Below, in pieces: positions 1-64,000 of a stretch of 64,000 nt of DNA (position 1 is its first letter; the number at the start of each line of letters is the position of its first letter). The position numbers and the translations under genes are program-made. The notes below the pieces were generated by a model that saw only the letters and a list, made by a program, of their open reading frames with translations, was not told the origin of the DNA and ran no database searches. The stretch spans positions 62,001 to 126,000 of the forward strand of contig CAMPDV010000103.1 in the NCBI GenBank assembly GCA_946699065.1, read 5' to 3'. Source of the stretch: Loxodes magnus (Eukaryota > Ciliophora > Karyorelictea > Loxodida > Loxodidae).

Positions 1-1370
1 ACATCTTCCTAAAGTATTATGATATTTTCTTTTCTAATAAGTATCTCTCTTCTCAATAAGTTCTACCTATTATAGAAAAATTAGGACTGTTGATAAAGGT
101 GCTTTTCGCTGCTGCAAGAAATAGCATTTCTTCGTAATTAACTAAGATAATTTCTTGAAGGTACAGGAGCATTATCTTGTTCCAGATCATTTTATCCTCT
201 ATTTCCTGTTTTTATGTTTGTCATTTTTTGATTTTCAATTGCATTTTTGCCAATTTTCTTATACTTTTTCATACCTATCTCTCAGTTCTGCTAGCTTTTA
301 TTGCTAAATTTTAGATTGCTTGCTCTTATTTTGCGATATGCTTTAAATGGGTATAGATCTCACTTTCAGACAGATATCTTGATTTTTCCTACTGTTATAT
401 TTAGTCTCTTCATTAACTTATATGACTAAATAGCTTTTTCCTATTTTAATCTCTTTTGTATCAACTTCTTCTTTATTGATTCAAATGTCAGTTTTAATAT
501 TTTTACATATTTATTATGAGTATAAATAATTAAATGTTTGAGCTTTGAAAAGTTAATTATAGGTATTAAAAAAACAGGAGCTAGCAACATCTTAGAAAAA
601 ATAGAACCAGGGAAAGGATTCCAAAAAAGTTGCCCATAAATCAAAAGTTCCATCAATGAAGATAACCTAGAAAATAGGCTAAAAATATTATACACTTGGG
701 AGACTCAAATTTCATCACAGAGTAGTAAATAAGCTACGGCTAACTGATAAAAATGGAACTGAACCTCCAGAAAAAATTCAAAAAAATAAAGAAAAAAAGC
801 AATTAGAGATTTTTGAAAAACTTGAAATAGTAGAGGAGAAAGAATCGAGATTCATGACTTAAGAAAGAGATCTTAAGTCTCCTGAAATATTTCACAAGAA
901 CAAAACAACCAAGTATAGAACTAGCAATAGAAGTAGAAAGAACTGAGCAAAAAGATAGAAAAAATAGAATAAATAAACAAAAATTGAAGCGTTAAATGAA
1001 ACTAAAGGAATAGTGAAATCAACCAATGATAATAGGAGGTTAGAAAACTGCAGGTTTAAACCTAAATGAGAAATGAAAAGATATTATTACAGTATCTCTA
1101 AAACGCGACTATAGAAAAGAAGCTAGAAATTTTACTTTAAATAAGAGTTCTGAAACTACTAGAAGAAACTGTAGAACAAAAAGAAAAGAAACTATCAGAT
1201 TTGTCTTACAACTAAATTTATCTTATTCTTATCTCATTCCTTAATATTAGTTTTTTGCTCTTAAAAGATTTATATCCAAAATACTTTCGAAGATTATTTT
1301 AAATGCTATAACAAGATAATGAACAAAAGGAAGAATTATGATCAATTTTGGTTACTTTTATGGAACAAAA
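1..1370 (-). CDS. Multi-pass membrane protein, 3' end outside the window (approximate 5' end)
   Basis: Read on the minus strand with TAA/TAG as Gln and TGA as Trp, one frame runs from about 1370 down to 392. It gives a series of hydrophobic segments separated by short loops, for example FLFIYSIFSIFLLSSFYFYC and LLIYGQLFWNPFPG, then a basic helix ending KRLNIT. A 34-nt GT..AG intron at 359-392 would join this to a strongly protein-like second exon, beginning IYTHLKHIAKQEQAIQNL, that runs off the window start. I do not recognise the family; an ion channel or transporter-like protein is only a guess. The true start codon is unclear because the frame stays open upstream. The short ORF seen here under the standard code (441-695) is part of this gene. 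Confidence 0.5.
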
Positions 1371-2299
1371 TTAAAAAATGAAAATAATGTAAGACAATAA
1401 AAACAATTTTTTGAGTTGGAAGGTTCTAGAAAAAGATAAGAAAGTTTGATAAGTATATTCTAATATTAAAATATAAATGAGACCAGCCTTAACTATTGCA
1501 TATAAGATACGTGATATTTGGTATATACCTATCTAAGAAATAAAAGAATGTATATATAACAATATTTTTGCTGGTAATGATATAATAATATTGATATTGA
1601 CTGAGACAAGGATTAATTTATTCTCTTGACTTTCTCTAAGTGTCTAACATTTTATTCTTTTAAAGTTAGTGAACTAACTGAAATTACTACATTTGCTTAA
1701 TTAAGTTGAGCATTATATTTCTTTTACTCTAAATAATGTGGATTAACTCTGACTAAATTTAATCTCTTTAAGTATCCTAACTTGAAAAAAGTGATTAAGT
1801 GATCAAGTTGTTATTCTAATTGGGAATTGTTCTTCTGATGTAAATTCCTTTATTAATGGCATTCTTTTTCCTTAGAGTCTTTTTCAATACAACTACCAAA
1901 TCTAAAAAACTAGATAACTTACTCATTATATTTAACTACATTTTAGTTATAAAATATCTCATCACACTACTACAAACCTTTGCTTTATATCTAGCTTTAA
2001 TAAGGATTTACATTACACTACCAAAATTTGTTTTTATAGTTTATCTAACTAAATTTTTGCCTAATCTTTCTTAATTTAAATATAAACTAACATTTGTTCC
2101 TACCTAACTATCTAAAGATAGATGTAAGCTAATTAACTAAGAAATACTACTTTACTTTAGCTTTATTCATATCTTTCTTAAAGAGAACTAAAAGGGATTT
2201 AATCTTTAGTTGCTACTATATTCAATCTCTTTTTTAACCTTAAGATAATTAAAATTAAGTTGTTTCGATTATCATGAAAGAATAAAACTTTCTAAATCA
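1371..2299. other. Stretch with no clear gene
   Basis: AT-rich, with many short homopolymer runs. No frame stands out by composition on either strand. It probably holds the upstream regions of the two flanking genes, which diverge. Confidence 0.3.
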
Positions 2300-2860
2300 T
2301 AAGGAGCCAGATTCAAAGCACTAAGCAAAAGTAATTACTATAAACACAAAAATTAGTTTCTTAAAAGTGAGCGCTATAAATAACTAAGCAGCTATAACTA
2401 TTCAATCTGTATGACACTAAATACTAATTAGATTCATCAAAATCCAGATAAATAATAAGATAGTTATAAGTAATTAAGAATGAAGAGCATAACTTAATTT
2501 TAAGATATTAGATAAAAAGAATTATCTTTAGCTTAATTTAATAGAAAGCATTTATTTTTTTATTAAGGAATGTAAGTTTTTAGCATTAAAAATGCTTAAT
2601 ATGGGTAATCTAATTTAAGTCAATGAGAAATTAGAATACCTTAACTTCAAACCTTGAAGGAGATAAAAATAATCCAACTAAAGTTAATTTTAAAATCTAC
2701 TTCCTTGATTGTAAAAATAAAGGGAGCTAAACTTTTCTTTTCAATAAAAATGGATTGTCTAGAACATGAAAAAAGGAGAGAGTTAAAAATGGAATTGAAT
2801 AAAAGGCTGAAAATAAAAATTAAGACTAATAAAAGTTTTAAATAAGTCATTACCAGAAAA
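2300..2860 (+). CDS. IQ-motif-like protein or fragment, copy 1
   Basis: One plus-strand frame, using the reassigned stops, contains ISFLKVSAINNQAAITIQSV followed by WHQILIRF. This resembles an IQ (calmodulin-binding) motif embedded in a basic helix, and then continues IKECKFLALKMLNMGNLIQV. A diverged copy lies at 14960-15400, with matching order and spacing (..NIQTVWGQ..). Both copies precede a tRNA-Lys gene and then a second shared gene, so this belongs to a duplicated block. Start and end are not resolved. It could be the last exon of a longer gene starting upstream. Basis: frame composition and the paralogue; the IQ call is weak. Confidence 0.35.
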
Positions 2861-3042
2861 GAAATAAAAATAGGATAAAAATTAAAAAAAATGAAAGGAA
2901 GCAAACTATATAAACATGATACAATCTACCTTAAAATTAAAGAAATTTAGTCTAAAATTTAAAGAAGATAAATAGAAAAGTGTTGGATACTTCAAGAAGT
3001 AATCAAATCTACATAAATTTAAAAACGTGATATAATTAATAA

Positions 3043-3115
3043 GCCGGTTTAGCTCAGTCGGTAGAGCGCCAGCCTTTTAAGCTGGTGGTCAAGGGTTCAA
3101 GTCCCTTAGTCGGCG
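3043..3115 (+). tRNA. tRNA-Lys(UUU), copy 1
   Basis: A 73-nt cloverleaf. The 7-bp acceptor stem pairs GCCGGTT with AGTCGGC (two G-T wobbles); the D arm is GCTC..GAGC, the anticodon stem CCAGC/GCTGG with loop CTTTTAA (anticodon TTT), and the T arm AAGGG-TTCAAGT-CCCTT. G is the discriminator base. There is no intron. A T4 run at 3116-3119 directly after it is the expected RNA polymerase III terminator. An identical gene lies at 19311-19383. UUU reads Lys codons; it is not a suppressor tRNA for the reassigned stops. Confidence 0.97.
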
Positions 3116-3384
3116 TTTTATTAAAATTAGTTCAATTTTTTAATATTCTGAGATAAAATTTAGTAGTATAATTGAATTTGATAGAAGCTATTAATTTACT
3201 ATATCACTTACAAATTATGCTGGTTAATATAATTATTGCTAATATCATCCTTTTACTCTCAAGCTTTTCAAAACACGAAAATCTATTATAACACTTATTT
3301 TATAAATTCTCTCAAACTCTATCCACTTATCTTACTAATTCAGATTATAAATCCTTAAATTTAGAGTTAAACAATTTTTTTAAA

Positions 3385-4330
3385 CTGAATTAAGAAAAAA
3401 TTGAAACAGCTATAGGAGTAAAAGATGGTATGCTTTATTGTAAATAACTTTAAGAAGCAAAAATAGAAATAAAAGAAAGAAGCTTGTAAAATAAATCCAA
3501 AGATAATGAAATCTAAGGAATGATAAATTAATATAAAATCTTAAACTTAAAAGTACTAAAACACTGAAAGGATATTTTATTTATTAGTCCTTCTAGAAAA
3601 GGTTCTTAAAAGATAAAACAGGATATTAATTTAACTAGTCAAAAGAAAAAAATAAATCTTCGATATGCTTTAAAAAGGTAAAATTAGCTTTAATCAAAAA
3701 TTCTTAAAATACAAATAAAGAAAGTAATAAAAACTTAAATTTGAAAGTATTAAAAAGGAAATATAATCATCGAAGTTAATTTGACTATAAAAAGCTTACT
3801 AAACTTCTTTCAAATAAATAGTTAAAATTAAAAAATAGCAAAATGTGAATTTTTCTTTATAAAAAGCAGATAAGAATGTATATAAACTAATAGTAGGAAA
3901 TATTTGATGTCTAGTTATCAGTTCTTTAATATAAAGGATAGAATTAGTGAAGATTTTTGTTTAAAAATAATTAAATTGAAGGAATAAAAGGCTGACTTTT
4001 AGGTTAAATATCACTTCATAGATAAGTTTAGCTTAAGGATAAATAGAATATGTAAAAGAAAGCTTGATGCTATAAAATGAGCAAATCCTTTAAGTTTAAA
4101 TTAAATTATTTAATTTAACAAAGCTAAACTAATGAAAAATTTAAATGATTTGAATATATTAATTTACAAAGAAAATAGACTATAAGCAATCTAATTAAGT
4201 TCAGTACTAGGTTATATAAAATGGGTTAGTTAGATAATTAAACAAATAAATATGTTCGTCTTTATGATTCTAGTCATCTCAAACACCTGTTGTGAAAAAT
4301 TAGCATTGTTATAAACTAGAAGCTTAATTT
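3385..4330 (+). CDS. Unrecognised protein, paralogue of the gene at 19614, cut off by a SINE-like element
   Basis: The frame starting at 3385 reads LNQEKIETAIGVKDGMLYCK. It aligns with the start of the gene at 19614, MSQEINKAAVGLKDSILYGN, after a similarly spaced tRNA-Lys. The frame stays protein-like for about 300 codons (e.g. SSYQFFNIKDRISEDFCLKI, DKFSLRINRICKRKLDAIKW), then runs straight into the repeat element at 4371 with no TGA before it. The ATG of the paralogue is CTG here, so this copy may have lost its start or may begin further upstream. It is probably a truncated copy of a roughly 2.6-kb gene. Function unknown; rich in Lys, Gln and Leu helices. Confidence 0.5.
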
Positions 4331-4370
4331 AAATTTATTATATATATATATAATTAATTATCATATATTT

Positions 4371-4880
4371 GTTTGAAGGTGAACAACAAGGGACATCTTC
4401 ATCAGAGGTTGGGGCTAAGCACCCATAATCGACTTTATGTCTTCCTCTGCTTTGGCTTGGCCTCGAGACATCTGCTAATTCAACCTTCGGCACTGGCTTA
4501 TTTTAGTTTTTAATTCTGGAAATAAAAGAAAATTATTTTGAGAGCTTCATCAGAAGTGGGGAATTTAAGTATCCATAATTGACACATGTCGTCCTCTGCT
4601 TTGGTGATATAATGAGACGCAACCCTGCCATGTCCTTGAACCTCCAACAAGTATTAAAGATTACTAGTATTCTAAAATTATATCAGTATTGAACATTTTT
4701 ATCAGTACTGAATAATTATATCAGTATTGTACAAGGTTTATCAGTATCTGATAATTTTATCAGTAACAAACATTCTTGGCAGTATGAAACGTTTATTAAA
4801 GAGCTGCGTACCAACGAGAGTGCTACGCGCTCTATAATCAAATTTATTTATCTATTTATTTATTTCTTTATATATAAATA
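4371..4880 (+). mobile_element. SINE-like element, copy 1
   Basis: Much less AT-rich than its surroundings, and matched closely by an inverted copy at 41281-41765. The order is: head GTTTGAAGGTGAACAAC; two related units sharing 'CTTCATCAGA..GTTGGGG' and 'GTCTTCCTCTGCTTTGG' (about 4390-4490 and 4540-4610); an array of about six 16-17-nt units built on ATCAGTAT (4679-4790); a GC-rich 3' stem-loop at 4801-4832; then an (AAAT)n-like tail. A 3' hairpin plus a short-unit tail is typical of a SINE or short LINE mobilised by a LINE reverse transcriptase. No good internal A/B box pair is visible, so polymerase III origin is unproven. It ends the reading frame of the gene at 3385. Confidence 0.7.
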
Positions 4881-4884
4881 AAAG

Positions 4885-5700
4885 GACATCTAAGAAATAG
4901 CAGAATACTCTCAATGAATATCTAAAAATAAGAATAATAACCTAACTTAATTGAATAATCGCTCTAAAAAAATTAAGGATAACAGTCTCAGGATTCTATT
5001 GCATATTATGTGGATATAGAATACAAAATCAACAACAAGAATTAGAATAAATTTTTAAATTTGAGCAATTAGAATATAAACTAGATTAATTAATATAAAA
5101 TCTAGATATTTAATTTCCATAAATAGTGGAAGCGATTAATGATATTTAATCTCAAGTGAGACCAAAACTATACGAAATTGATTAAAATTCAATAAAATTC
5201 TTAGAATTTTTAATTTTCTTAATTCTAATATTAAAAAAAGAACTGTAGAAGAAGAAAAATTTCTAATAGGAAATTATTTAAAAGATCATCAGATGACAAG
5301 GATGTATACTTATGGAAATAGAAAAACGAAATATAATAAGCTTTAAGAAGAAAACCCCATTGCTATATATGCTAAAAGTAGCATTGGAAAAATCAAGTAA
5401 TTTATAATAAAAATAATTTTGCCATTTTGCATGACTCAATTGCAATATACCAAAAAAGACCTGACTAATTTATAGAAAGAAGTTCTACAATTACAGGCTA
5501 GACTAGCATAAAAACAGTTTTTCAAGTGAATAGATTATATTCAATAAATTAATATCCAAAAATAGATGGCGGACTAAGGAAGTCCTATGCAATTATTTAG
5601 TTTAGGAGAATGCTGATACAAGATTTTGTTTTTTTCAAGACTCTCTCCTAAAACTATAAACTTAATTTTATCTTTTTATTTCTAGAATTTCAACTTATTT
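4885..5700 (+). CDS. Dispersed membrane/coiled-coil gene family, copy 1
   Basis: The plus frame begins near 4885 (KKQQNTLNEYLKIRII), passes a single hydrophobic segment (GFYCILCGY), and enters a Gln-rich coiled coil (IFKFEQLEYKLDQLIQNL). A conserved C-terminal motif, MADQGSPMQLFSLGE, follows near 5565. Copies at 39880-40660 and 52488-53650 share this layout and the last motif (MADQLNPKQIYSSRE; NPTQSFNLGE). First-codon differences between copies 1 and 2 (GCG/GCT, GAC/GAT) are silent in this frame, which supports plus-strand coding. The gene lies directly after a SINE-like element and faces the minus-strand gene at 5740. Introns and the exact end are unresolved. Confidence 0.5.
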
Positions 5701-5739
5701 GGTGATCGGTTTTTAACGTGAAAAACAGCACATCCCTTT

Positions 5740-6443
5740 TTCTATATAGTTGATAATCACCTCTCTTCCTCTTTACAAAGATTTCTTTTATCCTACAATC
5801 TTTTTTGCAAACTTTATTATTGGCAATTTAATCTCGCTAGATTTCATAATGTTTTTTAATTTTCTTCCTTCTCGAATTAAAAAACTGGAGCAATATTTGA
5901 ATAAATGCTTTGAGTATTTACAATAATCATATTTTTTTCAAATTATATTGCTTTATTTTTTGCAACATAAATTTTTATATTTCTTGTATCATCTTGGTTA
6001 TTTCTGAATTTTAAATTTCTCAGTCATTCTTCTTAATTTTAAACTTTTACCTTTCTAAAATTCATCAATTATAAATAATGCTGCCTCAATTAAGTTTGAT
6101 TATGATTATTGATATAGCTACTTTTCTGCTACTTCTTTATTTTGTATTAGTTTTTCTAAATTATTAAGTTATAATTTGAATCTTTGATACTTGTAGTTTT
6201 CTTATTCTCTCTGAAAACCAGTATATTTGCTAATCCTGCTTGTTGAGAGTTTATTTCATTTTTTCCAAACTATTCATTAGTGACTTCACTTTCATTTCTT
6301 TTACCTAAGTATTTTCTGAGGCTCTTTGTAATTGTTGCCTTAAAAAATTCATTTAATTTATGCTTTTTTTTCTCCTTCCCTTTATGCCTTTCGGAGATAA
6401 GCTTTAGATACTCAATTACTTTTCGATTTCCGCAAATTTTCAT
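5740..6443 (-). CDS. Unrecognised basic protein
   Basis: Starting at ATG 6443, the minus strand reads MKICGNRKVIEYLKLISERH and stays highly protein-like for over 230 codons in one frame, with TAA/TAG as Gln and TGA as Trp. Another piece is ATITKSLRKYLGKRNESEVT. It is rich in Lys, Asn and Gln, with no obvious membrane segment. The same frame remains readable into 5580, where it overlaps the end of the converging plus-strand gene. The true stop is probably within this overlap, and 5740 is a cautious limit. Family not recognised. Confidence 0.5.
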
Positions 6444-6473
6444 TACTTTAGAAGAGATGCAAGGAGTCAAAAA

Positions 6474-7335
6474 TAGACTATATTAAAAGGCAAAAGTTGT
6501 TCCAAAATAAAAGATAATATAGTCACCTTAGAAAGAGCTAATAGCATAAAATTTTAAACTACTGCATATTAAAGATTGGTGAAAGTAAGCAAGCCTGTAA
6601 ATATAGAAGTAGCAAGCATCATTATGACATGAGAGATTTAATAATCAATTCTTTAAACTGTAAGAATATAGATAAATAAATTCCTAAGTTAGGATAGAAA
6701 GAGACTGGATAAGTAAACAATTTTATAACTAAATCCAGTGGAAAAAATTAGAAATTTAATAAGCTACATTTTGACAAGTCTAAAAGCATAATTTATAAAG
6801 GAATATTTTTCTTAAAATTTACTGGTTATAAAGGAGGAATAAATTTACAGAGATACTTAAATATGAGTTTGAAAATTTAAAACTGCAAAATAATGTGGTT
6901 TGGGAGTAAGAAAAGAAGTGAAGGTGAAAAGATAAAAATAGGAAAATATTGTAAGCTTAATTATATTAAAAAAATGTTTAAGGAAATTAGGAAGAGTTAA
7001 AGGGTTCTCAGAAATAATTAGTTAGAAGTTAAAATAAAAAGGAGAATCTAATGAAAAGAGAAAAATTTTGATTTTAATCAAAATTTTTTTGAATTAATAA
7101 ATCTAAAAATCTTATTGATGTAACTTATTAAATCAGAAAAAATTTAACTTAAAACTCTAAGTGGAATTTATAGAAAGAACTATATTGTTATTATTTAAAA
7201 TAATGACTATACAAAAAATCTATTTTAAAGTTAGTCAATAAAAAAGTAATAATCTTCTTAAGGCTCAAATATAAAGCTTAGCCTATTTTATTCTAAATGT
7301 AGTTAAATTTTTTGATTTATATAAATAAATAAAAA
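6474..7335 (+). CDS. Unrecognised Gln/Trp-rich helical protein
   Basis: One plus-strand frame gives about 280 codons of helical, charged sequence, for example FNNQFFKLQEYRQINSQVRI and KFTEILKYEFENLKLQNNVV. Many Trp come from TGA and many Gln from TAA/TAG. The frame begins close behind the divergent gene starting at 6443, so the two probably share an upstream region. No start ATG is obvious. An in-frame TGA near 7070 could be the real end. Family unknown. Confidence 0.45.
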
Positions 7336-8120
7336 ACATCAGCTTTATAAACTATTTATTAACTATTCTTAATTTGACTAGTTACTTCGAGCACTATTAA
7401 ATTTATAAATGTAATATAGCATTGTAATATTTATAATAGCTATTTAAAAAGTTATAGGAAATTTATTTTTTTCATTAAAAGTCTTTATGGTATATCATAT
7501 TATTTTCTATTCTAGTGCTAATGAAAAATAGTTATCATTTTGTATGATCTCTTATTATTATATTATCTAACTTTAAGTTTCATCGTATGGAGTAATTATC
7601 TATTTAATATTATTTCTTTATAATTATTATACACTTTGATATATATATTTTTTACATTCTTAGGGAATAAAACGATCAGAAGATATAGATAAAAATAGAT
7701 ATTGGTACATTTAGATTTTCTATCTATTCAAATTAACCTATTTCTTAATACCTTTAATGTTATTTTATAGAGAAAGAGTCCAGCTCATCCTTCATTAAAA
7801 TATCAAGTTTTTTTTAATTTCATTTTAAAGATAAAAGGTTTTCTTATTGTCTATAAACAATCGACTAACCTCTACCTCTAAAGTTTAAAATCAGAGTAAA
7901 TTAGACTTAGAACATTAATATCTATAGCAATAATGCTTTTAATATAAATTCCTCTTAAATATAAATTCTTATTTTATATTCCTAACAAAGTCTAAGAATC
8001 ATTTCTTGATATATTTAAACAAAGCTATCACATTTTATAATTTAGTTCTATCTTTTATACGTTTTTGAAGCATTTAATTTATAATAATGAAAATTTAACA
8101 AAAAAATAATTTTTAATTAT
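7336..8120. other. AT-rich spacer
   Basis: Above roughly 80 percent A+T by eye, with no frame of convincing composition. It is the probable 3' flank of the genes on either side, which converge here. Confidence 0.4.
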
Positions 8121-8123
8121 TAA

Positions 8124-10690
8124 TCAAAATATTTTTCTCTTCTACTTTTTATTATATCTTATATTTTCGTTTACTAAACTTGTATCATTAATATTGCTTT
8201 TATACTTTTATTCTTCTAAAGATGCTTTCATTTTTTTATTTCTATTTTATATACTTTAATTACTATTATCAATCTGGTTTAACTAGTTTTAGAAAGAAAG
8301 ATCTAGTTTTTGTCGTTCTTCTTTTTAGTTCTAAAGATATTCATATTCTTAATTTTACTTCTGGATAGAATTTTTTTAATAGAGATTATTGAGAATATTT
8401 TAATTCCCATTTATTTAAGCAGGACTTTTTACTATTTATTAGAAGTTTATACTTTGGGATAAAACATTACTATCATACTTTACTTGTTCTGCTTATTTTT
8501 TACCTTTTTATTAAATTTTAGATTTATCACTCTATTATATAGTTTAATTGAATTTCTCTATTTCTTTTTTAATTGGATTTTTAGAATTCACGTATTTTCT
8601 TTAACTTAAAGATATATTTAATTAAGTATTTTCAGGTTATTCATTCTATTATATAGTTGAAGAATTTCATACCTAATTAAAACTCTTGTCCAGAAGGTTT
8701 GCATTCACCAGTTCGGGCATTAAGTCATTTAAATCGATAAGATTATTCTAATTATTTTACTTTTATAACTATTAAAGTTAAAACTAGTTCCTAAAATTGG
8801 GATTCGGGCTTTAATTAGATTTTCTTAAACCAAGATTAATATCTTAAGCTTTTATTTATTCAAGTGTTTTTTTCACCTAAATTCCATCATTTTAATTATT
8901 CCTTATCTTTATCGTAATTTCATTCTAATTTTATGCCTATATTATTTTTCTTTTTTCTAAGGTATTTCTTTAATTTTACAAATTTTAGATATTAATATCT
9001 TAGTAATTTTATTAGTCTTCAAGTATTTATTCATATCTAAGCTACTTTTAGTTTATATCTTCTTTCTATTTTTAGCTTTTTGAATAAGCAATTTCATACT
9101 CTAGTTTTTAGCATTTATTTAATAAGCTTTAAATCTAAATGTTTAATTAAGTCTCTGTTTATTAATGATCGCCATCTTTAGCTTGTAATTCTTAAATTTT
9201 TTATTTTAACTATTCGATTTAACTGAGGTAACCCTTTTTCTTATTTTTTTCGTTTTCAATAATTTGCTTAAAAATCTCATCCTATTTAGCTTAATTTTAT
9301 TTTAACCGATGATTGTAGCTATCAAGTACTTTCTATTTTTATTCTTGCATTCTTTGTTCATATTCTTACTTTATCTTTGCTAGCTGATTATTTTAACTTT
9401 CTTTTATTTAGTTTAGTTAATCTTATAATTATTCAATTTAAGCTTATTTTTCTTAAATATTTGATTAGAGCTCCTTGTTTTACTCAGTAAGTTAATTGTT
9501 TTCATTTAGATGCTTCTAATTTAGCTAATTTTGTAATTATTCAATTTAATCTTATTTTTCTTAAATACTGGATTAAAACTTCTAGTTTTACTCAGTAAGT
9601 TAGCTATTGTTTGTTCTTAACTGCTATAGATCTTGATCTAGCTTCTATTTTTCCAGATTATACCTTTACTACTCTTGTTAGATCTGTAATTAAAACGTCT
9701 AATTTTATTCCCTTAGTATATTCCCTTCATACTCTAGTTTATTTATTTAATCCTAAAACAACTAAATTTGTTACATTTACGATTGACAATCTAGTTTTAA
9801 CTTTTAATTTTCTTCTCGTAAGTAATTAGCATCTTATTGTAGTTAATAAGCAAGGTTTGAATCATTTACTGTAGGCATAGTTTAGTAATAAGGTTAATAA
9901 CTTTTAGTAGCTTTTAAACTAAACTATTATTGTCCAGCAGAAGCAAATGCGTTTGTATTATTAAAGGTTTAATTACTGCTAATCTAATTTATTTAGTTAT
10001 TAAGCTAAAATATATTAAAGTAGTTGTTATTTTATTCTTAAGTGTTTTATATTTCTTCTATATATTTATATTTCAATTAATATATTGTTCCTGCCTTATT
10101 CTTCTAGTAAAACTCTACTACATTTTATGGATTATGTTTATATATTTCAGCTAGTTTTGTAAGAACTTTTATTTCATTATCGTTAACTTATTCTTCTTTG
10201 GTCATTTTGTTTTAATCTCTATTGAAGAAAGCTAACAATTAGAGTAGTTTAGACTACAACTCATCTAACTGTTTCGCTATTTAACATTGCTACTCTAGTA
10301 TTTATAGACTTTATTTGTAGTTAGCTTCTTTAGAGGTTATTTTTAAGTTTATATCTAAGACATCTAGATCTCACTAGAGCTGCTTAATTAAATCATAATC
10401 TCCTCTAGGCTCTAATATTTTAGCTATTCTTTCTCTTTCTTTAATCTATTCTATTATTACCAATATTCTTTCAGTTTTTTCACTTAAATCAGCTAAATTA
10501 GAATTAGTTATTTTGCTCAATTCCTCCTATTTTTGCAAAATCTAATAAACAATTGCCTGGCAGCGTTTTGAGATTATTTCGTATATAGAATAGTTAATCT
10601 AAGGATTAAGACACAGAGTAATAGTTGCTTGGAGACATTGCAACCCTTAACTAAACTTTCCTCCCTCTATTAAGGTTTATAAATTATTTA
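8124..10690 (-). CDS. Long Gln-rich coiled-coil protein A (tandem paralogue of B)
   Basis: A single minus-strand frame of about 800 codons ends at TGA 8124-8126 after NIRYNKKQKRKIF. It reads as a textbook coiled coil with very many TAA/TAG Gln codons, for example IEQLQNQLNQKHLNENNQLT. The repeated unit 'NNQLTEQNKELQSNIQEKQ' recurs about 60 codons apart. Nearer the N terminus is ILEPRGDYDLIKQLQWDLDV, where the Trp codon is TGA at 10371-10373. It aligns with VLETRNDYDITKQVQWDLEM of gene B, where that Trp is TGG (13071-13073). A short Gly/Ala/Phe/Gln linker (FNNTNAFASAGQQQ) separates an N-terminal helical region from the coiled coil. The 5' end is unresolved: other frames look coding upstream of 10600. 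Likely a cytoskeletal or ciliary scaffold, by composition only. Confidence 0.7.
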
Positions 10691-11790
10691 AAGTATCTTA
10701 TGACATTTTATATAAACAAATCCTTGTAGCTAAAAGGCTTTATATTTAATTAATACCTTTGATTATCCTTTAAAAATACTCCTTAGAGCTTTATACTTAG
10801 TGCATGTAATTTTATTGTTTATAAGCTTTTATTTAAAATACCTTGAAGGTTTAAACTTATTGCTTTCCTTTATTATCTAGTAGAACTAGAAGCTTGGTAT
10901 AAGATACTCTAGTGTTATACTTTTGCTAGTAACTTCAATATTTTTGAAAGCATTTCAGAGTAGAAAGATAGAGATGATATAATAAAGGAGTCTCAGTAAA
11001 AAGAAGCTCTCTTTTAACTTGAAATATCCTAGGATTAATAAAAAGATGGCAATTAATTAGGTGTATTATATAAACCCCTGCTCACTTTAAGCGAATCTAG
11101 AATGGTCTGCTAAAAGTGCTATTTAACTATACTTGATAAAATTATCTATAAGGTAGTTAAAGGAACTTTTAAAAAGAATGAGCTAAGACACAAATATATG
11201 GCTTTACTCATTATCATATAATAATAAAAATTCCTTTTGACTATATATTTAAGCATACTCTAGCCAAATTAAATACTTCCTTATAATAAGGAAAGCTATA
11301 GCATCTTAATAAAGGTTATTTGATATAATTATAAATTAATTTCTTAAGCTTTAGCTAAATTAAGTGATATCTGCTTTGGTAGGTATAAATATATTAATCC
11401 TAGCAATAGGTAGTAGAATATATTGAATTTAAATTTTTATATCCTCATTGAACTAATTATTTCATATACCCTTATATTTATACTATCACTGCTAAATCAA
11501 TGACCTAAATACTAAATTATTCCAAGAGCAAGAAAAATAGCAAGTATGCTTAATATATTATTTATGTTTCCTATCCATAATTTTAGCTTATATCCATTCA
11601 CTCTTTATTCTGGATAGAATTTAATCAAGTTAATGCTTTTTAAAATCTAGTATTTTCTCAGTATATACTTGACTTTAGTGTTATGATTATATATAAAGGA
11701 TTATATATATAAAAACAACTATTTATACTAAAGATAATTAATTTAAGGCGCTTATTTATATTAAATTAATATATAATATCCTAAGCTTCA
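10691..11790 (-). other. Possible 5' exons of gene A
   Basis: Minus-strand frames here give weaker protein-like stretches (e.g. KEANYKQ-type sequence is absent, but LPKQISLNLAKAQEINLQLY is readable). Composition alone does not separate coding from AT-rich noise in a code without stops. If gene A has the same architecture as gene B, its N terminus should fall in this stretch. Confidence 0.25.
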
Positions 11791-11799
11791 TATTTATAG

Positions 11800-13650
11800 A
11801 TAGCTTTTATACTCTTTTAGCTTCAATCCTAAATTGTCTTTCAGTAAATTGAATTAAAAATTAAGATTTTCCTTCTTTATTTAAGAAAATGTAATATACC
11901 AATTTTTATGTTTAACCTCGAAGCTTCTATCATTATTTTTTTAATAAGCTGTTTATTTTATGTTTTAGTTAATTAATCTTTTTGGTTTTTTGACCTATTT
12001 GATAGATATTTTTTCCACTCATCTATCTTTTTCTTCCTCTTTAATCTCATTCTCTTTTTATAATTTAGATTCTGATTATTTGTCATTAATCTTAGCTATT
12101 TTCTTATTGTTTACAATAATTGTTTTCCTTTTAAAAGGATCTAATGTTTGAATTTTTCTATTGTTTGAACATCCTATTTCTAAGTGCTTTATGAATTTTG
12201 AATTATTCCTTTTAATATCAAGCCTGAATTTACTAAGTGTCGACACCTATTTATACATTTCTCTATCTAGTTTATTTTAATTACTCTTTATATTATATTT
12301 TTATTTTCTCTTTTCAGTCTGATTTTGTTTCCAGAAGATTGCTTATTAGAAAGTTAACTATCTTAAACTAAAGTCTTTGAGATAAATTGCTTATTTTAGA
12401 TGATTCATGGGCTTCTTTCTATTTAAAAATTAATTTTCTTACTTAAAGTTCTATTTTTCCTATTACATATCTACTTAGCTTCAGATTTTCTTCATTATCT
12501 TACTTAGAGATATCTTTTTACACTTTCAATCCTTTTTCTAAATACTCAAATTGCTTCTTTTCTTGCTTATATTCTTATTTATAGACTATACTATTTTAAT
12601 ACTCCTCAATTATTTTCTAAATCTTCTTAATCTGCTACTTTAATTTTGTTTTCCTTTTTAACTAATAATTTATCTTTTTGAATTGAGTTTAACTTCTATT
12701 GTTATTCTTTATTTTTATCTATATCTTAAAGGCATTTATTTCTTATAGCTTCTCTAAATGCTAGTTTAATTAATATTTCTAATTACTTTTCATTAAAACT
12801 TATTTCTATATTTCTGTTTAAGCCCAAGTCTATTTATTTATTGCTGAATTACGCTTATTTTTTACTTTTAGTTGTTCAAGAGCCTCTTTAAATATTTCTA
12901 GTATTCTTTACAAGATTCTTGTTAAAAATTACTAGCAATTGGATTAATTTATACTGCGGTGTATCTAATTGTTTATATATTTGTTTTTGTTACACTAACT
13001 CATTTAAGCTTTACTTGTAGCTTTCTTTTCTAGTACTTAAATAAAAAATACTATGCATCATTTCTAAATCCCACTAAACCTACTTAGTTATATCATAATC
13101 GTTTCTAGTCTCCAACACTTTATCATTTTTCTCCCTCTAAATTTTCTAAATTTTTGCTGTATTTTTAATCTCTTTTAACCATATCTTCACTTTTCTTACT
13201 TTATAGCGCTTAAAGATTTTAAACTAGCTTTTAGGTAATATTAGCGCACTACTGAAAAACAACTTCATGAATAATGCAAGGAAATAACATTTTTCATAAG
13301 CTAATAGCTTTATGCAGCTTCAAAATTCTATTTGATTCCTTCCTTGTTCTTGAACTTTTGAAGATTATTCTAAGATTGCTTCCTCTTTTTAAATTAAAGC
13401 AATAATAATTATTAAGCATTAATTATACTAAACTAATGTACTTTGATGTATCACTATACATTCTTACTTTGCTTTTTTACCAAAAAACCTAGATTGTAAT
13501 ACACTTGCTTTAGTACTTTTCATCTTCTGCTTTTTCAAGGGAAGGGTAATTAGGAAAATAATCTTCTACCTTTAGTCTTAACTTGGTCAAACGCTATTAG
13601 ATGAAGTACTTTATGATTGATATCCTTATTAAGATTATTAGTATGCCCAT
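11800..13650 (-). CDS. Coiled-coil protein B (tandem paralogue of A)
   Basis: Start ATG 13648-13650 gives MGILIILIRISIIKYF, a hydrophobic N-terminal anchor or signal. It is followed by KLRLKVEDYFPNYPSLEKAE. Downstream, VLETRNDYDITKQVQWDLEM and YKQSLNELVQQKQIYKQLD align with gene A (ILEPRGDYDLIKQLQWDLDV; YKQSLQILEQQCQIAKQLD). The rest is coiled coil (RILEIFKEALEQLKVKNKRN; ESKLQKENEIKEEEKDRWVE). Two or three changes of frame imply short introns or small indels. The C-terminal half lacks the tandem heptad repeat of A. No TGA end is certain; about 11800 is where composition decays. Function unknown; a paralogue pair of ciliate scaffold proteins. Confidence 0.6.
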
Positions 13651-14099
13651 CTTATCTAATCTTCATAATAAGGTAACAAATATCAGATTTCACCTTTTAA
13701 TTACATATATAATGAGATCGTAATTCTCTTCCTCAAATATACTTGTATCTTAATCAAAGTAACTGTATTAAGTTTTGAAATTAAAGAGTGAATAAGAGTA
13801 AAGATAAGTATTGTAAATAATTAGTAATTGACAGATATCTGGATATGATATCTAGTAGGAAATATAGCTTTGTTTATTTATTCATACCAAGAAGTTAAAA
13901 GAATCTTTATAGTATAATTACTCAGTCCATAAGAGTAAGCTAGATATTCTTATGCATTACATTAGAACTTAGTTTTCATTCTTTTTCTATTAATTAATAT
14001 TTCACTGAAAAGATAAAAATTAACTAAGCTAATTACTATGATTTCTGTAACTGAAATTTAAATTTAAAATATTAGTTGGAATCTTAATCTGTCAAAATA

Positions 14100-14850
14100 G
14101 CTTCTTTCATTTATAGAAATTTTATTGATCATTTTTTGCAAAAAATCACCATTTTCTCTTCTCCTTGTCTGTAGTCTTGATATATTCGCTCTTAACAATT
14201 TTCTCCAGTCTAAGTATCTTATTCTAAAAAAGTAGCAATTAATGAAAAATCTTGATTTAAGCTTCCAAATACTACTCCTTATTTAGAAAATTAGTTAATA
14301 TACACTTAATCTTAGAGTATCGACCTCCTTATATCTATATTTCCAACCTTTTACTGAAATTATACTACTAAATCTTTATAATACGTTCCTTCCATTATAA
14401 GATTGAAAATATCATATTTTCCAAACTTCCAGCAATGGCTAAAACTAGGTAATGAGAGGTTTTATAACTTCCTTTGGAAATCTCAAGACTGATTGCTAAT
14501 TTTATATAATAATGATTTTTTATCTTTATTCCTTATTAGAGTTACATATGTCAATACTGGGAACTATTATAGATTTCTAACTTATGAAGTATAATATTAA
14601 GCAGTAGCCATCCTGTTGAATCTTTCAATAGCAGTATATAGTTCTTTTGCTATATCTCTACTTAATATGCTAGCAAAAATATTACAGCTGCTTTAATTCC
14701 TTTGCGTCTTAGTTCAGAATCTTAATAGCCATATTATTAACGCTATTATAATATTGGTATACTTCTCTTAAGCTATTCGCATAAGTTTTCCTCTTAGTGA
14801 ATAAGTTAATCAAATCCTTTCTTTATTTTATAAAAGAGTTTGAAAAAGAG
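14100..14850 (-). CDS. Unrecognised protein with a 16-nt intron
   Basis: Two frames join well. Exon 1 reads NMAIKILNQDAKELKQL and exon 2 reads ILSRDIAKELYTAIERFNRM, if the 16-nt sequence GTAATATTTTTGCTAG (14670-14685, minus strand) is removed as an intron. Exon 2 continues with FGKYDIFNLIMEGTYYKDLV and GVVFGSLNQDFSLIATFLEQ, a mixed alpha/beta composition unlike the coiled-coil genes next to it. I considered a kinase and found no kinase motifs. The 16-nt intron matches the 15-16-nt introns known from heterotrich ciliates. The 3' end is approximate. Confidence 0.55.
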
Positions 14851-14959
14851 ATACAATAAGCTCAAAGGGAAGTTAGTTTAAGCTTATAAAGAAGCTTAAG
14901 GAGATTAAACTAAAATTACTTCAGTTATTTGAAAAGAAAGAATCAAATATAGAAAATTA

Positions 14960-15830
14960 TAATTAAGCAGCTTTATAGCTAAAAAAATGAAATTATTATA
15001 TAACTAAAAGTAATCTTCTTAAAAGCGAGTGCTATTAGCTAGATAACTCAAATATTTAAACTGTATGAGGATAAATAAATATTAAAGATATTAGTATATA
15101 GATCTAAAGCTAAAGAGAAGGCTAGTTATTAGTAATTAAGTATGAAGAAAATAAGTTTTTTTAATGAAACTAAATATGAAGGATTATAAATAACGGTATT
15201 GAAGAAATATGGACATGTTTTAAGATAATGATGAAGATTATAGCAAGAATGAGAACTAGAAAACTTTAAGAAATGGAAATTTATAAGTAAACTATACTAT
15301 ACTACTGAGAGTTTATTATTCAGAAAAGAGTTGTATAAAGAAAGTTAAATCTTGATGTACATTGCATTTGAACCATAAAGAAAAAACAAAAAAACAATGG
15401 AAACTGAATTCGACTGAAGTAAGAGACTGTAATTAAAAAGGGTTGACGTAGTATGGGTAGATATATATCTAAAGAAGATGATTCAGACATAATACGGTAA
15501 TACAATATTTTACCTAACTATAATCTTCAATGGATAACTTAATAAAGTTAATAATAATTATTTTATAAGTTACTTAATAAACATGACTTAGTTGTAATTT
15601 TAAAATTAAGAAATGAGAAATCCTAGGCATCTGAAATATTTAAAATGCTTAATCTAATTTAAATAAATGAATTATTTGTATTCTAATTTCCCAAATTATA
15701 GGAGATAAAATAATCAAACAAAAAAATAAAAAATCCGTTTCTTTGAAATTAAAATTGTATAAGGAGATTAAACTTTTCTTTTATCAATCTTAGAGCTTTA
15801 AAATAATGTATTTAAATATGAAACTTTCAA
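14960..15830 (+). CDS. IQ-motif-like protein or fragment, copy 2
   Basis: A diverged duplicate of 2300-2860. 'TTCTTAAAAGCGAGTGCTAT', then NIQTVWGQ, then 'AGTAATTAAGTATGAAGA', and finally a 'GGAGATTAAACTTTTCTTTT' block all recur in the same order as in copy 1 (there 'GGAGCTAAACTTTTC..'). Coding quality is lower than in copy 1, so this may be a decayed copy. In copy 1 the tRNA-Lys follows within about 200 bp. Here about 3.5 kb intervenes, containing the gene at 15948 and the retroelement fragment at 17270. Confidence 0.35.
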
Positions 15831-15947
15831 AAAATATTATATATTTGGTCTAAGTTAGTTGTTCATATAAATTTTTAGTGTATTACTTAGTAATTATTTT
15901 AAAATCTTAATAATTATAAATAATTTTTAATTATATTCATTTTTAAA

Positions 15948-16565
15948 ATGGATATAAGACTTTAGTCAGCTGAGTAGGTAATCCAGTTTTGTGAAGACTG
16001 CATTAAATTACTCCTGTAATAGATGCAACCACGAATAAATAAAGATATATCTTTTTGTAATAAGCCTTATTTATTTGAGGGTTCTCTCTATCGGTACGAA
16101 AATCTGACTAGGAAGCATTGAAGTAAAGATTTATTAGTTTTCCTGTCTTTACATGCTATTTATCTGTTTAGGAATTGGAAAAAACCTAAAAGCATACCTG
16201 AGATCAGAAATAAGTTAAATTTAGAAGAATTTAACTCGATTGTTGCATTTGACACAAGTATCGGATATTCATCTAACCCCTTCTACCTCTGAATCACAAG
16301 AAATAAGAGAAAGAAGGTAATTAATTTTGATTTGAAAAACGGAGTTAAGAAGAAAACACTAACCAAGAGACCAGATGAAACTAGAAAATTACTATACTTT
16401 TTAAGAAAAAAATTTGGTTTCTTATTTAATCGTTGTGAACTTGACAAAAGTGAATCAACTTTAATTTAATTTTAATGGACTTTGAAGTACAATAACAAAA
16501 TTGCTTTACTTGCTTATAAAATTCTGAGAAGAATAAATAGATAAAAATAAAAAATTTGTTGGTGA
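15948..16565 (+). CDS. Compact 205-residue protein, family unknown
   Basis: ATG at 15948 opens one continuous frame: MDIRLQSAEQVIQFCEDCIK, then NKPYLFEGSLYRYENLTRKH, PEIRNKLNLEEFNSIVAFDT and a basic middle (RNKRKKVINFDLKNGVKKK). It ends at TGA 16563-16565 after RRINRQKQKICW. Base composition is clearly richer in G+C than the flanks, and the mix of charged and hydrophobic residues is that of a folded protein. TAG/TAA read as Gln at several places, and an internal TGA reads as Trp in FYLWITRNK. It lies in sequence that separates duplicate copy 2 from its tRNA, so it may have arrived by insertion. No family recognised; it could belong to a mobile element. Confidence 0.65.
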
Positions 16566-17269
16566 TTAAATTGTTTTAATGCAATTTGCTATTATTAGAA
16601 GGATATTTATCATTATCGTATTTTAAACTATGTAAATGCATGGTTTTTATTTTACTTGAATAGAGAGATATAATCATAATAAATAAGTATTTGATGTATT
16701 GGAGGATATTTCAAACACTCTATCTTTAGCATTAATTTGAGGTTTTATAAAAGCCTTTAAGTGTTTAAGGAATATCTATTTATTGATTATATATCTGTTT
16801 AGCTTTAATATTGATTTAAATTACGTTTATCATTAATAATATCCATTTATTCTTTAAACTTCTCCATTGTCATTGTGATTTAATATTTCTTAGTCCTTAC
16901 TTTTATCTTCAATATTCCTTATATCAATTGTTATTACTTCCTTCCTTTTTTCTATTACGGACTTGTAAACTGTAGAAATTTTAGACTATAAAATAGGTCT
17001 TTTTCTCAATACCAATATCATTATTTATATAGAATCTTCCTTTTCAATTTAACTATCGCAATTTACATTTTTTATTCTCCTTTAGTTTATGAATCTGCTT
17101 TAGATTGTAATTCTTATCAATAATTAAATATTTTTCTTCAGTTTATTTCATTCAATTATTCAATTTTCTTTAAGATAAATAAGTTGCTCTTAACTTGTTA
17201 TATGTAAAAGGCTTCTTAATTTATAGGATAAATTAAATTTAACAATTATCGAGGGTTTTCACCTCTTCA
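16566..17269. other. Region between a small gene and a retroelement fragment
   Basis: AT-rich, with scattered minus-strand readable pieces that may continue the element annotated at 17270-18133. No boundary, repeat or gene can be fixed. Confidence 0.3.
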
Positions 17270-18133
17270 TGCTGGACATGCTCCGATATTAAAAATAAAA
17301 TTTTAAAAGTCTTTCTTCTTCTCCCATTGTTCATGTCATTTCCAATTTTATTTTCATTTATAATCAGATTTTCTCTTGTAGATGAAACCTAATTCATTCA
17401 GATATAATCTCTCTCTTATTTGTCTCTACTTCATTTTTTTCCTCTGCCGTGCTTGTATTCTTCTTTATTTATTCAATGCTACATCTTGAAATTTTGGAAT
17501 TTCTTTTAGTTTCTTCACAAGTGTTTTGTCGAATTGCAATAGTAACAATTCTTCACTACTTTTTGTTGTTTAGTCCTAGTCTTTATGTTGATCTCTTCAA
17601 TCATCATTGAATCTCCCATTTTTTCTTCTAGTTTCTTTTTTAAATTTTCCAGTCTGTTATTCAGATCAGATTTTTTCTGAAGCTAATTTTAGGATTCGTT
17701 ATTCTGGTCTTAGGATATGCTTCAGAAAGCGCTTAGTTCTCTTTCTTAGGACATAAGTCCGGATTTTATTCCTTCCGCTAAGCTGAGTTGTTCCATAAGC
17801 TTCTCATTATCCTTCCTCAACTTCCTAACCTCTTCCTGGAGGTTCAGCACCATTTTGACGAGCTATTCTTGCTCATCTGTCCAGGAGGATTAAATTCTGA
17901 CACCTTCTGGTAGAGAGCAGACTTCATCTGCTTTCTTGGCTTTTTCACCTGATGTAGGACTTATTAAGTTAATCGCTTTCTAGGATTTCTTCTGCTCGCC
18001 ATATCCTGCTTGAATTCCAGATTGTTAAGATTAAGAAAAAATGAAGGTTAAGAAAACCTACTGGCCAAGATTAGATTCAGGTTTCTCTCCAACTTTTTGG
18101 AGAAGGTGTAGAAACCTCTTTTGAATCCTTCAT
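17270..18133 (-). mobile_element. Gag/ORF1-like protein region of an old retroelement
   Basis: The minus strand encodes a charged coiled coil (LQEEVRKLRKDNEKLMEQLS), then a basic stretch and a zinc-knuckle-like Cys/His cluster (KNCYYCNSTKHLWRN). Coiled coil followed by a CCHC-type knuckle is the layout of Gag proteins and of ORF1 in many non-LTR elements. G+C is higher than the surroundings. No reverse transcriptase, LTRs or flanking duplication could be found next to it, so the family is undecided and it appears to be a fragment. It sits inside the second copy of a duplicated block, which dates its insertion after the duplication. Confidence 0.5.
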
Positions 18134-19310
18134 ATTTTTTTATTTTGTAAAAGATGTCTTTAAATCTCTTTCTAGCAGCAAAAATCTCGACAACTTTATT
18201 TTTTCGAATACTAAATAAATTATTATTGTACCTTTCCTTCTTTATTGTTTTATAAGTTTAGCATTATTTTTATTAATTTCGAATATTCAATTACAATTGA
18301 AAGAAAGTTAGAAGCTTCATAGTATAACATAAATTAACTCCAACGGTTCTCTTCCAAAATAGGATTCTCAATCTAGTACTTAACTTTAATTTTTAGCTCT
18401 TTCTTTTGTTTCTTTTTCTTTACAATTTGGAAGAAACGTATTCTATTTCTGCTGGCCTATCTATTAAATACTAAATATAAACTAATTCTAGATATCTCTT
18501 TTATTTTTCTCTTCTCTTTGTTAATCTTCTATTTAAAAGTTAAAGTAAACATAATAGTTGAAACTAGGAAAAAGCTATTCAAACATATCTGTAATATAAT
18601 TGCCTCGAAAATATAGAAGCATTTGAGTTGTAATTTAGGTAATTATTGTAGTATATAAAGAGTTTAGATGTAATGCTATAAGATAAAAATAAGAAAGCAG
18701 ACTACTATATTTATAGTAATCCAATCTTAAACCTAACTAAATATCTTTAAAATCTATCCTATAATTATAATAACTCAATAGTAACTTCTTTATTTACTTA
18801 AAGCTAAAAGTTACAAGAAGAAGCTATTATATACTTAAATTAATAATAGCTTATGCAAATGCAGACTGTTTAGAACTAAAATAGAAAAACCTTGCAAAAA
18901 GGAAAATGAAAGAAAGTTAAAAATAGGAAGAATAATAAAATAATAAGTAAATAGCTACTGTTAGAAAGCTTAATACTTAAAGTATAGAGCATTATTATAG
19001 AAAAATACTGATTATAGAACTTTTAAATAAAACTAAATATTCATTTGTTTGCTTATAAAATCAAAAAAGTTTAAGAAAGCTAAAAGTTAAAAATCGCAAT
19101 TATGTCTAATAAAAGTTTATAAAAAAGGCTTTTTAAAAATTAAATAAATCAAAATTTTGTATCTAAAAATAGGTAAATTATTTATAAAGCTAAAAATAAT
19201 TAGAAATCAATAAAATAGAAAAATAGACTAAGAGGTAAATAGAGAAAACTTTAAACTTATTGGGATGAATAAAAGATCTAAATAAATAGAAGGTGTAATA
19301 TAATAAATAA
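18134..19310. other. AT-rich stretch before tRNA-Lys copy 2
   Basis: No convincing gene on either strand. The last 30 bases before the tRNA ('..AATATAATAAATAA') resemble the bases before tRNA copy 1 ('..ATATAATTAATAA'). Confidence 0.35.
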
Positions 19311-19383
19311 GCCGGTTTAGCTCAGTCGGTAGAGCGCCAGCCTTTTAAGCTGGTGGTCAAGGGTTCAAGTCCCTTAGTCGGCG
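19311..19383 (+). tRNA. tRNA-Lys(UUU), copy 2
   Basis: Identical over all 73 nt to the gene at 3043-3115, with anticodon TTT, and followed by TTTT. The flanks have diverged but remain alignable downstream (..TTTAGTAATATATTTGAA.. here, ..TTTAGTAGTATAATTGAA.. in copy 1). So the tRNA came with a larger duplication, and only the tRNA itself has been held constant. Confidence 0.97.
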
Positions 19384-19613
19384 TTTTATAAATATATTTA
19401 GTATTAGATATTTTTCTGTTATATAGTTTAGTAATATATTTGAACTTAAAGCAGTGACTTATTAACTTGCTTCATAAAAAAGCTAATTTATATAATTATT
19501 GCTAGAATAGTACGAAGCTCTCTTTACCTTTAAACCCAATAAATTCTTTATTTACAGTTGGCTTACTTACTAAAATCAAAATCCTTAAGTTTAGAGTTAA
19601 GATATTTCTTAAA

Positions 19614-22244
19614 ATGAGTTAAGAAATAAATAAAGCAGCTGTAGGACTAAAAGATAGCATTCTATATGGTAACAATTTTGAGAGGTAAGCAAGAAAAAAC
19701 AAAAAGGCACTTATAAAATGGATCTTGGCCTTTTTATTCGAAAAGACTCTAAAAAATTAATATTTTATGATTAAAACTATATCAATTGCTTTCACTAAAA
19801 GCCAAATTCCTAAAATGGATATGTCTATTAAAGCCTTTTATAAGAATCTATGAAAGAGAAGATTGGAAATTTTCAAGTTCCAAGATGAAAATTAAATAAA
19901 TCTCTTTAAGCAAGAAAAAGAAAGTGAATAGAATGAGTTGAAATGAGAGAATTGGTCTATGTTTAGGAATTTTTAATTTAGCATATTGCATGATTTAAAT
20001 AACATAATTATGCATAATACCACAAATCCAAAATACTATAACACTTATAGTTTATTTATTAAATTGTATCTGAAATAAACAGATATAAGGAATATAATTT
20101 AATAGAATAAATAAAACTAAAAAAGTTATTTCAGATAATGAGTATATTTCTTCTACTGGTCCTTAAAAACTACTCTAAAGAGCTAAAACAGAAGAATAAA
20201 TAGAAAGTTCAAGAAAGAAAGGACAATTATTATTTCTATTTCTTTAAAGGGGCAAGAGAAATAAATAATATAAAGCAACTAATAGCAATAAATTATCTGG
20301 CCAATTTCACCTACTAGAGTTTTAGGAATTAAACTGATGGTAAATATTAAAATTCTATAGTTTGCGTTTTGCTAGAAAAATTAAAAAAATAGTTTTGAGA
20401 AGAGAAAATAAAGAATAAAACGAATATATGTAAGAGATACCACAGAAAGCTAATATATTGGAGTAAGTAAAAAAGACACAAAGAAAAATGTTACTAAATT
20501 AAAGAAAAAGAAATCATAAGCTAAATTAATAAAATGCTTGATATAAATATGACCATAGTAAAGATTCTAAAAAATGAGACTTATAAAAAGTTCTGGATTA
20601 GATAATATCACATCAATATCTAGAAAAATTAGAATCACTTTAGAGTAATCATTTTGATAATTTTCACACATTTAGGGAAGCTGTGAGAAGATAGTTTTAA
20701 TAAATTAATATTCAAATGTTTGATCTGAACTAGTTTTTATTCTTAAATAATTGCTATTTAGTGTCATATGAAGATATTTATTTCATCATATTCATCTAAG
20801 TTGACTAGCAATGTCCAAAATTAATTTAATAGCTGATCTACCAAAAATTTAGAATTCGCTATTTCTTCAATAGTAACTAGTTTAATTTTATAGCTTTAAT
20901 CTACTTTTTATTTTCATAATCACTAAAACTTTCTGATGCTATTTTTATAGTCTAGTGTAAGAAGGCATAAAGGATAACAATAAGCTGCTAATATCTCAAT
21001 CTTCCTCTTTAAAGTAAATTTGATTTGATGTTGATTAATAAAACTGGTAGAAAAGAAAGAATCATATTAATAACTGTCATGCTTTTATGCTTGATATGAA
21101 TTAATAAGTTACGAATGCTTTATAAATTAGACTAAAACTAGATTTGACTAGATTAATAGAAATATTTAACTGAATATGTTGGTTATGTATTTATCCAGTA
21201 TTATATACTTAAAATATCTTAATCTAATCTAAAAATTCATTTATCTAGTATTATAGATATTCGCTCCTTTATTTAGAGATTAGGGAATTAAAAAACTATT
21301 AATACAGTATCTATTAATAAAGGTATTTCAAAGCTTAGCTTTTACTAAGGCAAATTAATAAGATATTGGATAGCTATAAATTTAGCAATCTATATTATCT
21401 TCCTTTATGGATAAATATATCAGAGATAAATGAAATGCTTATCATCATTTTAGCTAAACTCTAGAGTTAAATTTACCTAACTAGAAATAAATAAAAACGA
21501 AGGAAATAATTGTGCTTAGAATATTATAAAAAGGCTTTATTTAGCCTTTTCTTATAGATATAAAAGGAAATTAATAACTCCTAATTGATTAAAAATAAAG
21601 AAATGCAAAGGCTTTTATATAAAGCTCTATTTTCTTAAAATAGACGCTATGCTCATAATTTTAATTTAGCTATTAAATAGAAGATTTAGATTTATAGGCT
21701 AGAAATAAAGCTATAACAAACAATTTCTCATAATTCAATATAGATAGATTAGAAAAATGCTAGTAAGCTATTAAAAAATAATAAAAGAAAGCTGGAAAAG
21801 TTTAGATATATCAGAAGTAAGATGGAATTTATGTTCTTACTTTATTCAGAAAAGCTAATTTAATTAAACTTTGTACTTATAATCTCTTTATATAAGCTTA
21901 ATAATCCCTTTAAATAATAAGCTAAGGAAAAATGAAGTAACTATCATAAACTAAGAAGCAGCATCTAAATTTATAAAAGTAGCTTAATTATTGTAATAGA
22001 TACATCATTTAGTACTTCTCTGAAATATACCAAATTTAGTATTTTTCTTTCGGTTATTTATCATAATTACATTAATATAAGCTATTAACATCTAAAGATA
22101 AATCCATTACAATAAAGAGGGAAATAGATTTAAATAATAGAGTCTTAGTTTGTTGCTACTCAAAGTATATTAGTATAATAAATAACTTAATTTTAACTAT
22201 ATAGAGTTCTAAACTAAAAATAGTAGAAATAAGTTAATATTTGA
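19614..22244 (+). CDS. Large unrecognised protein, full-length paralogue of the gene at 3385
   Basis: ATG 19614 gives MSQEINKAAVGLKDSILYGN, matching the truncated paralogue at 3385. The frame continues KALIKWILAFLFEKTLKNQY and FKQEKESEQNELKWENWSMF. A short-intron-type change of frame then leads to a very long, clean frame: YISSTGPQKLLQRAKTEEQI, LEKLESLQSNHFDNFHTFRE, INEMLIIILAKLQSQIYLTR. It ends at TGA 22242-22244, giving about 850 codons. The middle contains a GIFNLAYCMIQI-type string in an overlapping frame that resembles one in the gene at 34220. No known domain recognised; helical throughout. It sits 230 bp downstream of tRNA-Lys, as its paralogue does. Confidence 0.6.
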
Positions 22245-22506
22245 TATATATGATTGCTATTTAAAATTAACTAAATTAGCTCTTTTTAATTAAGATAATA
22301 GTTATTTTACATTGTAAACGGTATATCTAAATTAGTTATTTCAGACTAATAAAGAGATATTCATTAATAGCTTATACTTAATAACTTACAATGTATTTTC
22401 TATTAATTATAGATAGCTAACTTGTTTATAACTATAAGCTTTATTTATCTAACTGCTATTTAAATTTCATGAATGTTTAGTATTTTTCTATTTAGCTACT
22501 AGTTAA

Positions 22507-25500
22507 ATGGCTTCATATCCTATCTGTGATTATTAGGCCTTTAAACTCTAGCTATTTATTATTTTACTTAGAATATAAGTTTAACCTTCTTTAAAAACTG
22601 AAAAGTATCTAGCTAAATATCCTCAAAACTGTATCTAATATAGCTTTAAGTAATTCTCTTTTCCTTACAAAGAATTTAGTGCAACTATTTAGCTAGATCT
22701 TGATGATTTAAGTGAGGTAACTTATTTACCTTTCGGACTTTCATGCTAGTTTAGTAGTTTAGGAAGATGCAACTAATGAAAGTTATCTATTGAATTATGT
22801 AGCTCTGAATGTTAACTTCAGAATGTGGATATTACTAAAATAACTGCTAATTATACTGTGATAATGCTCATTTTAACTCTAATTATTCTGAGAAGGTTAG
22901 ATAGAAAACTGTCAAGATTAGAGTTATTTAGGTCCTGGTAATAAATATTAATTATTTATTTATAGAACTATTAGCTATACAAATCAGAAAGTAGGGTGAT
23001 TGTGTATGTCATTTCAATGCTTCTAGTATTAATCTAAATTTTATTACTCAAACTGTTGCTTTACTCTAAGTAGATACATTCCAGATCTTATCAATAATGG
23101 GTAATGTAATTAGGAATGCTTAAATCCTATGTGAATTACATTTAAATATATTGCTTGCAAAGATACTTGTTAAACAGCATCCTCAGGAAAATATACTTTT
23201 GATAAAATAAAAAATTAAATTTGCAATGAAGAGTGCTTGAACAATGAGTGTAGATGAGATGCTATGGATTGTTTAGAAACTGCAGAACAAGATGGAAAAT
23301 TCAAATCTTTCTCATAACTAAAGAAATCACCTTTTAGCTCGCCAGGATGTTTATCCTAAAATAATATAAATTTGTTTTAGCAAACAGGATATTAAAATGT
23401 GATTTTGTATACATGACAGAATACTGTTAATGAAACTAAGGTGACTGTTGGTGATATAATGCTATACTTATAAAGAGCAAACTTAATAAAATTTAAAATT
23501 TCCAGTTACTACCTACTTTACAAAATATCTCTAAAGTAAATAATAGAAAAAGATAGAATTTCGATCCTCAAAGCTGTATTACGATGTGTACTTTTGATCT
23601 GAATTTATTTTAGACTTGAATCTACTACAATGATAGAATCTATCTATCATTAACTTAAAATAAATAGAATTTAAAGCTGTAAGTATTTTAATGCAATTTG
23701 TGGCTAACATATTTCGGATTAAATGTTTGCTGATAAATCCTTTAATCTTACCTAATAAACTGAAACTAAGCAAAAATGATAAAGGACTGTAACTGAAATA
23801 TGATAGGATATGGTGTTTGTGATAAAGCTTGCTATGAAATATGATAATAAAGCTAGTAAGGCAAAAAAGATGAAAATGATTGCTAAAAGTGCTTAGAAAT
23901 TGATTAAATTGTGTGACCAATAAAGGAGTAAAATTTGCTATTTAGCTTGTTGTAATTGAGCTTTCAAGTGAGACGGAGGAGATTACTAGTAATGCTTAGA
24001 TCGATGATGTAAAATGAAAGAAATAGGTGACTAATTTTTATAAAATAAATGATATTTCAAGAAATGCTTTTTCGATAATAATTAGAAAGGAAATGATGAT
24101 TCTTAACAATATTTTTAAACGGGCTGCAATATAGAAAAGTTAAGAAAAGATAAATATGATATAGAGTGTGATATTTAACAATGTAACTATGATTCTATAG
24201 GATAGGAATACAAAGAAATTCTTTAGGAGCATTAATTGTATGAATCATTTGTTATTAAAAATTAGAGATGCTCTAATTCCTTATACTAAAAGTTCCGTGA
24301 TTGTAATTTTAAATGTTAAGTAAAGAAATTTTATGGAGTTAACTAAGAGTTTTATGATACTAAGTTAATAGGAGATGAAAATTGCGATGTAAATCTATTA
24401 AATTATGAAAGCAATTTTGATGATCTTGATTGCTGCAACTAGAATTATTTAACATCTTGTGAAAATTTAGGTTTAACTTTGAATAATTTTTGTCATAATG
24501 GAGTTTTAGTGATTAGGACTGTAATTAGCAACAATGTGGTTATGATAATGTTTATTGTCTTTATTTTGCAAGTTAGTAAAATACTTGATATGATAGTTTC
24601 CATTGTCATCCTGAACTAATAAACGATGATTTTTGTGATTATAATGCTATATATAAGACTGTTGATACAATGGAAATGGCTGCGAAAAACGTTGTATAAG
24701 TCTATGTTAAAGTTCAAAAAGAATTGGAGGTTACAGATTTGATAATGGCTGCTTTAGTTAAGTTTGTAATTTTTATGCACATCCAAAAGTGATAGAAATG
24801 CTTAGAAGAGCTGTTTTTTAGTACATTTACTTTAGTGATATCTGTCTAAGTAAATATACTGAAGAAAAAAGTTGGAAAGTAATATTAAGATTACTAAATG
24901 AGTATTACTATGAAGATTAGTGTAACATAGTTTAATGCAATTATTGTAATAGCCATTGCAAGTGTTCAGATCCTTTACAGTCTGATTTTGATCATAAGTA
25001 AAGCTTATTTAGCTAAGATGAACAATGAATTTTGTCTAATCTTTTATAATCTTAAATATGTAACAGTTAAGATTTAGAAAATAACGAATGTAATTAGAAC
25101 TGCAATTCTAAAGATTGTGGTTAAGATTCTAGCAGGATTTATCGAGAGTATGAATGGTCTCAATAATCCTTAGTGTGTTTTGGAACTAATTTAGCAACTT
25201 TAGAGAATCCATAAATCATTAATGTCGGGAATTAAAATTTACTTTATCTTAGCTAAATAAAAATGGAATAGAATACAAATTTTGTGATTCAGCATCTTCA
25301 CAACAACTAATAACATCTAGAACCTTACTAATGGTTCTTATTAATTAGGTTTTATTATTTATAAAGGACTAGGAACTTTCGATCGCATTATCTCACTTTA
25401 GCTGAAGCTTTATCAGAAGAAGTATAAAAGAAGCATATAAAGATTTTATTATAAAGTATAAATAATTACTTAGATCAATATTATGAGGAATAAAGCTAAA

Positions 25501-28500
25501 TGGCTTCTGAAGAACCTACTTTATATTTTTTACTTAGAAAAGTATTTTAAGAATAAAAAAGTTTATATAAGTAATTTAAAAAGTTACTATCTAAACACTT
25601 TATTGTTAAGCTAATAGCAATACTAACACCTCTAACTTAATATAATGTGTATCAAATGATAAAGATAAAGCTAAAATTATATTTTAGATCTTATATTCAA
25701 CTGACTGCTTATAAAGTACATCTTCATTTTTAGAATGTTGATAATGAAGTAATTCGTAAATAATATATAGACTAAAGGAATAAAATGTAGCTTTTATGAT
25801 TAATGATAATGTAATATTTGTATTTAAAGGTAGTTTTTTAAAGAAAATCCATACATAGTAGAATATGGCTATATATGAAATTTTTAATAGCATTTAAATT
25901 ATTCTTCTTATGATATAGCAGAGAAATATGCATAATGCATAAACAACAAATTCAAAATTATAAAAGGAAAATTTAGTTTAGATAATGTTTGACTTCATTA
26001 ATTTACTAAAAAGAATAAAAACTATGATGAATGCTAGTGCTGTGATTTAGAGTTCAATGGTACAGATTTTTAGTACTGGAATAGTAAAATATTTCATTAA
26101 TATCTGCTGCGAAGATAATAGATTTGATAGTGGAGATTTAAGATATAAAAGAGGAAAATTAGCTAAGATGGATAACTTTCATTACCTAATACTTGAAAAT
26201 TAAGAAAATTAAATTGCTAATTTTTCTTTTCCTGGATTCTTGAAAGCAAATTAAGTAGATCTCATTTATATAGAGGGAGTGACTTTTGAATTTTCACTAC
26301 TGACATTCAAAAGTTAAGTTATATTACTAAAAGGAACTTAAGTAATGGAAATTAATCAGAAGAAAGTTTGATAAAAATAGAATATTTTAATGCCTCATTT
26401 AAGCAGCTTTACTTTTACTATAATCAAGTTAATAGATAAGGAACTATTTAACCAGTTCAAATCAATGTAAATATACAAGATTTTTTTTTAATCTCAATTA
26501 CGCTCTATAGTAAGCAGCTGCTTTTGATACTATATCAAGCTAGCTCAAATTTCAAAAAACTAACTTTATATAAAATTCAGTTGCTAAGCTTATGGAAGTT
26601 ATCTCAATTTTCGGAAGAAATCCAAAGACTGAATTTTAGAATTGCTCCTTTATGGAAAATACAGATCCTATAGCAAGTTGTATATACTTGAGTCAGAACT
26701 CCTAATTTTTTATGTCTAACTGCTTAGTAGCAAAAAACTTAGCAGAAGTAGGAGGATTCTTGAAGTCTGATAAATCTTAAATAGCAATTACTGATTCCAA
26801 GTTTATCAAAAATAAAGCATATGAAGGAACTGTTTTTCATACATAGATATCAGATATATATCTTAATCAAGCGGTTTTCAGTAATAAAGTAGCATAAAAA
26901 TTTGAAGAATTTGAGCTTTTAGAACTAAAGAGTAGTTTAGAAATGAAAAATTTAGAAGTTAAATACTGAGAAACAAATGAAGGAACATCCCTTTTGTTTA
27001 AAGTACATTGCTCTTAATAAAAATTCAGTAATCCACAGCAACAAAGCTTACTCTACTGGAATATTAAGTCTATTTACTTCAAACAATTCTAATTAATTAC
27101 ATAATAAAATCATTTTTAATAATAGTGGGAATCTTCCATTATTTAGGTATAGCAAAGTAATTTAAGCATTCATTAAGTAAAAATGTTCAATAAAAAAGCT
27201 AAATACTAGAATTTAGGAGTTTAGCTTATAATTCATTTTTTTAATTAATTAATCAGTTTTTGAAAATTAGCAGGTACATTAAGGAGTTTTTGTATTGGGA
27301 GAATTATAGTCAATTATAGAAATTTATCATTCTTAATTTAAAAATGCAGAATCCTCATCAGGAATAGCATTTTATATGACACAATCAAACTTAGTCTTAA
27401 AATTAGTTAATTTTAGCAAATCAAAAGTTACTAACTAAGGCGGAGCTATTTAAGCACTTTAATCAATCTTAAATGTACAGAAATCATTTTTTATGATTGT
27501 GAGTCTAACGATTATGGATCAGCGATTATATGATAAATTCTGAAATTTAAATGATTGAGTGCATGCTAACAAATTATAGCAATACAGTTTTAACTATCCA
27601 TGAATAAAGTATATCAAATATAAGTTTCTCTAATGGAAATAGAGAGCAAGAATATGGATCCGCTATTTATTTTTTAAACTCAATAGTTAATATTTTCAAC
27701 TGTTCATGTCGTAACTAAAGAGCATTGTAAGGTTCATGCTTTATAATCTTAAATTATTAAGTATTAGCTCATATTAGATAACCAATAATACTTTTCACTA
27801 GAATATTATCTTCAAATCAAATTGCAAATATAGCCTTTGATCGAAATATTTTTAGAGATAATTAAATTGAAGCAAATCCAAAATCTATTTCTAAAAGAGG
27901 AGCTCTTCACATTAATTTATGACTACCAATAAATATACCAATACATAATAGATAATAATACTTTCCTAAATAACTCTAATAGGTGAAGGAGGAGCTATTT
28001 CATTTATTGGTACTGCTCCAATATTTGTTCCTGATATTTATAGCTCAGAAATATGTTAACTGTTCTTATTAATTCAGCCTTCTATGGTAATCATATAGCT
28101 TCTTTCACCTTTAATTAAAGGAATGATTCTATAATTAGCGTTTTAGATTATAATACTCCATTATAATTTATGTCTTAATTACCTGGATTTTCTATTCCTT
28201 GAACTTTTGATTTATATTATTGATTATTTTAGCTAGCTTCTTAAGACTGACTTTTACTCAACTGCATAACTATTTTCAGATAACTCTTAGTTATTAGGAA
28301 AATATCAAAATATATGCTGTATTTGGTTTTTTAATATAAAGGAAATAATTATTTAAACTAAACCAGGAAGAATAGTTCACTTAGAAATAGGAGCAAACGC
28401 TATAGATTTGTAGAACTTACCTTACAATTCTAAACATAAAATGGAAAGGCAGTACTACATTAAACAATGTATGATAGACTAAGTATTTGTAGAAAGCTAC

Positions 28501-30768
28501 TAATGCTAAAGCTGTCTTTATGGATAATATTCACTCAACTCAAGTCACTTTACTTGCAAACAATGCATCCAAGGAGTAACATGCTGTGGAAATAGCTTAG
28601 TTACTCCTAAGCAAGGATATTGAAAACTCAATTTCACTTAAGATAATATTGATGAATGTCCTTATTCCAAAACCTGCTTAGGAATTATCTTGAATAGTAG
28701 TTATGTTAGTAGCTATCTGAAACTTACTGAAGAATAACAAAGAGAAGAATTTATAAAAGGAATAGAATGAAAAGGAAATTGTAAAGAGGGATATAGAGGA
28801 GTTTTATGTGACGTTAGTGAATAAAATTGAGAAAAGAATGATTTAAATTAATGCTAGAAATGCTAAAAGCAATCTGTAATAATAATAATTCTAATGATCG
28901 TAATATTTTCAGCTATTATTATTTATCAGCTAAAATAATCTTTTATTTTAGCTAGAAAAAAAGAATCTTATTACACTGTTTATTTGAAAGTTCTAACTTA
29001 ATATATAAAATTTTCTGTGCTAATTCAAAACTTTAATTTTGACTTGATAGATACTTAAGTAGGATGATTTCAAATAAATCAATAGTAAACTTAGGTTAGT
29101 GCTAATATTTTTAGATCTGATTGCTTTTACTAAGAAGGAGAAAATAGATTTTATAGAAAAGTAATTACTGTCACTTCAATCTCTTTTATAATGCTTATAG
29201 TCACTCTTATTTTACTTGGTTTATATTCCTTAGGCTGAAGATGGGTTTCAATAAATCAGTGCTCATAACAATAATGAACACTTTTTTTTCTAAATTTAAT
29301 CTAGTTTAATATTATCTATTTTTAGTCCCTTTAAATGCTATTAAATATCTGAAGACTATTAGGTGTTAAATGCTTATTCAGTATTTAGTTTTGAAAAATA
29401 AGCATCTACAGCTTGTAGTAAGCCTTGCTTTATCTAGCTCGTTATTTGATGATTTTTTAATTCCTTTGATTATATTTTTGCATCTACATAGAAACAGGAA
29501 GTTAATTAAGTCTTATTTATTCAAGTCTTAATTTGGTATTTTAACAATTGAATTTAAAACTGAATTTTATTTCTGAGAGTTTGTTAAGATATACTAAATA
29601 CTTGGTATTTCCTTTGTCTTCGTATTTTTATGGAAGACTAAGCTCATTTTTTAATTTTGACTGCTAATTTAATTTTTGATAGTCAGTATTTTGCTTCAAT
29701 ATGAATGCCAATCTTATATAAATCAACGCCTAAATACAATGGAAGCTAATTATATGCTCATTTATGCTTTCATCTTATATGTAAGCATTTATTTTTGCTC
29801 TAGGCAAACATTCTTAATACTTGACTTCTCATCTTTTATACTACAAACTAAAGCTAATGCTACTTTTTCTACACTTGACTCCGCTAAGTCATCATCTTAT
29901 TTAGATAAGACTTACAGCTCAAGTCAATCAAATATTGCTATTAACTTGCTTCAAAGAAAAATATTCTTAATCAATATAATTACAAACTGAATACAATAAT
30001 TAAGCTAAACTTAATCCAAATCACTTAAATCTACTAAAACTAGCCTAATCTCAAACTCATGTTTAAGAAAAGCCAATAGAAACACATAAGCTTAGCAAGA
30101 GCTACAAAACTAAGATTAGCAAATCTAACCTTTAAATAAGTCTAATACCGAACTATACCATCCATCTCAAAACCCTCAGTTAAACAAATCCTTTAATCAA
30201 TAGAACTCTAACTTGCTAAACATCTTCATTTACAAAATCTCTATTTCGCCATCATCAACTATTTCTCTCTCTCAATCCAAACTTATTTAAACCATAATGT
30301 TAAGCAATTTCTCTCTAAATACCATCAAATGGAAAGTGATTATTCGCAACAGTAAGAAACTTTAAAAAAATTAGAAAATCCTAATTTATAGAAAAGCCAA
30401 AGTACCATAAACTATCAAATAGAAGAAAATTAAGATAAAGATGAAAGATAAAAAGATAAAGTATAATAAACAGGAGTCATAATCTAAATAGATAAATCAT
30501 CAATCACAAAGTGTTAAATTAAACTTATAAAAAGAAAAGTATTATCACTCAAGTATCAAACAAGAAGAAGGAATTACAATTTTATGAAGAATAGAAAGAG
30601 ATTTAAATCATATAGGAAGATTTTGAAGAGGAATATGAAAAAAACATTTATAGCTAACTAAAGTAAAACTAAACGTTAGATTAGACTATAAATTTGGATA
30701 ATGTGGAATAAATTGAGGTAATACAGAATTTTTAAGATAAAGCACATATAAGCAACTTAGAGACATGA
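22507..30768 (+). CDS. Giant surface protein: LNR-like Cys repeats, beta-helix, Cys-rich stalk, membrane helices, acidic tail
   Basis: ATG 22507 (MASYPICDY) is followed by a hydrophobic signal-like segment (FKLQLFIILL). From 23000 to 25150 there are repeated Cys/Asn/Asp motifs of the Notch/LNR type (ICNEECLNNECRWDAMDC; ACCNWAFKWDGGDY). From about 25900 to 28300 there are beta-helix-like repeats with 'GGAI'-type turns (VTNQGGAIQALQSILNVQKS; GGFLKSDKSQIAITDSKFI). A stalk of the kind seen in large ciliate membrane proteins follows (SCLYGQYSLNSSHFTCKQC..GYRGVLC). Then come hydrophobic helices from 28870 (VIIIILMIVIFSAIIIY) and a Gln/Glu-rich cytosolic tail ending NFQDKAHISNLET-TGA (30766-30768). 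GT..AG introns of 32 nt (23349-23380), 34 nt (23856-23889), 23 nt (24635-24657) and 26 nt (30539-30564) restore frame, and a 26-nt one at 24503-24528 is likely. Probably a cell-surface or adhesion protein; exact role unknown. Confidence 0.8.
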
Positions 30769-31199
30769 AAATAATAAAATAATTATCTTCTTTTCATAAC
30801 CCGTTTTAATTTATAGCCTTAAATTAGATCCATTCTATTATGATATGCTTTACAATAAAAGTGATATCGCTAATTGTAACTCACTCAGTTTATATTTTTT
30901 ATTATTTTATATTTTTAAAATGTTTAAAAGCCATTTTTGAGCCAAAAGAAAGTAACTTCTAAAATATAAGTGATTAATGTAAATATATTGAGTTAATGGT
31001 TATTATGATTAGTATTTTATAGAGAACTTTGTAAGATTCTTCTAATTATCATTATTTTTCAAAATATAGCTTATATAGAATATCTATAGCAATTAAATAA
31101 AAGTTAGTTTCTTATGAAATAATAAGAGTAATACGTTCTTTTATTTTAATAACTTTTAGCTTATTTTTTATATAATTTATCCAGTTAAGATATTTAATA
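30769..31199. other. Intergenic spacer
   Basis: Very AT-rich region between the end of the giant gene and the converging minus-strand gene; no gene seen. Confidence 0.4.
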
Positions 31200-32060
31200 T
31201 ATTTTTATATATCTTTTGTGATATGATTGAAGGAGATATGCTATAAGCATAGTCTCATTAATTTTTTAGTAAATTAAGTTTTTTTTCTTTCACTTAGTCT
31301 TTAGTAAAATCCCTTTATAATACCTATTTTTTTCTTTCTTTTATTTCCCTTTAATTTAGCTTCTTATAATTTAATGTGTATATCTTAAACTATGAATAAA
31401 GTCTATTGCTACTCTATAATTTTTTATTGCTTGATTTAAAATAATTTAGAAGATTTAGACATATCCATTACTCTATTTTATTAAGATCTTTTTGAGTCGC
31501 TAAAAAAATAAGATTCTCACTTCTACTTAAAATTTTATTGATGGGATTATAGATCTTAAGTCAAAAGATATTGACCACTTAGTTAACAATTAACGCTCGA
31601 AATTTATGAACGATTATGTTATTATTAAGATACCTAAGTTTTCGATTTATTCTATCTTAGATCATTTTAACCCGATTTTAACTTTAATTCTCAGTAGATT
31701 TATAATTGTTTACTTTTAAAGAGGCATCTTAGTCTGTCATTTTTATAGTTAAGGGCTAGCTTCTTCAGGCTTGATCCAACTGCTTTATAAAAGTTTAAAA
31801 AACTTCAATTATTTTCTTGTCTTATTTACCACTTTCTTCACTCCTCTCGTTTTAGAAATAAAAAGTCACAGTTAGATAGTAAATACCTTTATCAATTACT
31901 CTCAAAGTCTTTTCGATCATAGAAGCAGCATTCTTCCATTCTTACTCAGCATTATATCATTCCTTTTAACTTTCGTTTGATTAGTTTGCTCTGCTTCAAC
32001 TTTCAAAGAGCTTCTTCTTCTAAACTCTTTAACTTTATTCTATAAAATCCCTTTAAATAA
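31200..32060 (-). CDS. Unrecognised helical protein
   Basis: The best minus-strand frame reads KEWYNAEQEWKNAASMIEKT, LRVIDKGIYYLTVTFYFQNE, IIEVFQTFIKQLDQAW and KMIQDRINRKLRYLNNNIIV, about 270 codons in all. Another frame of the same strand also gave a superficially plausible product. I preferred this one because it is richer in Asp, Glu, Ala, Thr and Val and less dominated by Trp and Lys. Both ends are approximate. It may be the 3' part of the gene at 32470, with an intron or spacer between. Confidence 0.5.
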
Positions 32061-32469
32061 ACAAAATTGAAGCCTATCTCTTTAACGTGCTGTTCAAATA
32101 AAGGTTTAAAAGATATAAAAGGAGACTTAATAAAAGAATCGTTGAAGCTTATTATAAAGAAAGTATTAGCATTTAGACTTTAAAAATAGTAGAAGTAATA
32201 ATAAAGCTTATAAAGCTAAGAAATAGAGACTAATAACTTTAATTTAAGATTTACTTAGTAACTACTATATTAATACAGCTATGTAAAGCTTTAATTTTAG
32301 ATAGTAAATAGAAAGCTTATATAGAGGTTAATTTATTAATTACAGAAAGGAAGATAATTATGGTATTATCTAACTATCTTTTAGAATAACCAAAATTAGT
32401 TTTTAAGTATATTTTATAACTTTATAAAAATAACTTTAACAATTTTAAGATATATAGCTATATATAAGT

Positions 32470-34010
32470 ATTCAAATATTTAGTTAGCTTTTAAATTATT
32501 TGCTGCTTTGCTTTATAGAATATTCGTATATTTATTAAACTCTTTTAAGCTTATTAGCTATTATACATTAAAGAGATCAACTGTGAAGAGATAAGTAGAC
32601 TGTATATGCCAATCTAGTATTTTTATTTTCTTATTTGATTTTTTATAATTTTAAATGGACTTCTGGTAGTCATTTATCTTATGTTCTACAACTCTTCTGA
32701 AGATATTATGTTTTTTCTATTTTGCATTAGAAGGTTAAAACTTTAAGCTCAACGTGCTTTTAAGCTAAGTCTTCCTCCTATCACCTTTTTCTTATTTAAC
32801 CGATTTAGATTTCTCTTTCATATATCCTTTTCTAGCCTTCTTATTAGCAATTTATTATCTTATTTAAAATTTTCCTGATTTCTTCTAAGAATGTGGCTAT
32901 TTTGATTCGGTTTAGCATTGCTCTAAATTACTCTTATTCCTCCTGTAATTTTATTTAAGTATTTGAATATAAATTTAGTAGGATTTTTATAAGCTCTGAT
33001 AGAAAATTATTCTTCTGATTGTTTCACTGTATAAGCAGTCTGTAATTTTTTTTAATATCTTTTTTTTGAGCTCTACATTTTGCCAGTTTACAAGACTAAA
33101 AGTGCTTTTTATAATCTAATTACTTTAAGACATCTTGAAAACAAGTCAGATCTCTCAGGGTTCATAATCTTGGTGCTAAATAATTCTACCTTTAGTTAAA
33201 AAGTTTTTTAAGTATCCTAATCAGATCATATAACCCATTAAGATACGTCATCCATTCTTCCTTGCATTATATATATTACTTTAATCTTCATAAAGACTCC
33301 CGTTTCTAAAATCTGCTTTCACTTTGAAACTATAATGCAGTCTTATTCTACCTCTATTCAATAGCTCGATCTCTTTACGTCTTGCAAGTTAAAATTTTCT
33401 AAAAATGGTTGCATCTTTCTGTTCCTTATTTTTGTTTACTTTGATTCAGAAAAATAGAGATTATTTTAATTTTAATGCTTCCAATATCTGGACAGATTTG
33501 CTCTAAAGTTTCGACATGCTAATCTTTCTCTTTGTTTAATTAAACTATTGACTGAATATTGGTCTATGCTAAATAAAGTACTAATATTGATTAGCTGGAG
33601 TCGCTTAAACTACTAGATCTAAAATTTTAGATATTGTAGCTTAACCTTACTCTATAGAGTTTATATCTTAGTTCCCTTTGAGAAACCTTACTAAATCTAC
33701 CTTAATATTTGCAAATTCCAAGTCTTACTAATCAAGAGTTTTCTTTATAGGAACTTTACTTTATACCTAGAAGAATTCTAAGCTACATAAAATAAACTAA
33801 GCTTCTTTTCCCAAAGTTGCATCTCATCATAAGTAGCGAAGCATTTAACTAAATTAAGATAATTTTCTAGTTTCTTCTTAAGTTTTAGTCTTGCTTCAGT
33901 TATTCTTATCCTATTAGAAACTTCTTTAATTTCTTCCTTTTCCAATTGTATCTTTTATGTCCTTTATATTCCCTTGCTCTTGGTAACTAAGGTTATAGTA
34001 AATTAGTCTC
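32470..34010 (-). CDS. Unrecognised protein with coiled-coil ends
   Basis: The N-terminal exon reads QLEKEEIKEVSNRIRITEAR and LVKCFATYDEMQLWEKKL. A middle exon reads LDQQDLEFANIKVDLVRFLK, then DINSIEQGQATISKILDLVV and PANQYQYFIQHRPIFSQ. The C-terminal exon reads HVETLEQICPDIGSIKIKII, EEWMTYLNGLYDLIRILKKL and ATFLEEIRKILNKIINCQQE. The three pieces lie in different frames, so at least two tiny introns are implied. Composition is that of a soluble protein of about 480 residues, part coiled coil. I know no family with this combination. The start is unresolved (no clear ATG near 34010). Confidence 0.55.
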
Positions 34011-34219
34011 TAAATAGGCTTTTTAGCTTTACTAAGGATAAATAGCTTGAAGTTAAATAATGATAAACTAAACTAAATCTAATTAATAAAGTAGCTTTTT
34101 AAGTTAATGCTTTAATACTATAATAGGAAATAATTAGTATATTAGCTTTATTTTATACTAGTAGCTTTAATATTAAGAGTAGCTTTAATAAAATTAGCTA
34201 AGCTTATATTATATAAGCT

Positions 34220-36800
34220 TAGTATAGATTAATGCTACTTATTTAAACCTCTATAATACCTAAAGGCAAAGCACTTTCATTATTAATATATTCTGTTTAG
34301 TTTGGAACATTATATCACTAGAGATTATACAAAAGTCACTATTTTACCATATGTTACCTCTGAGATGAAAGAAGGTATAACATACTTCTTTTGCTTAAGT
34401 TGCTAGTGATCTTAAGCTTTATAAACAAATCAGTTATACTCAAAGAGAAATTACGACTGTAGACTTGTAATCAATATTTTGAAGTTGAGAGCTGTTATCT
34501 TAGTTAAACTTTACAGTTTGGCAGGGTGTTTATTAATAATCTTATAACAGGCTTAAAGATAAATAATGCAATAACTGAAATTACATTATAAGAAATCATC
34601 CCACACAAGCTACTAACGAAAGTTCCTCATTTTAATTAAACAATTTTATAATTTTTCTAATTAAGTCACTGATGCTAACCTTTAAGTGAAAGAAAGAACT
34701 AAAACTTATAAATTTAAAATAGCTCATATCTAAAACTTTAAGCCAAGCTTTGGATTTATAATTAGGGATTTGGTAAAGAGCATATTATACATAAAATGAT
34801 TAAAAAGCTAAATTTTTAAATAAAATTTAGAAAACTACAATAAATAATAGCTTATTAATAAGGAAGCAAAAGAGTGTATGATAGTAGCAACTACGAAATT
34901 ACATATTGCTATAGTAAAATATAAAAATAGTAATTAATGACTTAAGCAAATAAAATACATTGTTTTATTAATAGTATGGTTAAGTAAATTAACTACTAGA
35001 ATCAGATAACAGTATAAGCCTAATATATTTTGAAAGAAATTGCTAAAAGATTGCTAAGTCAGCTCAGAATAATATCGCAAGAACTAAGGAATACATAAAA
35101 TGATATTTTTTAATCCGGATAGAAAGATATTAATGCTGATAACTAGCCTAAATTAAAGGTTTAAATTAATTATAGCAATCTAACTATAAATACACTAAAT
35201 GGAACTCATTTTTTAAGCAAGATAACTAAAAATTAAACCAGCTTGAGTTAAAACTATCAATAAAGGCTATTAATAATGGTTCAATTAATATAAGATAAAT
35301 GATGTCACAGCGTTCTAAAAGTACTAAAATCGAATCATCTAAAGTAATCACTAATCAAATTCCTTCCAAATATTTTATTAACTTCCTGCAAAATTATTCA
35401 AATAAAGTTATTGATGTCTGCTCGTAGCTTAATTATAATTATCTTTTAATGCAGCCCCCTTAAAGCTTTCTTCATAAAATAAGAAATAAATTTATCTATT
35501 CTTATGGTTTCTATAAGTAAAGCCACTATTCATAATAAAGCTACTTAAAGCTCAAAGCCAGATTAAAATTATGATAGATATGTTTAATGTCGAGTTTGTC
35601 TTTCGTAAACAGGAGACAAAACAAATGGTATCTAATTTTTATGGATTGGCTAAATTTAAAAGATGTAAAAGATATCTTTAGTTAATATCTTTTATCTTAG
35701 TAGCTAGTTTTAACTTTTTATTTAGTATATTTTAAAAATAATATTTTAAAATCGCTCTTCGAGTAAAAGATCATCGAATGAAAGTTGTAGGAGTAAACTT
35801 ATAATTTAGATTTTAAGTATAGAGAATGAAGATCTCTTGTTTACATTTATCTATATTTGAGCAGGCTAGAGATTAGAGCTACAATTTAGAAATTTGAAAA
35901 TAGATCAGCAGAAGGAAATATTTACCCCTTTAGTATCTCTAATAGCTCAGCTAATGATGCTATTTAACTATCTTTATGGCTAATAGCTTTACCTACAGCT
36001 TAGCTAAAATAGTATTTCTCATTATAAGCAAGATAAGCATCGTTTGCCCTCATGAGAAAGCTAGTTTCTGATCTCTTTCCCAATTTTTAATTTAGCATAT
36101 CGTATAAAATAATTCTATAGATTTTAATTTATTTGTATCTGTAATTTCATATCTTTCAAACAAAATTTGGAAAACTATCAGCTTCTTAACCCATTATCTT
36201 GATTAAGCTACTTAAAATTTATCAAGCAATGCAAAATATCTAAGCATTTGTATAAGGAGTCTTTAAATTTAGTCTTGCAGTTATACCTTTCAGCATCAAG
36301 GATAGATATTATTACATTTTACTGGAAATATGCATTTTTGTAAGGTTTTACAATAGTCAAACAGAAACAAGAGGTGGAAAAGCTGAAAAGTATAGTATGA
36401 AAATAAATCAGCTGATTTTAATTATAAAGGAAATATCTAAGCTAGATAAATTTGCCTCGCAAGTGCATTTTATACAGAAAAAGAAGTGAGATCTACAAAG
36501 TTAAAAATGCAAGCATTAAAGTTTAATAATTGAAATACATCTAACCAAAGATAAAAACAAGCTAAATTATATTAATCAGATTTAAAATACCTTTAAATTG
36601 CATCAAATTCAAACTTAGATTCATGAAGTATAATACTAAATACTCTTAATACTAAAGAAGAAATAATTTAGAAAAATATTTAAGATCAAATTTTAAAATA
36701 AGAATTTTAGATAAATTCTCAGCTTTGGGCATTTAAAAGCAAAAAGGAAAATTAAAAAAATACTAAAAATAAAAAGTTGAGAAAAAGAAAAAGAAGGTAT
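34220..36800 (+). CDS. Large unrecognised protein, distant relative of the gene at 42179
   Basis: The plus frames chain as TILPYVTSEMKEGITYFFCL, KPSFGFIIRDLVKSILYIKW (to about 34930), then VQAQYILKEIAKRLLSQLRI, a Cys pair (YVQCRVCLSQTGDKTNGIQF), ILSIENEDLLFTFIYIW and QARQICLASAFYTEKEVRST near the end. 'IENEDLLFTFIYI' aligns with IENEDSLFMSIYK at about 43630 in the gene at 42179, and the DNA is alignable there too, so the two are paralogues. Several frame changes imply short introns. The start lies somewhere after 34200, where a palindrome (GCTTATATTATATAAGC) precedes the coding-like sequence. About 800 residues. Function unknown. Confidence 0.5.
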
Positions 36801-37714
36801 CTTTTAACGTTTATATGAGTAAATCTTTTTTTAAAAAGATTAAAAATGGGTAAATTGAGAAAAAAAATTCTTTTACCAAAATTTGCCCAAGAACAGATGT
36901 TTGGGATGTAAAAATTTGAAAAAAAGTAAAATTTTTAAAAGCAAAAGAAAGTTAAATATCTAGTGAGTGAAAATAAAAATATTTTGTAACAAATTTTTTA
37001 TTAGAAAAAATTAAAAAATATACAAAAATTAAATCATAAAAATTAAAAAAGAGTTTATTTAAGAGTACAGAATTTATCAATGGATAGAAATTTAAAATGT
37101 GAACTAAAATGAAGTAAGAAAAAGTGACGAAAGGTAAGTAAAGTAAAAATGTTGGAAATTAAAATGTAAATTAAAAAAATTATCTTTATTTTTTAATTAA
37201 AAAACGTTTAAAAGTTCATTTTTGAAATATGTCGAAATTAAAAATAATTAAAAATAACTAAAAATAATTAATAGAATAAAAAGTGAAAAAATTAATTTTG
37301 CTTATGCTTAGCGTTTTAAAACAGGAAATTTTTTGGAAGTATTAAAATTTTTTTTAATTTTGATTGATAATTAAAGAACAAAGTACCTTTTCAAAAAAAT
37401 GAAGAAAAACTAATTTAAAAAAAAATTTAAAAGCTTATCTCAGAGATTTTAATTTTGGAAAATTTTGAATTTACTAAAAAGAAACGACACAAGTAAAAAT
37501 TATAAAAATAACAAAGTCTTTTTAAGTATATTTGAGCAAATAAAAAAATTGCAAAATCAACATAAAAAGCTATTTTTATGTCTTTTTTCTAATATTTTTG
37601 GTATAAAAAGTTTGTAAATCAGTTAAATTCTTTACTCAAATTTTTGCATAGATTTTAGCAAAAGACTTTAGACTTCGTTATTTTTTTATAAAGTTAAAAG
37701 TTAAAAAGCTTTGT
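36801..37714. other. Extremely AT-rich spacer
   Basis: Long runs of A and T with almost no G or C; no gene, repeat unit or motif seen. Confidence 0.5.
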
Positions 37715-38447
37715 TAAAGCCTTAGTAGTCAGCCATCTGACCTATTCTATCAGCTTGTCTCCATTAGTTTGTCATTAATTCCTACTAGGCTCAGCTAGGC
37801 GGTATAGCACTTCATTGGTGCACCATCCTTTAATTTTCTGAATAGTTTCATTCTTGCATGTAGCATTCCTAGTTATTTCTCCAAGGATTAAGATTTGAAT
37901 TAAAGAATTTTTTTCTATAAATTTTTCCACTTTATGTTGGATATATCCTAAATAGTTTTTTTAAATATCTTATTTATGCTTTCTTTAAATTTCGCTAAGT
38001 TAGCAACAGTATTTTCATTGGTGTTATTTATTTCACACGTAACATTTTATTCTTCTTTTAAACTATTATTCTTCTAACACTTATTTAATTTAAATTTACT
38101 AGTTATTTTAAATTAATGTTTATTGTTTATTTTAATTTGAGTCTTCATCTTCTATTTCCATAGGATCCGATTAATTCTGTTAAAACGAAAATTTCGTTAC
38201 CTAAATTTATTATTAAATTTAAAAAATTATTTGTTCCAGTTTTTTTTTCTATTTCTTATGATGATTAATATTGTTTCTCAAGCAAAGACGTTTTTAATTT
38301 TTCTAATTTTTCTACTTTATCAGTGAGGTATCTTTTTTTTAACATAAACTCTTTTAATGACTTTGATAATATTTCTATTTGAGTTTGTATCGGAAGTTTT
38401 TTAAAATTCTGGATTTCCAAGTGGTTAATATTCATTATATCAATCAT
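37715..38447 (-). CDS. Unrecognised small protein
   Basis: ATG 38447 gives MIDIMNINHLEIQNFKKLPI, IEILSKSLKEFMLKKRYLTD and a coiled-coil piece (KVEKLEKLKTSLLEKQYQ). A change of frame near 38140 leads to CEINNTNENTVANLAKFKES and LEKQLGMLHARMKLFRKLKD, ending in GINDKLMETSWQNRSDGW. The C-terminal part is richer in G+C. About 240 residues in two exons. Not recognised; the Arg/Lys/Cys C terminus could be nucleic-acid binding, but nothing proves it. Confidence 0.5.
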
Positions 38448-38860
38448 ATTTCTCACTTTCACTCATTATAATTATTTCGCTTTTTTATTTTTTAGAGAAT
38501 TTTCCTGTTTAAATGTTTTGCTCAAAATTCTGTTATTTCTTAGAAGCCATTTTATATAATAAGCTGATTTTTTCATAGTGTAAAAAATTATTTTGATTTA
38601 TAATTAGATATATGGTATATTTATTCTAATATTCAAACAATTATTAAAAAATAAATTTAACGTTTTAAGTTTAATTTTACTATATAATCAATTTTGAACA
38701 TCAAATCAGTAATTTTTTATTCTATTTTCTTACTTAATTAAGCTTTTAAAAAACGCGAACATTTTATAATGAAGTTAGAAACATAAATCTTTGTGAAGCT
38801 AATATATAATAATTGAATTCTATAAAGTTTGTTTATAATTTTAAATTAAAAACAAGAAAA

Positions 38861-39190
38861 ATGGATAAATTTTTAGAAAGAGAAATGACAACGGAAAAAG
38901 AGCAACTTGTCTAGTTTGTTTATATACTTTAAGTTACTCCATTATAGAAAAATGTATCGGAAAAAAATGCAGAAAGATATTTGATGAATCATTGAAATTA
39001 ATTACCAGGATAAACTTTTCACGCTTTATTTATAATTTAATACATTAATAAGATGTTGAACAACATCTCTTTAGTATCAAAAATTTACAAAGCTAAACAT
39101 AGATAAAATATGTTTAGTTCTATAAAAAAGGAAAATTTATGATTATGTAATATTTATTATGAATATAATGATAAATTATGTTTGGTGATA
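38861..39190 (+). CDS. Unrecognised small protein
   Basis: ATG 38861 opens MDKFLEREMTTEKEQLVQFV, then YILQVTPLQKNVSEKNAERY, LMNHWNQLPGQTFHALFIIQ and YINKMLNNISLVSKIYKAKH, in one frame of about 110 codons. A clear ATG and balanced composition make it one of the better small genes. It converges on the minus-strand gene at 39200. The end is approximate; the reading frame remains open through the neighbour. Confidence 0.55.
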
Positions 39191-39199
39191 ATTTGGGTA

Positions 39200-39668
39200 T
39201 TTCAGCCTCTTTTCCACCGACCTTTTGGAATTTCATATAATTTTAAACGGATCTAGAAAATTTTTAAATCTGATTTTATTATTTGTGTATCTTAAAGAAG
39301 TTTCGTTTTTCTATCAGATTTGTTGGACTTTTGTAATTTAAATTTTACCAATTTCAATGTAGTATATCTTTTCTTGGTATATTCTTTTTTACTTTAGATA
39401 TATCTTTTCTATTACTGCTTTATCTTTTTTTTAAGAATTTTTATCAAAATTGTAGACAAATTTATCGCATATTACAAAAAAATTCTTCTTTCATAGTTTT
39501 GTTTCTTTATATTCCTGCTTTCTATCTACATCCTATCCTCATTTATCTCTCTTAATCCGAAATGGCTTTATAGTCGTTATTGTTTTTCATCTAGTTTCTC
39601 TATTTAATTATTTATTGTTTTTAGTTTTTATCATAGCAATAAAATTTGTTGCATTTACTTTTTCTCAT
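39200..39668 (-). CDS. Unrecognised basic protein
   Basis: From ATG 39668 (MRKSKCNKFYCYDKN), a change of frame leads to DRKQEYKETKLWKKNFFVIC, DKFVYNFDKNSQKKDKAVIE and KIYYIEIGKIQITKVQQIW. The composition is strongly Lys-rich with regular hydrophobics. About 150 residues. Overlaps a readable but poorer plus-strand frame. Not recognised. Confidence 0.45.
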
Positions 39669-39879
39669 ATTTAAAAATAAATGAGGTAAACAAAGAAAAA
39701 AAATAATAATATAAGACATATAAAAATATAAAATTTAGCTCTAATTATTTAATTTAAAATTTATAATAAATAAAGAGCATTAAAAAATAAAGGATTCTCA
39801 AATGCTTAAATATTTTAATTTTTACATTTAAGTTCTACCATTTTATTTTAAATTATATTAAAGAATAATATAAAACCTA

Positions 39880-40660
39880 AGAATTAACAAACCTTTCTCA
39901 ATGAATATCTGAAATAAGTTTAATTATTATTTTTAATTGAATAATAACCTTAAGAAGATAAAGGAATATAATATTAGGGATCTTTTGTATAATCAGTACA
40001 GAAAAAAATGTCAAATCTATAATTAAAATTGAATTAAAAAAGATTAGAGATTGAAAAATTAGAATAGATATTAGAAAAGATAGGCGAAGAATTAAACTTT
40101 TATTTTATATCTATAGAAGAAAAAAAAATAACATATAATCATAAATCGTATATAAGCTAGATGAGATTGACAAATAATTAAATTAAATCTCTCAAATGTT
40201 AAGTTTAATTTCCTTAATTCCAATTTTAAATAAAAGTACTTCAAGAAAAATAAATCAATAATAAGATGTAATTTGAAGATTTTAATAAAAGAGAAGTATA
40301 TCAATGGATATAGAAATAAATGAATAATAATAAAGCTTAAGAAGAAAAATAAGCTGCTATATTGTCAAAAGAAGCATCATTATAAAAGATGCTGGTAATG
40401 AAACCAAATTTATGAAAATAATAAAGAAACATAATGAAAAACCTATTTTAAAAATGACCTGTTTATCAGATTCAATAGATAGGAAAAAATTACATAATAG
40501 AAATTTTAGCAATTTTAAAAATAATTTTTAGAAAAAAAATTCAGCAGCAAAGCCAAAATTTTAAATAACATGGCTGATTAATTAAATCCTAAGCAAATCT
40601 ATAGTTCAAGAGAAGACATTTACGAGAATGCTGAATGTAAAGGTCAATTTTGAAACTATT
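39880..40660 (+). CDS. Dispersed membrane/coiled-coil gene family, copy 2
   Basis: Same layout as 4885-5700: 'CTTTCTCAATGAATATCTGAAATAAG' here matches 'CTCTCAATGAATATCTAAAAATAAG' there. A hydrophobic segment is followed by coiled coil (RLEIEKLEQILEKIGEELNF), a basic middle (FEDFNKREVYQWIQKQMNNN; LSKEASLQKMLVMKPNLWK), and the C-terminal motif MADQLNPKQIYSSREDIYEN near 40570. The gene lies just left of a G+C-rich block and SINE copy 2. Start ATG not fixed. Confidence 0.5.
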
Positions 40661-40779
40661 AACTCCTTTTAACTTTATTTTAACAGATTATTAAAGCTCT
40701 TATATATTTTAATTTTATTTAAGTCTAGATAAAAATATTTTTTTTATAAAAAATTCTTAATTAAATTTTTTTATTAGAT

Positions 40780-41010
40780 CTAGAATTCCCTTGAAAGGGT
40801 TGTCTTTTATGGACCGATATTGGAATATTAACTTAGGAGATCTTAGTATCTGGCATCTTTCAACATAAAAACTACTCGATATTTCCAGTCCTATCTCTCT
40901 TGACACCTATCAAGATCCTTGCTCGGTTCATCTCACACAAAGTACTTTCTAGTACAAAATTTTTGATCAATCTCATTTTAAGGATTGCTCCTCCTTATTT
41001 AAATTAAATT
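40780..41010. repeat. G+C-richer block next to a SINE-like element
   Basis: A sharp rise in G+C ('..GATCTTAGTATCTGGCATC..CCTTGCTCGGTTCATC..') without a convincing frame. It is similar in character to the blocks at 53795-54062 and 57843-58075. Each lies beside a family gene or repeat, so an untranslated or structural-RNA element is possible. No second copy was found in the window. Confidence 0.3.
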
Positions 41011-41280
41011 AGAAAATGATAATAATTGCTTATAGTGGTTTTGCATAAAAATAGATTAATAACTTTAAAGTCTATGTCACAATTCTCACTTTGTCATTTA
41101 TTCTGGTATTATGCATATTTGCATTGAATATTTGAAAGCATTCAATCTTTTTTCCATCTTCAAATGGAGATATCTCTAACGGATTTATTTCCAAGTTTGA
41201 TTACCCATGCTTTTCGTTTGTATCTTTCTCTTTCTATAGTAGCTTAATGTTCAAAAATATCTTTTCTCTACGTAGTTTGA

Positions 41281-41765
41281 TATCAGACATATAAATAATA
41301 AATAAATAAATTTGATTATAGAGCGCGTAGCACTCTCGTTGGTGCGCAGCTCTTTAAAAAAAATGTTTCATACTGACAAGAATGTCTCTTACCGACAAAA
41401 TTATCAGATACTGATAAACCTTGTTCAATACTGGTATAATTTTAGAATTCTCGTAATCTTTAATACTTGCTGGAGGTCCAAGAACATGGTAGGATTGTGT
41501 CTCATTGCATCGCCAAAGCAGAGGACGACATGTGTCAATTATGGGTACTTAAATTCCCCACGCTCGAATGAAGCTCGCAATATTATTTCTTTTTCGTTCC
41601 AGAATTAAGTCCAAATTAAGCCAGTGCCGAAGGTTTAAGAATCTTATGTCTCGAGGCCAAATCAAAGCAGAGGAAGACATAAAGTCGATTATGGATACTT
41701 AACTTCCCCAACCTCTGATGAAGATGACCTTGTTGTTCACCTTCGAACAACTATGGCGGTTTTAA
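41281..41765 (-). mobile_element. SINE-like element, copy 2
   Basis: Inverted relative to copy 1 at 4371 and closely similar over nearly its whole length. In element orientation it runs from the GAAGGTGAACAAC head (about 41745), through the two related units and a shortened ATCAGTAT-type array, to the 3' stem-loop at 41321-41352 and an (AAATAAAT)n tail (41281-41313). The stem-loop is 'GAGCGCG..' pairing with '..CGCAGCTC'. The array is about three units shorter than in copy 1. The standard-code ORF at 41312-41608 lies wholly inside the repeat and is not a gene. Confidence 0.7.
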
Positions 41766-42178
41766 AAAATAATATATAATAAATTTATCATATATATTAA
41801 TCTGCTTGTTTTATCTATGTTTACTTTTACATAAAAAATTACAATTTCAAATAATTCCTAGGAAGCTCGCTTCAAACAAAAATTATTTTTTCTGATAAAT
41901 AAATACAAAAAAGTGGTACCACCATTGCTAAATTCGCTATTTCTGTTCTAGAAATTCTTTACTCGCAATGTCTTTATTTATTTTTGTTCTCTAGATCATT
42001 TTTTTCTTTATCAGTTTTAAATCAAAATTGATTATCTCCTTTCTCTAAGTTATTGAAATTCTTTCTAGAGGTTTGAGTAGAAACTAATTAGATAAATTCC
42101 AGTTCTTGTGTTAAATAATAAAGATTAGTTAATTTTTTCTACATAAAAATTTAGTTTTTATTTTATTTGGTTGCAGAC

Positions 42179-44780
42179 ATGTCTTTAGATATTTTCCAGC
42201 TGCATATAGATTAGTGAAGCATGAGGACATAAGAATTTCGAGAACTGAATTTTGATGCCTTTTACTTCAAACATAAATATGAAGAAACTAATCAGTTTTT
42301 CACGAGAGGATTCGTAATGCCTTCTATAACGAACTGAGTTACCTACTCACTGACTAGGGTTCGACATCCATTTTCTTAAAAAGTATATATAATATAGAAA
42401 GATTTTTTTAACTTTATTTGAAGTTATCTGTAAGAAAAGATTAGCACTTAATCCAGAAATAGAACTGAAGAAGAATAAAGCTGAAAGTTGAGCGGTTCTA
42501 ACCTCGGAATAAAATTGACTGAGTTGCTCAAGTAAATTTCCTACTGAAGTTAAGAAAAAGTCTGAACTTAATATCTTTATAAAAAGAAGCTAAATTCTAT
42601 TAAATCAGCTAAAAATTAACATTCGAAAATAATATACAATAAAAAAGAAAGACCTTGATATACAAAGAAAGGTTGTGGGATATTAAATTAGCAAAGTATT
42701 ATAAGCCTTAATAAGATATTATAAGCTGAATATTACTACACTTGGATGAAATAATTTTAGACAAGAAAATTAGAAAATTTGAAGCTAAAAGAAATAAAAT
42801 TATCTATAAGTAAAATATTAGAAGAGCAAGGTTAAGAATAACTGAAAAAGTAAGCTAGTGTAAGAAAACTTAGTTCTTTATTAAAATAAGCAAATACAGC
42901 TATTCAATACATAGGTAAACATTTATTAAGGTAATAAGCAGTGAAATTTGATAGTGATAGAATGATTGTAAGAGTAAGATTTTAAGTAATAAATAAGCAT
43001 TATAAATTTGAGAATCTAAGAGGTAGCTTTGCAAGATTTAAATTGCAAGTAGTCTTTAGGATTTATTATAAGGTAGATGAAACTCTAAAAATAGCAAAGT
43101 AGAAATTCTTATAAATCCTTTTTGCTTTCCTATGATGTCGAAATAGTTAATTAAAAAATAACTTAGACAGCAATTTTATAAAGAGTAGAATATAGAACCA
43201 AATGATAATGAGGAATGCTGATAAATTTAGGAAAATTTAAGTTTAAAATATAAAAACCTTAACTAACCAGATCCTTCTAGTCAATCAACCAAATCCAGCG
43301 ACTTCAATAAACACAAATATTTAAAGAAAGTTCGAAGTTTACAGTAAGTCACTTTAAAAGGAAAATCAGCTATTTTTATTATAGTACCTAAAATTATGAA
43401 GCTATAAGGCTAAATAACTCTATATATTTAAAATGGGAGATTATAGATAAAGGATAAAATATATAGTATCTTATTTAATAATTTAGTTAAATGTAAAAGA
43501 TATAAAAAATCATTGAGACTTTAGTATATTTATAGCTATTTTTATGTTTAATTAGCTAATTTTTAATAAGAAAACTTAATAATCGCTGCTAGAAAAATAC
43601 CTGATAAAAAACGTGTTGGAGGTATAAAATTGAAGTATTAGAATTGAATATAGAGAATGAAGATTCACTGTTTATGTCTATTTATAAGCACATTTTATAG
43701 ATTAAAGCTACAAAGTTTGACTATAAGAATAGAACTGAAAAGAATAAATTTATTATTCCTTTAACTCTGATATTTTAAAGTAAAATACTTGTCTAACTGC
43801 TTTATACACTAGATCAGTTTTGTCCACAGATAAGCTTAAGAGTCACTTTTATTCTAATATGATATGTATTGCTGATACTCGTTTCTATTGAGGAAACCAT
43901 GAGCTTCTCGAGCACCAACTCAAGTAAGAAGTCGAATCTTATTTCTTCTTCTGATATAAGAAGGAGATGTTTAGTTAAAATGATTCATATCCTAAGTTGC
44001 AGTTCAATTAAAGAATTTCTATGAGCTATCTTAAAGGTAATAATACGAGTAAGCCTTTTTAAAATTGAAATAAAACTGAATCTTTGATTTTGATTTACAA
44101 TATAAAATAAAGATTTTTAAGCCTAAAGAGAAACTTTATTATCTAAGTAGAGGCAAAAATATTTTTGTAGGATTAAACTAAACTTTTATTCAAGCCTGAA
44201 AATAGAAACCTTATAACTCTAGTAATAGTAAAATTATATCACACTTATAAGGTAAGATTTTAATCAAGCTAGGTTTACAAAGCTTAAATAAAATTATAAG
44301 ATGAAACAGGAGTAGAAAGTTAGCAAGTCAAGGTAACAGAAAAAAATTAGTCAGTCACAATGCTAACTCATATTAACGATATTTTTAAAAAATATCAAAT
44401 AAAATACAATAAGCTAGGTAAGTATTATTTAATATAAACAACAGTAAAGGTATGATTATCAATTAAAAATTTAGTTATATAATTAAGTATTAAATATCAC
44501 TAAGATAGATAACTAGATTCTTTTTAATATATAATAGATTAATTTTTATTATGAGTTGGTATTTAATATAAGGTAAATCTATTAAATGCTTAGACTTACT
44601 TATTCTATTTCCCGCCTAATAAAGCTAATTTAATTTAAAAATAGCAAATGTTTATATTTTAATATCCCTAAATAATAGTATGTATCTTCTTACTGTACAT
44701 TAAACTCTTTATTAGCTTATGCTAAAAGAAGGTAAGAGTATGTAAGAAGTAATTAGTAGATGTTAATAGCAAGTTATTAT
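42179..44780 (+). CDS. Large unrecognised protein, distant relative of the gene at 34220
   Basis: ATG 42179 opens MSLDIFQLHIDQWSMRTQEF, then NFDAFYFKHKYEETNQFFTR and a frame that stays clean for about 480 codons: KLSSLLKQANTAIQYIGKHL, FENLRGSFARFKLQVVFRIY, NQPNPATSINTNIQRKFEVY. A single shift near 43620 leads to VLELNIENEDSLFMSIYKHI (paralogous to the gene at 34220). A beta-rich C-terminal region follows (VEAKIFLQDQTKLLFKPENR; KAQIKLQDETGVESQQVKVT). It ends close to the converging DPD gene; no TGA end is certain. Nearly 870 codons. No known domain; the C-terminal strands suggest a beta-sandwich or C2-like fold, which is only a guess. Confidence 0.6.
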
Positions 44781-44818
44781 TTTTATTATAGCTAATATTA
44801 AGTTTAAACTATTTTCCT

Positions 44819-47507
44819 TCATTTTTTGCTCCAAGGAGGGTAAGTCTGTAAATGCTCTTTCGGGTAATCAGGACCTGTTTCTGTTCCCCTGCATGCCTTA
44901 TATGGCAATGTTCTTGGAACCATCTAGATTGCATCTTCTACTGGACATACAACTATGCATAAAGAGGATCCGGTGCAGTCCTTTTCGACTATTTCAGGAA
45001 AATTTTAGGAATTTTTAAATAATATTGACTGATACCCAGCATCTACACATGCAAGGTAGCATCTTCCGCATTTTAAGCATTTATCGTTATCGATAACTGG
45101 GACTTTAAATTATCCTCTATTCATTTTTTAGATAGGAGATAAATACTTTAGCTTAGTCCCTATCATATCAGTTATCTTTGGAGTTTCTTTATTTTCTTCA
45201 TAAGATTTGATACTTTAAATTTTATCGAAATCAGTAGGAGGAAACTAGCCGTGCCAGCCTTTTTCTACAAGTTGCTTTTAATTCAAAAGATAAATATGAG
45301 CTTGCAGACTTGTTTTAAGATCATAGAGCACTGTTTAAAAGTCCTAGTTTTAAACAGAAGAACAAATCTATAATGCTTTTGCTCCATAATTTATGAAGGC
45401 AAGTGCATTATCTCCAGTAATTATCCCTCCACTTCCAAAAATATCAATATCAGTAACACATTGTGATACATCAGAACATTTTTTTAGCGCAAAAGGTCTT
45501 AGTATATTTCCTGATGTTCCACCACTAGCAAAATGATTTTCTTCTCCAACTCCACAAAGAGGTTATCCAGAGGGTAAAGGATCTTATAATCCAGGCAGTG
45601 TATTAACTAATGTAACTGCTTTAGCCCCTCCTTCTTTAGCAGCATTTGCAAGGATTTCAGAATTTCCGTAATTTGAAATAACTTTAATGATAACAGGAAG
45701 TTTTGTATTTTCAACTATCCAACTTGTAATTTCTTTAACGATACTAGGATTCTCTCCTAAAGCTCTTCCCATTCCTTTTTCATTCATTCCATGTGGGCAA
45801 GAAAGGTTCGCTTCAATTGCATCAAACCCAGCATTATTGGCCATATTCGTAATTTGTATCCAATCTTCTTTACTATATCCACACATAATAGAAGCAATGA
45901 GAACTCTATCAGGGAAGTCTTTCTTAATATCTTTTGCTCCTTCTATTCAGTATTTATATGTCTTTTCGCTTATCATTTCTATATTTCCAAATGAAGCTCC
46001 TAACTTTAGTTAATCTACTCCCATTTTGAAAATTCTAGGAGAAACATTAGAGATAGCATCTTTATCCAAGACAAAAGACTTTATTACTGCAAATCCCCAT
46101 CCACATTCAAATGCTCTTCGAATCATAGGATAAGATGTTGTAGGAGGAGCTGATGCTAAGCCAAAAGGATTTTCCAATTTAAGACCTATAATCTCAGTTG
46201 ATAAATCAACTTAATCTATATTAGTGAAAAATTCAGGTAATTGCGGCTCATTTGGAACTAAATTTTAGTTTTTCTCTTAAATGTATTTATGGATATGCCA
46301 AGAGGCTGTTTTTCCATCATTTACTGCATCTACTAGATTTTAAGTTCCAATAGCATCACCTCCCACAAAAAGCCAATCATATGCCTTAGACTAGCCTGTT
46401 TTTAAGTTAACGTCTATTACTGATTTTTATCCCTTTAATTTCTAAAGTCAGTCTTCATCTGGTAGTTAGCATCCAAAAGCTTATATAACGAAGTCTACTT
46501 AGAGCTAATAATTTTGATTAGTCTTCTTATAATTTAGCTTATTGGGGTCATTTGATTGAGGAAGATTTTTATCGAATTCAACTGCTTAAACTTTGCCCTC
46601 GCTATCCAATATATACTACAAAGGAGCAGAATATGGAACAAAGTTTATACCTTCTTACTTTGCTGGATTAAAGATCTCGTCGTTTGCTCTCAAGTCTTAG
46701 AATCCTCTACGAAAGGCTACCGTCACTCGTTCAGCTCCTTGTCTAAATGCTGATCTGGCGCAATCAAGAGCAGTGTCACCAATACCTAATACCAAAACAT
46801 GGCCTTTTAAAGTGGGAACTTGTTGATTTGATTTTTATTTAGTGGCTTTACATAATTTTGTAAGAAATGACTTAGAAGTATAAAAGTTAGGTGCTTTTAA
46901 TGCTTCTTATATACTTTTATTAAGCAGTTTCTCGTTCTTAGCCAAATTAGCAGCTTATAATCCTATACCTAAAAATATAGTATCAAACCCTTATTATTTA
47001 AGATCTTACAATGAAAAATCTTTTCCAAGTTGCTTTCCATAATGAAATTGAACTCCAAGTTATTTAACAAGGTCTACTTCCCATTATATGTCCTCAAATG
47101 GAGCTCTATTTTATGGTATTTCTTGAGTTACTAATCCACCTCCAAAATTATCTTTTTCAAAAACGTGAATATTTTCATATCCTAATCTTCCAAGGAAAGA
47201 TGCACAACTTAATGAAGAAGGTCCTGCACCTATTATAGCAATAGGAGTTTTAAATGAAGCATTAGAGTTGTCTATCTTAGGGTTTCTTATCTTTTCTTAC
47301 ATCATTCACAATTTTTAGTACGATAAAATAGCTTAGAATACTCTTCTCGTTCTTTAGTAGGTATTACTTTCAATTTACGATTATTGGCAGACAACTAATC
47401 CACAATATCCTTCTTAATATCCGGGTCAAAGTGAGTCAGCTGTTTTGAAACCCTAGAAGAGAACAAGCAAACCACATTTTTAAAATGTACTAATTTTCTA
47501 AAGACAT
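44819..47507 (-). CDS. DPYD-like: Dihydropyrimidine dehydrogenase (NADP+)-like, lacking the N-terminal Fe-S domain
   Basis: Reduces uracil and thymine with NADPH, the first step of pyrimidine breakdown. ATG 47507 gives MSLENQYILKM, then a 23-nt intron (47453-47475), then [20 protein letters not shown]. From 47285 to the end one frame carries the FAD site ([29 protein letters not shown]), the NADPH site ([20 protein letters not shown]), the FMN/substrate barrel with catalytic Cys ([16 protein letters not shown]), VNTLPGL and [14 protein letters not shown]-terminal 4Fe-4S motifs are [11 protein letters not shown] and [12 protein letters not shown]; the second has Ser where the family has its second Cys (44966-44968). 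The conserved Trp in TYKYWIEGAKD is TGA (45947-45949). The two N-terminal Fe-S clusters are missing: the frame jumps from KLFY(RTKNCEWC) straight to IRNP. It ends at TGA 44819-44821. Confidence 0.93.
47296..47321 (-). other. Candidate 26-nt intron or deletion scar in DPD
   Basis: The 26-nt sequence GTACTAAAAATTGTG..ATGTAAG, if removed, joins SKLFY in frame to QKIRNPKID. If it is read through instead, it encodes RTKNCEWCK, which resembles the start of the N-terminal Fe-S domain of other DPDs (KNC..C). It therefore marks the point where roughly 110-130 residues are absent. Which reading is right decides whether this is an ordinary intron or a loss junction. Confidence 0.5.
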
Positions 47508-47639
47508 AGTTCCTCAATAACTTTTAAGAAAGCCTTTCTTATATAGCTAAGCAGTAGAAAGTAACTAATTGAACTTAATTTTAATAGATTAAACTTCTCA
47601 ATCAAGTATGCTATTTTAGGTAATCTTTATGATGCTTAA

Positions 47640-49222
47640 TCTCAATACTCTATCTATCTTAAAAACATAAGATTATGCTTAATAAGATAAATAACTGAGT
47701 CTTCACTATAACATTATGATAGACTATTCATTTAAATGATGATTAATTAAGGAAGCTTTGTAAGATATTTTAATTCTAGAGAAAGTGGAAGAGTTAGCAT
47801 ATTGAAATGCTTATAAAGCAGTTAGATTATGATATGAGGATCAATTATATAAGAGAAAGAGCTTTGAGATATACCTAAAGTAAATAGCTATAAGCTAAGA
47901 GTCTTATTGCTTTAGCAGTTTACACGCTTTATTCAGTTTAAAAGTATGTTGAGTCCTTTTGCTATTCTACTTATGAACATAACTGGTGTTTCTTCTATCC
48001 AACTTTCTTATGAGGATTCAAAAGAGACTTTAATAGATCTAAAATATTACCATTTTAAGAATATGCAGCAGGCTCATAGATCTAAAAGGTAAGAAAGACA
48101 CATAGCGATATTTTCTTTAGTTCTATAAGAGTGATTAGATAATAGCAGACTGAACAAATAGGAAAATATATAAATTATCTTAAGTAAATGCATTAGATAA
48201 ATAAGCATAGATTTAAGGATTTAAAGATGAATAAATAAGAAATAAGCATGTGTATTTAGGTAAGCTTTATTACTGAGACAAAAACGAAACTCTCTCGTAA
48301 GATATATGTTCAATTCTCAAATTCAAGTAAACAACTTATTAAGAGAACAAAATTAATGTATGATAGCACTTTAAACAAGCAATATATCTTATAATGTCTA
48401 CAAAGAAAATAGTTGCATTAGGTAAATCTTCATACTCTAGGATGCTAAAAATAAAGGAAGTAATAGATTGCTATATGCAACTTAACTATTAAAAAAGAGA
48501 GTTATAAGAATGCTTTATTCTGTTTTTAACTAATTATCAATTATTGTATAAAAATAGCTTATAAGAAGCAATTTACTTAAAGCCAGTAACCTAACTATCT
48601 AGCAATAAGTTACCTTGATTGAGATTTACTCTGTAAAGAATGAGAAGTAAAAAACTATAAGTTACAGTGCAGTAGCTAATTCATCAAATAAGCAGTAAGA
48701 AATAAAAATTAAATAGCTCTAAAATGATAACTAAATCCTTTATACAGAATTAAGCAAAGCTTCTACATATCTTTTTAATTAAGAAATAGAAGAACTAAGA
48801 TAAAATATAACAAATTTGAAATCTAAATTAAATAAGCCATATTCAATTTATGATTAAACAATATATGATCTATTGTAGATTGAAATATCAAACTAAAACT
48901 TAATCGAATATATAAAAATAGATAATAGATCAAGAAATAAAAAGAAGATCGGTTATGTGAAGATTCTGAAGGATAGGATGCAGCAAAAAAGATTCTGTTG
49001 AATATATCAAAATTTACAAAAGCGAAAGTAAAAAATTCTAATTAAATCTAATCAAGATTTATTGTATATCTGAGGTAATTTATTCAAGAAAAAACTAATT
49101 AATAGAAATTGATTACTCTAGAAAATAGTAGATGGTTAAAAAAGAACACAACCTGGGGAAGAAATGATCGATTTCAATGAGTGTTTGATGGTTCTCGAGA
49201 CCTTTTATAAAATAATAAATGA
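47640..49222 (+). CDS. Unrecognised helical protein
   Basis: Frames chain from about 47640, or from ATG 47717 (MIDYSFKWWLIKEALQDILI), through EKVEELAYWNAYKAVRLWYE, VQKYVESFCYSTYEHNWCFF and KTHSDIFFSSIRVIRQQQTE. A single frame then runs from 48250: DKNETLSQDICSILKFKQTT, KIKEVIDCYMQLNYQKRELQ, KEDRLCEDSEGQDAAKKILL and NDRFQWVFDGSRDLLQNNK, with a TGA at 49220-49222. About 500 residues, mostly helices, perhaps repeat-like. Divergent from DPD with a short shared upstream region. Family unknown. Confidence 0.6.
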
Positions 49223-49754
49223 CAAGCCAAGTAAAGTAGATATCATATTAATAAACTACGTTAAGTTATAATAAAAAGATTATTCTTTAATATCATATAT
49301 CAAAGTTAAGTTTAAAAAAGTATAAAAGGCATTCATTATAACTTTATTAAAAGTAAATGAACTTATAATACGGTTTTCCTAATTTTTTTCCATTTTAAGA
49401 ATTTTAAACTGTTTAGAAATGCTAAGCAGAAAATTTTTATTCATTAATCAATGAAAATTTAGTGATATTAATTGATTAGTCCTTAATTTTACCTATTTTA
49501 GTTACTTTTATAGCCAGTGTTTTAATAAAAAATTATCTTAATCATTTTTTCTTTTATAATTTCTTTCTCATCTTTTTTTAATAAAAAACCTATTCTTAAT
49601 AATTTTAATTTATTCCATTATCCTTAAAAATAATATAAAGAGGGATTCTTAAATAACTATAAAAAATATTTGATTAATAAATCTTTATAAGTGCCTAAAT
49701 ACTTCTCTCAATTCCTTATTCTTTACTTAATATTTTCTTCTGCCTATATATTTC
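49223..49754. other. Intergenic spacer
   Basis: AT-rich; no gene seen between the converging ends of the flanking genes. Confidence 0.4.
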
Positions 49755-52067
49755 TCACATTGCATTTTATTAGCTATAAGCCATAATTCTTATACATCTC
49801 ATTTCAATCTGACTATTAATTAATAAATAAACTTACATTACCTATCTCGATTACTTCTAGACATTTAATATTCTCTAGAAATTCCATCTTCTCATCGTGA
49901 ATTTTTTTTTCTCATCCTAGAAATTCCAAAATCCCGTTCCAGATATCAACCACTTATTATCTTTACTTATCGCTAAAGTTCCCACTGATACGAAATTTCC
50001 TTATAATGGGCATCTACATTAGCCAGAATTAATATCCCATATTTTTATTAACTTGTCCTGGCTTCCTGATATTATAGATCTATTATTGCTACTTATTTTC
50101 ACAATAAGTATATGATCTGAATGTCCTGTAATCGTTCGAACACATTGACCAGTTGAAAAATTTAAAATCTTTATTGTCTTATCTTTACTGCCAGATAATA
50201 ATCATTTATTGTCACATGAGACTTCTACAGTGTTTACATAATTTGCATGACCATACAGAGTATTCTTTAAACCTCCAGTTTGTAAGTCCCATATTTTTAT
50301 TGTCTTATCTTTACTTGCAAAAACTATTAATTTATTATCACTTGATATTTTTACAGCATATAAAGAATCAGAATGAGCGTCTATATTTCCATTTAGTTAT
50401 TCAGTTATCATATCCCATATTTTTATTGACTTATCTTCACTTCCTGATACTATTCATTTATTATCACTTGATATTGTAACACTTAATATAGAACTTGCAT
50501 GTCCATTTAGAGAACTTTTTAACTAACCAGTTTTCATGGCTCATTTTTTTATTGAATTATCTTCGCTTCCTGACACTATTCATTCATTGTTATTTGATAT
50601 TGCAACAGAAAGTACATCACTCATATGTCCCCCAAAGTGAACTTTAACTAACCGCTTGATATTTCCCATATTCTTATCGTATAATCACCACTACTTGATA
50701 TAATTAATCTATTATCGCTGGAAATGACTACAGCATATACTAAATTCGAATGTCCTTCAATAGTATGAGGATATTCAGTTAATACATTCAATAGATTAGC
50801 ATTTTCCAAGTTACAACTAATAAATTTGGTATTCCTCAAGTTGCAATTTTAAAGATTAGAGCTTGAAAGATTACAATTAATGGAGATTGCATCTGATAAG
50901 TTTGTATTTTCCAATCTTATTTTCCAGAAATTATAATCCTTAAACTTATGATTCAAGAAACTTAACCAAGTCATCGCATTAGTAGCAGTTCATTCTATCT
51001 CCTATTAGACTTTAGTTAAATTTATAATTCTCAATAGTTTTTCCTTTAAATTGTTGTTGTCTAACTAACTTAAAGCTAGCATATAATTAATGTTCCAAGT
51101 GAAATTTATTTTGTTAAAGGGACTTTGAATCAATTTGGCTAGTATTTGTCTTATTCTTAAATCTCAGATAAAAACTATTTTAATTTTCTTTCATTTTTAA
51201 ACTCTCTAAACTGCTTCTGAAATTAGTCTTCCTATAATCTTAATAAGAGTTATGAAGATTATATTATCACTTCCTAATTAGTAGCTTAAATCAATTAGAA
51301 TATTTCTATCTCTTATCCTTAACTTATATTTCCCATTAGTTATTTAAAACTTACTATTATTATCTGAAATATTAATCTAAAAACCTTTCAACATTTGACT
51401 CATGATTATTCTATCCTATCATGCTATTTAGAAATATAAAGATCGCATTTATTAGATAAAATTTGAAATTTTGGATTTTTGAATCACTCCATTCTGAGGA
51501 TATTTAGAACTATTTAGCTTTTTCTACTTCTTCTTTCATTTCTTTGTAGCTTTATTATATTTCATATAGCTACTATATGCTCTAGTTGCACTACTACTCA
51601 CCTTGTACTTCAGTTTCTTTTATTTTCTAGAAACTAATTTTCAATTTAATTAGCTTTTTTATTGAATCTTCAACCTAAATGATGTTTTCTTAATATGGCC
51701 ATGCATCGTTTTGGCTTGAATATTTAGCGCCTTTTTGGTAGGCAATAATGCTTTTTGTAGCACCTGCATGTATCTTCTTTTAATTATTTCTCCAAGCTGT
51801 AAGAGATTGAATCATACCCATTAAATTTTCCCTCTAATCAAAAATTCTTAGTTCTAACTTCAAATATTCAAATAGGTTAAAATTTTTAACATTCTATGCC
51901 TGTAAACTAAAGCATGAACTATGCTTTTTGCAATTAAATTTACTATCATGTTGAGAAACTAGATTAACAAATGCCTAACAAGTAACACAGGTACAGATAA
52001 GAATTTTAGGAATTCTTTCGTCTTAATTGAAATCCTGCATACAATTTTTACAAAAACTAAAATCCAT
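49755..52067 (-). CDS. Zinc-finger / coiled-coil / pentapeptide / WD40 protein
   Basis: ATG 52067 (MDFSFCKNCMQDF) starts a Cys/His cluster (CKNC..CTCVTC..H..CKKHSSC) of the RING or B-box kind. A coiled coil follows (QSYKEMKEEVEKAKQF). After a short intron-like junction near 51440 comes a helical region (SDNIIFITLIKIIGRLISEA), 'TATNAMTWLSFLNHKFKDYN', and a pentapeptide-type run (NLSSSNLQNCNLRNTKF). Then come about seven WD40 blades (HSNLVYAVVISSDNRLIISS; GHMSDVLSVAISNNNEWIVS; DKSIKIWDMITEQLNGNID). In several blades the residue after 'DNK' is TGA, where Trp or Leu is normal. The middle plus WD40 resembles the C-terminal half of ciliate NACHT-WD40 proteins, but no NACHT P-loop is present. Likely a ubiquitin-ligase-type scaffold (inference). 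The 3' end at TGA 49755-49757 is tentative. Confidence 0.85.
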
Positions 52068-52487
52068 TAGAATAAAAATAAGCTAAAAGCTAAATTAAGG
52101 AGCATTTCCACTGTAAAAATATATAAAACTATAAAATTAAAAAAAAGTTAGTTAAGTTTAGTACTTCTAGTGAGATTTATTTTCGTATTAGATTCAAGGA
52201 AAAATTGAAAAAGCTATTATATAAAAATAAATCATTTCAGTAAAATTTTTTGTAAATATAGTGCAAAAATGTAAGATTTTGTTTCTAAAGAAAAGGGGAA
52301 AAAAGTAGAAAATAAATAAAATGGTTATAAATATTAGTATGATAGAGTATAAAATGGAATTTGTATTATCAAAAAGGGAAAAAAATTAATAACTATTGAA
52401 TAAGAATGAGAGAATGTATAAGGGAGTAAAGCTAAGTAATAAGGTTAAATATTAAAGATTGTGATTTCTATTTTTAGAATATGAAAA

Positions 52488-53650
52488 ATGGGTAAAAAAG
52501 GATTTTGTGGAAATTATTTATTTATTAGAATAAATAAAATGGCACCTAAAAATAATCCTCTTTTGGCTTATTTATTTAAAAATAAGAAAAATAATCTAGC
52601 CTATCAGAATAAGTACATAGCAAATTTAGGAAAAATAATCTCAGGAAGCTTATGCATAATCAGTGTAGCAACGTATTAAAATATATAATATGCGGAAATA
52701 TAAAAAGATAAAGGATAGGAAAATTAGAAAGAAAGCTAGAAAATTAATTGAATAACTAGGCCTATGATTCCCATCCATAGAAGAAACATTCAATAAAATT
52801 TAATCGTAAATAGTAATTAAATTGGAATAGGATGATAAATAATTTAATGGAGCCCCTCAAATGTTTTAACTCCAATTTTCTTAATTTTATCATCAAATAA
52901 AATAATTTTAAGAAAGGGTAAGAATCATAACAAGCAGTAATTTAAAAATCATAAGATTATTAGTCAACCATTCCAATTTAGATTGAATCTAATTAATAAT
53001 AATGAGATTAATTTCTATCGTAGAAAGATTCAGTGCTATATATGCTTGAAGAGTCCTTGGTGGAAAATATGCTGAAAAAGCACAAAAATTGAAAGAATTA
53101 ATAAAAAGAAAATATTAGACGGATTTTCTACTTTTGACTAAAAAGAAAGGATTAATATATAAACAGAAATTTTATAACTCAAGAATATAAGAAATGAATA
53201 ACAGTTGAAGAAGAAATCAAAAAGACTAATGGATTTGGGCGAGATATGGAAGGAGAACTAATAAAATCCTACGCAATCCTTTAATTTGGGAGAGAGCGGT
53301 TCCAAATAAAAAAATAGCTTTGAAGTTTTCTTCTTAGATATAAACTTAATTTTATTCTTTATCCTTTTTAAATTGAAAAAATATGGAAAAGAAATATAAA
53401 CTAAAAAAATTAAATCAAAAATACTTAGCCATTTTGTAATTTATTAAGGAAAGAGAAGGAAAGATATATGAGGAGGTGAGATTAATATAAACAGATTTAA
53501 ATTTTTATAATTAAGGAATAGAGTATTACTTAAATCTAATATTTAAAAATGGGACAAACATTCTAAGATTTTAACTAAGCTTAAAAAAGGATAAAAATAA
53601 AAAACATTAGAAGAAAAAAGTTAAAATATAAAATAATTAAATAAATAAAA
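52488..53650 (+). CDS. Dispersed membrane/coiled-coil gene family, copy 3
   Basis: ATG 52488 opens MGKKGFCGNYLFIRINKMAP, then NKYIANLGKIISGSLCIISV (hydrophobic segment; copies 1 and 2 have the same 'GSLCIIS/GIFCIIS/GFYCILC' position). Coiled coil follows (RIGKLERKLENQLNNQAYD), then ESLVENMLKKHKNWKNQQKE (copy 2: EASLQKMLVMKPNLWKQQRN) and the C-terminal NPTQSFNLGESGSK near 53270. The frame is readable to about 53650. This is the only copy with a clean N-terminal ATG. A SINE 3'-end fragment follows at 53755. Confidence 0.55.
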
Positions 53651-53754
53651 AGTTTCTGAGTTATTAGCAAATTGCTTTATTAAATTAAGAAATTTGCTTA
53701 AATAAAAGTTTTAAAAGTGAATTTTTTAATGAAAAAACTTGAATAGTGAAATAA

Positions 53755-54062
53755 ATAAATAAATTGGATTATAGAGCGCGTAGCTCTTTAAATTAATTTT
53801 ATTTAGTATAAATAAAAATTTCTCATTGGAAACTTCCTCCAGTGCTTCACTTCCTTGGAAATTCTGTCATCCAATAGGATATGGTTCGAGTGATGCCCCA
53901 AGAGACCTAATCATCTAGCGTCTTTCTTTAACCGTTGCTCAATACCTCTAGTTTCTTCCTGCTTTGTTCCTACCTAAATTCTTTCTCAGTTCATTGCTCC
54001 TGAAGTATTTCCTGGCCCTCGAGTTAAAGTTAGTCTCAGTTAGATGATCGTTTCTCCCTATT
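53755..54062 (-). mobile_element. SINE-like 3' end fragment joined to a G+C-rich block
   Basis: 53755-53800 repeats the tail and 3' end of the SINE-like element, (AAAT)n followed by GGATTATAGAGCGCG-TAGCTCTTTAAA. The loop half of the stem-loop is deleted, leaving GAGCGCGTAGCTC (53774-53786). The following G+C-rich block to 54062 is not shared with the other two copies. On the minus strand it is readable as protein (LEVLSNGQRKTLDDQVSWGI), so it may be part of another element or an exon. Confidence 0.5.
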
Positions 54063-54650
54063 TAAAATATATAATTAATATAAAATTTAAATCTTGAAAC
54101 TTCGTTAAAATAATTTTTTTTTATAATCGTTTTATAATAAGAGAATGGACAAAAAGTTTGAGAAATGGAATGAAAATAATAATAAGAGAGAAATTATTAG
54201 AGAAAGAATGAAAAAAGAGCTAAAAAAATCGTAATTAAACTTAATCAAAATAAATGTTTGAATAAAAGAAAAAAAATTCTCAAAAAGATAAAAGTTTTTG
54301 TTTTATTACTTGATTGAATTATAAGATAATTTTGCTATAAAATAAAAATTTTAAATTAAAAAAAAGTTGTCACAAAAAAAGTTGAGAATATGCTTAAAAA
54401 TATAAAGAAAAAGAAAAATTTTAGGATAAAACATAAAAATGTCTTTTAAAGTGAGATTTAAATGAGTATATTTTTCAAAATTAATGTTTTGGATTATTCG
54501 CAAAGAATATTAGTTTAAATTAAAGTTAAAACCAAAATAATTTTAAAAAAGTGAAGTAATAATAATAAATTATCGCTAATTCTTCTTTAAAAAAGAATCA
54601 TCACGCTTTTAGCTTATTAAAAATTGTCAATTAAAAAAAATCTGGAAATG
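54063..54650. other. AT-rich spacer
   Basis: A- and T-rich with no convincing frame; no gene, RNA or repeat seen. Confidence 0.4.
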
Positions 54651-54652
54651 GC

Positions 54653-55066
54653 TCAAATCTGATATTTCTATGTTGAAATTTTTTATTTTTATCTCGTTCT
54701 GTCATAAAAATGAATATTATATTCATTTTTTTTGCTTTTTTCAGTAAGATATATAAGATATATGAAAATTATTATTGTAAAATTTGTCTTTTGACCCTCA
54801 TTATTTTCTTGAATTAAGTTTGCTTCATTTTTTATCGACATTTTTTCAACTTTTCTGCATTTGAATTTTGTAATCGTTCTTGGGATTTCACCTTCTCTAT
54901 ATCTAATTATCTTCTTATACGTGACTTTGTGGTATTTCCATAATTTCAAACTTAGAACTACTTGGATACCTTTTGCCAAGTTAGTGTCCATTAACGCGAG
55001 AAGTATTTGAATTATGAAAATCAACTGAAGTTAGAAACTAATTTTCTTAAAAACTGGCTTCTCCAT
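54653..55066 (-). CDS. Unrecognised small protein with a C-terminal hydrophobic segment
   Basis: ATG 55066 gives MEKPVFKKISFQLQLIFIIQ, ILLALMDTNLAKGIQVVLSL, a basic middle (RYREGEIPRTITKFKCRKVE), NEANLIQENNEGQKTNF and then a hydrophobic run (TIIIFIYLIYLT) near the end, with TGA at 54653-54655. About 137 codons in one frame. A possible small membrane protein with both termini anchored. Part of it is open even under the standard code (54689-55024), which is unusual for this window. Confidence 0.6.
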
Positions 55067-55819
55067 GCAATTGCTCCAACGTCTAATATCTACTATCCAG
55101 CTTGTTGAAATGAGCAGACAAGTGGTAGATATTCAACTATGAGAGTCAACTTTTAAAAAACTTAAAAATGATAAATACTAGCGAGCATAAATTTGTAATA
55201 AAGGTATTTAACCATTATATCTCAAAAAAGGATGAAAAGCTATCAGATATTCAATTAAAAGCATCAAAAATGTGATAAAAAATGTAAATTTTTTGTCCTT
55301 TTACTTCACATTTAATATTATAGATAAATTCTGTAATTAAGCAAAAATAAAAACTAAACTAGTTCCATTTATAAATGGAATCAGGCAATTATAAAGCTAC
55401 ATAAGTAAGGCCCTAATTTATTTACTTATATAAAAAAGACCAAATAAATAGATGATACAACATGAACGATAATAAAAATAATTTATAAAGATTCTTAAAT
55501 ATCACTAGTAATCTCATATCTTTCTACTGTTTATAAAGCATACAATACTCTTATATTATAAATTGATTGCAACGTTATTCATATAGTTGCTTTCAGAAAA
55601 CTATAGAAATAAATATCTTATGATTTTAAATTAAAAAAGGTTAGTTAACTCTATAGAATATTTTAAAGAATTATATGGAAAAAATTATGAAAATTGGATT
55701 GAGTTTATGCAATAGAAGGATTTAATAAAAGATTATTATATTAAGGTTTTATAATAAAAGAAATGATATTTACTAGGTGTATTAGCCCAAAGAGCCAAAT
55801 ATTATTTTAAAATATTTAA

Positions 55820-56696
55820 ATATTATTGATCAATTAATTTAAATATGTTTGGTTTTGGTCTAGAAGTTTGAAAAGATTTAAGGTTTGTATAATTCTCTTT
55901 CTTCTAAGAATTTATTGTTCTCCGTCTAGTTTTTATTATTTTCTTCTTCTGATATTCCAATCATATGAAGAAAAGAAAGAATCTGCTTTTATTAGATTGA
56001 ACTCCAGTCCGCCCTCTTTATTTCCAGATGTCGCTTGCATTTCCGTCATAGATACCGTTGATTTTTGCAGATGAAGCATATTTTTGTTTGTTTTCATTTT
56101 TTTGTCATTCATTCATTTTTTTCTCTATTCCCATTTGAATAAAACTACTCTGTTAGAATTCTCGTCTGAATTATTCCAGTTTTCTTTAAATCTCTATATT
56201 AAATTGATCTTGTCTCACCCAATTTTTTTCATCTTGTTTTAAATAATTCGAATATCATTTTCCATTACTTTATCTTTTTCAATAGCCATTTTTTGTCTTA
56301 TAATATTTCTAAATTTTTCACCAAAATAAAATTTATCATCTTTAGTGTTTTTCTCAACTTATTATTATTATTGATATTAATCTTCTTCTAATTATTAGAT
56401 CAGTGTTTAGATTAGATCTAATATCGTAGTTAGATTCATGTTTTTATTTTATTCGTACAAATCGTTCCAGCTTTAAAGCGACTTATTTCTAGCTATTAAT
56501 CCTGTTAATTTCTTTTAAATTTCTTTAGCGTAGTTTCAATATCTCCCATCTAGCTCTCTTTCTATTTTCAGGTAATGGGTTATAAAAAGATCACATCTAT
56601 GGATAGGAAGTTTTTGAAATCTGGTCTCTTTACTTGGACCTTAACCTTCCTGCATATCTCTTTTCCCAAGAGTAATATACCTTTAAGAGCATCCAT
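55820..56696 (-). CDS. Unrecognised basic coiled-coil protein
   Basis: ATG 56696 opens MDALKGILLLGKEICRKVKV, QVKRPDFKNFLSIDVIFLQP and MGDIETTLKKFKRNQQDQQL. After one frame change near 56350 come DDKFYFGEKFRNIIRQKMAI, EKDKVMENDIRIIQNKMKKI, STVSMTEMQATSGNKEGGLE and FSSYDWNIRRRKQQKLDGEQ. About 285 codons. A clear ATG, balanced composition and long same-frame runs make it a good gene. No family recognised. The end is approximate; no TGA is found near 55820, so a tail may continue left. Confidence 0.6.
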
Positions 56697-56759
56697 CTTA
56701 TATAATAAAAAATGTAAATTGAATCATAAAATTGAACTAAATTACCCATATCATAATAA

Positions 56760-57840
56760 AAAGGATCTCTTTAATATATAAATAACAGAGCTAAATAGCA
56801 CTACTTTAAATTAAAATTACGTATAGTAATAAAATACTTAATAAATGAAAAAGTCTTTAAAAGCACTAAAATATCACTCTAAAATTTTAGACTTTTCTTA
56901 CTATATGAAATAATAATAAAACAGATTCTAGACTGAAATCAGTTTAAATTCGATTGAAGTATAGAATAAGATAAAATTATAAATTGATAGTTTATTATAT
57001 ATTATAAGCAATTTTGAAAACGAATATGAAGAAATTTTAAACTAAGAGAAATTAAGAAAAATATATAAAGTTGGCCAAACTAAACTTCTAATATTAATTT
57101 GTCGAAGGCTGTAAAATTATAGTTCATTTTAAAAATTATAACAAATGTAAAAAATGAAAAACTTATTGCAAAAAAATTGAAAATTCTAAAAAAATAAGGT
57201 AAATAATAAGAAAAAAAAATGTAGCAGCTTTGAAGCATAAGTATAATTTGAAAAAAAAACATAATGTAAAAAGTACTTTAAATGGTCATTGGATTAAAGC
57301 AAAACATTATATAAATATTAAACAAGAAAAGAGAAGCAAAAAAAGTTTAAAAAAAGACTTAAAAAAGGCTAAAATAAAATGGCTTAAAAATAGTTAAATT
57401 TTAATTTGTTTTCTTTATTAATTCGAATTAAAAATCTATAAAAATAATCAAGCAGTAAATTAAAAACAAATAATAGATTAAGGAAAAAGTAAAAAAATAT
57501 TTTGAAAATAATAAAAAACACAAAAAATATTATAAAATATAGATTAAAATAATTAAATTAGAAGTTAAACAAAATTCTTTTAATACTTGAATTCATAATC
57601 TCAAATAGCAATTACAAAAAAATTAATCAGGATATGAGAGATAAACAATTGAGAAAAGAAAAAATTAAAACTATAAAAAAAGAATAAATAGATAAAAAGT
57701 GTAAATTAAAGTATTATATAAAAATTAAAAAAGGAAATTAAGCAAAAATATAGAAATAAAAATAAAATATTAAAATAATAAATTTTATTTTAGTTAAAAA
57801 TAAATATTTAAAATGAAGCATAAAAAATAACAATAAGAGA
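56760..57840. other. Extremely AT-rich spacer
   Basis: A-rich on the plus strand with almost no G or C over a kilobase. No frame stands out, and the short standard-code ORF at 57080-57262 is low-complexity noise. Confidence 0.5.
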
Positions 57841-57842
57841 TA

Positions 57843-58075
57843 AGTCTTAGGCAGTGGAGATGAACGACCACTGACTATATACATCATCTTGAAGGAATTA
57901 CCTCTGAAAGATTATCCGACTTTGATAAGGTTTTAAGTCTCTAATTATGGAGAATGCATTAGTTTTTTATGGTAGTCCCTGTTGCAAAAAAAATCAGCAG
58001 TTTGTTCCTGCTATGTTCCATAAGAGGCTATTTTGAGAAAACTAATGTACGACGAGAGTTCAGTTGTTTTAAAAA
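57843..58075 (+). other. G+C-richer block, possibly a 5' exon or repeat
   Basis: Abruptly more G+C-rich than the kilobase before it. Its start, CAGTGGAGATGAACGACCACTG, is an imperfect inverted repeat. It is readable on the plus strand as LIMENALVFYGSPCCKKNQQ. It may be the first exon of the gene continuing at 58370, or a short element like the blocks at 40780 and 53795. Confidence 0.3.
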
Positions 58076-58369
58076 ATTTGAAGTAAATAATAATCAAATA
58101 AATATATAAAAATCTTCAACAAAGTAATGCTAATTTGTTTCTTTTCATTACTAGTTTTGTCAACTTAATTCTATTTGGTTATATTTGCTTTTCTAACTTC
58201 ATAACAAAATACAAATTTCATTGATACTTTTGACATTAAAAATTATGAATTTTTGATTTTAAAGCTAAATTTATATTTGGATATATATAATTAACTTTCT
58301 TAGTTTTACTATTTTTAGTCAAAACTATATTAATTTAATGATTTGTTTTTGTGGATTTATAGATGATAT

Positions 58370-58750
58370 GATAGATTTAATTTTCAATCAATTAAATTAG
58401 AGCAACTGATAACTCCTTTCAAACTCATCAGCACTAGAAACTCAGTTAATAAGCTTGACAAAAATATCCTATAGATTAATTCAATAAACTTCGGCCAGAA
58501 GTCCTTGACTATGAGCCTACAGACTTCAAGCCGCTAGCAAGTGAGAATAGCCAAAAAGATTTTATATCCTTGCAGGGATTACAAAAACTACTTTCGAATA
58601 AATATAAATTACTCTCCAACGGTAAACCCTTTCCTAGTCTAAGCCAGTTAAACTGGTTAACTCCCTCAGTGTCAGGATAGGAGTTTGACCTTGTCAATGA
58701 GCTAAAAAGCTTGATTGGACAATTAATCTCAACTCCCGCCATCTTTTAAA
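58370..58750 (+). CDS. C-terminal exon of an unrecognised protein
   Basis: The plus frame reads SQQAWQKYPIDQFNKLRPEV, LDYEPTDFKPLASENSQKDF, ISLQGLQKLLSNKYKLLSNG, KPFPSLSQLNWLTPSVSGQE and FDLVNELKSLIGQLISTPAI. It then meets TAA in plainly non-coding AT-rich sequence. Balanced acidic and hydrophobic composition favours this strand over the 77-codon standard-code ORF on the minus strand (58509-58742), which is its shadow. No downstream TGA lies close by, so the true end is unclear. Family unknown. Confidence 0.5.
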
Positions 58751-59170
58751 TTATTTAATTTCCAATTAGTTTCCCTTTCTAAGAATAAACTATTTTTATA
58801 TACATATATGCTTAATTAAGTATCTTTACCCTTTAAGTTTATAGTAATAATTTTTATTATTTTCGCTTCATAAAAATATACATTATGTAAATAGCTAAAT
58901 TACGCTATCTTACACTAAGGTAGGTTTTAAAATAGTAAATAACTCTAAAGTCATAATTTATATATAGATAACTTTTCTAATATTTTTAAGAAAATAAAGT
59001 TCCCTTTTCAAGCCGGTCTAGCTATGTCTAAATTTGTTTAAAAAACTGATAAATTATTTTTAAAAGATTCTTTGCTAAGATGGAAATCCCATTTATAAAA
59101 ATAAGGTTAGACTTACTTAAAATATGAATTATCTTATTTCGCTGTATTCCTATTAAGTCTAATATTTGAA

Positions 59171-59194
59171 TAACGTAACATAACATAACATAAT
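59171..59194 (-). repeat. Short (TTATG)n tail of the LINE
   Basis: About three to four pentamer units (plus-strand TAACATAACATAACATAA) directly after the last coding-like sequence of the LINE. Short-unit tails of this kind are common at LINE 3' ends and fix the orientation of the element. Confidence 0.7.
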
Positions 59195-61990
59195 TACTAA
59201 CATGGCGTCACCTTTATTTGGTTTGCCACTAATCAAAAAGTTTTAGAATTTCACAGGAAATCTTCCAAATAAGCTAAACTGCTCAGATTGTCTTCAGTTT
59301 CTTCTAAAACATCAACTTAATCTTCTTCCATCAATTCCATTATATTAACTTGAAATGTTTGAATCTATCTCTTTAAATAAATCCTAATAAATCAAATATA
59401 TTCTGCTTTCTATTTATATCTTTATAAGCACCTATTTCCATCTTTCGTAAGCTACTAAAGCTGTTAATCTTTTTTTGCTCATCTCAAATTTTGCTCAACA
59501 TTGCTTTAGAATAGACCCAACGCTGTTTGGGCCAATTTATTTTTCTTACCTTTAGTCAACTATTTATAAATCCAGGTGTACTCATTTGATCATACTCTGT
59601 AGTCTATACCGATATATATTTAATATGGAAGAGTTTTCTGAATTTAACCTATTTTTCTGTTTAAAAGTAGATCTCTTATGAAGCTTTAATATCTTTATAA
59701 ATTTCCTCTCTTACTTTTACTTATAGTGAACGCATTTCTCAAACTTATAGCAATCTTAGATTATTTCTACCAATCCAAGATTTAAGAAGTAAATTTTATC
59801 ATCTATCTTGTTAATATTAAGGCTCTCTAAATTCTGTATTAGTGATTATCTTTTATCCTGAAAATAATTACATATATTTATGATGTATCGACATGTTCCA
59901 CCCCATATTGCAAAATCTACATTTTCAATTATCAATTAGGTATCTTTCATAAAATCTTTAAGCAGCTCCGCTGCAGCTAGCATGTGACCTAAAAAAGATA
60001 GTATATTTCCTATTTTCAATGTTCATTAAACCTTAAATAAGGAGGTTCTTATATAAAAAATTCTATTCAATAGCTTCTGTACCATGTACATGTTTGTATA
60101 TCTTACATTATTTCTATTGCTTAAACATAGTTATGGAACTTTATGGCCTCATATATTACTATTTTTACTTCTTTATTATTCCATTGTTCTTATATAATTA
60201 TCTTATCTTTTAGTTGAATTTATTCCAATACTTTTCTTGAGTAAGTTTCGAATATAAAATTATTTCTCTTCGGTAAAATACATTGTCATCGTTCTACCGT
60301 TGAGTCCTGCTTTAGTAATAGTTTCCTCCTAGACACTAACTTACATTATCATAAATAGAATTAAAATTTTACAAATTGCAGTTCACTTTCCACAATTTCA
60401 TTTTGTGAGTAAAAAGGATCATCTATAATTGCTCTCATTGATCTTCGCTGTATAATTTCTAGTTTATTTAGAATTTCTTACCCTTTTGTTTCTATAAATG
60501 GAATTCACTAACTTCCATGCCCAAATATTTAGTTTACAAATGATTTTAATATCATTGTGGCGTTGTATGGAGTGATTCCTTTTATACAGTTAGCTTGCTC
60601 AGTTTTCATTATTAACTTTTTTGACATTCTATAATTCTTGATTCAAGATGCTTCTTATACGAAACCCTTTCTTCAATTCAATGTCCTAGAAATTTAAATT
60701 CCCTCACTCTGTTTATATTCATTTTGTTTAATATTATCATCTCTTGAGTTTACATTTCATAACATTCATTTGGTCTTTTCGGCAATTTACATTTTATATC
60801 TCTTAGGTCATTCCTATAATGCCTCTACCATTTCTTATAATTGATCTGGTTAAACTAGAATTGCAATGTCATCCATGTAGGCTAAAGCTTCTACTTATCT
60901 TTCTTCTATAGCACACTCCGTTTTCTTTTAAATAGTTAAACCAATTTTTCTATTTATTATAATATTAAAAATTCTTGAAAAGCATACGTTTCCTTGTTTA
61001 ACGCCCTTTTCTGTTACAAATCCTTACGATAGTAAATAATTTATCTTTAATTTGATACCCTCTTCTCTGTAAATATCTGCCATCAATTTTATTATTTTTC
61101 TGGTATTTCTATATCATTCAAAATTTTTCAGCTCTCCGTTCTATTATTGAGTCAAAGGCTTTTTTAATATCAATGAATATCACTACAGTTTCTTAATTAT
61201 TTTGGTAAACTCATTCTTATATAATTCTCTATTTTTAAATATTTGCTATGATCAGGATTTACCTTTCTTGAATCCATATTATAGTTCATCATCACATCTG
61301 TTTAGATAAGGGCTAATTTATTCGAAAAATCATGCATCAATTGTTATTAAGATGTGATTTATAAGAGATATTGGCCTATAGTTCTTTGTTCTCTAATGTT
61401 TTCCTCTTTTTTTGTAGCATTATTATATAAGATTCTTTTACTTGGCGTGGTATCTGCCCGGATTTTAATATTTTTAATACTAATTGTGCTGTTAGACCTA
61501 TAAGTTTTTTCCCTCCAGCTTTTACAGCAACTATTTTTATTTAGTCTGATTCTGTTGCTTTTCAACCCGATATTTTTGTGATATATTTTTCGTATTGAGA
61601 GTTTGCATATTTTGGTTGGATTATTTTTGGCTAATCGTATATTTTCTTCGTATTTGCCTTACTCCTATTCTCTATTGTACATTCTCCTAAAAGTCTAAAT
61701 TAATACTAATAGGTAATCTTTATTGATAGGTCTTGCTTCCCTTAAATAATCATTTTATATCCTTTTTTGCTTAAAATGTAAAGTTATAAAGACTCTATTT
61801 TAATCCCACCAGTGCGAGAGAGAGGATTAAGTTATTACCGTAATAGTTTATCTTTTGATAAATTATTGATCCTCTAAGATATATAAATCTGACTCATACA
61901 TGCCTTTGAGTAGAGTGCTCGAAAATCACGTGTCCATATCGAAAGAATGTTTGGGTAGGAGATTCAATTTTTTAGAGTTTGAGCCATTAA
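59171..61990 (-). mobile_element. LINE (non-LTR retrotransposon) with YMDD reverse transcriptase
   Basis: The minus strand from ATG 61987 (MAQTLKNWISYPNILSIWTR) leads to a frame carrying KAGGKKLIGLTAQLVLKILK and SGQIPRQVKESYIIMLQKK, which correspond to the early RT blocks. Next is motif A, VVIFIDIKKAFDSI (61148-61171), then motif C, EALAYMDDIAILV (60868-60879), then thumb-like RSMRAIIDDPFYSQNEIVES. YMDD instead of the usual YADD is uncommon among LINEs. Motifs A and C lie in different frames, so either tiny introns or one or more frameshifts separate them. The 3' end is marked by a (TTATG)n-like tail at 59171-59194. No endonuclease domain was recognised in the 0.3 kb upstream of RT, so the copy may be 5' truncated. 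It lies opposite to its neighbours. Confidence 0.85.
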
Positions 61991-62291
61991 AAATAATATA
62001 TATAATAAGTATTTCTCATGTTATGACCATAAGCTATATGCAGTTTCTTTAAACGGATATAAGAAATGTTTGCTTATTGTGCTTATAAAAATATGAGTCT
62101 TTTGATAAGTAACTTTATACGCTTCTCAGAATACTCTCTTAGAATTCTCTTTTGAAAGTAACTATAACCCATTAATACCTTATAATCAGATTCTAAGAAG
62201 GTCTAATATTCTCTATGCATGCTCATAAGGGAAAGTTTAACTAAGTATACATATTTCTTTAGATATCATAACTCAGGTAATTAAACTAGAT

Positions 62292-63532
62292 ATGGCTGTT
62301 CTACAACTATTCTTATAAAGATTAGAAAGAGCAAGAGAGTAGTTAAGTATGTAAAGTAGGTTTACTGTAATATCACGTAAGGAAAATAATATACTAGTTA
62401 TATATCCAGATTCTCATTACTTCAGTCTAATAGGATTAGAAGCACTACCATTTAAATATTTCTAGCTTAAATATTTAAAATAAAAAAGCATTTTTATACA
62501 TAAGCAACTAGAATCATTTACTATAGGTATGAATTATAAAAGTAGGGATAAGTTAATAAGATGATATATGCTTAGTAAGCAAAGAGATTAACTCATATAG
62601 ATAACTTGCTAGTTAAACTAAGCGTATTTATTTTCGTGGTGGAGAATATTAAAAGCAGATATATCCATATGAACTACTAGAGTTAGTATTCATAAGTAGA
62701 TAAATAATGAATAAAGTACTTTTTATAGATAGTATCCAAGAATCTGTTTATTCGATGGATAGTGATATTTTAATATTTCTATTAGCTAATACTTTTAAGA
62801 GTAACTATTAGCAAATAGTAATTAAGAGAAAAGTAAGGATAGTTTGAAATTTGATAGCATTATTGAAAGTAGATGAGGTAAATAAGAGTTGATATCCAGC
62901 ATAATTGTATATAAATATCGGTGCTAATTATGCTAGTTATGCTTAAGATAAATCTATATTAGTTGTTTTAAGCTTTCTGAAGATTTCTCTTACAAAGGTT
63001 TTTCCCTTTAAAGACATTAATCCTTCTATCAATTAACTTAAAGCATTTACCTTAGCTTAGATTAAGGAAATTTTTCAGCTTTTTATTAGAAATTCCTTTC
63101 AAAAAAATTGATTTTCCTGCTTCTGCGCTGGATTTTAGCGGAACTATCATAGAATTGGCTCAAATCATTTAAACTTTATATTTAAAGTCACACCTAATTT
63201 ACTCTCCCCATTTGATGCCTTTTAATTCTTATTTATTAAGAGGTAATTAAGTAAAGTGGAGATCAGAAGAACTAAAATTAGCAAAAGAAGAAAATACCTT
63301 TGAAGTTCCTTATTGTAAACCATAAAAAAACAACAAGATATAGCAATAGCAGACAGATATTTGAAATTAATCAAACTTAGTAGACAAACTTGAGAAGCAA
63401 TTGGAATAGAACTTAAGAAAAGAGAACATAACTAATAAGAGAAGATAGCATCAAAAATTTAGTCTAATTTAGCAGGATATGTATGATAGTATCATCCTAA
63501 AAAAAATAGTAGGCTTTTCAATTAAAAAATGA
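62292..63532 (+). CDS. Unrecognised protein of about 410 residues
   Basis: ATG 62292 opens MAVLQLFLQRLERAREQLSM, FTVISRKENNILVIYPDSHY, FSLIGLEALPFKYFQLKYLK and YRQYPRICLFDGQWYFNISI. One frame reaches about 63230, and a second frame then gives SEELKLAKEENTFEVPYCKP, NQSNLVDKLEKQLEQNLRKE and DMYDSIILKKIVGFSIKK, with TGA at 63530-63532. A single small intron near 63230 would join them. A clear ATG and TGA and good composition make it one of the firmer unknown genes. No domain recognised. Confidence 0.6.
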
Positions 63533-64000
63533 GGGTTAATAATATAATTTAATAACTAAAACCAAAATACAATTGAGAGACTAACAATCATTAACTAATC
63601 AAAAAGCATTAATAAAAAATAAAAAAAACACTCAATTTTAAAGGCTTTTATAAAATTGGCTAAATCAGTAAAATGGTATATTTCATTAAAAACAAATTGC
63701 TAATATATATACATGTAAGAAAGGATTTTACACAATATGAGGTTAATTAAGAGTTAAGATAAAGGCAATAATAATCAGAAAAAATGATATTATCAAATGA
63801 GCCTGTAAATTTTAATATTAGGTAATCAACTTTTTCTATAAAAATTAAGAAAACACTAGCTGACGAGAAAAAGTGAAAATAACTTACTTTCGAACATAGA
63901 TTTTAGTGCTGCCTTTATAATTTTAAAAGTAATATAATTTTTAGTTAATTAGCTTCTATTTTGATTGTATAATAGCTTATTAAAAAGGAGAAGACTTACC
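63533..64000. other. Stretch with no clear gene
   Basis: AT-rich sequence to the end of the window; no frame, repeat or RNA could be supported. Confidence 0.35.

Follow-up and report, generated by a model that had tools for sequence, protein, structure and literature searches.

In-frame UAA, UAG and UGA codons in a 64-kb window are probably explained by a karyorelict-type genetic code

The stretch of DNA analyzed here (64,000 nucleotides; hereafter, the window) probably comes from the nucleus of a ciliate of the karyorelict type with NCBI genetic code 27, the likeliest source being Loxodes or a close relative. The code itself is already known, as it matches that of karyorelict ciliates, Loxodes among them. 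The sense meanings of UAA, UAG and UGA are supported within the window: UAA and UAG would be ordinary Gln codons, for which tRNA-Gln species with the corresponding anticodons presumably exist, and UGA would be read as Trp. The initial annotation had proposed a code without a reserved stop codon, in which UGA is also the stop. The sense assignments of that proposal are supported by alignment columns, whereas its stop assignment is probable; termination at UGA and a position-dependent choice between sense and stop are suggested by published work on relatives. Comparisons with other organisms draw on PMC11441545, PMC4967479, PMC12005148, PMC6935857, PMC12153298 and PMC6394959.

Genes and open reading frames in the window

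Six-frame Pfam scans recognized three genes in the 64 kb, namely those for dihydropyrimidine dehydrogenase (DPYD), a WD40 protein and a Notch-like LNR protein, which cover about 8 kb in total. The initial annotation had stated that every recognisable gene carries in-frame stop codons; this holds for these three genes, in parts of which 130 of 1927 codons are in-frame stops (78 TAA, 34 TAG and 18 TGA, or 60, 26 and 14%, respectively). The ratio of UGA to UGG is 18:18, and UGA makes up 0.93% of the codons.

The conserved part of DPYD (44819..47293, minus strand) comprises 824 codons, including 30 TAA, 8 TAG and 2 in-frame TGA. When stop codons were masked, it matched pig DPYD with an E value of 9e-198, and the query span 167-975, some 800 codons without an intron, was aligned without a frame change. 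One Fe-S Cys is replaced by Ser, and the N-terminal Fe-S domain was sought upstream in three frames and was not found. These two features of DPYD, together with two sites in the WD40 gene at which the frame seems to shift by -1, would suit decaying pseudogenes under the standard or a Tetrahymena-like code. We consider pseudogenes very improbable, however, as DPYD carries 40 in-frame stops in 824 codons and yet its aligned part is free of frame changes, UAR sits in Gln-like columns, and in-frame stop codons are common to three of three recognisable genes.

The WD40 repeats (49881..50630, minus strand) span 250 codons with 3 TAA, 2 TAG and 4 TGA. The N-terminal part of this gene (50969..52064, minus strand; 365 codons with 19 TAA, 14 TAG and 2 TGA) was named RING-like and coiled by eye, no Pfam match being seen there. 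Between the two frames of the RING/WD40 gene lies a candidate GT-AG intron of 22 nt (50945..50966, minus strand), with an alternative of 28 nt (50939-50966). The 81 bases around this intron-like frame change hold GT-AG candidates of 17, 22, 23 and 28 nt within the range of 14-30 nt, and those of 22 and 28 nt alone fit. The LNR gene (23042..25799, plus strand) extends over at least two frames and has a possible stop TGA at 25797-25799; its part at 23042-24505 contains 26 TAA, 10 TAG, 10 TGA and no TGG in 488 codons.

As the initial annotation had noted, ORF calling under the standard code returned almost nothing: the longest ORF has 120 codons, a length reached in 6 of 60 simulated sequences and hence chance-like. 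The longest frame under TGA-only stops (567 codons) was likewise chance-like, its length being reached in 11 of 60 simulations. Since TGA-only frames are only as long as simulated ones, open reading frames provide no evidence and were rejected as an argument for the code. Coding segments were called with unsupervised and intron-aware coding HMMs. Among the 30 stretches submitted to Pfam, 26 had no match at E 0.01, and no family emerged when two minus frames were rescanned with the stretches of DPYD and WD40 removed. The 23 introns proposed by the intron-aware HMM were not trusted, as one falls inside clearly coding WD40 sequence; 17 of the 19 frames that it predicted are on one strand. A Gln-rich, coiled-coil-like frame (8124..10670, minus strand) has 847 codons, with 134 TAR, 26 CAR and 2 TGA, and a candidate stop TGA at 8126-8124; it had no Pfam match. 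A homolog scan using protein alone gave no match, and neither a suppressor tRNA nor a tRNA-Trp was found in the 64-kb window.

Sense meanings of UAA, UAG and UGA

Gln and Glu could not be told apart in pairwise alignments with pig DPYD and two further PDB chains, and deeper alignment columns were therefore used. Codon meanings were inferred column by column with stops masked, using 61 homologous loci plus pig DPYD and taking the sense codons as a control, of which 46 of 57 were recovered in DPYD. TAA (29 columns) scored highest as Gln (6.3), followed by Ser (-2.0), and Glu scored -4.2; the advantage of Gln over Glu was at or below zero in 4% of bootstrap samples. TAG (7 columns) was also best read as Gln (4.9; next, Arg 1.7), with 6% of bootstrap samples at or below zero for Gln over Glu, and the reading of UAG as Gln rather than Glu is not firm when this codon is taken alone. 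When UAR was pooled, Gln scored 11.1 and Glu -5.2. The Q-minus-E sum was +16.3 for UAR (bootstrap 2.6 to 31.0), +2.5 for CAR and -31.3 for GAR. Further, in the 21 DPYD columns with Glu in at least half of the homologs, GAA occurred 12 times and UAR 0 times (P 0.00015, from codon counts). From these columns we infer that UAA and UAG together decode as Gln.

Some results were less clear. The CAA control in DPYD came out as Glu by 0.7. In the WD40 domain, three TAA columns favored Lys (Gln third) and the one usable TAG column favored Glu; just 25 of 45 sense codons were recovered by the control there. Pfam scans of DPYD placed Gln ahead of Lys by 1.5 bits over three summed models, and Lys and Glu led in the redox domain.

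A Blastocrithidia-type code (table 31), in which UAR is Glu and UGA is Trp, would account for the four pairwise alignments, where TAA stood opposite Glu 14 times and Gln 5 times. The predicted frames lie mostly on one strand, as do the genes in trypanosomatid gene clusters. CAA, a certain Gln codon, shows a like excess of Glu (7 to 1), however, the column-wise inference yields Gln with UAR absent from conserved Glu columns, and Blastocrithidia ORFs are described as having a GC content of 38.7-46.4%. A code of this type is extremely improbable.

TGA was best read as Trp in the WD40 domain (4 columns; Trp 5.1, next Tyr 3.0) and in DPYD (2 columns; Trp 2.4, next Val 1.5). One TGA (50541..50543, minus strand) falls on the Trp position of a WD repeat, which is Trp in 13 of 16 homologs; by eye, five of the six other repeats have TGG there. 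An in-frame TGA of DPYD (45947..45949, minus strand) is opposite a Trp of pig DPYD, which alone among 33 homologs has Trp there. In a trial of ten residues for TGA, Trp was best in PF00400 (164.7; Tyr 163.8) and in the LNR model PF00066 (23.9; Phe 23.2), and among the 22 WD40-type Pfam models for which a score was listed under each of the ten residues, the best residue was Tyr in 7, Trp and Phe in 5 each, Arg in 3 and Leu in 2. Taken together, the alignments suggest that UGA within genes is read as Trp. A Tetrahymena-type code (table 6), in which UGA is stop only, was rejected in view of the 18 in-frame TGA in the three genes, 4 of them within the WD40 domain.

Termination

UGA probably also serves as a stop codon. 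The initial annotation had stated that the best-defined genes end at TGA, and this is partly supported by DPYD, the only gene whose end is anchored by homology; the ends of the WD40 and LNR genes are not so anchored. The candidate stop TGA of DPYD (44821-44819) lies behind the conserved C-terminus and is followed by AT-rich DNA, but an in-frame TAA, at which DPYD may end instead, lies five codons later. Stop-neutral 3' ends for 17 of the 19 HMM-predicted frames, including DPYD, were scattered and did not settle the stop codon. In karyorelicts, the meaning of UGA is described as being set by its distance from the poly(A) tail, with a short 3' UTR, and in Loxodes magnus UGA and UAA are described as depleted across about 20 codons preceding the stop. 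The 60 codons before the three candidate stops contain 0 UGA (about 0.6 expected) and 2 UAA (about 2.4 expected), a small sample.

The TAA behind the TGA of DPYD bears on a Condylostoma-type code (table 28), in which each of the three codons can serve as sense or as stop and the source would be a heterotrich ciliate. Its sense meanings are identical, and that TAA would permit termination at TAA. Heterotrich introns are given as 15-16 nt, however, compared with the 22 or 28 nt that fit here, and in-frame UGA is given as 0.042% of codons in Condylostoma magnum compared with 0.93% here, both being comparisons with a small sample. We regard this explanation as improbable.

TGA ends do not by themselves identify the lineage, contrary to the initial annotation, which had taken them to favor the karyorelict type: identical sense codons are found in a syndinean dinoflagellate, Amoebophrya sp. 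ex Karlodinium veneficum, and UGA is its apparent sole stop in conserved genes (the genome paper that followed does not decide on the stop). This organism or a relative is also similar to the window in its in-frame stops (58% UAA, 32% UAG and 10% UGA), low number of genes per Mb and scarcity of simple repeats. In contrast, its genome has an AT content of 65.2% compared with 75% in the window, its dynein heavy chains show a strong preference for UGG rather than UGA, unlike the 18:18 ratio here, and its average MAKER gene takes 2063 bp for 331 residues, implying long introns, whereas DPYD runs for about 800 codons without one. A source of this kind is improbable.

Source of the window and comparison with known codes

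The initial annotation's choice of a karyorelict source is upheld as the best fit on other grounds, namely the GC content of the DPYD coding sequence and 3' flank, which match L. magnus averages, and the frame change that fits a 22-nt GT-AG intron. An undescribed lineage that reached the code independently would suit the low repeat content and the UGA:UGG ratio in the three genes, given the UGA frequencies of C. magnum and Parduczia (0.042-0.12% of codons). We consider such a lineage unlikely in view of the GC match of DPYD; moreover, no figure for UGA usage in Loxodes was found in the sources searched, so this contrast may vanish. It is doubtful, though conceivable, that the lineage, karyorelict or not, uses UGA both as a mainstream Trp codon (18 of 36 Trp codons in the three genes) and as the sole stop. 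If so, the ambiguity between sense and stop would weigh far more heavily than it does in C. magnum or Parduczia.

Codes that reserve no codon for termination demonstrate that the ribosome can distinguish sense from stop by position. The window illustrates this compactly: two conserved domains suffice for decoding the three stop codons. It also shows both that arguments from ORF length fail in such AT-rich genomes and that a code by itself does not identify a lineage.

The window resembles organisms with the karyorelict code (table 27; L. magnus, Parduczia) in that UAR would be Gln, UGA would be Trp and TGA stands at the sole homology-anchored end. The GC content of the DPYD coding sequence is 33.6%, compared with an average of about 33.5% in L. 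magnus, and that of the DNA 3' of the candidate TGA is 18% over 50 nt (22% over 100 nt), compared with about 18.6% in L. magnus 3' UTRs; the match is confined to DPYD, as the other gene parts have a GC content of 26-30%. The candidate 22-nt intron is within the range of most L. magnus introns (16-25 nt), and the 28-nt alternative is outside it. In contrast, tandem repeats make up 1.7% of the window but about a third of the macronuclear assembly of L. magnus, and six-frame Pfam scans of the window found no reverse transcriptase (RVT_1), unlike the LINE-rich L. magnus genome, although an average over a genome contrasts weakly with one window. In-frame UGA is more frequent than in Parduczia (0.12% of codons). 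C. magnum additionally uses UAA and UAG as stops and seldom has UGA in frame, and neither pattern was seen in the few data available here. Amoebophrya ex K. veneficum differs in its genomic GC content of 35%, its preference for UGG and its probably longer introns. Finally, Blastocrithidia shares the use of all three codons as sense codons and of UGA as Trp but reads UAR as Glu, which in the window would be Gln.

Genes recognised by homology

The longest frame in the window (64,000 bases, 25% GC) had 120 codons in the standard code and 567 codons when TGA was the only stop. Among 60 simulated sequences drawn from the window's base triplets, 6 reached the former length and 11 the latter. Frame lengths were thus chance-like and open frames were no proof here, so that homology alone was counted. 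Pfam scans of 30 stretches picked out of 89 HMM segments, and of all six frames translated with table 27 (the karyorelict nuclear code) in 30 pieces, revealed three clear genes: DPYD (dihydropyrimidine dehydrogenase; 44819-47293, minus strand), a WD40 gene (approximately 49.5-52.1 kb, minus strand), with RING-like and pentapeptide parts assigned by eye, and an LNR (Notch-like) gene starting at 23.0 kb on the plus strand. For two minus frames, 25 of 35 Pfam families were listed, and rescanning without the DPYD and WD40 stretches yielded none. Matches to PapJ (E 0.0011) and, within the LNR gene, to Anticodon_2 were under the family cut-offs and were discarded as chance.

The DPYD N-terminal Fe-S domain was sought upstream in three frames and not found, and DPYD appears to be without it; in the C-terminal Fe-S motif, one cysteine of the pig alignment was replaced by serine. 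The WD40 gene showed apparent -1 frame changes near 50631 and 49876, each at a short single-base run, which may reflect assembly error, gene decay or frameshifting. A frame change in the LNR region (24500-24530, plus strand) was compatible with a GT-AG stretch of 14 or 26 nt or with a one-base shift. Elsewhere, an inverted interspersed repeat of about 480 nt (approximately 4400-4890, plus; 41250-41770, minus; matched pieces 80-95% alike) had no Pfam match and no Rfam match at gathering scores.

Decoding of UAA and UAG

The three genes (1927 codons) contained 78 TAA, 34 TAG, 18 TGA, 38 CAA/CAG and 18 TGG. In four pairwise alignments, TAA lay opposite Glu 14 times and Gln five times, and CAA, a certain Gln codon, lay opposite Glu seven times and Gln once; these alignments did not separate Gln from Glu. 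The DPYD frame with stops masked as X matched pig DPYD with an E value of 9e-198 (query 167-896 and 867-975). When this frame was compared by tblastn with 61 loci and two pieces from pig (alignments with 62 of the 63 subjects; mean depth, 35), column scores assigned Gln to both TAA (29 of 30 columns usable) and TAG (7 of 8 usable), and the pooled scores were 11.1 for Gln and -5.2 for Glu. Sense codons served as the control, and 46 of 57 received the correct residue; seven of the 11 missed had three columns or fewer, and the remaining four were AAC, AGT, TTC and CAA, of which CAA was called Glu by a margin of 0.7. The Gln-minus-Glu score was +16.3 for UAA/UAG (UAR; bootstrap, 2.6 to 31.0), +2.5 for CAA/CAG and -31.3 for Glu codons, and the UAR value was positive at all three pseudocount settings. 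Further, in the 21 DPYD columns with Glu in at least half of the homologs, 12 codons of the gene were GAA and none was UAR (P 0.00015, based on the codon counts).

When UAR in DPYD was set to each of seven residues or X, Gln gave the top dihydroorotate-dehydrogenase score (93.2; Lys, 90.3; Glu, 88.8) and was not top for the redox domain (Lys, 43.2; Glu, 42.2; Gln, 41.9). In the WD40 domain, TAA (n = 3) favored Lys, with Gln third, and TAG (n = 1) favored Glu; such columns were too few to set against the DPYD result. A Blastocrithidia-type code (table 31), in which UAR is Glu, is disfavored by the Gln result and by the ORF GC content of 38.7-46.4% in Blastocrithidia. We also noted a coiled-coil-like frame of 847 codons (8124-10670, minus strand) with 134 UAR, 26 CAA/CAG and no TGG, which would contain about 19% Gln if so read.

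Decoding of UGA

Two in-frame TGA codons of DPYD had homologous columns (Trp, 2.4; Val, 1.5): Trp occurred in pig alone among 33 homologs at one and in three homologs at the other. In the masked WD40 domain (alignments from 24 of 25 loci), four TGA columns scored 5.1 for Trp and 3.0 for Tyr, with a control weaker than that of DPYD (25 of 45 sense codons recovered). One of these columns was Trp in 13 of 16 homologs; the other three were mixed (Thr, Arg, Lys), and so was one of the gene's TGG columns.

Setting TGA in the WD40 gene to each of nine residues or X gave the top PF00400 score with Trp (164.7; Tyr, 163.8; Phe, 162.1; X, 153.1; Gly, 147.9). Among the 22 WD40-type models that were listed whichever of the ten choices was made, the best residue was Tyr in seven, Trp in five, Phe in five, Arg in three and Leu in two. 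Trp was also top in the LNR gene (23.9; Phe, 23.2; Tyr, 23.0; X, 16.5). By eye, one TGA of the WD40 protein occupied the repeat Trp column, with TGG there in five of the six other repeats, and three TGA stood in a column where another repeat carries TGG. Most tests of these sequences favor an aromatic residue, and Trp is the best single reading. The proposed sense meanings, Gln for UAA and UAG taken together and Trp for UGA, hold up as real.

UGA may be decoded by tRNA-Trp(CCA) bearing a 4-bp anticodon stem, such as that reported for Loxodes in work cited by the Amoebophrya paper. The tRNA genes found in the window were two tRNA-Lys and no others. These tRNA-Lys(TTT) genes (3043-3115 and 19311-19383, plus strand), 16 kb apart, have identical 73-nt cores and flanks partly conserved on both sides.

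Termination and the source lineage

DPYD reached a TGA at 44821-44819, 35 codons past its last in-frame UAR, and the GC content was 43% over the preceding 150 nt but 18% over the first 50 nt and 22% over the first 100 nt beyond it. An in-frame TAA lies five codons beyond, so termination at TAA is also possible. Candidate TGA ends at 8126-8124 and 25797-25799 (GC of the next 50 nt, 4% and 16%) had no homology anchor. Stop-neutral change points in 17 of 19 predicted frames did not cluster at TGA; TAA was often the nearest stop codon, yet TAA is abundant everywhere. The initial claim that UGA is also the stop, which would leave no stop codon reserved, is in keeping with the end of DPYD but is left partial by the nearby TAA and the unanchored candidates.

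The code itself is already known. UGA made up 0.93% of codons in the three genes (18 UGA to 18 UGG), one of which is UGA-rich and less secure in frame, compared with reported shares of 0.042% in C. magnum and 0.12% in Parduczia, neither of which is Loxodes; this frequency might be unusual and is a lead. A Condylostoma-type code (table 28) is less likely, as UGA rarity and intron length count against it: heterotrich introns are given as 15-16 nt, and one frame change of the WD40 gene was compatible with a GT-AG candidate intron of 22 (or 28) nt. A source like Amoebophrya sp. ex Karlodinium veneficum, absent from the options first considered, would share identical sense codons and UGA as the apparent sole stop; however, its genome is 65.2% AT and its dynein genes strongly prefer UGG, both unlike the window.

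The karyorelict source favored in the initial annotation is supported by the GC content of DPYD and compatible with the candidate intron, but is tempered by the Amoebophrya code and by tandem repeats, which occupy 1.7% of the window versus about one-third of the L. magnus MAC assembly as published. An earlier transcriptome study assigned to karyorelicts, Loxodes among them, UGA as the stop codon and Gln as the reading of UAR, and the published account of L. magnus gives table 27 and introns mostly of 16-25 nt. A karyorelict resembling Loxodes is the most likely source: GC content was 33.6% in the DPYD coding sequence and 18% after its TGA, compared with 33.5% in coding sequences and 18.6% in 3' UTRs reported for L. 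magnus.
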